Source: Sipunculus nudus (taxonomy: Eukaryota > Annelida > Sipuncula > Golfingiida > Sipunculidae). Taken from it: a stretch of 64,000 nucleotides of DNA. The stretch covers positions 31,789,339 to 31,853,338 of the forward strand of contig CM049316.1 in assembly GCA_026874595.1 (NCBI GenBank), in the 5' to 3' direction. This document shows, in pieces, positions 1-64,000 of the stretch (within the stretch, counting starts at the first letter, position 1; every line of letters begins with the position of its first letter). The position numbers and the translations under genes were made by a program. Below the pieces are notes generated by a model. That model saw nothing but the letters and a program-made list of their open reading frames with translations. It had not been told where the DNA came from and did no database searches.

Positions 1-3000
1 ATAATTCTGCTTCTTGAAAAAAAATCATTTATTTATTCCTGGGACCCATTTTCTAATTTTCACAGAATTTACCTACAGTGTTTCACCATTTCTGACGTTA
101 TTAGAGCCCCGCAAAGTCTAAAAATACATTATTGTTTTCAGAAAATGGTGCCAAAAAGCAATTATGAAGGCATAATCCCTTTGCTTAGACTTTGCTTATG
201 CTTTGCTTATTCTTTGCTTACGGCAAAATCACAACGGAAATGGAGCATTTTCCTAAAAATAAACACTGATATGACCCATAGGGAGATTGACGGGTCCTCT
301 GGCTGCACAGCGTTCTCGGTTAGTGAACATTTATATCAAAAGTAAGGGCAATATCGTTCAATCAAAACCAGAAATGTATATTTCAGCTATTTTTATAAAA
401 GTCATTTATTGATTCCTGGGACCTATTTTCTAATTTTAAAAGAATTTACTTAGTGTTTCACCATTTCTGACGTTATTAGAGCCCCGCAAGGTCTAAAAAT
501 ACATTATTGTCTTCAGAAAATGGTGCCAAAAAGCAATTATGAAGGCATAATCCCTTTGCTTAGACTTTTCTTATGCCTTGCTTATTCTTTGCTTACGGCA
601 AAATCACAACAGAAATGCAGCATTTTCCTAAAAATACACACTGATATGACCCATAGGGAGACAGACGGGTTCCCTGGCTACACAGCAGTCCCGGTTAGTG
701 AACATTAATATCAAAAATAAGGGCAATATCGTTCAATCAAAACCGCAAATGTATAGTTCAGCTATTTTTATAAAAGTCATTTATTGGTTTCTTGGACCCA
801 TTTTCCAATTTTAACACAATTTACCTACAGTGTTTTAACATTTCTGACATTATTAGACCCCCGTAAAGTCCAAAAATACATTATTTCTTCAGAAAATGGT
901 GCCAAAAAGCAATTATGAAGGCATAATCCCTTTGCTTACCCTTTGCTTATGCTTTGCTTATTCTTTGCTTATGGCAAAATCACAACAGAAATGCAGCAAT
1001 TCCCTAAAAATACACACTAATATGACCCATAGGGAGACAGACGGGTCCCCTGGCTACACAGCAGTCCCGGTTAGTGAACATTAATATCAAAAATAAGGGC
1101 AATATCGTTCAATCAAAACCGCAAATGTATATTTCAGCTATTTTTATAAAAGTCATTTATTGATTTCTTGGACCCATTTTTCAATTTTAACACAATTTAC
1201 CTACAGTGTTTTACTATTTCTGACATTATTAGACCCCCGCGAAGTCTAAAAATACATTATTGTCTTTAGAAAATGGTGCCAAAAAGCAATTATGAATGCA
1301 TAATCCGTTTTCTTACCCTTTGCTTATGCTTTGCTTATTCTTTGCTTACGGCAAAATCACAACGGAAATGGAGCATTTTCCTAAAAATACACAATAATAT
1401 GACACATAAGGAGACAGACGGGTCCCCTGGCTACACAGCAGTCCCGGTTAGTGAACATTAATATCAAAAATGAGGGCAATATCGTTCAATCAAAACCGCA
1501 AATGTATATTTCAGCTATTTTTATAAAAGTCATTTATTGATTCCTGGGACCTATTATCTAATTTTAAAAGAATTTACCTACAGTGTTTCACCATTTCTGA
1601 CGTTATTAGAGCCCCGCAAAGTCTAAAAATACATTATTGTCTTCAGAAAATGGTGCCAAAAGGCAATTATGAAGGCATAATCCCTTTGCTTACACTTTGC
1701 TTATGCTTTGCCTATTCTTTGCTTACGGCAAAATCACAACGGAAATGGAGCATTTTCCTAAAAATAAACACTGATATGACCCATAGGGAGATTGACGGGT
1801 CCTCTGGCTGCAGAGCGTTCTCGGTTAGTGAACATTAATATCAAAAAGGAGGGCAATATCGTTCAATCAAAACCAGAAATGTATATTTCAGCTATTTTTA
1901 TAAAAGTCATTTATTGATTCCTGGGACCTATTTTCTAATTTTAAAAGAATTTACCTACAATGTTTCACCATTTCTGACGTTATTAGAGCCCCGCAAAGTC
2001 TAAAAATACATTATTGTCTTCAGAAAATGGTGCCAAAAAGCAATTATGAAGGCATAATCCCTTTGCTTAGACTTTGCTTATGCTTTGCTTATTCTTTGCT
2101 TACGGCAAAATCACAACAGAAATGCAGCATTTTTCTAAAAATACACACTGATATGACCCATAGGGAGACAGACGGGTTCCCTGGCTACACAGCAGTCCCG
2201 GTTAGTGAACATTAATATCAAAAATAAGGGCAATATCGTTTAATCAAAACCGCAAATGTATATTTCAGCTATTTTTATAAAAGTCATTTATTGGTTTCTT
2301 GGACCCATTTTCCAATTTTAACACAATTTACCTACAGTGTTTTACCATTTCTGACATTATTAGACCCCCGTAAAGTCCAAAAATACATTATTTCTTCAGA
2401 AAATGGTGCCAAAAAGCAATTATGAAGGCATAATCCCTTTGCTTACCATTTGCTTATGCTTTGCTTATTCTTTGCTTATGGCAAAATCACAACAGAAATG
2501 CAGCAATTCCCTAAAAATACACACTAATATGACCCATAGGAAGACAGACGGGTCCCCTGGCTACACAGCAGTCCCGGTTAGTGAACATTAATATCAAAAA
2601 TAAGGGCAATATCGTTCAATCAAAACCGCAAATGTATATTTCAGCTATTTTTATAAAAGTCATTTATTGATTTCTTGGACCCATTTTTCAATTTTAACAC
2701 AATTTACCTACAGTGTTTTACTATTTCTGACATTATTAGACCACCGCTAAGTCTAAAAATACATTAATGTCTTCAGAAAATGGTGTCAAAAAGCAATTAT
2801 GAAGGCATAATCCCTTTGCTTACACTTTGCTTATGCTTTGCTTATTCTTTGCTTACGGCAAAATCACAACGGAAATGGAGCATTTTCCTAAAAATAAACA
2901 CTGATATGACCCATAGGGAGATAGACGGGTCCTCTGGCTGCAGAGCGTTCCCGGTTAGTGAACATTAATATCAAAAGTATGGGCAATATCGTTCAATCAA

Positions 3001-4823
3001 AACCAGAAATGTATATTTCAGCTATTTTTATAAAAGTCATTTATTGATTTCTTGGACCCATTTTTCAATTTTAACACAATTTACCTACAGTGTTTTACTA
3101 TTTCTGACATTATTAGACCCCCGCGAAGTCTAAAAATACATTATTGTCTTCAGAAAATGGTGCCAAAAAGCAATTATGAAGGCATAATCCCTTTGCTTAC
3201 ACTTTGCTTATGCTTTGCTTATTCTTTGCTTACGGCAAAATCACAGCAGAAATGCAGCATTTTCCTAAAAGTACACACTGATATGACCCATAGGGAGACA
3301 GACGGGTTCCCTGGCTACACAGCTGTCCCGGTTAGTGAACATTAATATCAAAAATAAGGGCAATATCGTTCAATCAAAACCGCAAATGTATATTTCAGCT
3401 ATTTTTATGAAAGTCATTTATTGGTTTCTTGGACCCATTTTCCAATTTTAACACAATTTACCTACAGTGTTTTACCATTTCTGACATTATTAGACCCCCG
3501 TAAAGTCCAAAAATACATTATTTCTTCAGAAAATGGTACCAAAAAGCAATTATGAAGGCATAATCCCTTTGCTTACCCTTTGCTTATGCTTTGCTTATTC
3601 TTTGCTTATGGCAAAATCACAACAGAAATGCAGCATTTTCCTAAAAATAAACACTGATATGACCCATAGGAAGATAGACGGGTACTCTAACTGCACGGCA
3701 GTCCCGGTTAGTGAACATTAATATCAATCCCTTTGCTTACCATTTGCTTATGCTGTGCTTATTCTTTGCTTATGGCAAAATCACAACAGAAATGCAGCAT
3801 TTTCCTAAAAATACACACTAATATAACCCATAGGGAGACAGACGGGTCCCCTGGCTACACAGCAGTCCCGGTTAGGGAACAATAATATCAAAATTAAGGG
3901 CAATATCGTTCAATCAAAACCGCAAATGTATATTTCAGCTATTTTTATAAAAGTCATTTATTGATTTCTTGGACCCATTTTTCAATTTTAAAAGAATTTA
4001 CCTACAGTGTTTTACTATTTCTGACATTATTAGACCCCCGCGAAGTCTAAAAATACATTATTGTCTTTAGAAAATGGTGCCAAAAAGCAATTATGAAGGC
4101 ATAATCCCTTTGCTTAGACTTTGCTTATGTTTTGCTTATTCTTTGCTTACGGCAAAATCACAACAGAAATGCAGCGTTTTCCTAAAAATACACACTGATA
4201 TGACCCATAGGGAGACAGACGGGTTCCCTGGCTACACAGCAGTCCCGGTTAGTGAACATTAATATCAAAAATAAGGGAATATCGTTCAATCAAAACCGCA
4301 AATGTATATTTCAGCTATTTTTATAAAAGTCATTTATTGGTTTCTTGGACCCATTTTCCAATTTTAACACAATTTCCCTACAGTGTTTTACTATTTATGA
4401 CATTATTAAACCCCTGTAAAGTCCAAAAATACATTATTTCTTCAGAAAATGGTGTCAAAAAGCAATTATGAAGGCATAATCCCTTTGCTTACACTTTGCT
4501 TATGCTCTGCTTATTCTTTGCTTACGGCAAAATCACAACAGAAATGCAGCATTTTCCTAAAAATAAACACTGATATGACAGATAGGGAGACAGACGGGTT
4601 CCCTGGCTACACAGCAGTCCCGGTAAGTGAACATTAATATCAAAAGTAAGGGCAATATCCTTCAATCAAAACCACAAATGTTTAATTCTGCTTCTTTAAA
4701 AAAGTCATTAATTGATTACTGGGACCCATTTTCTAATTTTAACAGAATTTAAATACAGTGTTTCACCATTTCTGGCATTATTAGACCCCCGCGAAGTCTA
4801 AAAATACATTATTTCTTCAGAAA
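1..4823 (+). repeat. Alpha-subtype HOR, partial (m1-m12)
   Basis: Anchors lie at 145, 520, 896, 1273, 1650, 2027, 2403, 2780, 3157, 3533, 4074 and 4449, matching m1 to m12 of the 5,057-bp HOR; bases 1-144 are the m1 upstream flank. Alpha-specific variants shared only with 12677-17732 include TTGTTTTCAG before m1, a 2-bp loss giving ACTTAGTG before m2, CACAATAATATG in m4 and a CAGAGCGTTCTCGG tail in m5. Anchors here plus 12,532 give the anchors of that other alpha copy. The unit ends by switching, at about 4771-4823, from the m13 flank into a block-D-type monomer. Confidence 0.9.
3728..4073 (+). repeat. Deletion-derived residual monomer, copy 1
   Basis: Monomer lacking its first ~31 bp and the flank before it (about 211 bp lost). 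The junction ATATCAA/TCCCTTTGC has 2 bp (AA) of possible microhomology. It carries CTTACCATTTGC and GCTGTGC, and ends AGGGAACAATAATATC. The same junction is found in all ten copies in the window. Confidence 0.92.
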
Positions 4824-5953
4824 ATGGTGCCAAAAAGCAATTATGAAGGCATATTCCCTTTGCTTACCCTTTGCTTATGCTTTGCTTATTCTTTGCTTAC
4901 GGCAAAATCACAACGGAAATGGAGCATTTTCCTAAAAATAAACACTGATATGACCCATAGGGAGATAGACGGGGACTCTAACTGCACAGCATTCCCGGTT
5001 AGTGAACATTAATATCAAAAGTAAGGGCAATATCGTTCAATCAAAACCAGAAATGTATAATTCTGCTTCTTGAAAAAAAATCATTTATTTATTCCTGGGA
5101 CCCATTTTCTAATTTTCACAGAATTTACCTACAGCGTTTCAAAATTTCTGACGTTATTAGAGCCCCGCAAAGTCTAAAAATACATTATTGTCTTCAGAAA
5201 ATGGTGCCAAAAAGCAATTATGAAGGCATAATCCCTTTGCTTACACTTTGCTTATGCTTTGCTTATTCTTTGCTTACGGCAAAATCACAACGGAAATGGA
5301 GCATTTTCCTAAAAATAAACACTGATATGACCCATAGGGAGATTGATGGGTCCTCTGGCTGCACAGCGTTCTCGGTTAGTGAACATTAATATCAAAAGTA
5401 AGGGCAATATCGTTCAATCAAAACCAGAAATGTATATTTCAGCTATTTTTATAAAAGTCATTTATTGATTCCTGGGACCTATTTTCTAATTTTAAAAGAA
5501 TTTACCTACAGTGTTTCACCATTTCTGACGTTATTAGAGCCCCGCAAAGTCTAAAAATACATTATTGTCTTCAGAAAATGGTGCCAAAAAGCAATTATGA
5601 AGGCATAATCCCTTTGCTTACCCTTTGCTTATGCTTTGCTTATTCCTTGCTTATGGCAAAATCACAACAGAAATGCAGCAATTCCCTAAAAATACACACT
5701 AATATGACCCATAGGGAGACAAACGGGTCCCCTGGCTACACAGCAGTCCCGGTTAGTGAACATTAATATCAAAAGTAAGGGCAATATCGTTCAATCAAAA
5801 CCAGAAATGTATATTTCAGCTATTTTTATAAAAGTCATTTATTGATTTCTTGGACCCATTTTTCAATTTTAACACAATTTACCTACAGTTTTTTACCATT
5901 TCTGACATTATTAGACCCTTGCGAAGTCTAAAAATACATTATTTCTTCAGAAA

Positions 5954-6329
5954 ATGGTGCCAAAAAGCAATTATGAAGGCATAATCCCTTTGCTTACCCT
6001 TTGCTTATGCTTTGCTTATTCTTTGCTTACGGCAAAATCACAACGGAAATGGAGCATTTTCCTAAAAATAAACACTGATATGACCCATAGGGAGATAGAC
6101 GGGTCCTTTGGCTGCAGAGCGTTCCCGGTTAGTGAACATTAATATCAAAAGTAAGGGCAATATCGTTCAATCAAAACCAGAAATGTATATTTCAGCTATT
6201 TTTATAAAAGTCATTTATTGGTTTCTTGGACCCATTTTCCAATTTTAACACAATTTACCAACAGTGTTTTACCATTTCTGACATTATTAGACCCCCGTAA
6301 AGTCCAAAAATACATTATTTCTTCAGCAA
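5954..6329 (+). repeat. Hybrid monomer, D-type front and m8-type tail
   Basis: The upstream flank has ACAGTTTTTTACC and GACCCTTGCGAAG, as before 36291. The tail GGGTCCTTTGGCTGCAGAGCG resembles m8. The next monomer is m7, so the exchange jumped out of register. Confidence 0.75.
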
Positions 6330-6706
6330 ATGGTGCCAAAAAGCAATTATGAAGGCATAATCCCTTTGCTTACCATTTGCTTATGCTTTGCTTATTCTTT
6401 GCTTATGGCAAAATCACAACAGAAATGCAGCAATTCCCTAAAAATACACACTAATATGACCCATAGGAAGACAGACGGGTCCCCTGGCTACACAGCAGTC
6501 CCGGTTAGTGAACATTAATATCAAAAATAAGGGCAATATCGTTCAATCAAAACCGCAAATGTATATTTCAGCTATTTTTATAAAAGTCATTTATTGATTT
6601 CTTGGACCCATTTTTCAATTTTAACACAATTTACCTACAGTGTTTTACTATTTCTGACATTATTAGACCACCGCTAAGTCTAAAAATACATTATTGTCTT
6701 CAGAAA

Positions 6707-7082
6707 ATGGTGTCAAAAAGCAATTATGAAGGCATAATCCCTTTGCTTACACTTTGCTTATGCTTTGCTTATTCTTTGCTTACGGCAAAATCACAGCAGA
6801 AATGCAGCATTTTCCTAAAAGTACACACTGATATGACCCATAGGGAGACAGACGGGTTCCCTGGCTACACAGCTGTCCCGGTTAGTGAACATTAATATCA
6901 AAAATAAGGGCAATATCGTTCAATCAAAACCGCAAATGTATATTTCAGCTATTTTTATGAAAGTCATTTATTGGTTTCTTGGACCCATTTTCCAATTTTA
7001 ACACAATTTACCTACAGTGTTTTACCATTTCTGACATTATCAGACCCCCGTAAAGTCCAAAAATACATTATTTCTTCAGAAA
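6707..7082 (+). repeat. Hybrid monomer m8/m9
   Basis: It begins as m8 (GACCACCGCTAAGTC upstream, ATGGTGTCAAAAAG) and ends as m9 (TCACAGCAGAAATGC, AAAAGTACACAC, ACAGCTGTCCC). The switch lies between about 6716 and 6792, spanning the 11-bp subrepeats. One monomer was lost. Confidence 0.85.
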
Positions 7083-7277
7083 ATGGTGCCAAAAAGCAAT
7101 TATGAAGGCATAATCCCTTTGCTTACCCTTTGCTTATGCTTTGCTTATTCTTTGCTTATGGCAAAATCACAACAGAAATGCAGCATTTTCCTAAAAATAA
7201 ACACTGATATGACCCATAGGAAGATAGACGGGTACTCTAACTGCACAGCAGTCCCGGTTAGTGAACATTAATATCAA

Positions 7278-7623
7278 TCCCTTTGCTTACCATTTGCTTA
7301 TGCTGTGCTTATTCTTAGCTTATGGCAAAATCACAACAGAAATGCAGCATTTTCCTAAAAATACACACTAATATGACCCATAGGGAGACAGACGGGTCCC
7401 CTGGCTACACAGCAGTCCCGGTTAGGGAACAATAATATCAAAAATAAGGGCAATATCGTTCAATCAAAACCGCAAATGTATATTTCAGCTATTTTTATAA
7501 AAGTCATTTATTGATTTCTTGGACCCATTTTTCAATTTTAAAAGAATTTACCTACAGTGTTTTACTATTTCTGACATTATTAGACCCCCGCGAAGTCTAA
7601 AAATACATTATTGTCTTTAGAAA
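7278..7623 (+). repeat. Residual monomer, copy 2
   Basis: Same junction; distinguished by TTCTTAGCTTATGG, shared only with copy 3. Confidence 0.92.
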
Positions 7624-10600
7624 ATGGTGCCAAAAAGCAATTATGAAGGCATAATCCCTTTGCTTAGACTTTGCTTATGTTTTGCTTATTCTTTGCTTAC
7701 GGCAAAATCACAACAGAAATGCAGCATTTTCCTAAAAATACACACTGATATGACCCATAGGGAGACAGACGGGTTCCCTGGCTACACAGCAGTCCCGGTT
7801 AGTGAACATTAATATCAAAAATAAGGGAATATCGTTCAATCAAAACCGCAAATGTATATTTCAGCTATTTTTATAAAAGTCATTTATTGGTTTCTTGGAC
7901 CCATTTTCCAATTTTAACACAATTTCCCTACAGTGTTTTACTATTTCTGACATTATTAAACCCCTGTAAAGTCCAAAAATACATTATTTCTTCAGAAAAT
8001 GGTGTCAAAAAGCAATTATGAAGGCATAATCCCTTTGCTTACACTTTGCTTATGCTCTGCTTATTCTTTGCTTACGGCAAAATCACAACAGAAATGCAGC
8101 ATTTTCCTAAAAATAAACACTGATATGACAGATAGGGAGACAGACGGGTTCCCTGGCTACACAGCAGTCCCGGTAAGTGAACATTAATATCAAAAGTAAG
8201 GGCAATATCCTTCAATCAAAACCACAAATGTTTAATTCTGCTTCTTTAAAAAAGTCATTAATTGATTACTGGGACCCATTTTCTAATTTTAACAGAATTT
8301 AAATACAGTGTTTCACCATTTCTGGCATTATTAGACCCCCGCGAAGTCTAAAAATACAATATTTCTTTATAAAATGGTGCCAAAAAGCAATTATTAAGGC
8401 ATATTCCCTTTGCTTACCCTTTGCTTATGCTTTGCTTATTCTTTGCTTACGGCAAAATCACAACGGAAATGGAGCATTTTCCTAAAAATAAAACCTGATA
8501 TGACCCATAGGGAGATAGACGGGGACTCTGACTGCACAGCATTCCCGGTTAGTGAACATTAATATCAAAAGTAAGGGCAATATCGTTCAATCAAAACCAG
8601 AAATGTATAATTCTGCTTCTTGAAAAAAAATCATTTATTTATTCCTGGGACCCATTTTCTAATTTTCACAGAATTTACCTACAGTGTTTCACCATTTCTG
8701 ACGTTATTAGAGCCCCGCAAAGTCTAAAAATACATTATTGTCTTCAGAAAATGGTGCCAAAAAGCAATTATGAAGGCATAATCCCTTTGCTTAGACTTTG
8801 CTTATGCTTTGCTTATTCTTTGCTTACGGCAAAATCACAACGGAAATGGAGCATTTTCCTAAAAATAAACACTGATATGACCCATAGGGAGATTGACGGG
8901 TCCTCTGGCTGCACAGCGTTCTCGGTTAGTGAACATTTATATCAAAAGTAAGGGCAATATCGTTCAATCAAAACCAGAAATGTATATTTCAGCTATTTTT
9001 ATAAAAGTCATTTATTGATTCCTGGGACCTATTTTCTAATTTTAAAAGAATTTACTTACAGTGTTTCACCATTTCTGACGTTATTAGAGCCTGCAAGGTC
9101 TAAAAATACATTATTGTCTTCAGAAAATGGTGCCAAAAAGCAATTATGAAGGCATAATCCCTTTGCTTAGACTTTTCTTATGCCTTGCTTATTCTTTGCT
9201 TACGGCAAAATCACAACAGAAATGCAGCATTTTCCTAAAAATACACACTGATATGACCCATAGGGAGACAGACGGGTTCCCTGGCTACACAGCAGTCCCG
9301 GTTAGTGAACATTAATATCAAAAATAAGGGCAATATCGTTCAATCAAAACCGCAAATGTATAGTTCAGCTATTTTTATAAAAGTCATTTATTGGTTTCTT
9401 GGACCCATTTTCCAATTTTAACACAATTTACCTACAGTGTTTTAACATTTCTGACATTATTAGACCCCCGTAAAGTCCAAAAATACATTATTTCTTCAGA
9501 AAATGGTGCCAAAAAGCAATTATGAAGGCATAACCCTTTGCTTACCCTTTGCTTATGCTTTGCTTATTCTTTGCTTATGGCAAAATCACAACAGAAATGC
9601 AGCAATTCCCTAAAAATACACACTAATATGACCCATAGGGAGACAGACGGGTCCCCTGGCTACACAGCAGTCCCGGTTAGTGAACATTAATATCAAAATA
9701 AGGGCAATATCGTTCAATCAAAACCGCAAATGTATATTTCAGCTATTTTTATAAAAGTCATTTATTGATTTCTTGGACCCATTTTTCAATTTTAACACAA
9801 TTTACCTACAGTGTTTTACTATTTCTGACATTATTAGACCCCCGCGAAGTCTAAAAATACATTATTGTCTTTAGAAAATGGTGCCAAAAAGCAATTATGA
9901 AGGCATAATCCGTTTTCTTACCCTTTGCTTATGCTTTGCTTATTCTTTGCTTACGGCAAAATCACAACGGAAATGGAGCATTTTCCTAAAAATACACACT
10001 AATATGACACATAAGGAGACAGACGGGTCCCCTGGCTACACAGCAGTCCCGGTTAGTGAACATTAATATCAAAAATGAGGGCAATATCGTTCAATCAAAA
10101 CCGCAAATGTATATTTCAGCTATTTTTATAAAAGTCATTTATTGATTCCTGGGACCTATTATCTAATTTTAAAAGAATTTACCTACAGTGTTTCACCATT
10201 TCTGACGTTATTAGAGCCCCGCAAAGTCTAAAAATACATTATTGTCTTCAGAAAATGGTGCCAAAAGGCAATTATGAAGGCATAATCCCTTTGCTTACAC
10301 TTTGCTTATGCTTTGCCTATTCTTTGCTTACGGCAAAATCACAACGGAAATGGAGCATTTTCCTAAAAATAAACACTGATATGACCCATAGGGAGATAGA
10401 CGGGTCCTCTGGCTGCACAGCGTTCCCGGTTAGTGAACATTAATATCAAAAGTAAGGGCAATATCGTTCAATCAAAACCAGAAATGTATATTTCAGCTAT
10501 TTTTATAAAAGTCATTTATTGATTTCTTGGACCCATTTTTCAATTTTAACACAATTTACCTACAGTTTTTTTACCATTTCTGACATTATTAGACCCCTGC

Positions 10601-10632
10601 GAAGTCTAAAAATACATTATTGTCTTCAGAAA

Positions 10633-11008
10633 ATGGTGCCAAAAGGCAATTATGAAGGCATAATCCCTTTGCTTACACTTTGCTTATGCTTTGCCTATTC
10701 TTTGCTTACGGCAAAATCACAACGGAAATGGAGCATTTTCCTAAAAATAAACACTGATATGACCCATAGGGAGATAGACGGGTCCTCTGGCTGCACAGCG
10801 TTCCCGGTTAGTGAACATTAATATCAAAAGTAAGGGCAATATCGTTCAATCAAAACCAGAAATGTATATTTCAGCTATTTTTATAAAAGTCATTTATTGG
10901 TTTCTTGGACCCATTTTTCAATTTTAACACAATTTACCTACAGTGTTTTACCATTTCTGACATTATCAGACCCCCGTAAAGTCCAAAAATACATTATTTC
11001 TTCAGAAA
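10633..11008 (+). repeat. Hybrid monomer, D-type flank with m5-like body
   Basis: The upstream flank has a T8 run and GACCCCTGCGAAGTC, as before 34410. The body repeats the preceding m5-like monomer (CCAAAAGGCAATT, TGCCTATTC). It replaces m6-m9 of the full HOR. Confidence 0.8.
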
Positions 11009-11203
11009 ATGGTGCCAAAAAGCAATTATGAAGGCATAATCCCTTTGCTTACCCTTTGCTTATGCTTTGCTTATTCTTTGCTTATGGCAAAATCACAACA
11101 GAAATGCAGCATTTTCCTAAAAATAAACACTGATATGACCCATAGGAAGATAGACGGGTACTCTAACTGCACAGCAGTCCCGGTTAGTGAACATTAATAT
11201 CAA

Positions 11204-11549
11204 TCCCTTTGCTTACCATTTGCTTATGCTGTGCTTATTCTTAGCTTATGGCAAAATCACAACAGAAATGCAGCATTTTCCTAAAAATACACACTAATAT
11301 GACCCATAGGGAGACAGACGGGTCCCCTGGCTACACAGCAGTCCCGGTTAGGGAACAATAATATCAAAAATAAGGGCAATATCGTTCAATCAAAACCGCA
11401 AATGTATATTTCAGCTATTTTTATAAAAGTCATTTATTGATTTCTTGGACCCATTTTTCAATTTTAAAAGAATTTACCTACAGTGTTTTACTATTTCTGA
11501 CATTATTAGACCCCCGCGAAGTCTAAAAATACATTATTGTCTTTAGAAA
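11204..11549 (+). repeat. Residual monomer, copy 3
   Basis: Same junction and the same TTCTTAGCTTATGG variant as copy 2, at offset 3,926. Confidence 0.92.
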
Positions 11550-12676
11550 ATGGTGACAAAAAGCAATTATGAAGGCATAATCCCTTTGCTTAGACTTTGC
11601 TTATGTTTTGCTTATTCTTTGCTTACGGCAAAATCACAACAGAAATGCAGCATTTTCCTAAAAATACACACTGATATGACCCATAGGGAGACAGACGGGT
11701 TCCCTGGCTACACAGCAGTCCCGGTTAGTGAACATTAATATCAAAAATAAGGGAATATCGTTCAATCAAAACCGCAAATGTATATTTCAGCTATTTTTAT
11801 AAAAGTCATTTATTGGTTTCTTGGACCCATTTTCCAATTTTAACACAATTTCCCTACAGTGTTTTACTATTTCTGACATTATTAAACCCCTGTAAAGTCC
11901 AAAAATACATTATTTCTTCAGAAAATGGTGTCAAAAAGCAATTATGAAGGCATAATCCCTTTGCTTACACTTTGCTTATGCTCTGCTTATTCTTTGCTTA
12001 CGGCAAAATCACAACAGAAATGCAGCATTTTCCTAAAAATAAACACTGATATGACAGATAGGGAGACAGACGGGTTCCCTGGCTACACAGCAGTCCCGGT
12101 AAGTGAACATTAATATCAAAAGTAAGGGCAATATCCTTCAATCAAAACCACAAATGTTTAATTCTGCTTCTTTAAAAAAGTCATTAATTGATTACTGGGA
12201 CCCATTTTCTAATTTTAACAGAATTTAAATACAGTGTTTCACCATTTCTGGCATTATTAGACCCCCGCGAAGTCTAAAAATACATTATTTCTTTATAAAA
12301 TGGTGCCAAAAAGCAATTATTAAGGCATATTCCCTTTGCTTACCCTTTGCTTATGCTTTGCTTATTCTTTGCTTACGGCAAAATCACAACGGAAATGGAG
12401 CATTTTCCTAAAAATAAACACTGATATGACCCATAGGGAGATAGACGGGGACTCTGACTGCACAGCATTCCCGGTTAGTGAACATTAATATCAAAAGTAA
12501 GGGCAATATCGTTCAATCAAAACCAGAAATGTATAATTCTGCTTCTTGAAAAAAAATCATTTATTTATTCCTGGGACCCATTTTCTAATTTTCACAGAAT
12601 TTACCTACAGTGTTTCACCATTTCTGACGTTATTAGAGCCCCGCAAAGTCTAAAAATACATTATTGTTTTCAGAAA

Positions 12677-15600
12677 ATGGTGCCAAAAAGCAATTATGAA
12701 GGCATAATCCCTTTGCTTAGACTTTGCTTATGCTTTGCTTATTCTTTGCTTACGGCAAAATCACAACGGAAATGGAGCATTTTCCTAAAAATAAACACTG
12801 ATATGACCCATAGGGAGATTGACGGGTCCTCTGGCTGCACAGCGTTCTCGGTTAGTGAACATTTATATCAAAAGTAAGGGCAATATCGTTCAATCAAAAC
12901 CAGAAATGTATATTTCAGCTATTTTTATAAAAGTCATTTATTGATTCCTGGGACCTATTTTCTAATTTTAAAAGAATTTACTTAGTGTTTCACCATTTCT
13001 GACGTTATTAGAGCCCCGCAAGGTCTAAAAATACATTATTGTCTTCAGAAAATGGTGCCAAAAAGCAATTATGAAGGCATAATCCCTTTGCTTAGACTTT
13101 TCTTATGCCTTGCTTATTCTTTGCTTACGGCAAAATCACAACAGAAATGCAGCATTTTCCTAAAAATACACACTGATATGACCCATAGGGAGACAGACGG
13201 GTTCCCTGGCTACACAGCAGTCCCGGTTAGTGAACATTAATATCAAAAATAAGGGCAATATCGTTCAATCAAAACCGCAAATGTATAGTTCAGCTATTTT
13301 TATAAAAGTCATTTATTGGTTTCTTGGACCCATTTTCCAATTTTAACACAATTTACCTACAGTGTTTTAACATTTCTGACATTATTAGACCCCCGTAAAG
13401 TCCAAAAATACATTATTTCTTCAGAAAATGGTGCCAAAAAGCAATTATGAAGGCATAATCCCTTTGCTTACCCTTTGCTTATGCTTTGCTTATTCTTTGC
13501 TTATGGCAAAATCACAACAGAAATGCAGCAATTCCCTAAAAATACACACTAATATGACCCATAGGGAGACAGACGGGTCCCCTGGCTACACAGCAGTCCC
13601 GGTTAGTGAACATTAATATCAAAAATAAGGGCAATATCGTTCAATCAAAACCGCAAATGTATATTTCAGCTATTTTTATAAAAGTCATTTATTGATTTCT
13701 TGGACCCATTTTTCAATTTTAACACAATTTACCTACAGTGTTTTACTATTTCTGACATTATTAGACCCCCGCGAAGTCTAAAAATACATTATTGTCTTTA
13801 GAAAATGGTGCCAAAAAGCAATTATGAATGCATAATCCGTTTTCTTACCCTTTGCTTATGCTTTGCTTATTCTTTGCTTACGGCAAAATCACAACGGAAA
13901 TGGAGCATTTTCCTAAAAATACACAATAATATGACACATAAGGAGACAGACGGGTCCCCTGGCTACACAGCAGTCCCGGTTAGTGAACATTAATATCAAA
14001 AATGAGGGCAATATCGTTCAATCAAAACCGCAAATGTATATTTCAGCTATTTTTATAAAAGTCATTTATTGATTCCTGGGACCTATTATCTAATTTTAAA
14101 AGAATTTACCTACAGTGTTTCACCATTTCTGACGTTATTAGAGCCCCGCAAAGTCTAAAAATACATTATTGTCTTCAGAAAATGGTGCCAAAAGGCAATT
14201 ATGAAGGCATAATCCCTTTGCTTACACTTTGCTTATGCTTTGCCTATTCTTTGCTTACGGCAAAATCACAACGGAAATGGAGCATTTTCCTAAAAATAAA
14301 CACTGATATGACCCATAGGGAGATTGACGGGTCCTCTGGCTGCAGAGCGTTCTCGGTTAGTGAACATTAATATCAAAAAGGAGGGCAATATCGTTCAATC
14401 AAAACCAGAAATGTATATTTCAGCTATTTTTATAAAAGTCATTTATTGATTCCTGGGACCTATTTTCTAATTTTAAAAGAATTTACCTACAATGTTTCAC
14501 CATTTCTGACGTTATTAGAGCCCCGCAAAGTCTAAAAATACATTATTGTCTTCAGAAAATGGTGCCAAAAAGCAATTATGAAGGCATAATCCCTTTGCTT
14601 AGACTTTGCTTATGCTTTGCTTATTCTTTGCTTACGGCAAAATCACAACAGAAATGCAGCATTTTTCTAAAAATACACACTGATATGACCCATAGGGAGA
14701 CAGACGGGTTCCCTGGCTACACAGCAGTCCCGGTTAGTGAACATTAATATCAAAAATAAGGGCAATATCGTTTAATCAAAACCGCAAATGTATATTTCAG
14801 CTATTTTTATAAAAGTCATTTATTGGTTTCTTGGACCCATTTTCCAATTTTAACACAATTTACCTACAGTGTTTTACCATTTCTGACATTATTAGACCCC
14901 CGTAAAGTCCAAAAATACATTATTTCTTCAGAAAATGGTGCCAAAAAGCAATTATGAAGGCATAATCCCTTTGCTTACCATTTGCTTATGCTTTGCTTAT
15001 TCTTTGCTTATGGCAAAATCACAACAGAAATGCAGCAATTCCCTAAAAATACACACTAATATGACCCATAGGAAGACAGACGGGTCCCCTGGCTACACAG
15101 CAGTCCCGGTTAGTGAACATTAATATCAAAAATAAGGGCAATATCGTTCAATCAAAACCGCAAATGTATATTTCAGCTATTTTTATAAAAGTCATTTATT
15201 GATTTCTTGGACCCATTTTTCAATTTTAACACAATTTACCTACAGTGTTTTACTATTTCTGACATTATTAGACCACCGCTAAGTCTAAAAATACATTAAT
15301 GTCTTCAGAAAATGGTGTCAAAAAGCAATTATGAAGGCATAATCCCTTTGCTTACACTTTGCTTATGCTTTGCTTATTCTTTGCTTACGGCAAAATCACA
15401 ACGGAAATGGAGCATTTTCCTAAAAATAAACACTGATATGACCCATAGGGAGATAGACGGGTCCTCTGGCTGCAGAGCGTTCCCGGTTAGTGAACATTAA
15501 TATCAAAAGTATGGGCAATATCGTTCAATCAAAACCAGAAATGTATATTTCAGCTATTTTTATAAAAGTCATTTATTGATTTCTTGGACCCATTTTTCAA

Positions 15601-17732
15601 TTTTAACACAATTTACCTACAGTGTTTTACTATTTCTGACATTATTAGACCCCCGCGAAGTCTAAAAATACATTATTGTCTTCAGAAAATGGTGCCAAAA
15701 AGCAATTATGAAGGCATAATCCCTTTGCTTACACTTTGCTTATGCTTTGCTTATTCTTTGCTTACGGCAAAATCACAGCAGAAATGCAGCATTTTCCTAA
15801 AAGTACACACTGATATGACCCATAGGGAGACAGACGGGTTCCCTGGCTACACAGCTGTCCCGGTTAGTGAACATTAATATCAAAAATAAGGGCAATATCG
15901 TTCAATCAAAACCGCAAATGTATATTTCAGCTATTTTTATGAAAGTCATTTATTGGTTTCTTGGACCCATTTTCCAATTTTAACACAATTTACCTACAGT
16001 GTTTTACCATTTCTGACATTATTAGACCCCCGTAAAGTCCAAAAATACATTATTTCTTCAGAAAATGGTACCAAAAAGCAATTATGAAGGCATAATCCCT
16101 TTGCTTACCCTTTGCTTATGCTTTGCTTATTCTTTGCTTATGGCAAAATCACAACAGAAATGCAGCATTTTCCTAAAAATAAACACTGATATGACCCATA
16201 GGAAGATAGACGGGTACTCTAACTGCACGGCAGTCCCGGTTAGTGAACATTAATATCAATCCCTTTGCTTACCATTTGCTTATGCTGTGCTTATTCTTTG
16301 CTTATGGCAAAATCACAACAGAAATGCAGCATTTTCCTAAAAATACACACTAATATAACCCATAGGGAGACAGACGGGTCCCCTGGCTACACAGCAGTCC
16401 CGGTTAGGGAACAATAATATCAAAAATAAGGGCAATATCGTTCAATCAAAACCGCAAATGTATATTTCAGCTATTTTTATAAAAGTCATTTATTGATTTC
16501 TTGGACCCATTTTTCAATTTTAAAAGAATTTACCTACAGTGTTTTACTATTTCTGACATTATTAGACCCCCGCGAAGTCTAAAAATACATTATTGTCTTT
16601 AGAAAATGGTGCCAAAAAGCAATTATGAAGGCATAATCCCTTTGCTTAGACTTTGCTTATGTTTTGCTTATTCTTTGCTTACGGCAAAATCACAACAGAA
16701 ATGCAGCGTTTTCCTAAAAATACACACTGATATGACCCATAGGGAGACAGACGGGTTCCCTGGCTACACAGCAGTCCCGGTTAGTGAACATTAATATCAA
16801 AAATAAGGGAATATCGTTCAATCAAAACCGCAAATGTATATTTCAGCTATTTTTATAAAAGTCATTTATTGGTTTCTTGGACCCATTTTCCAATTTTAAC
16901 ACAATTTCCCTACAGTGTTTTACTATTTATGACATTATTAAACCCCTGTAAAGTCCAAAAATACATTATTTCTTCAGAAAATGGTGTCAAAAAGCAATTA
17001 TGAAGGCATAATCCCTTTGCTTACACTTTGCTTATGCTCTGCTTATTCTTTGCTTACGGCAAAATCACAACAGAAATGCAGCATTTTCCTAAAAATAAAC
17101 ACTGATATGACAGATAGGGAGACAGACGGGTTCCCTGGCTACACAGCAGTCCCGGTAAGTGAACATTAATATCAAAAGTAAGGGCAATATCCTTCAATCA
17201 AAACCACAAATGTTTAATTCTGCTTCTTTAAAAAAGTCATTAATTGATTACTGGGACCCATTTTCTAATTTTAACAGAATTTAAATACAGTGTTTCACCA
17301 TTTCTGGCATTATTAGACCCCCGCGAAGTTTAAAAATACAATATTTCTTTATAAAATGGTGCCAAAAAGCAATTATTAAGGCATATTCCCTTTGCTTACC
17401 CTTTGCTTATGCTTTGCTTATTCTTTGCTTACGGCAAAATCACAACGGAAATGGAGCATTTTCCTAAAAATAAACACTGATATGACCCATAGGGAGATAG
17501 ACGGGGACTCTGACTGCACAGCATTCCCGGTTAGTGAACATTAATATCAAAAGTAAGGGCAATATCGTTCAATCAAAACCAGAAATGTATAATTCTGCTT
17601 CTTGAAAAAAAATCATTTATTTATTCCTGGGACCCATTTTCTAATTTTCACAGAATTTACCTACAGTGTTTCACCATTTCTGACGTTATTAGAGCCCCGC
17701 AAAGTCTAAAAATACATTATTGTCTTCAGAAA
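12677..17732 (+). repeat. Alpha-subtype HOR, complete, 5,056 bp
   Basis: Anchors are 12677, 13052, 13428, 13805, 14182, 14559, 14935, 15312, 15689, 16065, 16606, 16981 and 17356. It has the full 13 monomers plus residual. It is closer to 1-4823, at offset 12,532, than to the adjacent beta units: it keeps TTGTTTTCAG before m1, the ACTTAGTG deletion before m2, GCTTATGG rather than GCTAATGG in m3, and CTTACGGC rather than CTTACAGC in m8. Confidence 0.92.
16260..16605 (+). repeat. Residual monomer, copy 4
   Basis: Same junction; has CACTAATATAACCC like copies 1 and 5-9. Confidence 0.92.
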
Positions 17733-18108
17733 ATGGTGCCAAAAAGCAATTATGAAGGCATAATCCCTTTGCTTAGACTTTGCTTATGCTTTGCTTATTC
17801 TTTGCTTACGGCAAAATCACAACGGAAATGGAGCATTTTCCTAAAAATAAACACTGATATGACCCATAGGGAGATTGACGGGTCCTCTGGCTGCACAGCG
17901 TTCTCGGTTAGTGAACATTTATATCAAAAGTAAGGGCAATATCGTTCAATCAAAACCAGAAATGTATATTTCAGCTATTTTTATAAAAGTCATTTATTGA
18001 TTCCTGGGACCTATTTTCTAATTTTAAAAGAATTTACTTACAGTGTTTCACCATTTCTGACGTTATTAGAGCCTGCAAGGTCTAAAAATACATTATTGTC
18101 TTCAGAAA
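17733..18108 (+). repeat. Monomer m1 (W body, class A flank)
   Basis: 376 bp. The body carries CTTAGAC in the first 11-bp subrepeat, CAACGGAAATGGAGC (W type) and a CACAGCGTTCTCGG tail. ACATTTATATC replaces ACATTAATATC, so the open frame runs four codons longer than in other monomers. It is preceded by the flank with an A8 run (CTTGAAAAAAAATC) and GAGCCCCGCAAAG. Confidence 0.9.
17768..17811 (+). repeat. Four 11-bp subrepeats (TTTGCTTANNN), exemplar in m1
   Basis: Four consecutive 11-mers: TTTGCTTAGAC, TTTGCTTATGC, TTTGCTTATTC, TTTGCTTACGG. They lie 35-78 bases after the anchor. The cluster is present in every monomer with small variations, for example CTTACCC, CTTACAC, CTTACCA or CTTAGAC in the first copy, and TTTTCTTA replacing TTTGCTTA in m2 and m4. 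Confidence 0.9.
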
Positions 18109-18484
18109 ATGGTGCCAAAAAGCAATTATGAAGGCATAATCCCTTTGCTTAGACTTTTCTTATGCCTTGCTTATTCTTTGCTTACGGCAAAATCACAACA
18201 GAAATGCAGCATTTTCCTAAAAATACACACTGATATGACCCATAGGGAGACAGACGGGTTCCCTGGCTACACAGCAGTCCCGGTTAGTGAACATTAATAT
18301 CAAAAATAAGGGCAATATCTTTCAATCAAAACCGCAAATGTATAGTTCAGCTATTTTTATAAAAGTCATTTATTGGTTTCTTGGACCCATTTTCCAATTT
18401 TAACACAATTTACCTACAGTGTTTTAACATTTCTGACATTATTAGACCCCCGTAAAGTCCAAAAATACATTATTTCTTCAGAAA
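18109..18484 (+). repeat. Monomer m2 (Q body)
   Basis: 376 bp. Diagnostic words: CTTTTCTTATGCCTTGC in the subrepeat cluster, CAACAGAAATGCAGC (Q type) and GGGTTCCCTGGCTACAC. The upstream flank has GAGCCTGCAAGG. Downstream are ATATCTTTCAATC (beta only) and GTATAGTTCAGC. Confidence 0.9.
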
Positions 18485-18861
18485 ATGGTGCCAAAAAGCA
18501 ATTATGAAGGCATAATCCCTTTGCTTACCCTTTGCTTATGCTTTGCTTATTCTTTGCTAATGGCAAAATCACAACAGAAATGCAGCAATTCCCTAAAAAT
18601 ACACACTAATATGACCCATAGGGAGACAGACGGGTCCCCTGGCTACACAGCAGTCCCGGTTAGTGAACATTAATATCAAAAATAAGGGCAATATCGTTCA
18701 ATCAAAACCGCAAATGTATATTTCAGCTATTTTTATAAAAGTCATTTATTGATTTCTTGGACCCATTTTTCAATTTTAACACAATTTACCTACAGTGTTT
18801 TACTATTTCTGACATTATTAGACCCCCGCGAAGTCTAAAAATACATTATTGTCTTCAGAAA
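18485..18861 (+). repeat. Monomer m3 (N body, class B flank upstream)
   Basis: 377 bp. Diagnostic words: GCTAATGGCAAAATC (beta variant), CAGCAATTCCCTAAAA (N type) and CACACTAATATGACCC. The upstream flank is class B with TTAACATTTCTGAC and CCCCCGTAAAGTCC. It is the closest relative of m7. Confidence 0.9.
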
Positions 18862-19238
18862 ATGGTGCCAAAAAGCAATTATGAAGGCATAATCCGTTTT
18901 CTTACCCTTTGCTTATGCTTTGCTTATTCTTTGCTTACGGCAAAATCACAACGGAAATGGAGCATTTTCCTAAAAATACACACTAATATGACACATAAGG
19001 AGACAGACGGGTCCCCTGGCTACACAGCAGTCCCGGTTAGTGAACATTAATATCAAAAATGAGGGCAATATCGTTCAATCAAAACCGCAAATGTATATTT
19101 CAGCTATTTTTATAAAAGTCATTTATTGATTCCTGGGACCTATTATCTAATTTTAAAAGAATTTACCTACAGTGTTTCACCATTTCTGACGTTATTAGAG
19201 CCCCGCAAAGTCTAAAAATACATTATTGTCTTCAGAAA
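18862..19238 (+). repeat. Monomer m4 (W/N hybrid body)
   Basis: 377 bp. CCGTTTTCTTACCC replaces the first TTTGCTTA subrepeat. The body starts as W type (CAACGGAAATGGAGC) and ends as N type (CACACTAATATGACACATAAGGAG, then GGGTCCCCTGG). It is followed by AAAATGAGGGC. The upstream flank is class B with CCCCCGCGAAGTC. Confidence 0.9.
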
Positions 19239-19615
19239 ATGGTGCCAAAAGGCAATTATGAAGGCATAATCCCTTTGCTTACACTTTGCTTATGCTTTGC
19301 CTATTCTTTGCTTACGGCAAAATCACAACGGAAATGGAGCATTTTCCTAAAAATAAACACTGATATGACCCATAGGGAGATTGACGGGTCCTCTGGCTGC
19401 ACAGCGTTCTCGGTTAGTGAACATTAATATCAAAAAGGAGGGCAATATCGTTCAATCAAAACCAGAAATGTATATTTCAGCTATTTTTATAAAAGTCATT
19501 TATTGATTCCTGGGACCTATTTTCTAATTTTAAAAGAATTTACCTACAATGTTTCACCATTTCTGACGTTATTAGAGCCCCGCAAAGTCTAAAAATACAT
19601 TATTGTCTTCAGAAA
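19239..19615 (+). repeat. Monomer m5 (W body, class A flank)
   Basis: 377 bp. Diagnostic words: CCAAAAGGCAATT near the anchor, TGCCTATTC in the subrepeat cluster, a W-type middle and a CACAGCGTTCTCGG tail. AAAAAGGAGGGC follows. The upstream flank reads CCTGGGACCTATTATC. Relative of m1, one four-monomer cycle downstream. Confidence 0.9.
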
Positions 19616-19991
19616 ATGGTGCCAAAAAGCAATTATGAAGGCATAATCCCTTTGCTTAGACTTTGCTTATGCTTTGCTTATTCTTTGCTTACGGCAAAAT
19701 CACAACAGAAATGCAGCATTTTTCTAAAAATACACACTGATATGACCCATAGGGAGACAGACGGGTTCCCTGGCTACACAGCAGTCCCGGTTAGTGAACA
19801 TTAATATCAAAAATAAGGGCAATATCGTTTAATCAAAACCGCAAATGTATATTTCAGCTATTTTTATAAAAGTCATTTATTGGTTTCTTGGACCCATTTT
19901 CCAATTTTAACACAATTTACCTACAGTGTTTTACCATTTCTGACATTATTAGACCCCCGTAAAGTCCAAAAATACATTATTTCTTCAGAAA
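19616..19991 (+). repeat. Monomer m6 (Q body, class A flank)
   Basis: 376 bp. CTTAGAC in the first subrepeat, Q-type middle, GCATTTTTCTAAAA, FPGY-type tail (GGGTTCCCTGG), then ATATCGTTTAATC. Upstream ACCTACAATGTTTC. Relative of m2. Confidence 0.9.
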
Positions 19992-20368
19992 ATGGTGCCA
20001 AAAAGCAATTATGAAGGCATAATCCCTTTGCTTACCATTTGCTTATGCTTTGCTTATTCTTTGCTTATGGCAAAATCACAACAGAAATGCAGCAATTCCC
20101 TAAAAATACACACTAATATGACCCATAGGAAGACAGACGGGTCCCCTGGCTACACAGCAGTCCCGGTTAGTGAACATTAATATCAAAAATAAGGGCAATA
20201 TCGTTCAATCAAAACCGCAAATGTATATTTCAGCTATTTTTATAAAAGTCATTTATTGATTTCTTGGACCCATTTTTCAATTTTAACACAATTTACCTAC
20301 AGTGTTTTACTATTTCTGACATTATTAGACCACCGCTAAGTCTAAAAATACATTAATGTCTTCAGAAA
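19992..20368 (+). repeat. Monomer m7 (N body, class B flank)
   Basis: 377 bp. CTTACCATTTGC in the subrepeat cluster, GCTTATGGC, CAATTCCCTAAAA, and CATAGGAAGACAGACGG in place of AGGGAGACAG. The upstream flank has CCCCCGTAAAGTCC and TTATTTCTTCAG. Relative of m3. Confidence 0.9.
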
Positions 20369-20745
20369 ATGGTGTCAAAAAGCAATTATGAAGGCATAAT
20401 CCCTTTGCTTACACTTTGCTTATGCTTTGCTTATTCTTTGCTTACAGCAAAATCACAACGGAAATGGAGCATTTTCCTAAAAATAAACACTGATATGACC
20501 CATAGGGAGATAGACGGGTCCTCTGGCTGCAGAGCGTTCCCGGTTAGTGAACATTAATATCAAAAGTATGGGCAATATCGTTCAATCAAAACCAGAAATG
20601 TATATTTCAGCTATTTTTATAAAAGTCATTTATTGATTTCTTGGACCCATTTTTCAATTTTAACACAATTTACCTACAGTGTTTTACTATTTCTGACATT
20701 ATTAGACCCCCGCGAAGTCTAAAAATACATTATTGTCTTCAGAAA
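20369..20745 (+). repeat. Monomer m8 (W body, class B flank)
   Basis: 377 bp. Starts ATGGTGTCAAAAAG; CTTACAGC (beta) for CTTACGGC; W-type middle; GCTGCAGAGCGTTCCCGG tail; AAAAGTATGGGC follows. Upstream GACCACCGCTAAGTC and ACATTAATGTC. It shares its upstream flank with m4 apart from these changes. Confidence 0.9.
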
Positions 20746-21121
20746 ATGGTGCCAAAAAGCAATTATGAAGGCATAATCCCTTTGCTTACACTTTGCTTAT
20801 GCTTTGCTTATTCTTTGCTTACGGCAAAATCACAGCAGAAATGCAGCATTTTCCTAAAAGTACACACTGATATGACCCATAGGGAGACAGACGGGTTCCC
20901 TGGCTACACAGCTGTCCCGGTTAGTGAACATTAATATCAAAAATAAGGGCAATATCGTTCAATCAAAACCGCAAATGTATATTTCAGCTATTTTTATGAA
21001 AGTCATTTATTGGTTTCTTGGACCCATTTTCCAATTTTAACACAATTTACCTACAGTGTTTTACCATTTCTGACATTATTAGACCCCCGTAAAGTCCAAA
21101 AATACATTATTTCTTCAGAAA
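20746..21121 (+). repeat. Monomer m9 (Q body, class B flank)
   Basis: 376 bp. TCACAGCAGAAATGC, CCTAAAAGTACACAC and ACAGCTGTCCCGG are private words. TTTTTATGAAAGTC follows in the downstream flank. Confidence 0.9.
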
Positions 21122-21316
21122 ATGGTACCAAAAAGCAATTATGAAGGCATAATCCCTTTGCTTACCCTTTGCTTATGCTTTGCTTATTCTTTGCTTATGG
21201 CAAAATCACAACAGAAATGCAGCATTTTCCTAAAAATAAACACTGATATGACCCATAGGAAGATAGACGGGTACTCTAACTGCACGGCAGTCCCGGTTAG
21301 TGAACATTAATATCAA
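21122..21316 (+). repeat. Monomer m10 (Q/W hybrid, flank deleted)
   Basis: Starts ATGGTACCAAAAAG. Front is Q/N type (GCTTATGGC, CAACAGAAATGC) and the rear is W-like (AATAAACACTGATATG, then GGGTACTCTAACTGCACGG). Its downstream flank is missing: ATATCAA runs straight into TCCCTTTGC of the next copy. Confidence 0.9.
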
Positions 21317-21662
21317 TCCCTTTGCTTACCATTTGCTTATGCTGTGCTTATTCTTTGCTTATGGCAAAATCACAACAGAAATGCAGCATTTTCCTAAAAA
21401 TACACACTAATATAACCCATAGGGAGACAGACGGGTCCCCTGGCTACACAGCAGTCCCGGTTAGGGAACAATAATATCAAAAATAAGGGCAATATCGTTC
21501 AATCAAAACCGCAAATGTATATTTCAGCTATTTTTATAAAAGTCATTTATTGATTTCTTGGACCCATTTTTCAATTTTAAAAGAATTTACCTACAGTGTT
21601 TTACTATTTCTGACATTATTAGACCCCCGCGAAGTCTAAAAATACATTATTGTCTTTAGAAA
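21317..21662 (+). repeat. Residual monomer, copy 5 (reference HOR)
   Basis: Same junction. Together with the m10 remnant it makes the 541-bp anchor spacing between m10 and m11. Confidence 0.92.
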
Positions 21663-22037
21663 ATGGTGCCAAAAAGCAATTATGAAGGCATAATCCCTTT
21701 GCTTAGACTTTGCTTATGTTTTGCTTATTCTTTGCTTACGGCAAAATCACAACAGAAATGCAGCGTTTTCCTAAAAATACACACTGATATGACCCATAGG
21801 GAGACAGACGGGTTCCCTGGCTACACAGCAGTCCCGGTTAGTGAACATTAATATCAAAAATAAGGGAATATCGTTCAATCAAAACCGCAAATGTATATTT
21901 CAGCTATTTTTATAAAAGTCATTTATTGGTTTCTTGGACCCATTTTCCAATTTTAACACAATTTCCCTACAGTGTTTTACTATTTATGACATTATTAAAC
22001 CCCTGTAAAGTCCAAAAATACATTATTTCTTCAGAAA
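21663..22037 (+). repeat. Monomer m11 (Q body)
   Basis: 375 bp. CTTAGAC first subrepeat, TTATGTTTTGC, GCAGCGTTTTCC, and AATAAGGGAATATCG downstream (one C lost, which accounts for the 375 bp). Confidence 0.9.
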
Positions 22038-22412
22038 ATGGTGTCAAAAAGCAATTATGAAGGCATAATCCCTTTGCTTACACTTTGCTTATGCTCTGCT
22101 TATTCTTTGCTTACGGCAAAATCACAACAGAAATGCAGCATTTTCCTAAAAATAAACACTGATATGACAGATAGGGAGACAGACGGGTTCCCTGGCTACA
22201 CAGCAGTCCCGGTAAGTGAACATTAATATCAAAAGTAAGGGCAATATCCTTCAATCAAAACCACAAATGTTTAATTCTGCTTCTTTAAAAAAGTCATTAA
22301 TTGATTACTGGGACCCATTTTCTAATTTTAACAGAATTTAAATACAGTGTTTCACCATTTCTGGCATTATTAGACCCCCGCGAAGTTTAAAAATACAATA
22401 TTTCTTTATAAA
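22038..22412 (+). repeat. Monomer m12 (Q body, GTAAGT tail)
   Basis: 375 bp. ATGGTGTCAAAAAG, TATGCTCTGC, GATATGACAGATAGGG, and CCCGGTAAGTGAAC where most monomers have CCCGGTTAGTGAAC. Upstream ATTTATGAC and ATTAAACCCCTGTAAAG. It is followed by the class C flank (TTTAATTCTGCTTC, TTAAAAAAGTCATTAATTG). Confidence 0.9.
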
Positions 22413-22789
22413 ATGGTGCCAAAAAGCAATTATTAAGGCATATTCCCTTTGCTTACCCTTTGCTTATGCTTTGCTTATTCTTTGCTTACGGCAAAATCAC
22501 AACGGAAATGGAGCATTTTCCTAAAAATAAACACTGATATGACCCATAGGGAGATAGACGGGGACTCTGACTGCACAGCATTCCCGGTTAGTGAACATTA
22601 ATATCAAAAGTAAGGGCAATATCGTTCAATCAAAACCAGAAATGTATAATTCTGCTTCTTGAAAAAAAATCATTTATTTATTCCTGGGACCCATTTTCTA
22701 ATTTTCACAGAATTTACCTACAGTGTTTCACCATTTCTGACGTTATTAGAGCCCCGCAAAGTCTAAAAATACATTATTGTCTTCAGAAA
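22413..22789 (+). repeat. Monomer m13 (W body, class C flank, frame closed)
   Basis: 377 bp. CAATTATTAAGGCATATTCC puts a TAA eight codons after the anchor, where other monomers read TATGAAGG. W-type middle with GGGGACTCTGACTGCAC tail. Upstream TCTGGCATTATTAG, GAAGTTTAAAAATACAATA and TTCTTTATAAAATGG. The same closed frame occurs in m13 at 8374, 12300, 17356, 27470, 32527, 42475, 47532 and 57848. Confidence 0.9.
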
Positions 22790-25700
22790 ATGGTGCCAAA
22801 AAGCAATTATGAAGGCATAATCCCTTTGCTTAGACTTTGCTTATGCTTTGCTTATTCTTTGCTTACGGCAAAATCACAACGGAAATGGAGCATTTTCCTA
22901 AAAATAAACACTGATATGACCCATAGGGAGATTGACGGGTCCTCTGGCTGCACAGCGTTCTCGGTTAGTGAACATTTATATCAAAAGTAAGGGCAATATC
23001 GTTCAATCAAAACCAGAAATGTATATTTCAGCTATTTTTATAAAAGTCATTTATTGATTCCTGGGACCTATTTTCTAATTTTAAAAGAATTTACTTACAG
23101 TGTTTCACCATTTCTGACGTTATTAGAGCCTGCAAGGTCTAAAAATACATTATTGTCTTCAGAAAATGGTGCCAAAAAGCAATTATGAAGGCATAATCCC
23201 TTTGCTTAGACTTTTCTTATGCCTTGCTTATTCTTTGCTTACGGCAAAATCACAACAGAAATGCAGCATTTTCCTAAAAATACACACTGATATGACCCAT
23301 AGGGAGACAGACGGGTTCCCTGGCTACACAGCAGTCCCGGTTAGTGAACATTAATATCAAAAATAAGGGCAATATCTTTCAATCAAAACCGCAAATGTAT
23401 AGTTCAGCTATTTTTATAAAAGTCATTTATTGGTTTCTTGGACCCATTTTCCAATTTTAACACAATTTACCTACAGTGTTTTAACATTTCTGACATTATT
23501 AGACCCCCGTAAAGTCCAAAAATACATTATTTCTTCAGAAAATGGTGCCAAAAAGCAATTATGAAGGCATAATCCCTTTGCTTACCCTTTGCTTATGCTT
23601 TGCTTATTCTTTGCTAATGGCAAAATCACAACAGAAATGCAGCAATTCCCTAAAAATACACACTAATATGACCCATAGGGAGACAGACGGGTCCCCTGGC
23701 TACACAGCAGTCCCGGTTAGTGAACATTAATATCAAAAATAAGGGCAATATCGTTCAATCAAAACCGCAAATGTATATTTCAGCTATTTTTATAAAAGTC
23801 ATTTATTGATTTCTTGGACCCATTTTTCAATTTTAACACAATTTACCTACAGTGTTTTACTATTTCTGACATTATTAGACCCCCGCGAAGTCTAAAAATA
23901 CATTATTGTCTTCAGAAAATGGTGCCAAAAAGCAATTATGAAGGCATAATCCGTTTTCTTACCCTTTGCTTATGCTTTGCTTATTCTTTGCTTACGGCAA
24001 AATCACAACGGAAATGGAGCATTTTCCTAAAAATACACACTAATATGACACATAAGGAGACAGACGGGTCCCCTGGCTACACAGCAGTCCCGGTTAGTGA
24101 ACATTAATATCAAAAATGAGGGCAATATCGTTCAATCAAAACCGCAAATGTATATTTCAGCTATTTTTATAAAAGTCATTTATTGATTCCTGGGACCTAT
24201 TATCTAATTTTAAAAGAATTTACCTACAGTGTTTCACCATTTCTGACGTTATTAGAGCCCCGCAAAGTCTAAAAATACATTATTGTCTTCAGAAAATGGT
24301 GCCAAAAGGCAATTATGAAGGCATAATCCCTTTGCTTACACTTTGCTTATGCTTTGCCTATTCTTTGCTTACGGCAAAATCACAACGGAAATGGAGCATT
24401 TTCCTAAAAATAAACACTGATATGACCCATAGGGAGATTGACGGGTCCTCTGGCTGCACAGCGTTCTCGGTTAGTGAACATTAATATCAAAAAGGAGGGC
24501 AATATCGTTCAATCAAAACCAGAAATGTATATTTCAGCTATTTTTATAAAAGTCATTTATTGATTCCTGGGACCTATTTTCTAATTTTAAAAGAATTTAC
24601 CTACAATGTTTCACCATTTCTGACGTTATTAGAGCCCCGCAAAGTCTAAAAATACATTATTGTCTTCAGAAAATGGTGCCAAAAAGCAATTATGAAGGCA
24701 TAATCCCTTTGCTTAGACTTTGCTTATGCTTTGCTTATTCTTTGCTTACGGCAAAATCACAACAGAAATGCAGCATTTTTCTAAAAATACACACTGATAT
24801 GACCCATAGGGAGACAGACGGGTTCCCTGGCTACACAGCAGTCCCGGTTAGTGAACATTAATATCAAAAATAAGGGCAATATCGTTTAATCAAAACCGCA
24901 AATGTATATTTCAGCTATTTTTATAAAAGTCATTTATTGGTTTCTTGGACCCATTTTCCAATTTTAACACAATTTACCTACAGTGTTTTACCATTTCTGA
25001 CATTATTAGACCCCCGTAAAGTCCAAAAATACATTATTTCTTCAGAAAATGGTGCCAAAAAGCAATTATGAAGGCATAATCCCTTTGCTTACCATTTGCT
25101 TATGCTTTGCTTATTCTTTGCTTATGGCAAAATCACAACAGAAATGCAGCAATTCCCTAAAAATACACACTAATATGACCCATAGGAAGACAGACGGGTC
25201 CCCTGGCTACACAGCAGTCCCGGTTAGTGAACATTAATATCAAAAATAAGGGCAATATCGTTCAATCAAAACCGCAAATGTATATTTCAGCTATTTTTAT
25301 AAAAGTCATTTATTGATTTCTTGGACCCATTTTTCAATTTTAACACAATTTACCTACAGTGTTTTACTATTTCTGACATTATTAGACCACCGCTAAGTCT
25401 AAAAATACATTAATGTCTTCAGAAAATGGTGTCAAAAAGCAATTATGAAGGCATAATCCCTTTGCTTACACTTTGCTTATGCTTTGCTTATTCTTTGCTT
25501 ACAGCAAAATCACAACGGAAATGGAGCATTTTCCTAAAAATAAACACTGATATGACCCATAGGGAGATAGACGGGTCCTCTGGCTGCAGAGCGTTCCCGG
25601 TTAGTGAACATTAATATCAAAAGTATGGGCAATATCGTTCAATCAAAACCAGAAATGTATATTTCAGCTATTTTTATAAAAGTCATTTATTGATTTCTTG

Positions 25701-27846
25701 GACCCATTTTTCAATTTTAACACAATTTACCTACAGTGTTTTACTATTTCTGACATTATTAGACCCCCGCGAAGTCTAAAAATACATTATTGTCTTCAGA
25801 AAATGGTGCCAAAAAGCAATTATGAAGGCATAATCCCTTTGCTTACACTTTGCTTATGCTTTGCTTATTCTTTGCTTACGGCAAAATCACAGCAGAAATG
25901 CAGCATTTTCCTAAAAGTACACACTGATATGACCCATAGGGAGACAGACGGGTTCCCTGGCTACACAGCTGTCCCGGTTAGTGAACATTAATATCAAAAA
26001 TAAGGGCAATATCGTTCAATCAAAACCGCAAATGTATATTTCAGCTATTTTTATGAAAGTCATTTATTGGTTTCTTGGACCCATTTTCCAATTTTAACAC
26101 AATTTACCTACAGTGTTTTACCATTTCTGACATTATTAGACCCCCGTAAAGTCCAAAAATACATTATTTCTTCAGAAAATGGTACCAAAAAGCAATTATG
26201 AAGGCATAATCCCTTTGCTTACCCTTTGCTTATGCTTTGCTTATTCTTTGCTTATGGCAAAATCACAACAGAAATGCAGCATTTTCCTAAAAATAAACAC
26301 TGATATGACCCATAGGAAGATAGACGGGTACTCTAACTGCACGGCAGTCCCGGTTAGTGAACATTAATATCAATCCCTTTGCTTACCATTTGCTTATGCT
26401 GTGCTTATTCTTTGCTTATGGCAAAATCACAACAGAAATGCAGCATTTTCCTAAAAATACACACTAATATAACCCATAGGGAGACAGACGGGTCCCCTGG
26501 CTACACAGCAGTCCCGGTTAGGGAACAATAATATCAAAAATAAGGGCAATATCGTTCAATCAAAACCGCAAATGTATATTTCAGCTATTTTTATAAAAGT
26601 CATTTATTGATTTCTTGGACCCATTTTTCAATTTTAAAAGAATTTACCTACAGTGTTTTACTATTTCTGACATTATTAGACCCCCGCGAAGTCTAAAAAT
26701 ACATTATTGTCTTTAGAAAATGGTGCCAAAAAGCAATTATGAAGGCATAATCCCTTTGCTTAGACTTTGCTTATGTTTTGCTTATTCTTTGCTTACGGCA
26801 AAATCACAACAGAAATGCAGCGTTTTCCTAAAAATACACACTGATATGACCCATAGGGAGACAGACGGGTTCCCTGGCTACACAGCAGTCCCGGTTAGTG
26901 AACATTAATATCAAAAATAAGGGAATATCGTTCAATCAAAACCGCAAATGTATATTTCAGCTATTTTTATAAAAGTCATTTATTGGTTTCTTGGACCCAT
27001 TTTCCAATTTTAACACAATTTCCCTACAGTGTTTTACTATTTATGACATTATTAAACCCCTGTAAAGTCCAAAAATACATTATTTCTTCAGAAAATGGTG
27101 TCAAAAAGCAATTATGAAGGCATAATCCCTTTGCTTACACTTTGCTTATGCTCTGCTTATTCTTTGCTTACGGCAAAATCACAACAGAAATGCAGCATTT
27201 TCCTAAAAATAAACACTGATATGACAGATAGGGAGACAGACGGGTTCCCTGGCTACACAGCAGTCCCGGTAAGTGAACATTAATATCAAAAGTAAGGGCA
27301 ATATCCTTCAATCAAAACCACAAATGTTTAATTCTGCTTCTTTAAAAAAGTCATTAATTGATTACTGGGACCCATTTTCTAATTTTAACAGAATTTAAAT
27401 ACAGTGTTTCACCATTTCTGGCATTATTAGACCCCCGCGAAGTTTAAAAATACAATATTTCTTTATAAAATGGTGCCAAAAAGCAATTATTAAGGCATAT
27501 TCCCTTTGCTTACCCTTTGCTTATGCTTTGCTTATTCTTTGCTTACGGCAAAATCACAACGGAAATGGAGCATTTTCCTAAAAATAAACACTGATATGAC
27601 CCATAGGGAGATAGACGGGGACTCTGACTGCACAGCATTCCCGGTTAGTGAACATTAATATCAAAAGTAAGGGCAATATCGTTCAATCAAAACCAGAAAT
27701 GTATAATTCTGCTTCTTGAAAAAAAATCATTTATTTATTCCTGGGACCCATTTTCTAATTTTCACAGAATTTACCTACAGTGTTTCACCATTTCTGACGT
27801 TATTAGAGCCCCGCAAAGTCTAAAAATACATTATTGTCTTCAGAAA
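22790..27846 (+). repeat. Beta-subtype HOR copy 2, 5,057 bp
   Basis: Every anchor equals that of beta copy 1 plus 5,057 (22790, 23166, 23542, 23919, 24296, 24673, 25049, 25426, 25803, 26179, 26720, 27095, 27470). I saw no differences from copy 1 in the stretches compared by eye. The left edge of the 15,005-bp duplicated segment falls in its m3. Confidence 0.95.
26374..26719 (+). repeat. Residual monomer, copy 6
   Basis: Same junction, 5,057 bp after copy 5. Confidence 0.92.
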
Positions 27847-30800
27847 ATGGTGCCAAAAAGCAATTATGAAGGCATAATCCCTTTGCTTAGACTTTGCTTA
27901 TGCTTTGCTTATTCTTTGCTTACGGCAAAATCACAACGGAAATGGAGCATTTTCCTAAAAATAAACACTGATATGACCCATAGGGAGATTGACGGGTCCT
28001 CTGGCTGCACAGCGTTCTCGGTTAGTGAACATTTATATCAAAAGTAAGGGCAATATCGTTCAATCAAAACCAGAAATGTATATTTCAGCTATTTTTATAA
28101 AAGTCATTTATTGATTCCTGGGACCTATTTTCTAATTTTAAAAGAATTTACTTACAGTGTTTCACCATTTCTGACGTTATTAGAGCCTGCAAGGTCTAAA
28201 AATACATTATTGTCTTCAGAAAATGGTGCCAAAAAGCAATTATGAAGGCATAATCCCTTTGCTTAGACTTTTCTTATGCCTTGCTTATTCTTTGCTTACG
28301 GCAAAATCACAACAGAAATGCAGCATTTTCCTAAAAATACACACTGATATGACCCATAGGGAGACAGACGGGTTCCCTGGCTACACAGCAGTCCCGGTTA
28401 GTGAACATTAATATCAAAAATAAGGGCAATATCTTTCAATCAAAACCGCAAATGTATAGTTCAGCTATTTTTATAAAAGTCATTTATTGGTTTCTTGGAC
28501 CCATTTTCCAATTTTAACACAATTTACCTACAGTGTTTTAACATTTCTGACATTATTAGACCCCCGTAAAGTCCAAAAATACATTATTTCTTCAGAAAAT
28601 GGTGCCAAAAAGCAATTATGAAGGCATAATCCCTTTGCTTACCCTTTGCTTATGCTTTGCTTATTCTTTGCTAATGGCAAAATCACAACAGAAATGCAGC
28701 AATTCCCTAAAAATACACACTAATATGACCCATAGGGAGACAGACGGGTCCCCTGGCTACACAGCAGTCCCGGTTAGTGAACATTAATATCAAAAATAAG
28801 GGCAATATCGTTCAATCAAAACCGCAAATGTATATTTCAGCTATTTTTATAAAAGTCATTTATTGATTTCTTGGACCCATTTTTCAATTTTAACACAATT
28901 TACCTACAGTGTTTTACTATTTCTGACATTATTAGACCCCCGCGAAGTCTAAAAATACATTATTGTCTTCAGAAAATGGTGCCAAAAAGCAATTATGAAG
29001 GCATAATCCGTTTTCTTACCCTTTGCTTATGCTTTGCTTATTCTTTGCTTACGGCAAAATCACAACGGAAATGGAGCATTTTCCTAAAAATACACACTAA
29101 TATGACACATAAGGAGACAGACGGGTCCCCTGGCTACACAGCAGTCCCGGTTAGTGAACATTAATATCAAAAATGAGGGCAATATCGTTCAATCAAAACC
29201 GCAAATGTATATTTCAGCTATTTTTATAAAAGTCATTTATTGATTCCTGGGACCTATTATCTAATTTTAAAAGAATTTACCTACAGTGTTTCACCATTTC
29301 TGACGTTATTAGAGCCCCGCAAAGTCTAAAAATACATTATTGTCTTCAGAAAATGGTGCCAAAAGGCAATTATGAAGGCATAATCCCTTTGCTTACACTT
29401 TGCTTATGCTTTGCCTATTCTTTGCTTACGGCAAAATCACAACGGAAATGGAGCATTTTCCTAAAAATAAACACTGATATGACCCATAGGGAGATTGACG
29501 GGTCCTCTGGCTGCACAGCGTTCTCGGTTAGTGAACATTAATATCAAAAAGGAGGGCAATATCGTTCAATCAAAACCAGAAATGTATATTTCAGCTATTT
29601 TTATAAAAGTCATTTATTGATTCCTGGGACCTATTTTCTAATTTTAAAAGAATTTACCTACAATGTTTCACCATTTCTGACGTTATTAGAGCCCCGCAAA
29701 GTCTAAAAATACATTATTGTCTTCAGAAAATGGTGCCAAAAAGCAATTATGAAGGCATAATCCCTTTGCTTAGACTTTGCTTATGCTTTGCTTATTCTTT
29801 GCTTACGGCAAAATCACAACAGAAATGCAGCATTTTTCTAAAAATACACACTGATATGACCCATAGGGAGACAGACGGGTTCCCTGGCTACACAGCAGTC
29901 CCGGTTAGTGAACATTAATATCAAAAATAAGGGCAATATCGTTTAATCAAAACCGCAAATGTATATTTCAGCTATTTTTATAAAAGTCATTTATTGGTTT
30001 CTTGGACCCATTTTCCAATTTTAACACAATTTACCTACAGTGTTTTACCATTTCTGACATTATTAGACCCCCGTAAAGTCCAAAAATACATTATTTCTTC
30101 AGAAAATGGTGCCAAAAAGCAATTATGAAGGCATAATCCCTTTGCTTACCATTTGCTTATGCTTTGCTTATTCTTTGCTTATGGCAAAATCACAACAGAA
30201 ATGCAGCAATTCCCTAAAAATACACACTAATATGACCCATAGGAAGACAGACGGGTCCCCTGGCTACACAGCAGTCCCGGTTAGTGAACATTAATATCAA
30301 AAATAAGGGCAATATCGTTCAATCAAAACCGCAAATGTATATTTCAGCTATTTTTATAAAAGTCATTTATTGATTTCTTGGACCCATTTTTCAATTTTAA
30401 CACAATTTACCTACAGTGTTTTACTATTTCTGACATTATTAGACCACCGCTAAGTCTAAAAATACATTAATGTCTTCAGAAAATGGTGTCAAAAAGCAAT
30501 TATGAAGGCATAATCCCTTTGCTTACACTTTGCTTATGCTTTGCTTATTCTTTGCTTACAGCAAAATCACAACGGAAATGGAGCATTTTCCTAAAAATAA
30601 ACACTGATATGACCCATAGGGAGATAGACGGGTCCTCTGGCTGCAGAGCGTTCCCGGTTAGTGAACATTAATATCAAAAGTATGGGCAATATCGTTCAAT
30701 CAAAACCAGAAATGTATATTTCAGCTATTTTTATAAAAGTCATTTATTGATTTCTTGGACCCATTTTTCAATTTTAACACAATTTACCTACAGTGTTTTA

Positions 30801-32903
30801 CTATTTCTGACATTATTAGACCCCCGCGAAGTCTAAAAATACATTATTGTCTTCAGAAAATGGTGCCAAAAAGCAATTATGAAGGCATAATCCCTTTGCT
30901 TACACTTTGCTTATGCTTTGCTTATTCTTTGCTTACGGCAAAATCACAGCAGAAATGCAGCATTTTCCTAAAAGTACACACTGATATGACCCATAGGGAG
31001 ACAGACGGGTTCCCTGGCTACACAGCTGTCCCGGTTAGTGAACATTAATATCAAAAATAAGGGCAATATCGTTCAATCAAAACCGCAAATGTATATTTCA
31101 GCTATTTTTATGAAAGTCATTTATTGGTTTCTTGGACCCATTTTCCAATTTTAACACAATTTACCTACAGTGTTTTACCATTTCTGACATTATTAGACCC
31201 CCGTAAAGTCCAAAAATACATTATTTCTTCAGAAAATGGTACCAAAAAGCAATTATGAAGGCATAATCCCTTTGCTTACCCTTTGCTTATGCTTTGCTTA
31301 TTCTTTGCTTATGGCAAAATCACAACAGAAATGCAGCATTTTCCTAAAAATAAACACTGATATGACCCATAGGAAGATAGACGGGTACTCTAACTGCACG
31401 GCAGTCCCGGTTAGTGAACATTAATATCAATCCCTTTGCTTACCATTTGCTTATGCTGTGCTTATTCTTTGCTTATGGCAAAATCACAACAGAAATGCAG
31501 CATTTTCCTAAAAATACACACTAATATAACCCATAGGGAGACAGACGGGTCCCCTGGCTACACAGCAGTCCCGGTTAGGGAACAATAATATCAAAAATAA
31601 GGGCAATATCGTTCAATCAAAACCGCAAATGTATATTTCAGCTATTTTTATAAAAGTCATTTATTGATTTCTTGGACCCATTTTTCAATTTTAAAAGAAT
31701 TTACCTACAGTGTTTTACTATTTCTGACATTATTAGACCCCCGCGAAGTCTAAAAATACATTATTGTCTTTAGAAAATGGTGCCAAAAAGCAATTATGAA
31801 GGCATAATCCCTTTGCTTAGACTTTGCTTATGTTTTGCTTATTCTTTGCTTACGGCAAAATCACAACAGAAATGCAGCGTTTTCCTAAAAATACACACTG
31901 ATATGACCCATAGGGAGACAGACGGGTTCCCTGGCTACACAGCAGTCCCGGTTAGTGAACATTAATATCAAAAATAAGGGAATATCGTTCAATCAAAACC
32001 GCAAATGTATATTTCAGCTATTTTTATAAAAGTCATTTATTGGTTTCTTGGACCCATTTTCCAATTTTAACACAATTTCCCTACAGTGTTTTACTATTTC
32101 TGACATTATTAAACCCCTGTAAAGTCCAAAAATACATTATTTCTTCAGAAAATGGTGTCAAAAAGCAATTATGAAGGCATAATCCCTTTGCTTACACTTT
32201 GCTTATGCTCTGCTTATTCTTTGCTTACGGCAAAATCACAACAGAAATGCAGCATTTTCCTAAAAATAAACACTGATATGACAGATAGGGAGACAGACGG
32301 GTTCCCTGGCTACACAGCAGTCCCGGTAACTGAACATTAATATCAAAAGTAAGGGCAATATCCTTCAATCAAAACCACAAATGTTTAATTCTGCTTCTTT
32401 AAAAAAGTCATTAATTGATTACTGGGACCCATTTTCTAATTTTAACAGAATTTAAATACAGTGTTTCACCATTTCTGGCATTATTAGACCCCCGCGAAGT
32501 TTAAAAATACAATATTTCTTTATAAAATGGTGCCAAAAAGCAATTATTAAGGCATATTCCCTTTGCTTACCCTTTGCTTATGCTTTGCTTATTCTTTGCT
32601 TACGGCAAAATCACAACGGAAATGGAGCATTTTCCTAAAAATAAACACTGATATGACCCATAGGGAGATAGACGGGGACTCTGACTGCACAGCATTCCCG
32701 GTTAGTGAACATTAATATCAAAAGTAAGGGCAATATCGTTCAATCAAAACCAGAAATGTATAATTCTGCTTCTTGAAAAAAAATCATTTATTTATTCCTG
32801 GGACCCATTTTCTAATTTTCACAGAATTTACCTACAGTGTTTCACCATTTCTGACGTTATTAGAGCCCCGCAAAGTCTAAAAATACATTATTGTCTTCAG
32901 AAA
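27847..32903 (+). repeat. Beta-subtype HOR copy 3, 5,057 bp
   Basis: Anchors are beta copy 1 plus 10,114. Two private changes separate it from copies 1 and 2: TATTTCTGAC instead of TATTTATGAC before m12 (about 32096), and GTAACTGAAC instead of GTAAGTGAAC at the end of m12 (about 32330). Both recur exactly 15,005 bp downstream in the unit at 42852-47908, tying these two copies together. Confidence 0.95.
31431..31776 (+). repeat. Residual monomer, copy 7
   Basis: Same junction, 5,057 bp after copy 6. Confidence 0.92.
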
Positions 32904-33279
32904 ATGGTGCCAAAAAGCAATTATGAAGGCATAATCCCTTTGCTTAGACTTTGCTTATGCTTTGCTTATTCTTTGCTTACGGCAAAATCACAACGGAAAT
33001 GGAGCATTTTCCTAAAAATAAACACTGATATGACCCATAGGGAGATTGACGGGTCCTCTGGCTGCACAGCGTTCTCGGTTAGTGAACATTTATATCAAAA
33101 GTAAGGGCAATATCGTTCAATCAAAACCAGAAATGTATATTTCAGCTATTTTTATAAAAGTCATTTATTGATTCCTGGGAGCTATTTTCTAATTTTAAAA
33201 GAATTTACTTACAGTGTTTCACCATTTCTGACGTTATTAGAGCCTGCAAGGTCTAAAAATACATTATTGTCTTCAGAAA

Positions 33280-33656
33280 ATGGTGCCAAAAAGCAATTAT
33301 GAAGGCATAATCCCTTTGCTTAGACTTTTCTTATGCCTTGCTTATTCTTTGCTTATGGCAAAATCACAACAGAAATGCAGCAATTCCCTAAAAATACACA
33401 CTAATATGACCCATAGGGAGACAGACGGGTCCCCTGGCTACACAGCAGTCCCGGTTAGTGAACATTAATATCAAAAATAAGGGCAATATCGTTCAATCAA
33501 AACCGCAAATGTATATTTCAGCTATTTTTATAAAAGTCATTTATTGATTTCTTGGACCCATTTTTCAATTTTAACACAATTTACCTACAGTGTTTTACTA
33601 TTTCTGACATTATTAGACCCCCGCGAAGTCTAAAAATACATTATTGTCTTTAGAAA
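33280..33656 (+). repeat. Hybrid monomer m2/m3 in block D1
   Basis: Front is m2 (GAGCCTGCAAGG upstream, CTTTTCTTATGCCTTGC) and the rear is m3 (GCTTATGGC, CAATTCCCTAAAA). The switch is at about 33339-33358, inside the 11-bp subrepeats. One monomer was lost relative to the main HOR. Confidence 0.9.
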
Positions 33657-34786
33657 ATGGTGCCAAAAAGCAATTATGAAGGCATAATCCGTTTTCTTAC
33701 CCTTTGCTTATGCTTTGCTTATTCTTTGCTTACGGCAAAATCACAACGGAAATGGAGCATTTTCCTAAAAATACACACTAATATGACACATAAGGAGACA
33801 GACGGGTCCCCTGGCTACACAGCAGTCCATGTTAGTGAACATTAATATCAAAAATGAGGGCAATATCGTTCAATCAAAACCGCAAATGTATATTTCAGCT
33901 ATTTTTATAAAAGTCATTTATTGATTCCTGGGACCTATTATCTAATTTTAAAAGAATTTACCTACAGTGTTTCACCATTTCTGACGTTATTAGAGCCCCG
34001 CAAAGTCTAAAAATACATTATTGTCTTCAGAAAATGGTGCCAAAAGGCAATTATGAAGGCATAATCCCTTTGCTTACACTTTGCTTATGCTTTGCCTATT
34101 CTTTGCTTACGGCAAAATCACAACGGAAATGGAGCATTTTCCTAAAAATAAACACTGATATGACCCATAGGGAGATAGACGGGTCCTCTGGCTGCACAGC
34201 GTTCCCGGTTAGTGAACATTAATATCAAAAGTAAGGGCAATATCGTTCAATCAAAACCAGAAATGTATATTTCAGCTATTTTTATAAAAGTCATTTATTG
34301 ATTTCTTGGACCCATTTTTCAATTTTAACACAATTTACCTACAGTTTTTTACCATTTCTGACATTATTAGACCCCTGCGAAGTCTAAAAATACATGATTT
34401 CTTCAGAAAATGGTGCCAAAAAGCAATTATGAAGGCATAATCCCTTTGCTTACCCTTTGCTTATGCTTTGCTTATTCTTTGCTTACGGCAAAATCACAAC
34501 GGAATTGGAGCATTTTCCTAGAAATAAACACTGATATGACCCATAGGGAGATAGACGGAGACTCTGACTGCACAGCAGTCCCGGTTAGTGAACGTTAATA
34601 TCAAAAATAAGGGCAATATCGTTCAATCAAAACCGCAAATGTATATTTCAGCTATTTTTATAAAAGTCATTTATTGGTTTCTTGGACCCATTTTCCAATT
34701 TTAACACAATTTCCCTACAGTGTTTAACCATTTCTGACATTATTAGACCCCCTGTAAAGTCCAAAAATACATTATTTCTTCAGAAA

Positions 34787-35160
34787 ATGGTGCCAAAAAG
34801 CAATTATGAAGGCATAATCCCTTTGCTTACCCTTTGCTTATGCTTTGCTTATTCTTTGCTTACGGCAAAATCACAGCGGAAATGGAGCATTTTCCTAAAA
34901 ATAAACACTGATATGACAGATAGGGAGACAGAGGGTTCCCTGGCTACACAGCAGTCCCGGTTAGTGAACATTAATGTCAAAAGTAAGGGCAATATCCTTC
35001 AATCAAAACCACAAATGTATAATTCTGCTTCTTTAAAAAAGTCATAAATTGATTAAAGGGACCCATTTTCTAATTTTAACAGAATTTAAATACAGTGTTT
35101 CACCATTTCTGACATTATTAGACCCCCGCGAAGTCTAAAAATACATTATTTCTTCAGAAA
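34787..35160 (+). repeat. D-type monomer with 1-bp body deletion, copy 1
   Basis: 374 bp. GACAGAGGGTTCC replaces GACAGACGGGTTCC, shifting the frame near its end so that it reads through into the flank. A further D-specific change is GATTAAAGGGACCC downstream. Confidence 0.88.
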
Positions 35161-37040
35161 ATGGTGCCAAAAAGCAATTATGAAGGCATATTCCCTTTGC
35201 TTACCCTTTGCTTATGCTTTGCTTATTCTTTGCTTACGGCAAAATCACAACGGAAATGGAGCATTTTCCTAAAAATAAACACTGATATGACCCATAGGGA
35301 GATAGACGGGGACTCTAACTGCACAGCATTCCCGGTTAGTGAACATTAATATCAAAAGTAAGGGCAATATCGTTCAATCAAAACCAGAAATGTATAATTC
35401 TGCTTCTTGAAGAAAAATCATTTATTTATTCCTGGGACCCATTTTCTAATTTTCACAGAATTTACCTACAGCGTTTCAAAATTTCTGACGTTATTAGAGC
35501 CCCGCAAAGTCTAAAAATACATTATTGTCTTCAGAAAATGGTGCCAAAAAGCAATTATGAAGGCATAATCCCTTTGCTTACACTTTGCTTATGCTTTGCT
35601 TATTCTTTGCTTACGGCAAAATCACAACGGAAATGGAGCATTTTCCTAAAAATAAACACTGATATGACCCATAGGGAGATTGATGGGTCCTCTGGCTGCA
35701 CAGCGTTCTCGGTTAGTGAACATTAATATCAAAAGTAAGGGCAATATCGTTCAATCAAAACCAGAAATGTATATTTCAGCTATTTTTATAAAAGTCATTT
35801 ATTGATTCCTGGGACCTATTTTCTAATTTTAAAAGAATTTACCTACAGTGTTTCACCATTTCTGACGTTATTAGAGCCCCGCAAAGTCTAAAAATACATT
35901 ATTGTCTTCAGAAAATGGTGCCAAAAAGCAATTATGAAGGCATAATCCCTTTGCTTACCCTTTGCTTATGCTTTGCTTATTCCTTGCTTATGGCAAAATC
36001 ACAACAGAAATGCAGCAATTCCCTAAAAATACACACTAATATGACCCATAGGGAGACATACGGGTCCCCTGGCTACACAGCAGTCCCGGTTAGTGAACAT
36101 TAATATCAAAAGTAAGGGCAATATCGTTCAATCAAAACCAGAAATGTATATTTCAGCTATTTTTATAAAAGTCATTTATTGATTTCTTGGACCCATTTTT
36201 CAATTTTAACACAATTTACCTACAGTTTTTTACCATTTCTGACATTATTAGACCCTTGCGAAGTCTAAAAATACATTATTTCTTCAGAAAATGGTGCCAA
36301 AAAGCAATTATGAAGGCATAATCCCTTTGCTTACCCTTTGCTTATGCTTTGCTTATTCTTTGCTTACGGCAAAATCACAACGGAAATGGAGCATTTTCCT
36401 AAAAATAAACACTGATATGACCCATAGGGAGATAGACGGGGACTCTGACTGCACAGCAGTCCCGGTTAGTGAACATTAATATCAAAAGTAAGGGCAATAT
36501 CGTTCAATCAAAACCAGAAATGTATAATTCTGCTACTTTAAAAAAGTCATTCATTGATTCCTGGGATCTATTTTCTAAATTTAAAAGAATTTACCTACAG
36601 TGTTTCACCATTTCTGACGTTATTAGAGCCCCGCAAATCTAAAAATACATTATTGTCTTCAAAAAATGGTGCCAAAAAGCAATTATGAAGGCATAATCCC
36701 TTTGCTTACACTTTGCTTATGCTTTGCTTATTCTTTGCCTACGGCAAAATCACAACAGAAATGCAGCATTTTCCTAAAAATACATACTTATATTACCCAT
36801 ATCGAGACAAACGGGCTCCCTGGCTACACAGCAGTCACGGTCAGTGAAGATTAATATCAAAAGTAAGGGCAATATCGTTCAATAAAAACCGCAGATGTAT
36901 AATTCTGCTACTTTAAAAAAGTCATTTATTGATTCCTGGGACCCATTTTCTAATTTTAACAGAATTTAAATACAGTGTTTCACCATTTCTGACATTATTA
37001 GACCCCCGCAAAGCCCAAATATACATTATTTCTTCAGAAA

Positions 37041-37418
37041 ATGGTGCCAAAAAGCAATTATGAAGGCATAATCCCTTTGCTTACACTTTGCCCATGCTTT
37101 GCTTATTCTTTGCTTACGGCAAAATCACAACAGATATGAAGCATTTTCCCTAAAAATACACACTAATATGACCCATAGGGAGACAGACGGCTCCCCTGGC
37201 TAGACAGCAGTCCCGGATAGTGAACATTAATATCAAAAATAAGGGCAATATCGTTCAATCAAAACCGCAAATGTATATTTCAGCTATTTTTATAAAAGTC
37301 ATTTATTGATTTCTTGGACCCATTTTTCAATTTTAACACAATTTACCTACAGTGTTTTACTATTTCTGACATTATTAGACCCCCGCGAAGTCTAAAAATA
37401 CATTATTGTCTTCAGAAA
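37041..37418 (+). repeat. Decayed D-type monomer, copy 1
   Basis: The body has TTTGCCCATGC, CAACAGATATGAAGC, one extra C (CATTTTCCCTAAAA), a stop in CTGGCTAGACAGC and CCCGGATAGTG. Upstream CGCAAAGCCCAAATATAC. It has more private changes than any other monomer class here. Confidence 0.88.
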
Positions 37419-38126
37419 ATTGTGCCAAAAAGCAATTATGAAGGCATAATCCCTTTGCTTACACTTTGCTTATCCTTTGCTTATTCTTTGCTTACGGCAA
37501 AATCACAACAGAAATGCAGCATTTTCCTAAAAATACACACTGATATGACCCATAGGGAGACAGACGGGTTCCCTGGCTACACAGCAGTCCCGGTTAGTGA
37601 ACATTAATATAAAAAATAAGGGCAATATCGTTCAATCAAAACCGCAAATGTATATTTCAGCTATTTTTATAAAAGTCATTTATTGATTTCTTTGACCCAT
37701 TTTCCAATTTTAACACAATTTACCTACAGTGTTTTACCATTTCTGACATTATTAGACCCCCGTAAAGTCCAAAAATACATTATTTCTTCAGAAAATGGTG
37801 CCAAAAAGCAATTATGAAGGCATAATCCCTTTGCTTACCCTTTGCTTATGCTTTGCTTATTCTTTGCTTACGGCAAAATCACAGCGGAAATGGAGCATTT
37901 TCCTAAAAACAAACACTGATATGACAGATAGGGAGACAGACGGGTTCCCTGGCTACACAGCAGTCCCGGTTAGTGAACATTAATGTCAAAAGTAAGGGCA
38001 ATATCCTTTAATCAAAACCACAAATGTATGATTCTGCTTCTTTAAAAAAGTCATTAATTGATTCCTGGGACCCATTTTCTAATTTTAACAGAATTTAAAT
38101 ACAGTGTTTCACCATTTCTGACATTA

Positions 38127-38147
38127 TTAGACTTCCGCGAAGTCTAA
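38127..38147. repeat. Perfect 9-bp-arm dyad before monomer 38170
   Basis: TTAGACTTC, CGC, GAAGTCTAA: two 9-bp arms around a 3-nt centre. In most class B and C flanks the same place reads TTAGAC, nine bases, GTCTAA, so the dyad exists there with 6-bp arms. Copies of the perfect form are at 53132-53152 and 62700-62720. Confidence 0.85.
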
Positions 38148-38546
38148 AAATACATTATTTCTTCATAAAATGGTGCCAAAAAGCAATTATGAAGGCATAT
38201 TCCCTTTGCTTACCCTTTGCTTATGCTTTGCTTATTCTTTGCTTACGGCAAAATCACAACGGAAATGGAGCATTTTCCTAAAAATAAACACTGATATGAC
38301 CCATAGGGAGATAGACGGGGACTCTAACTGCACAGCATTCCCGGTTAGTGAACATTAATATCAAAAGTAAGGGCAATATCGTTCAATCAAAACCAGAAAT
38401 GTATAATTCTGCTTCTTGAAAAAAAATCATTTATTTATTCCTGGGACCCATTTTCTAATTTTCACAGAATTTACCTACAGCGTTTCAAAATTTCTGACGT
38501 TATTAGAGCCCCGCAAAGTCTAAAAATACATTATTGTCTTCAGAAA

Positions 38547-38923
38547 ATGGTGCCAAAAAGCAATTATGAAGGCATAATCCCTTTGCTTACCCTTTGCTTA
38601 TGCTTTGCTTATTCTTTGCTAATGGCAAAATCACAACAGAAATGCAGCAATTCCCTAAAAATACACACTAATATGACCCATAGGGAGACAGACGGGTCCC
38701 CTGGCTACACAGCAGTCCCGGTTAGTGAACATTAATATCAAAAATAAGGGCAATATCGTTCAATCAAAACCGCAAATGTATATTTCAGCTATTTTTATAA
38801 AAGTCATTTATTGATTTCTTGGACCCATTTTTCAATTTTAACACAATTTACCTACAGTGTTTTACTATTTCTGACATTATTAGACCCCCGCGAAGTCTAA
38901 AAATACATTATTGTCTTCAGAAA
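38547..38923 (+). repeat. Junction monomer of the 15,005-bp duplication
   Basis: The flank before it (TACAGCGTTTCAAAATTTC, GAGCCCCGCAAAG) equals that before 53552; the body is beta m3 (GCTAATGGC, CAATTCCC). The exchange falls in about 43 bp of identity at 38537-38579. Confidence 0.9.
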
Positions 38924-41378
38924 ATGGTGCCAAAAAGCAATTATGAAGGCATAATCCGTTTTCTTACCCTTTGCTTATGCTTTGCTTATTCTTTGCTTAC
39001 GGCAAAATCACAACGGAAATGGAGCATTTTCCTAAAAATACACACTAATATGACACATAAGGAGACAGACGGGTCCCCTGGCTACACAGCAGTCCCGGTT
39101 AGTGAACATTAATATCAAAAATGAGGGCAATATCGTTCAATCAAAACCGCAAATGTATATTTCAGCTATTTTTATAAAAGTCATTTATTGATTCCTGGGA
39201 CCTATTATCTAATTTTAAAAGAATTTACCTACAGTGTTTCACCATTTCTGACGTTATTAGAGCCCCGCAAAGTCTAAAAATACATTATTGTCTTCAGAAA
39301 ATGGTGCCAAAAGGCAATTATGAAGGCATAATCCCTTTGCTTACACTTTGCTTATGCTTTGCCTATTCTTTGCTTACGGCAAAATCACAACGGAAATGGA
39401 GCATTTTCCTAAAAATAAACACTGATATGACCCATAGGGAGATTGACGGGTCCTCTGGCTGCACAGCGTTCTCGGTTAGTGAACATTAATATCAAAAAGG
39501 AGGGCAATATCGTTCAATCAAAACCAGAAATGTATATTTCAGCTATTTTTATAAAAGTCATTTATTGATTCCTGGGACCTATTTTCTAATTTTAAAAGAA
39601 TTTACCTACAATGTTTCACCATTTCTGACGTTATTAGAGCCCCGCAAAGTCTAAAAATACATTATTGTCTTCAGAAAATGGTGCCAAAAAGCAATTATGA
39701 AGGCATAATCCCTTTGCTTAGACTTTGCTTATGCTTTGCTTATTCTTTGCTTACGGCAAAATCACAACAGAAATGCAGCATTTTTCTAAAAATACACACT
39801 GATATGACCCATAGGGAGACAGACGGGTTCCCTGGCTACACAGCAGTCCCGGTTAGTGAACATTAATATCAAAAATAAGGGCAATATCGTTTAATCAAAA
39901 CCGCAAATGTATATTTCAGCTATTTTTATAAAAGTCATTTATTGGTTTCTTGGACCCATTTTCCAATTTTAACACAATTTACCTACAGTGTTTTACCATT
40001 TCTGACATTATTAGACCCCCGTAAAGTCCAAAAATACATTATTTCTTCAGAAAATGGTGCCAAAAAGCAATTATGAAGGCATAATCCCTTTGCTTACCAT
40101 TTGCTTATGCTTTGCTTATTCTTTGCTTATGGCAAAATCACAACAGAAATGCAGCAATTCCCTAAAAATACACACTAATATGACCCATAGGAAGACAGAC
40201 GGGTCCCCTGGCTACACAGCAGTCCCGGTTAGTGAACATTAATATCAAAAATAAGGGCAATATCGTTCAATCAAAACCGCAAATGTATATTTCAGCTATT
40301 TTTATAAAAGTCATTTATTGATTTCTTGGACCCATTTTTCAATTTTAACACAATTTACCTACAGTGTTTTACTATTTCTGACATTATTAGACCACCGCTA
40401 AGTCTAAAAATACATTAATGTCTTCAGAAAATGGTGTCAAAAAGCAATTATGAAGGCATAATCCCTTTGCTTACACTTTGCTTATGCTTTGCTTATTCTT
40501 TGCTTACAGCAAAATCACAACGGAAATGGAGCATTTTCCTAAAAATAAACACTGATATGACCCATAGGGAGATAGACGGGTCCTCTGGCTGCAGAGCGTT
40601 CCCGGTTAGTGAACATTAATATCAAAAGTATGGGCAATATCGTTCAATCAAAACCAGAAATGTATATTTCAGCTATTTTTATAAAAGTCATTTATTGATT
40701 TCTTGGACCCATTTTTCAATTTTAACACAATTTACCTACAGTGTTTTACTATTTCTGACATTATTAGACCCCCGCGAAGTCTAAAAATACATTATTGTCT
40801 TCAGAAAATGGTGCCAAAAAGCAATTATGAAGGCATAATCCCTTTGCTTACACTTTGCTTATGCTTTGCTTATTCTTTGCTTACGGCAAAATCACAGCAG
40901 AAATGCAGCATTTTCCTAAAAGTACACACTGATATGACCCATAGGGAGACAGACGGGTTCCCTGGCTACACAGCTGTCCCGGTTAGTGAACATTAATATC
41001 AAAAATAAGGGCAATATCGTTCAATCAAAACCGCAAATGTATATTTCAGCTATTTTTATGAAAGTCATTTATTGGTTTCTTGGACCCATTTTCCAATTTT
41101 AACACAATTTACCTACAGTGTTTTACCATTTCTGACATTATTAGACCCCCGTAAAGTCCAAAAATACATTATTTCTTCAGAAAATGGTACCAAAAAGCAA
41201 TTATGAAGGCATAATCCCTTTGCTTACCCTTTGCTTATGCTTTGCTTATTCTTTGCTTATGGCAAAATCACAACAGAAATGCAGCATTTTCCTAAAAATA
41301 AACACTGATATGACCCATAGGAAGATAGACGGGTACTCTAACTGCACGGCAGTCCCGGTTAGTGAACATTAATATCAA

Positions 41379-41724
41379 TCCCTTTGCTTACCATTTGCTT
41401 ATGCTGTGCTTATTCTTTGCTTATGGCAAAATCACAACAGAAATGCAGCATTTTCCTAAAAATACACACTAATATAACCCATAGGGAGACAGACGGGTCC
41501 CCTGGCTACACAGCAGTCCCGGTTAGGGAACAATAATATCAAAAATAAGGGCAATATCGTTCAATCAAAACCGCAAATGTATATTTCAGCTATTTTTATA
41601 AAAGTCATTTATTGATTTCTTGGACCCATTTTTCAATTTTAAAAGAATTTACCTACAGTGTTTTACTATTTCTGACATTATTAGACCCCCGCGAAGTCTA
41701 AAAATACATTATTGTCTTTAGAAA
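41379..41724 (+). repeat. Residual monomer, copy 8
   Basis: Same junction, 15,005 bp after copy 6. Block D1 between them has none. Confidence 0.92.
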
Positions 41725-42851
41725 ATGGTGCCAAAAAGCAATTATGAAGGCATAATCCCTTTGCTTAGACTTTGCTTATGTTTTGCTTATTCTTTGCTTA
41801 CGGCAAAATCACAACAGAAATGCAGCGTTTTCCTAAAAATACACACTGATATGACCCATAGGGAGACAGACGGGTTCCCTGGCTACACAGCAGTCCCGGT
41901 TAGTGAACATTAATATCAAAAATAAGGGAATATCGTTCAATCAAAACCGCAAATGTATATTTCAGCTATTTTTATAAAAGTCATTTATTGGTTTCTTGGA
42001 CCCATTTTCCAATTTTAACACAATTTCCCTACAGTGTTTTACTATTTATGACATTATTAAACCCCTGTAAAGTCCAAAAATACATTATTTCTTCAGAAAA
42101 TGGTGTCAAAAAGCAATTATGAAGGCATAATCCCTTTGCTTACACTTTGCTTATGCTCTGCTTATTCTTTGCTTACGGCAAAATCACAACAGAAATGCAG
42201 CATTTTCCTAAAAATAAACACTGATATGACAGATAGGGAGACAGACGGGTTCCCTGGCTACACAGCAGTCCCGGTAAGTGAACATTAATATCAAAAGTAA
42301 GGGCAATATCCTTCAATCAAAACCACAAATGTTTAATTCTGCTTCTTTAAAAAAGTCATTAATTGATTACTGGGACCCATTTTCTAATTTTAACAGAATT
42401 TAAATACAGTGTTTCACCATTTCTGGCATTATTAGACCCCCGCGAAGTTTAAAAATACAATATTTCTTTATAAAATGGTGCCAAAAAGCAATTATTAAGG
42501 CATATTCCCTTTGCTTACCCTTTGCTTATGCTTTGCTTATTCTTTGCTTACGGCAAAATCACAACGGAAATGGAGCATTTTCCTAAAAATAAACACTGAT
42601 ATGACCCATAGGGAGATAGACGGGGACTCTGACTGCACAGCATTCCCGGTTAGTGAACATTAATATCAAAAGTAAGGGCAATATCGTTCAATCAAAACCA
42701 GAAATGTATAATTCTGCTTCTTGAAAAAAAATCATTTATTTATTCCTGGGACCCATTTTCTAATTTTCACAGAATTTACCTACAGTGTTTCACCATTTCT
42801 GACGTTATTAGAGCCCCGCAAAGTCTAAAAATACATTATTGTCTTCAGAAA

Positions 42852-45800
42852 ATGGTGCCAAAAAGCAATTATGAAGGCATAATCCCTTTGCTTAGACTTT
42901 GCTTATGCTTTGCTTATTCTTTGCTTACGGCAAAATCACAACGGAAATGGAGCATTTTCCTAAAAATAAACACTGATATGACCCATAGGGAGATTGACGG
43001 GTCCTCTGGCTGCACAGCGTTCTCGGTTAGTGAACATTTATATCAAAAGTAAGGGCAATATCGTTCAATCAAAACCAGAAATGTATATTTCAGCTATTTT
43101 TATAAAAGTCATTTATTGATTCCTGGGACCTATTTTCTAATTTTAAAAGAATTTACTTACAGTGTTTCACCATTTCTGACGTTATTAGAGCCTGCAAGGT
43201 CTAAAAATACATTATTGTCTTCAGAAAATGGTGCCAAAAAGCAATTATGAAGGCATAATCCCTTTGCTTAGACTTTTCTTATGCCTTGCTTATTCTTTGC
43301 TTACGGCAAAATCACAACAGAAATGCAGCATTTTCCTAAAAATACACACTGATATGACCCATAGGGAGACAGACGGGTTCCCTGGCTACACAGCAGTCCC
43401 GGTTAGTGAACATTAATATCAAAAATAAGGGCAATATCTTTCAATCAAAACCGCAAATGTATAGTTCAGCTATTTTTATAAAAGTCATTTATTGGTTTCT
43501 TGGACCCATTTTCCAATTTTAACACAATTTACCTACAGTGTTTTAACATTTCTGACATTATTAGACCCCCGTAAAGTCCAAAAATACATTATTTCTTCAG
43601 AAAATGGTGCCAAAAAGCAATTATGAAGGCATAATCCCTTTGCTTACCCTTTGCTTATGCTTTGCTTATTCTTTGCTAATGGCAAAATCACAACAGAAAT
43701 GCAGCAATTCCCTAAAAATACACACTAATATGACCCATAGGGAGACAGACGGGTCCCCTGGCTACACAGCAGTCCCGGTTAGTGAACATTAATATCAAAA
43801 ATAAGGGCAATATCGTTCAATCAAAACCGCAAATGTATATTTCAGCTATTTTTATAAAAGTCATTTATTGATTTCTTGGACCCATTTTTCAATTTTAACA
43901 CAATTTACCTACAGTGTTTTACTATTTCTGACATTATTAGACCCCCGCGAAGTCTAAAAATACATTATTGTCTTCAGAAAATGGTGCCAAAAAGCAATTA
44001 TGAAGGCATAATCCGTTTTCTTACCCTTTGCTTATGCTTTGCTTATTCTTTGCTTACGGCAAAATCACAACGGAAATGGAGCATTTTCCTAAAAATACAC
44101 ACTAATATGACACATAAGGAGACAGACGGGTCCCCTGGCTACACAGCAGTCCCGGTTAGTGAACATTAATATCAAAAATGAGGGCAATATCGTTCAATCA
44201 AAACCGCAAATGTATATTTCAGCTATTTTTATAAAAGTCATTTATTGATTCCTGGGACCTATTATCTAATTTTAAAAGAATTTACCTACAGTGTTTCACC
44301 ATTTCTGACGTTATTAGAGCCCCGCAAAGTCTAAAAATACATTATTGTCTTCAGAAAATGGTGCCAAAAGGCAATTATGAAGGCATAATCCCTTTGCTTA
44401 CACTTTGCTTATGCTTTGCCTATTCTTTGCTTACGGCAAAATCACAACGGAAATGGAGCATTTTCCTAAAAATAAACACTGATATGACCCATAGGGAGAT
44501 TGACGGGTCCTCTGGCTGCACAGCGTTCTCGGTTAGTGAACATTAATATCAAAAAGGAGGGCAATATCGTTCAATCAAAACCAGAAATGTATATTTCAGC
44601 TATTTTTATAAAAGTCATTTATTGATTCCTGGGACCTATTTTCTAATTTTAAAAGAATTTACCTACAATGTTTCACCATTTCTGACGTTATTAGAGCCCC
44701 GCAAAGTCTAAAAATACATTATTGTCTTCAGAAAATGGTGCCAAAAAGCAATTATGAAGGCATAATCCCTTTGCTTAGACTTTGCTTATGCTTTGCTTAT
44801 TCTTTGCTTACGGCAAAATCACAACAGAAATGCAGCATTTTTCTAAAAATACACACTGATATGACCCATAGGGAGACAGACGGGTTCCCTGGCTACACAG
44901 CAGTCCCGGTTAGTGAACATTAATATCAAAAATAAGGGCAATATCGTTTAATCAAAACCGCAAATGTATATTTCAGCTATTTTTATAAAAGTCATTTATT
45001 GGTTTCTTGGACCCATTTTCCAATTTTAACACAATTTACCTACAGTGTTTTACCATTTCTGACATTATTAGACCCCCGTAAAGTCCAAAAATACATTATT
45101 TCTTCAGAAAATGGTGCCAAAAAGCAATTATGAAGGCATAATCCCTTTGCTTACCATTTGCTTATGCTTTGCTTATTCTTTGCTTATGGCAAAATCACAA
45201 CAGAAATGCAGCAATTCCCTAAAAATACACACTAATATGACCCATAGGAAGACAGACGGGTCCCCTGGCTACACAGCAGTCCCGGTTAGTGAACATTAAT
45301 ATCAAAAATAAGGGCAATATCGTTCAATCAAAACCGCAAATGTATATTTCAGCTATTTTTATAAAAGTCATTTATTGATTTCTTGGACCCATTTTTCAAT
45401 TTTAACACAATTTACCTACAGTGTTTTACTATTTCTGACATTATTAGACCACCGCTAAGTCTAAAAATACATTAATGTCTTCAGAAAATGGTGTCAAAAA
45501 GCAATTATGAAGGCATAATCCCTTTGCTTACACTTTGCTTATGCTTTGCTTATTCTTTGCTTACAGCAAAATCACAACGGAAATGGAGCATTTTCCTAAA
45601 AATAAACACTGATATGACCCATAGGGAGATAGACGGGTCCTCTGGCTGCAGAGCGTTCCCGGTTAGTGAACATTAATATCAAAAGTATGGGCAATATCGT
45701 TCAATCAAAACCAGAAATGTATATTTCAGCTATTTTTATAAAAGTCATTTATTGATTTCTTGGACCCATTTTTCAATTTTAACACAATTTACCTACAGTG

Positions 45801-47908
45801 TTTTACTATTTCTGACATTATTAGACCCCCGCGAAGTCTAAAAATACATTATTGTCTTCAGAAAATGGTGCCAAAAAGCAATTATGAAGGCATAATCCCT
45901 TTGCTTACACTTTGCTTATGCTTTGCTTATTCTTTGCTTACGGCAAAATCACAGCAGAAATGCAGCATTTTCCTAAAAGTACACACTGATATGACCCATA
46001 GGGAGACAGACGGGTTCCCTGGCTACACAGCTGTCCCGGTTAGTGAACATTAATATCAAAAATAAGGGCAATATCGTTCAATCAAAACCGCAAATGTATA
46101 TTTCAGCTATTTTTATGAAAGTCATTTATTGGTTTCTTGGACCCATTTTCCAATTTTAACACAATTTACCTACAGTGTTTTACCATTTCTGACATTATTA
46201 GACCCCCGTAAAGTCCAAAAATACATTATTTCTTCAGAAAATGGTACCAAAAAGCAATTATGAAGGCATAATCCCTTTGCTTACCCTTTGCTTATGCTTT
46301 GCTTATTCTTTGCTTATGGCAAAATCACAACAGAAATGCAGCATTTTCCTAAAAATAAACACTGATATGACCCATAGGAAGATAGACGGGTACTCTAACT
46401 GCACGGCAGTCCCGGTTAGTGAACATTAATATCAATCCCTTTGCTTACCATTTGCTTATGCTGTGCTTATTCTTTGCTTATGGCAAAATCACAACAGAAA
46501 TGCAGCATTTTCCTAAAAATACACACTAATATAACCCATAGGGAGACAGACGGGTCCCCTGGCTACACAGCAGTCCCGGTTAGGGAACAATAATATCAAA
46601 AATAAGGGCAATATCGTTCAATCAAAACCGCAAATGTATATTTCAGCTATTTTTATAAAAGTCATTTATTGATTTCTTGGACCCATTTTTCAATTTTAAA
46701 AGAATTTACCTACAGTGTTTTACTATTTCTGACATTATTAGACCCCCGCGAAGTCTAAAAATACATTATTGTCTTTAGAAAATGGTGCCAAAAAGCAATT
46801 ATGAAGGCATAATCCCTTTGCTTAGACTTTGCTTATGTTTTGCTTATTCTTTGCTTACGGCAAAATCACAACAGAAATGCAGCGTTTTCCTAAAAATACA
46901 CACTGATATGACCCATAGGGAGACAGACGGGTTCCCTGGCTACACAGCAGTCCCGGTTAGTGAACATTAATATCAAAAATAAGGGAATATCGTTCAATCA
47001 AAACCGCAAATGTATATTTCAGCTATTTTTATAAAAGTCATTTATTGGTTTCTTGGACCCATTTTCCAATTTTAACACAATTTCCCTACAGTGTTTTACT
47101 ATTTCTGACATTATTAAACCCCTGTAAAGTCCAAAAATACATTATTTCTTCAGAAAATGGTGTCAAAAAGCAATTATGAAGGCATAATCCCTTTGCTTAC
47201 ACTTTGCTTATGCTCTGCTTATTCTTTGCTTACGGCAAAATCACAACAGAAATGCAGCATTTTCCTAAAAATAAACACTGATATGACAGATAGGGAGACA
47301 GACGGGTTCCCTGGCTACACAGCAGTCCCGGTAACTGAACATTAATATCAAAAGTAAGGGCAATATCCTTCAATCAAAACCACAAATGTTTAATTCTGCT
47401 TCTTTAAAAAAGTCATTAATTGATTACTGGGACCCATTTTCTAATTTTAACAGAATTTAAATACAGTGTTTCACCATTTCTGGCATTATTAGACCCCCGC
47501 GAAGTTTAAAAATACAATATTTCTTTATAAAATGGTGCCAAAAAGCAATTATTAAGGCATATTCCCTTTGCTTACCCTTTGCTTATGCTTTGCTTATTCT
47601 TTGCTTACGGCAAAATCACAACGGAAATGGAGCATTTTCCTAAAAATAAACACTGATATGACCCATAGGGAGATAGACGGGGACTCTGACTGCACAGCAT
47701 TCCCGGTTAGTGAACATTAATATCAAAAGTAAGGGCAATATCGTTCAATCAAAACCAGAAATGTATAATTCTGCTTCTTGAAAAAAAATCATTTATTTAT
47801 TCCTGGGACCCATTTTCTAATTTTCACAGAATTTACCTACAGTGTTTCACCATTTCTGACGTTATTAGAGCCCCGCAAAGTCTAAAAATACATTATTGTC
47901 TTCAGAAA
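42852..47908 (+). repeat. Beta-subtype HOR, complete, 5,057 bp
   Basis: All anchors equal those of beta copy 3 (27847-32903) plus 15,005. The two private variants of copy 3, TATTTCTGAC before m12 and GTAACTGAAC at its end, are present here near 47100 and 47334. This is the second copy inside the 15,005-bp duplication. Confidence 0.95.
46436..46781 (+). repeat. Residual monomer, copy 9
   Basis: Same junction, 15,005 bp after copy 7. Confidence 0.92.
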
Positions 47909-48284
47909 ATGGTGCCAAAAAGCAATTATGAAGGCATAATCCCTTTGCTTAGACTTTGCTTATGCTTTGCTTATTCTTTGCTTACGGCAAAATCACAACG
48001 GAAATGGAGCATTTTCCTAAAAATAAACACTGATATGACCCATAGGGAGATTGACGGGTCCTCTGGCTGCACAGCGTTCTCGGTTAGTGAACATTTATAT
48101 CAAAAGTAAGGGCAATATCGTTCAATCAAAACCAGAAATGTATATTTCAGCTATTTTTATAAAAGTCATTTATTGATTCCTGGGAGCTATTTTCTAATTT
48201 TAAAAGAATTTACTTACAGTGTTTCACCATTTCTGACGTTATTAGAGCCTGCAAGGTCTAAAAATACATTATTGTCTTCAGAAA

Positions 48285-48661
48285 ATGGTGCCAAAAAGCA
48301 ATTATGAAGGCATAATCCCTTTGCTTAGACTTTTCTTATGCCTTGCTTATTCTTTGCTTATGGCAAAATCACAACAGAAATGCAGCAATTCCCTAAAAAT
48401 ACACACTAATATGACCCATAGGGAGACAGACGGGTCCCCTGGCTACACAGCAGTCCCGGTTAGTGAACATTAATATCAAAAATAAGGGCAATATCGTTCA
48501 ATCAAAACCGCAAATGTATATTTCAGCTATTTTTATAAAAGTCATTTATTGATTTCTTGGACCCATTTTTCAATTTTAACACAATTTACCTACAGTGTTT
48601 TACTATTTCTGACATTATTAGACCCCCGCGAAGTCTAAAAATACATTATTGTCTTTAGAAA
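48285..48661 (+). repeat. Hybrid monomer m2/m3 in block D2
   Basis: Same fusion as at 33280, carried by the 15,005-bp duplication. Confidence 0.9.
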
Positions 48662-49791
48662 ATGGTGCCAAAAAGCAATTATGAAGGCATAATCCGTTTT
48701 CTTACCCTTTGCTTATGCTTTGCTTATTCTTTGCTTACGGCAAAATCACAACGGAAATGGAGCATTTTCCTAAAAATACACACTAATATGACACATAAGG
48801 AGACAGACGGGTCCCCTGGCTACACAGCAGTCCATGTTAGTGAACATTAATATCAAAAATGAGGGCAATATCGTTCAATCAAAACCGCAAATGTATATTT
48901 CAGCTATTTTTATAAAAGTCATTTATTGATTCCTGGGACCTATTATCTAATTTTAAAAGAATTTACCTACAGTGTTTCACCATTTCTGACGTTATTAGAG
49001 CCCCGCAAAGTCTAAAAATACATTATTGTCTTCAGAAAATGGTGCCAAAAGGCAATTATGAAGGCATAATCCCTTTGCTTACACTTTGCTTATGCTTTGC
49101 CTATTCTTTGCTTACGGCAAAATCACAACGGAAATGGAGCATTTTCCTAAAAATAAACACTGATATGACCCATAGGGAGATAGACGGGTCCTCTGGCTGC
49201 ACAGCGTTCCCGGTTAGTGAACATTAATATCAAAAGTAAGGGCAATATCGTTCAATCAAAACCAGAAATGTATATTTCAGCTATTTTTATAAAAGTCATT
49301 TATTGATTTCTTGGACCCATTTTTCAATTTTAACACAATTTACCTACAGTTTTTTACCATTTCTGACATTATTAGACCCCTGCGAAGTCTAAAAATACAT
49401 GATTTCTTCAGAAAATGGTGCCAAAAAGCAATTATGAAGGCATAATCCCTTTGCTTACCCTTTGCTTATGCTTTGCTTATTCTTTGCTTACGGCAAAATC
49501 ACAACGGAATTGGAGCATTTTCCTAGAAATAAACACTGATATGACCCATAGGGAGATAGACGGAGACTCTGACTGCACAGCAGTCCCGGTTAGTGAACGT
49601 TAATATCAAAAATAAGGGCAATATCGTTCAATCAAAACCGCAAATGTATATTTCAGCTATTTTTATAAAAGTCATTTATTGGTTTCTTGGACCCATTTTC
49701 CAATTTTAACACAATTTCCCTACAGTGTTTAACCATTTCTGACATTATTAGACCCCCTGTAAAGTCCAAAAATACATTATTTCTTCAGAAA

Positions 49792-50165
49792 ATGGTGCCA
49801 AAAAGCAATTATGAAGGCATAATCCCTTTGCTTACCCTTTGCTTATGCTTTGCTTATTCTTTGCTTACGGCAAAATCACAGCGGAAATGGAGCATTTTCC
49901 TAAAAATAAACACTGATATGACAGATAGGGAGACAGAGGGTTCCCTGGCTACACAGCAGTCCCGGTTAGTGAACATTAATGTCAAAAGTAAGGGCAATAT
50001 CCTTCAATCAAAACCACAAATGTATAATTCTGCTTCTTTAAAAAAGTCATAAATTGATTAAAGGGACCCATTTTCTAATTTTAACAGAATTTAAATACAG
50101 TGTTTCACCATTTCTGACATTATTAGACCCCCGCGAAGTCTAAAAATACATTATTTCTTCAGAAA
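49792..50165 (+). repeat. D-type monomer with 1-bp body deletion, copy 2
   Basis: Copy of the monomer at 34787 within block D2. Confidence 0.88.
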
Positions 50166-52045
50166 ATGGTGCCAAAAAGCAATTATGAAGGCATATTCCC
50201 TTTGCTTACCCTTTGCTTATGCTTTGCTTATTCTTTGCTTACGGCAAAATCACAACGGAAATGGAGCATTTTCCTAAAAATAAACACTGATATGACCCAT
50301 AGGGAGATAGACGGGGACTCTAACTGCACAGCATTCCCGGTTAGTGAACATTAATATCAAAAGTAAGGGCAATATCGTTCAATCAAAACCAGAAATGTAT
50401 AATTCTGCTTCTTGAAGAAAAATCATTTATTTATTCCTGGGACCCATTTTCTAATTTTCACAGAATTTACCTACAGCGTTTCAAAATTTCTGACGTTATT
50501 AGAGCCCCGCAAAGTCTAAAAATACATTATTGTCTTCAGAAAATGGTGCCAAAAAGCAATTATGAAGGCATAATCCCTTTGCTTACACTTTGCTTATGCT
50601 TTGCTTATTCTTTGCTTACGGCAAAATCACAACGGAAATGGAGCATTTTCCTAAAAATAAACACTGATATGACCCATAGGGAGATTGATGGGTCCTCTGG
50701 CTGCACAGCGTTCTCGGTTAGTGAACATTAATATCAAAAGTAAGGGCAATATCGTTCAATCAAAACCAGAAATGTATATTTCAGCTATTTTTATAAAAGT
50801 CATTTATTGATTCCTGGGACCTATTTTCTAATTTTAAAAGAATTTACCTACAGTGTTTCACCATTTCTGACGTTATTAGAGCCCCGCAAAGTCTAAAAAT
50901 ACATTATTGTCTTCAGAAAATGGTGCCAAAAAGCAATTATGAAGGCATAATCCCTTTGCTTACCCTTTGCTTATGCTTTGCTTATTCCTTGCTTATGGCA
51001 AAATCACAACAGAAATGCAGCAATTCCCTAAAAATACACACTAATATGACCCATAGGGAGACATACGGGTCCCCTGGCTACACAGCAGTCCCGGTTAGTG
51101 AACATTAATATCAAAAGTAAGGGCAATATCGTTCAATCAAAACCAGAAATGTATATTTCAGCTATTTTTATAAAAGTCATTTATTGATTTCTTGGACCCA
51201 TTTTTCAATTTTAACACAATTTACCTACAGTTTTTTACCATTTCTGACATTATTAGACCCTTGCGAAGTCTAAAAATACATTATTTCTTCAGAAAATGGT
51301 GCCAAAAAGCAATTATGAAGGCATAATCCCTTTGCTTACCCTTTGCTTATGCTTTGCTTATTCTTTGCTTACGGCAAAATCACAACGGAAATGGAGCATT
51401 TTCCTAAAAATAAACACTGATATGACCCATAGGGAGATAGACGGGGACTCTGACTGCACAGCAGTCCCGGTTAGTGAACATTAATATCAAAAGTAAGGGC
51501 AATATCGTTCAATCAAAACCAGAAATGTATAATTCTGCTACTTTAAAAAAGTCATTCATTGATTCCTGGGATCTATTTTCTAAATTTAAAAGAATTTACC
51601 TACAGTGTTTCACCATTTCTGACGTTATTAGAGCCCCGCAAATCTAAAAATACATTATTGTCTTCAAAAAATGGTGCCAAAAAGCAATTATGAAGGCATA
51701 ATCCCTTTGCTTACACTTTGCTTATGCTTTGCTTATTCTTTGCCTACGGCAAAATCACAACAGAAATGCAGCATTTTCCTAAAAATACATACTTATATTA
51801 CCCATATCGAGACAAACGGGCTCCCTGGCTACACAGCAGTCACGGTCAGTGAAGATTAATATCAAAAGTAAGGGCAATATCGTTCAATAAAAACCGCAGA
51901 TGTATAATTCTGCTACTTTAAAAAAGTCATTTATTGATTCCTGGGACCCATTTTCTAATTTTAACAGAATTTAAATACAGTGTTTCACCATTTCTGACAT
52001 TATTAGACCCCCGCAAAGCCCAAATATACATTATTTCTTCAGAAA

Positions 52046-52423
52046 ATGGTGCCAAAAAGCAATTATGAAGGCATAATCCCTTTGCTTACACTTTGCCCAT
52101 GCTTTGCTTATTCTTTGCTTACGGCAAAATCACAACAGATATGAAGCATTTTCCCTAAAAATACACACTAATATGACCCATAGGGAGACAGACGGCTCCC
52201 CTGGCTAGACAGCAGTCCCGGATAGTGAACATTAATATCAAAAATAAGGGCAATATCGTTCAATCAAAACCGCAAATGTATATTTCAGCTATTTTTATAA
52301 AAGTCATTTATTGATTTCTTGGACCCATTTTTCAATTTTAACACAATTTACCTACAGTGTTTTACTATTTCTGACATTATTAGACCCCCGCGAAGTCTAA
52401 AAATACATTATTGTCTTCAGAAA
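52046..52423 (+). repeat. Decayed D-type monomer, copy 2
   Basis: Copy of 37041 at offset 15,005. Confidence 0.88.
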
Positions 52424-55052
52424 ATTGTGCCAAAAAGCAATTATGAAGGCATAATCCCTTTGCTTACACTTTGCTTATCCTTTGCTTATTCTTTGCTTAC
52501 GGCAAAATCACAACAGAAATGCAGCATTTTCCTAAAAATACACACTGATATGACCCATAGGGAGACAGACGGGTTCCCTGGCTACACAGCAGTCCCGGTT
52601 AGTGAACATTAATATAAAAAATAAGGGCAATATCGTTCAATCAAAACCGCAAATGTATATTTCAGCTATTTTTATAAAAGTCATTTATTGATTTCTTTGA
52701 CCCATTTTCCAATTTTAACACAATTTACCTACAGTGTTTTACCATTTCTGACATTATTAGACCCCCGTAAAGTCCAAAAATACATTATTTCTTCAGAAAA
52801 TGGTGCCAAAAAGCAATTATGAAGGCATAATCCCTTTGCTTACCCTTTGCTTATGCTTTGCTTATTCTTTGCTTACGGCAAAATCACAGCGGAAATGGAG
52901 CATTTTCCTAAAAACAAACACTGATATGACAGATAGGGAGACAGACGGGTTCCCTGGCTACACAGCAGTCCCGGTTAGTGAACATTAATGTCAAAAGTAA
53001 GGGCAATATCCTTTAATCAAAACCACAAATGTATGATTCTGCTTCTTTAAAAAAGTCATTAATTGATTCCTGGGACCCATTTTCTAATTTTAACAGAATT
53101 TAAATACAGTGTTTCACCATTTCTGACATTATTAGACTTCCGCGAAGTCTAAAAATACATTATTTCTTCATAAAATGGTGCCAAAAAGCAATTATGAAGG
53201 CATATTCCCTTTGCTTACCCTTTGCTTATGCTTTGCTTATTCTTTGCTTACGGCAAAATCACAACGGAAATGGAGCATTTTCCTAAAAATAAACACTGAT
53301 ATGACCCATAGGGAGATAGACGGGGACTCTAACTGCACAGCATTCCCGGTTAGTGAACATTAATATCAAAAGTAAGGGCAATATCGTTCAATCAAAACCA
53401 GAAATGTATAATTCTGCTTCTTGAAAAAAAATCATTTATTTATTCCTGGGACCCATTTTCTAATTTTCACAGAATTTACCTACAGCGTTTCAAAATTTCT
53501 GACGTTATTAGAGCCCCGCAAAGTCTAAAAATACATTATTGTCTTCAGAAAATGGTGCCAAAAAGCAATTATGAAGGCATAATCACTTTGCTTACACTTT
53601 GCTTATGCTTTGCTTATTCTTTGCTTACGGCAAAATCACAACGGAAATGGAGCATTTTCCTAAAAATAAACACTGATATGACCCATAGGGAGATTGACGG
53701 GTCCTCTGGCTGCACAGCGTTCTCGGTTAGTGAACATAAATATCAAAAGTAAGGGCAATATCGTTCAATCAAAACCAGAAATGTATATTTCAGCTATTTT
53801 TATAAAAGTCATTTATTGATTTCTTGGACCCATTTTTCAATTTTAACACAATTTACCTACAGTTTTTTACCATTTCTGACATTATTAGACCCTTGCGAAG
53901 TCTAAAAATTCATTATTTCTTCAGAAAATGGTGCCAAAAAGCAATTATGAAGGCATAATCCCTTTGCTTACCCTTTGCTTATGCTTTGCTTATTCTTTGC
54001 TTACGGCAAAATCACAACGGAAATGGAGCATTTTCCTAAAAATAAACACTGATATGACCCATAGGGAGATAGACGGGGACTCTGACTGCACAGCAGTCCC
54101 GGTTAATGAACATTAATATCAAAAGTAAGGGCAATATCGTTCAATCAAAACCAGAAATGTATAATTCTGCTACTTTAAAAAGTCATTCATTGATTCCTGG
54201 GACCTATTTTCTAAATTTAAAAGAATTTACCTACAGTGTTTCACCATTTCTGACGTTATTAGAGCCCCGCAAATCTAAAGATACATTATTGTCTTCAAAA
54301 AATGGTGCCAAAAAGCAATTATGAAGGCATAATCCCTTTGCTTACACTTTGCTTATGCTTTGCTTATTCTTTGCTTACGGCAAAATCACAACAGAAATGC
54401 AGCATTTTCCTAAAAATACATACTTATATTACCCATATCGAGACAAACGGGTTCCCTGGCTACACAGCAGTCACGGTCAGTGAAAATTAATATCAAAAGT
54501 AGGGGCAATATCGTTCAATAAAAACCGCACATGTATAATTCTGCTACTTTAAAAAAGTCATTTATTGATTCCTGGGACCCATTTTCTAATTTTAACAGAA
54601 TTTAAATACAGTGTTTCACCATTCCTGACATTATTAGACCCCCGCAAAGCCCAAATATACATTATTTCTTCAGAAAATGGTGCCAAAAAGCAATTATGAA
54701 GGCATAATCCCTTTGCTTACACTTTGCTTATCCTTTGCTTATTCTTTGCTTACGGCAAAATCACAACAGAAATGCAGCATTTTCCTAAAAATACACACTG
54801 ATATGACCCATAGGGAGACAGACGGGTTCCCTGGCTACACAGCAGTCCCGGTTAGTGAACATTAATATCAAAAATAAGGGCAATATCGTTCAATCAAAAC
54901 CGCAAATGTATATTTCAGCTATTTTTATAAAAGTCATTTATTGCTTTCTTTGACCCATTTTCCAATTTTAACACAATTTACCTACAGTGTTTTACCATTT
55001 CTGACATTATTAGACCCCCGTAAAGTCCAAAAATACATTATTTCTTCAGAAA

Positions 55053-55803
55053 ATGGTGCCAAAAAGCAATTATGAAGGCATAATCCCTTTGCTTACCCTT
55101 TGCTTATGCTTTGCTTATTCTTTGCTTACGGCAAAATCACAGCGGAAATGGAGCATTTTCCTAAAAATAAACACTGATATGACAGATAGGGAGACAGACG
55201 GGTTCCCTGGCTACACAGCAGTCCCGGTTAGTGAACATTAATGTCAAAAGTAAGGGCAATATCCTTTAATCAAAACCACAAATGTATAATTCTGCTTCTT
55301 TAAAAAAGTCATTAATTGATTCCTGGGACCCATTTTCTAATTTTAACAGAATTTAAATACAGTGTTTCACCATTTCTGACATTATTAGACCCCCGCGAAG
55401 TCTAAAAATACATTATTTCTTCATAAAATGGTGCCAAAAAGCAATTATGAAGGCATATTCCCTTTGCTTACCCTTTGCTTATGCTTTGCTTATTCTTTGC
55501 TTACGGCAAAATCACAACGGAAATGGAGCATTTTCCTAAAAATAAACACTGATATGACCCATAAGGAGACAGACGGGTTCCCTGGCTACACAGCAGTCCC
55601 GGTTAGTGAACATTAATATCAAAAATAAGGGCAATATCGTTCAATCAAAACCGCAAATGTATATTTCAGCTATTTTTATAAAAGTCATTTATTGCTTTCT
55701 TTGACCCACTTTCCAATTTTAACACAATTTACCTACAGTGTTTTACCATTTCTGACATTATTAGACCCCCGTAAAGTCCAAAAATACATTATTTCTTCAG
55801 AAA
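55053..55803 (+). repeat. Two-monomer local duplication, left copy (751 bp)
   Basis: Monomers 55053 and 55428. Upstream flank TTGCTTTCTTTGACCC; first body has TCACAGCGG and GACAGATAGGG; second follows the class C flank, GGCATATTCCC. The second body ends with a Q-type tail (ACCCATAAGGAGACAGACGG). Confidence 0.85.
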
Positions 55804-56555
55804 ATGGTGCCAAAAAGCAATTATGAAGGCATAATCCCTTTGCTTACCCTTTGCTTATGCTTTGCTTATTCTTTGCTTACGGCAAAATCACAGCGGAAAT
55901 GGAGCATTTTCCTAAAAATAAACACTGATATGACAGATAGGGAGACAGACGGGTTCCCTGGCTACACAGCAGTCCTGGTTAGTGAACATTAATGTCAAAA
56001 GTAAGGGCAATATCCTTTAATCACAACCACAAATGTATAATTCTGCTTCTTTAAAAAAGTCATTAATTGATTCCTGGGACCCATTTTCTAATTTTAACAG
56101 AATTTAAATACAGTGTTTCACCATTTCTGACATTATTAGACCCCCGCGAAGTCTAAAAATACATTATTTCTTCATAAAATGGTGCCAAAAAGCAATTATG
56201 AAGGCATATTCCCTTTGCTTACCCTTTGCTTATGCTTTGCTTATTCTTTGCTTACGGCAAAATCACAACGGAAATGGAGCATTTTCCTAAAAATAAACAC
56301 TGATATGACCCATAGGGAGATAGACGGGGACTCTGACTGCACAGCATTCCCGGTTAGTGAACATTAATATCAAAAGTAAGGGCAATATCGTTCAATCAAA
56401 ACCAGAAATGTATAATTCTGCTTCTTGAAAAAAAATCATTTATTTATTCCTGGGACCCATTTTCTAATTTTCACACAATTTACCTACAGTGTTTCACCAT
56501 TTCTGACGTTATTAGAGCCCCGCAAAGTCTAAAAATACATTATTGTCTTCAGAAA
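55804..56555 (+). repeat. Two-monomer local duplication, right copy (752 bp)
   Basis: Monomers 55804 and 56179, each 751 bp after its partner. The upstream flank repeats TTGCTTTCTTTGACCC with one change (CCACTTTCC). The last body returns to the GGGGACTCTGACTGCAC tail. Confidence 0.85.
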
Positions 56556-56750
56556 ATGGTGCCAAAAAGCAATAATGAATGCATAATCCCTTTGCTTACA
56601 CTTTGCTTATGCTTTGCTTATTCTTTGCTTACGGCAAAATCACAACAGAAATGGAGCATTTTCCTAAAAATAAACACTGATATGACCCATAGGAAGATAG
56701 ACGGGTACTCTAACTGCACAGCAGTCCCGGTTAGTGAACATTAATATCAA

Positions 56751-57096
56751 TCCCTTTGCTTACCATTTGCTTATGCTGTGCTTATTCTTTGCTTATGGCA
56801 AAATCACAACAGAAATGCAGCATTTTCCTAAAAATACACACTAATATGACCCATAGGGAGACAGACGGGTCCCCTGGCTACACAGCAGTCCCGGTTAGGG
56901 AACATTAATATCAAAAATAAGGGCAATATCGTTCAATCAAAACCGCAAATGTATATTTCAGCTATTTTTATAAAAGTCATTTATTGATTTCTTGGACCCA
57001 TTTTTCAATTTTAACACAATTTACCTAAAGTGTTTTACTATTTCTGACATTATTAGACCCCCGCGAAGTCTAAAAATACATTATTGTCTTTAGAAA
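56751..57096 (+). repeat. Residual monomer, copy 10 (block G)
   Basis: Same junction, but with AGGGAACATTAATATC where the other copies have AGGGAACAATAATATC, and a class B flank with ACACAATTTACCTAAAG. It looks like the least changed version. Confidence 0.9.
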
Positions 57097-59733
57097 ATGG
57101 TGCCAAAAAGCAATTATGAAGGCATAATCCCTTTGCTTACACTTTGCTTATGTTTTGCTTATTCTTTGCTTACGGCAAAATCACAACAGAAATGCAGTAT
57201 TTTCCTAAAAATACACACTGATATGACCCATAGGGAGACAGACGGGTTCCCTGGCTACACAGCAGTCCCGGTAAGTGAACATTAATATCAAAAATAAGGG
57301 CAATATCGTTCAATCAAAACCGCAAATGTATATTTCAGCTATTTTTATAAAAGTCATTTATTGGTTTCTTGGACCCATTTTCCAATTTTAACACAATTTC
57401 CCTACAGTGTTTTACTATTTCTGACATTATTAAACCCCTGTAAAGTCCAAAAATACATTATTTCTTCAGAAAATGGTGTCAAAAAGCAATTATGAAGGCA
57501 TAATCCCTTTGCTTACACTTTGCTTATGCTTTGCTTATTCTTTGCTTACGGCAAAATCACAACAGAAATGCAGCATTTTCCTAAAAATAAACACTGATAT
57601 GACAGATAGGGAGACAGACGGGTTCCCTGGCTACACAGCAGTCCCGGTTAGTGAACATTAATGTCAAAAGTAAGGGCAATATCCTTCAATCAAAACCACA
57701 AATGTATAATTCTGCTTCTTTAAAAAAGTCATTAATTGATTACTGGGACCCATTTTCTAATTTTAACAGAATTTAAATACAGTGTTTCACCATTTCTGAC
57801 ATTATTAGACCCCCGCAAAGTCTAAAAATACATTATTTCTTTATAAAATGGTGCCAAAAAGCAATTATTAAGGCATATTCCCTTTGCTTACCCTTTGCTT
57901 ATGCTTTGCTTATTCTTTGCTTACGGCAAAATCACAACGGAAATGGAGCATTTTCCTAAAAATAAACACTGATATGACCCATAGGGAGATAGACGGGGAC
58001 TCTGACTGCACAGCATTCCCGGTTAGTGAACATTAATTTCAAAAGTAAGGGCAATATCGTTCAATCAAAACCAGAAATGTATAATTCTGCTTCTTGAAAA
58101 AAAATCATTTATTTATTCCTGGGACCCATTTTCTAATTTTCACAGAATTTACCTACAGTGTTTCACCATTTCTGACGTTATTAGAGCCCCGCAAAGTCTA
58201 AAAATACATTATTGTCTTCAGAAAATGGTGCCAAAAAGCAATTATGAAGGCATAATCCCTTTGCTTACACTTTGCTTATGCTTTGCTTATTCTTTGCTTA
58301 CGGCAAAATCACAACGGAAATGGAGCATTTTCCTAAAAATAAACACTGATATGACCCATAGGGAGATTGACGGGTCCTCTGGCTGCACAGCGTTCTCGGT
58401 TAGTGAACATTTATATCAAAAGTAAGGGCAATATCGTTCAATCAAAACCAGAAATGAATATTTCAGCTATTTTTATAAAAGTCATTTATTGATTCCTGGG
58501 ACCTATTTTCTAATTTTAAAAGAATTTACTTACAGTGTTTCACCATTTCTGACGTTATTAGAGCCCCGCAAGGTCTAAAAATACATTATTGTCTTCAGAA
58601 AATGGGGCCAAAAAGCAATTATGAAGGCATAATCCCTTTGCTTAGACTTTTCTTATGCCTTGCTTATTCTTTGCTTACGGCAAAATCACAACAGAAATGC
58701 AGCATTTTCCTAAAAATACACACTGATATGACCCATAGGGAGACAGACGGGTTCCCTGGCTACACAGCAGTCCCGGTTAGTGAACATTAATATCAAAAAT
58801 AAGGGCAATATCGTTCAATCAAAACCCGCAAATGTATAGTTCAGCTATTTTTATAAAAGTCATTTATTGGTTTCTTGGACCCATTTTCCAATTTTAACAC
58901 AATTTACCTACAGTGTTTTAACATCTCTGACATTATTAGACCCCCGTAAAGTCCAAAAATACATTATTTCTTCAGAAAATGGTGCCAAAAAGCAATTATG
59001 AAGGCATAATCCCTTTGCTTACCCTTTGCTTATGATTTGCTTATTCTTTGCTTATGGCAAAATCACAACAGAAATGCAGCAATTCCCTAAAAATACACAC
59101 TAATATGACCCATAGGGAGACAGACGGGTCCCCTGGCTACACAGCAGTCCCGGTTAGTGAACATTAATATCAAAAATAAGGGCAATATCGTTCAATCAAA
59201 ACCAGAAATGTATATTTCAGCCAATTTTATAAAAGTCATTTATTGATTTCTTGGACCCATTTTTCAATTTTAACACAATTTACCTACAGTGTTTTACTAT
59301 TTCTGATATTATTAGACCCCCCCGAAGTCTAAAAATACATTATTGTCTTTAGAAAATGATGCCAAAAAGCAATTATGAAGGCATAATCCGTTTGCTTACC
59401 CTTTGCTTATGCTTTGCTTATTCTTTGCTTACGGCAAAATCACAACGGAAATGGAGCATTTTCCTAAAAATACACACTAATATGACCCATAAGGAGACAG
59501 ACGGGTTCCCTGGCTACACAGCAGTCCCGGTTAGTGAACATTAATATCAAAAATAAGGGCAATATCGTTCAATCAAAACCCGCAAATGTATAGTTCAGCT
59601 ATTTTTATAAAAGTCATTTATTGGTTTCTTGGACCCATTTTCCAATTTTAACACAATTTACCTACAGTGTTTTAACATCTCTGACATTATTAGACCCCCG
59701 CGAAGTCTAAAAATACATTATTGTCTTCAGAAA

Positions 59734-60110
59734 ATTGTGCCAAAAAGCAATTATGAAGGCATAATCCCTTTGCTTACCCTTTGCTTATGCTTTGCTTATT
59801 CTTTGCTTACGGCAAAATCACAACGGAAATGGAGCATTTTCCTAAAAATACACACTAATATGACCCATAAGGAGACAGACGTGTCCCCTGGCTACACAGC
59901 AGTCCCGGTTAGTGAACATTAATATAAAAAATGAGGGCAATATCGTTCAATCAAAACCGCAAATGTATATTTCAGCTATTTTTATAAAAGTCATTTATTG
60001 ATTCCTGGGACCTATTATCTAATTTTAAAAGAATTTACCTAAAGTGTTTCACCATTTATGACGTTATTAGAGCCCCGCAAAGTCTAAAAATACATTTTTG
60101 TTTTCAGAAA
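59734..60110 (+). repeat. Hybrid monomer with copied m3 upstream flank
   Basis: Its upstream flank carries AAAACCCGCAAATG, GTATAGTTCAGC and TTAACATCTCTGAC, the same rare set found before 58979 about 754 bp earlier. It then switches to CCCCCGCGAAGTC and a W/N body ending GACGTGTCCCC. The start reads ATTGTGCC. Confidence 0.82.
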
Positions 60111-61613
60111 ATGGTGCCAAAAGGCAATTATGAAGGCATAATCCCTTTGCTTAGACTTTGCTTATGCTTTGCTTATTCTTTGCTTACGGCAAAATCACAA
60201 CGGAAATGGAGCATTTTCCTAAAAATAAACACTGATATGACCCATAGGGAGATAGACGGGTCCTCTGGCTGCACAGCGTTCCCGGTTAGTGAACATTAAT
60301 ATCAAAAGTAAGGGCAATATCGTTCAATCAAAACCAGAAATGTATATTTCAGCTATTTTTATAAAAGTCATTTATTGATTCCTGGGACCTATTTTCTAAT
60401 TTTAAAAGAATTTACCTACAGTGTTTCACCATTTCTGACGTTATTAGAGCCCCGCAAAGTCTAAAAATACATTATTGTCTTCAGAAAATGGTGCCAAAAA
60501 GCAATTATGAAGGCATAATCCCTTTGCTTACCCTTTGCTTATGCTTTGCTTATTCCTTGCTTATGGCAAAATCACAACAGAAATGCAGCAATTCCCTAAA
60601 AATACACACTAATATGACCCATAGGGAGACATACGGGTCCCCTGGATACACAGCAGTCCCGGTTAGTGAACATTAATATCAAAAGTAAGGGCAATATCGT
60701 TCAATCAAAACCAGAAATGTATATTTCAGCTATTTTTATAAAAGTCATTTATTGATTTCTTGGACCCATTTTTCAATTTTAACACAATTTACCTACAGTT
60801 TTTTACCATTTCTGACATTATTAGACCCTTGCGAAGTCTAAAAATACATTATTTCTTCAGAAAATGGTGCCAAAAAGCAATTATGAAGGCATAATCCCTT
60901 TGCTTACCCTTTGCTTATGCTTTGCTTATTCTTTGCTTACGGCAAAATCACAACGGAAATGGAGCATTTTCCTAAAAATAAACACTGATATGACCCATAG
61001 GGAGATAGACGGGGACTCTGACTGCACAGCAGTCCCGGTTAGTGAACATTAATATCAAAAGTAAGGGCAATATCGTTCAATCAAAACCAGAAATGTATAA
61101 TTCTGCTACTTTAAAAAAGTCATTCATTGATTCCTGGGACCTATTTTCTAAATTTAAAAGAATTTACCTACAGTGTTTCACCATTTCTGACGTTATTAGA
61201 GCCCCGCAAATCTAAAAATACATTATTGTCTTCAAAAAATGGTGCCAAAAAGCAATTATGAAGGCATAATCCCTTTGCTTACACTTTGCTTATGCTTTGC
61301 TTATTCTTTGCCTACGGCAAAATCACAACAGAAATGCAGCATTTTCCTAAAAATACATACTTATATTACCCATATCGAGACAAACGGGCTCCCTGGCTAC
61401 ACAGCAGTCACGGTCAGTGAAGATTAATATCAAAAGTAAGGGCAATATCGTTCAATAAAAACCGCAGATGTATAATTCTGCTACTTTAAAAAAGTCATTT
61501 ATTGATTCCTGGGACCCATTTTCTAATTTTAACAGAATTTAAATACAGTGTTTCACCATTTCTGACATTATTAGACCCCCGCAAAGCCCAAATATACATT
61601 ATTTCTTCAGAAA

Positions 61614-61991
61614 ATGGTGCCAAAAAGCAATTATGAAGGCATAATCCCTTTGCTTACACTTTGCTCATGCTTTGCTTATTCTTTGCTTACGGCAAAATCA
61701 CAACAGAAATGAAGCATTTTCCCTAAAAATACACACTAATATGACCCATAGGGAGACAGACGGCTCCCCTGGCTAGACAGCAGTCCCGGATAGTGAACAT
61801 TAATATCAAAAATAAGGGCAATATCGTTCAATCAAAACCGCAAATGTATATTTCAGCTATTTTTATAAAAGTCATTTATTGATTTCTTGGACCCATTTTT
61901 CAATTTTAACACAATTTACCTACAGTGTTTTACTATTTCTGACATTATTAGACCCCCGCGAAGTCTAAAAATACATTATTGTCTTCAGAAA
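61614..61991 (+). repeat. Decayed D-type monomer, copy 3
   Basis: Same extra C and TAG as at 37041 and 52046, but with TTTGCTCATGC and CAACAGAAATGAAGC. It therefore predates two of the changes seen in the other two copies. Confidence 0.88.
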
Positions 61992-63869
61992 ATTGTGCCA
62001 AAAAGCAATTATGAAGGCATAATCCCTTTGCTTACACTTTGCTTATCCTTTGCTTATTCTTTGCTTACGGCAAAATCACAACAGAAATGCAGCATTTTCC
62101 TAAAAATACACACTGATATGACCCATAGGGAGACAGACGGGTTCCCTGGCTACACAGCAGTCCCGGTTAGTGAACATTAATATCAAAAATAAGGGCAATA
62201 TCGTTCAATCAAAACCGCAAATGTATATTTCAGCTATTTTTATAAAAGTCATTTATTGATTTCTTTGACCCATTTTCCAATTTTAACACAATTTACCTAC
62301 AGTGTTTTACCATTTCTGACATTATTAGACCCCCGTAAAGTCCAAAAATACATTATTTCTTCAGAAAATGGTGCCAAAAAGCAATTATGAAGGCATAATC
62401 CCTTTGCTTACCCTTTGCTTATGCTTTGCTTATTCTTTGCTTACGGCAAAATCACAGCGGAAATGGAGCATTTTCCTAAAAACAAACACTGATATGACAG
62501 ATAGGGAGACAGACGGGTTCCCTGGCTACACAGCAGTCCCGGTTAGTGAACATTAATGTCAAAAGTAAGGGCAATATCCTTTAATCAAAACCACAAATGT
62601 ATGATTCTGCTTCTTTAAAAAAGTCATTAATTGATTCCTGGGACCCATTTTCTAATTTTAACAGAATTTAAATACAGTGTTTCACCATTTCTGACATTAT
62701 TAGACTTCCGCGAAGTCTAAAAATACATTATTTCTTCATAAAATGGTGCCAAAAAGCAATTATGAAGGCATATTCCCTTTGCTTACCCTTTGCTTATGCT
62801 TTGCTTATTCTTTGCTTACGGCAAAATCACAACGGAAATGGAGCATTTTCCTAAAAATAAACACTGATATGACCCATAGGGAGATAGACGGGGACTCTAA
62901 CTGCACAGCATTCCCGGTTAGTGAACATTAATATCAAAAGTAAGGGCAATATCGTTCAATCAAAACCAGAAATGTATAATTCTGCTTCTTGAAAAAAAAT
63001 CATTTATTTATTCCTGGGACCCATTTTCTAATTTTCACAGAATTTACCTACAGCGTTTCAAAATTTCTGACGTTATTAGAGCCCCGCAAAGTCTAAAAAT
63101 ACATTATTGTCTTCAGAAAATGGTGCCAAAAAGCAATTATGAAGGCATAATCACTTTGCTTACACTTTGCTTATGCTTTGCTTATTCTTTGCTTACGGCA
63201 AAATCACAACGGAAATGGAGCATTTTCCTAAAAATAAACACTGATATGACCCATAGGGAGATTGACGGGTCCTCTGGCTGCACAGCGTTCTCGGTTAGTG
63301 AACATAAATATCAAAAGTAAGGGCAATATCGTTCAATCAAAACCAGAAATGTATATTTCAGCTATTTTTATAAAAGTCATTTATTGATTTCTTGGACCCA
63401 TTTTTCAATTTTAACACAATTTACCTACAGTTTTTTACCATTTCTGACATTATTAGACCCTTGCGAAGTCTAAAAATTCATTATTTCTTCAGAAAATGGT
63501 GCCAAAAAGCAATTATGAAGGCATAATCCCTTTGCTTACCCTTTGCTTATGCTTTGCTTATTCTTTGCTTACGGCAAAATCACAACGGAAATGGAGCATT
63601 TTCCTAAAAATAAACACTGATATGACCCATAGGGAGATAGACGGGGACTCTGACTGCACAGCAGTCCCGGTTAATGAACATTAATATCAAAAGTAAGGGC
63701 AATATCGTTCAATCAAAACCAGAAATGTATAATTCTGCTACTTTAAAAAGTCATTCATTGATTCCTGGGACCTATTTTCTAAATTTAAAAGAATTTACCT
63801 ACAGTGTTTCACCATTTCTGACGTTATTAGAGCCCCGCAAATCTAAAGATACATTATTGTCTTCAAAAA

Positions 63870-64000
63870 ATGGTGCCAAAAAGCAATTATGAAGGCATAA
63901 TCCCTTTGCTTACACTTTGCTTATGCTTTGCTTATTCTTTGCTTACGGCAAAATCACAACAGAAATGCAGCATTTTCCTAAAAATACATACTTATATTAC
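63870..64000 (+). repeat. Partial monomer at the window end
   Basis: First 131 bp of a D-type Q monomer matching 54302 (TACATACTTATATTAC at the very end). The array continues past the window. Confidence 0.92.

Follow-up and report, generated by a model that had tools for sequence, protein, structure and literature searches.

A 64-kb satellite array of 377-bp monomers in higher-order repeats, with a partly ordered record of growth

The 64,000-bp stretch of DNA analysed here (the window) repeats itself at several nested scales, which raises the questions of what kind of repeat it is, how it grew and whether it could belong to a centromere. The initial annotation had listed periods of 11 bp, about 376 bp, about 1.5 kb, 5,057 bp and 9.6–15 kb. 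Nothing in our analysis contradicts a higher-order-repeat (HOR) organization, and we hold it very probable that the window is a eukaryotic HOR satellite, with a 377-bp monomer, a 13-monomer HOR closed by a 164-bp piece, variant HORs and larger duplications, which grew in register and probably occupies a centromeric or pericentromeric site.

Monomers, higher-order repeats and the 164-bp partial monomer

A single satellite family, with a consensus of 377 bp, fills all 64 kb head to tail. Wrap-around alignment onto the monomer placed 63,992 of the 64,000 bases, on one strand and with 94.9% identity to the consensus; only 8 bases are inserted, so there is no room for another element and the array is as uninterrupted as originally claimed. 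The alignment follows one family in one phase, apart from 10 jumps that are all of one kind. The 165 full units are 374–378 bp long, the most divergent pair among them being 13.0% apart, and autocorrelation at 377 bp reaches 0.582 (0.273 after shuffling), which confirms the period given as about 376 bp. The 11-bp scale is confirmed as well: four TTTGCTTA cores (at most one substitution) lie within the first 60 bp of 174 of the 177 units and three in two others, the only unit devoid of TTTGCTTA cores being truncated, by the start of the window or at another end, and lag-11 autocorrelation is 0.343 versus 0.272 in shuffled sequence.

1..64000, + strand: uninterrupted 377-bp satellite array, 177 units including 165 full monomers (wrap-around alignment)
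179..220, + strand: example of the 4 × 11-bp cluster, present in nearly every monomer (core count)

Scans of the window returned 0 Rfam matches at the gathering score and 0 tRNAs, ruling out such RNA families and tRNAs inside the array. Inverted copies were also discarded, a 24-base anchor matching 110 times on the plus strand and 0 times on the minus strand, and a coding role is unlikely, the repeated consensus having no stop-free run longer than 103 codons (plus strand) or 34 codons (minus strand).

The HOR, 5,057 bp long, is made of 13 monomers (4,893 bp) closed by a single partial monomer of 164 bp, and the autocorrelation at lag 5,057 (0.576 versus 0.276 shuffled) bears out the period reported initially. 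Because HOR boundaries were set by the 164-bp piece, the presence of one such piece per HOR is partly definitional. The phase jump that it creates and the 45 bases around its join are identical at all ten sites, where the ten pieces represent three distinct sequences; the join falls at AA on both parents. The initial description of the HOR, 13 monomers followed by a constant residual piece, stands for the two lengths and the constant join, but the 13-monomer form accounts for only five of the nine complete HORs, the remaining four containing 9, 10, 26 and 27 monomers (letters below are monomer types).

1..3725, + strand: HOR cut by the window start, with a 173-bp end piece, ABCDEBCFB and a 164-bp piece (monomer typing)
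3726..7275, + strand: variant HOR GHIJEKLCB, 9 monomers + 164 bp, 3,550 bp (monomer typing)
7276..11201, + strand: variant HOR GHIJABCDML, 10 monomers + 164 bp, 3,926 bp (monomer typing)
11202..16257, + strand: 13-mer HOR GHIJABCDEBCFB, 5,056 bp (16 mismatches and 3 gap bases relative to the next copy)
16258..21314, + strand: 13-mer HOR, 5,057 bp, identical copy (0 differences from the copies at 21315, 26372 and 41377)
21315..26371, + strand: 13-mer HOR, 5,057 bp, identical copy (sequence comparison)
26372..31428, + strand: 13-mer HOR, 5,057 bp, identical copy (sequence comparison)
31429..41376, + strand: variant HOR, 26 monomers + 164 bp, 9,948 bp (monomer typing)
41377..46433, + strand: 13-mer HOR, 5,057 bp, identical, 15-kb duplicate of the copy at 26372 (sequence comparison)
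46434..56748, + strand: variant HOR, 27 monomers + 164 bp, 10,315 bp (monomer typing)
56749..64000, + strand: variant HOR, truncated where the window ends (monomer typing)
16094..16257, + strand: example of the 164-bp partial monomer closing each HOR (phase jump in the alignment)
Starts 3562, 7112, 11038, 21151, 26208, 31265, 41213, 46270 and 56585, + strand: other 164-bp partial monomers (phase jump)

Copies of the 13-mer differ from one another by 0–16 mismatches and 0–3 gap bases, and the monomers inside one 13-mer are 1.6–11.9% apart. Mean divergence between monomers is 5.3% at lag 13, versus 7.6–8.8% at lags 1–12. Both hallmarks of an HOR array are observed, namely uninterrupted monomers of one family and HOR copies far closer to one another than their own monomers are. 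The qualification of the array as homogeneous suits its middle but not its ends. As to the 26- and 27-monomer HORs, they could be fusions from which a 164-bp piece is missing.

Nucleosome-scale rhythm and the probable location of the array

A periodicity of 10.47 bp, a scale absent from the initial annotation, runs through the monomer. It concerns A/T-rich (WW) dinucleotides, which complete 36 turns per monomer with a near-constant phase around it. At 10.45 bp the WW power reaches 21.0, whereas 2,000 dinucleotide shuffles yield at most 16.8. All 165 full monomers have their WW peak at 10.3–10.5 bp, but they are related sequences and do not count as independent. The power exceeds that obtained with randomly placed substitutions in 33 of the 44 distinct monomers, which is no clean test of selection because the monomers are related. 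GC-type (SS) dinucleotides do not follow the WW rhythm, their own maximum lying at 18.7 bp; in columns 206–377, AA/TT taken alone have theirs at 8.3 bp. In the window as a whole, some WW autocorrelation maxima fit multiples of 10.47 bp (11, 22, 31, 53, 73, 94 and 104) and others do not (8, 17, 40, 47 and 112).

We take this rhythm to be a putative rotational nucleosome-positioning signal, from which phasing would be predicted. The 377-bp monomer is close to two nucleosome repeats, and the 164-bp piece, with 15.66 turns, to about one nucleosome. The array would package nucleosomes in a regular rotational phase, most likely as a centromeric or pericentromeric block. A further reading seems very improbable to us: with 36 turns at near-constant phase, the monomer would be rotationally locked, so that all nucleosomes along a run of monomers could face alike, and the 164-bp piece, by interrupting this phase once per HOR, would be retained to break it or to mark a boundary instead of being a mere recombination scar, the HOR thereby acting as an architectural unit of chromatin. 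A strong WW rhythm at the helical repeat is also described for rice CentO and the Drosophila 10-mers (passages of PMC8997354 and PMC5844345), compared with which the phasing here is sequence-predicted and belongs to a monomer that spans 36 turns, roughly two nucleosome repeats.

Do these features place the array at a centromere? The HOR organization, copies up to 100% identical and the lack of inserted elements are consistent with a centromere core, as are the 10.5-bp phasing and a monomer length close to two nucleosome repeats. We count as not supporting it the absence of a full CENP-B box and of a folding excess in one monomer. A full match to the nine essential bases of the box (TTCG....A..CGGG), the mark of CENP-B-binding satellites such as alpha satellite and mouse minor satellite, is found neither in the consensus nor in the 64-kb window, the best scores being 6/9 in the consensus and 8/9 at four sites in the window, all in one monomer type; shuffled consensus sequences score at least 7/9 in 53 of 200 cases. 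In the one monomer tested, single-strand folding gave a z of 0.16, 51 of 100 shuffles folding equally well. Furthermore, homogeneity alone is no marker of an active core, because CENP-A on human chromosome 8 occupies a mixed-HOR layer rather than the most identical one, other human arrays differing in this respect (according to a section of PMC8997354). On balance, we favor a centromeric or pericentromeric location, the part of our reading of which we are least sure; the role of active centromere core, suggested initially, is plausible as a hypothesis.

It is possible, if rather doubtful, that the array instead plays no part in the kinetochore and is heterochromatic satellite DNA of subtelomeric or interstitial location, whose HORs arose via the same exchange process. 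The missing full CENP-B box would suit such a block, and a monomer length of about 377 bp does not discriminate; subtelomeric satellites of about 370–380 bp exist in some plants. However, HORs up to 100% identical and 10.5-bp WW phasing speak against it, both being reported for centromeric satellites, albeit not exclusively (in part of PMC8997354).

One of the nearest parallels is human alpha-satellite, in which tandem monomers are likewise grouped in HORs. Unlike alpha-satellite, whose monomer is about 171 bp, the array described here has a 377-bp monomer, lacks a full CENP-B box and closes its HORs with a 164-bp partial monomer. Human alpha HOR copies are 97–100% identical while the monomers within an HOR differ (an excerpt of PMC8122249); these monomers share 50–70% identity (an excerpt of PMC8997354), whereas ours are 1.6–11.9% apart. 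HORs of differing monomer number, mutually derived, co-occur in layer 4 of human chromosome 8 (same excerpt), just as HORs of different monomer number co-occur here.

Patterns of 31 and 27 bases from the monomer gave 0 matches in viral and prokaryotic contig collections, and a distant blastn search with 1,198 bp found no match in phages; these misses mean little because such collections hold viral and prokaryotic DNA. Short monomer strings had no match, in either orientation, in the literature searched, and a jujube LTR probe of 376 bp, retrieved by length, is a different kind of sequence. That the monomer is unmatched in viral, prokaryotic and phage DNA and in this literature does not mean that it is new. 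The observed/expected ratio is 0.57 for CpG and 1.43 for CAG/CTG, and transitions amount to 7.7% in CpG columns (12 columns, driven by three) versus 3.6–3.9% in other C/G columns. Together these values fit CpG-only methylation and therefore may hint at an animal-like rather than a plant-like genome. A/T content is 64.8% in the window, against about 73% in the TCAST satellite. The 377-bp consensus agrees in length with TCAST1 of the beetle Tribolium castaneum: TCAST monomers measure 362 or 377 bp, Tcast1b being the 377-bp form, and cover centromeric and pericentromeric regions. Average identity between the two TCAST subfamilies is 79%, whereas the most different full monomers here are 13.0% apart (TCAST data from a portion of PMC3411249).

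Duplications and the order of growth

The four 5,057-bp copies at 16258, 21315, 26372 and 41377 are letter-identical, which points to very recent copying, and longer duplications span several HORs.

15390..32099, + strand: exact repeat of 11,653 bp at lag 5,057, 15390–27042 = 20447–32099 (sequence comparison)
23532..53584, + strand: exact tandem duplication of 15,048 bp at lag 15,005, 23532–38579 = 38537–53584 (sequence comparison)
1..5541, + strand: lag-12,532 duplication, found again at 12533–18073, 3,893 bp exact and 5,541 bp at 99.75% (sequence comparison)
50491..64000, + strand: lag-9,568 duplication, 50491–54432 versus 60059–64000, 3,942 bp at 99.7% (runs off the window end)

The level placed initially at 9.6–15 kb is thus recovered at lags 9,568 and 15,005. 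The latter, which equals 9,948 + 5,057, is the largest level in the window, gives an autocorrelation peak of 0.514 (0.273 shuffled) and has a join with a 43-bp overlap in monomer columns 120–162. The 12,532-bp lag had not been listed before. Recombination points perhaps favor monomer columns about 104–221, a weak tendency that we do not claim: with types defined at 2.5%, 21–23 types were obtained in the ten of 29 frames cut at columns 104–221 and 23–28 in the other nineteen, but unit counts also vary between frames (154–165), the contrast is smaller at 1–2% and block ends are not independent.

Alignment of the HOR at 26372 with that at 31429 shows 12 differences in 1,498 bases (27043–28540 versus 32100–33597). 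Their duplicates at 41377 and 46434 are separated by the identical 12 differences, which are therefore older than the 15-kb duplication. This shows that the 15-kb duplication is younger than the 12 inter-HOR differences; it sets no order relative to the exact 5,057-bp duplications. The variant HOR of 9,948 bp, together with the changes that set it apart from the 13-mer, would already have been present when the 15-kb segment was duplicated. The claim of a clear growth record, made at the outset, holds up, with variants, breakpoints and exact duplications that are legible and partly orderable.

We propose that a single out-of-register join, involving about 2 bp of shared sequence, would have generated the 164-bp piece, which later spread with the HOR. 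The remaining gains and losses may reflect in-register recombination between monomers, with whole monomers or whole HORs being added or removed by unequal sister exchange, or by break-induced replication restarting on an out-of-step copy; the two routes leave an identical pattern here and are indistinguishable.

Part of the record might conversely stem from the assembly, one real segment having been placed twice to yield the exact tandem copy at lag 15,005, and some of the exact 5,057-bp copies perhaps having been added likewise. We consider this unlikely. An error of this kind would account for 0 differences over 15,048 bp, and long exact tandem repeats are where assemblers err; yet 16258–21314 is exact too and lies wholly outside the 15-kb event, and 3,893 bp are exact at lag 12,532, so exactness is not confined to one event. 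Frequent exchange also predicts exact neighbors, although these arguments are not decisive.

Two further periods deserve comment. The scale of about 1.5 kb is no separate period, but the fourth harmonic of 377 in a series of smoothly declining autocorrelation peaks (0.582, 0.496, 0.460, 0.419 and 0.383 at 377, 753, 1,130, 1,504 and 1,883 bp), to which an internal four-monomer duplication may contribute weakly.

17762..20397, + strand: weak remnant of a four-monomer (about 1.5 kb) duplication, monomers 5–7 (A B C) resembling monomers 9–11 (E B C) (1.6–3.2% divergence)

Within the 13-mer, nine pairs of monomers lie four apart, and four of these pairs diverge by less than 4%, with a p of 0.011 if lag 4 is considered by itself and 0.10 if any lag is allowed; for three such pairs in a row at any lag, p is 0.07, and for the circular lag-4 mean divergence p is 0.08, or 0.42 as the lowest of lags 1–6. 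Origin of the monomer by dimerization of an ancestral unit, at a scale of about 178–199 bp, which would add a nesting level below 377 bp, is rejected as highly unlikely: autocorrelation does peak at 178 bp (0.327), also the best consensus self-lag (identity 34.5%; mean 27.0%, sd 2.3%), but the top three self-lags (178, 125 and 53) are near-whole numbers of 10.47-bp turns (17.0, 11.9 and 5.1) and are therefore accounted for by the WW rhythm, and the best local match between halves falls within the 11-bp cluster.

Significance of the array

To our knowledge, few HOR arrays are yet available in full from non-primate species. This one offers a legible, partly ordered growth record, with one scar per HOR and monomer-number variants side by side. 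The exact 15-kb copy, if not an assembly error, points to recent growth in multi-HOR blocks, exchange events could be counted with the 164-bp scar as a built-in marker, and the 36-turn rhythm makes a direct prediction for nucleosome mapping. The accepted picture of satellite evolution is left unchanged. In appearance this is satellite DNA of the usual centromere type, in which the history of growth is exceptionally easy to read.

The monomer array and its higher-order repeats

In a wrap-around alignment of the window with its own 377-bp monomer consensus, 63,992 of the 64,000 bases were placed and 8 were inserted (94.9% identity), so that the array proposed by the initial annotation does run uninterrupted over 64 kb. 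Its 177 units comprise 165 full monomers (374–378 bp), which diverge from one another by 7.8% on average (maximum 13.0%), ten 164-bp pieces and, at the window's two ends, one truncated unit each. Only ten phase jumps are present, all of one kind (consensus column 322 to column 159). The 11-bp scale corresponds to four successive 11-mers (CTTTGCTTAnn) found in nearly all units: four cores in 174 of the 177, three in two and none in one. Across the window, Rfam gave no match at gathering scores and no tRNA was found; there was no minus-strand copy for the one anchor tried. The strands are asymmetric over 1–64000 (GC skew -0.137, AT skew +0.022). Over the same positions CpG is depleted (observed/expected 0.57) and CAG/CTG is not (1.43), a hint of CpG-only methylation and, with it, of animal DNA.

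Sorting the monomers at 2.5% divergence gave 23 types (A–W), whose order is listed below; the boundaries of the higher-order repeats (HORs) were set by the 164-bp piece, which makes "one piece per HOR" partly definitional.

Order of monomer types in successive HORs (2.5% divergence; every row but the last ends in the 164-bp piece)
HOR cut by the window start: ABCDEBCFB
9-monomer HOR: GHIJEKLCB
10-monomer HOR: GHIJABCDML
Four successive 13-mer HORs, starts 11202, 16258, 21315 and 26372: GHIJABCDEBCFB each
26-monomer HOR, start 31429: GHIJACDMNOJEKPQRBSJCDEBCFB
13-mer HOR, start 41377: GHIJABCDEBCFB
27-monomer HOR, start 46434: GHIJACDMNOJEKPQRBSJMPQBSTSJ
Last HOR, cut by the window: GHIJABUVWEKPQRBSJMP

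The 5,057-bp period is accounted for by 13 monomers (4,893 bp) and the 164-bp piece. Over 5,057 bp no difference separates the copies at 16258, 21315, 26372 and 41377, and the 13-mer at 11202 departs from them by 16 mismatches and 3 gap bases, every one before position 15,390. The formula of 13 monomers and a fixed residual piece nevertheless holds for only five of the nine complete HORs. The other four contain 9, 10, 26 and 27 monomers, and the two longest may have arisen by fusion with loss of a 164-bp piece.

Periodicities below and above the higher-order repeat

The nested structure of the initial annotation is mostly real: its 11-bp, ~376-bp (377 bp here), 5,057-bp and 9.6–15-kb scales stand, with a variable HOR, and its ~1.5-kb scale does not stand as a level of its own. 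The autocorrelation peak at 1,504 sits on the smooth fall-off of the 377 harmonics, and monomers four apart (lag 4) diverge by 7.7% on average, inside the 7.6–8.8% range of lags 1–12. Within the 13-mer, monomers 5–7 are close to 9–11 (1.6–3.2%) and monomer 2 to monomer 6 (2.9%); four close pairs share one lag in 10% of random orders (1.1% with lag 4 named in advance), and a three-pair run occurs in 7%. The ~1.5-kb signal is therefore no more than a possible remnant of an old duplication of four monomers.

At the largest scale, 15,048 bp recur without a difference at lag 15,005 (23532–38579 and 38537–53584), and lag 9,568 covers 3,942 bp at 99.7%, reaching the window end. A 12.5-kb level is to be added: at lag 12,532, the first 5,541 bp of the window, 3,893 of them exact, recur at 12533–18073 (99.75%), and a further duplication of more than 12 kb may accordingly extend leftward beyond the window. 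The join of the 15-kb duplication (38537–38579) is 43 bp of identical sequence at columns 120–162. These columns include the least variable 20-bp bin (140–159), just ahead of the 11-bp cluster. The number of monomer types is a little lower when the frame is cut at columns 104–221, which hints weakly at a preference of exchanges for this zone.

A second addition is a 10.47-bp rhythm of WW dinucleotides (AA, TT, AT, TA). The consensus spectrum peaks at 10.45 bp with a power of 21.0, above the maximum of 2,000 dinucleotide-preserving shuffles (16.8, 10.0–10.8 bp) and of 500 shuffles at any period of 8–14 bp (19.7); none of 500 plain shuffles matched it. The 11-bp cluster is ruled out as its cause, since the peak persists in columns 1–161 (10.40 bp) and, weaker, in columns 206–377 (10.30 bp) taken alone. 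Against the rhythm, SS (G/C-type) dinucleotides peak at 18.7 bp, and AA/TT only, in columns 206–377, at 8.3 bp. Over sixteen overlapping 147-bp stretches round the monomer, the phase keeps within -0.17 to -0.28 turns, and the peak falls at 10.3–10.5 bp in all 165 full monomers, which are related sequences and not independent; thus 377 bp make 36 turns and each monomer passes its phase on to the next. With its 15.66 turns, the 164-bp piece displaces this phase once in every HOR. A half-monomer origin for the minor 178-bp autocorrelation peak is unneeded, 178 bp being 17.0 turns. The rhythm is of a known type, since sections of PMC8997354 and PMC5844345 report a 10-bp WW rhythm for many satellites and tie it to rotational nucleosome phasing.

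Growth history of the array

The array can be read as a growth history in which type order, joins and partly ordered duplications are recoverable. All ten 164-bp pieces most likely derive from one event, because they share 45 bases around the join and comprise only three distinct full-length sequences. This join would stem from end-joining or slippage, fitting the AA that is all its parents have in common there. Later gains and losses would be exchanges between equivalent monomer places, all in register, because no other phase jump is present. The HORs at 26372 and 31429 show 12 differences in 1,498 aligned bases (27043–28540 and 32100–33597), and the same ones separate the copies of these two HORs at 41377 and 46434; these differences therefore predate the 15-kb duplication. 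The latter and the exact 5,057-bp duplications are both letter-perfect, giving no relative order. With no difference between the 15,048-bp copies, the rule of three limits their divergence to about 2 per 10,000 (95% upper bound). If 1e-8 mutations per site per generation are assumed, and no conversion between copies, the duplication would be less than about 10,000 generations old. Unequal sister exchange is expected to leave the same pattern here as break-induced replication; PMC8997354 describes both mechanisms.

Identity and putative centromere role

Scans of prokaryotic, viral and phage collections gave no match to the satellite, as expected of eukaryotic DNA, and literature searches by monomer length and sequence strings found no matching satellite; the one equal-length satellite recognised there, TCAST1b of Tribolium castaneum (377 bp, in a section of PMC3411249), was compared by length.

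No full CENP-B box is present in the window. The best matches (8 of 9 essential bases, at 36801, 51806, 54437 and 61374) all lie in monomer type Q and are probably due to chance: 7/9 matches occur at 34 places, the consensus reaches 6/9 and its shuffles at least 7 in 53 of 200. No folding excess appeared in the one monomer tested. We count both results as neutral or against a centromere role. In favour of such a role are the near-perfect HOR copies, the lack of space for foreign elements, a monomer as long as two nucleosomes and the WW phasing; judged from sequence, the array may serve the centromere, and we lean towards a centromeric or pericentromeric location. Its import would be modest, that of an array with a readable history, unless the host or the phase break at the 164-bp piece turns out to be special.
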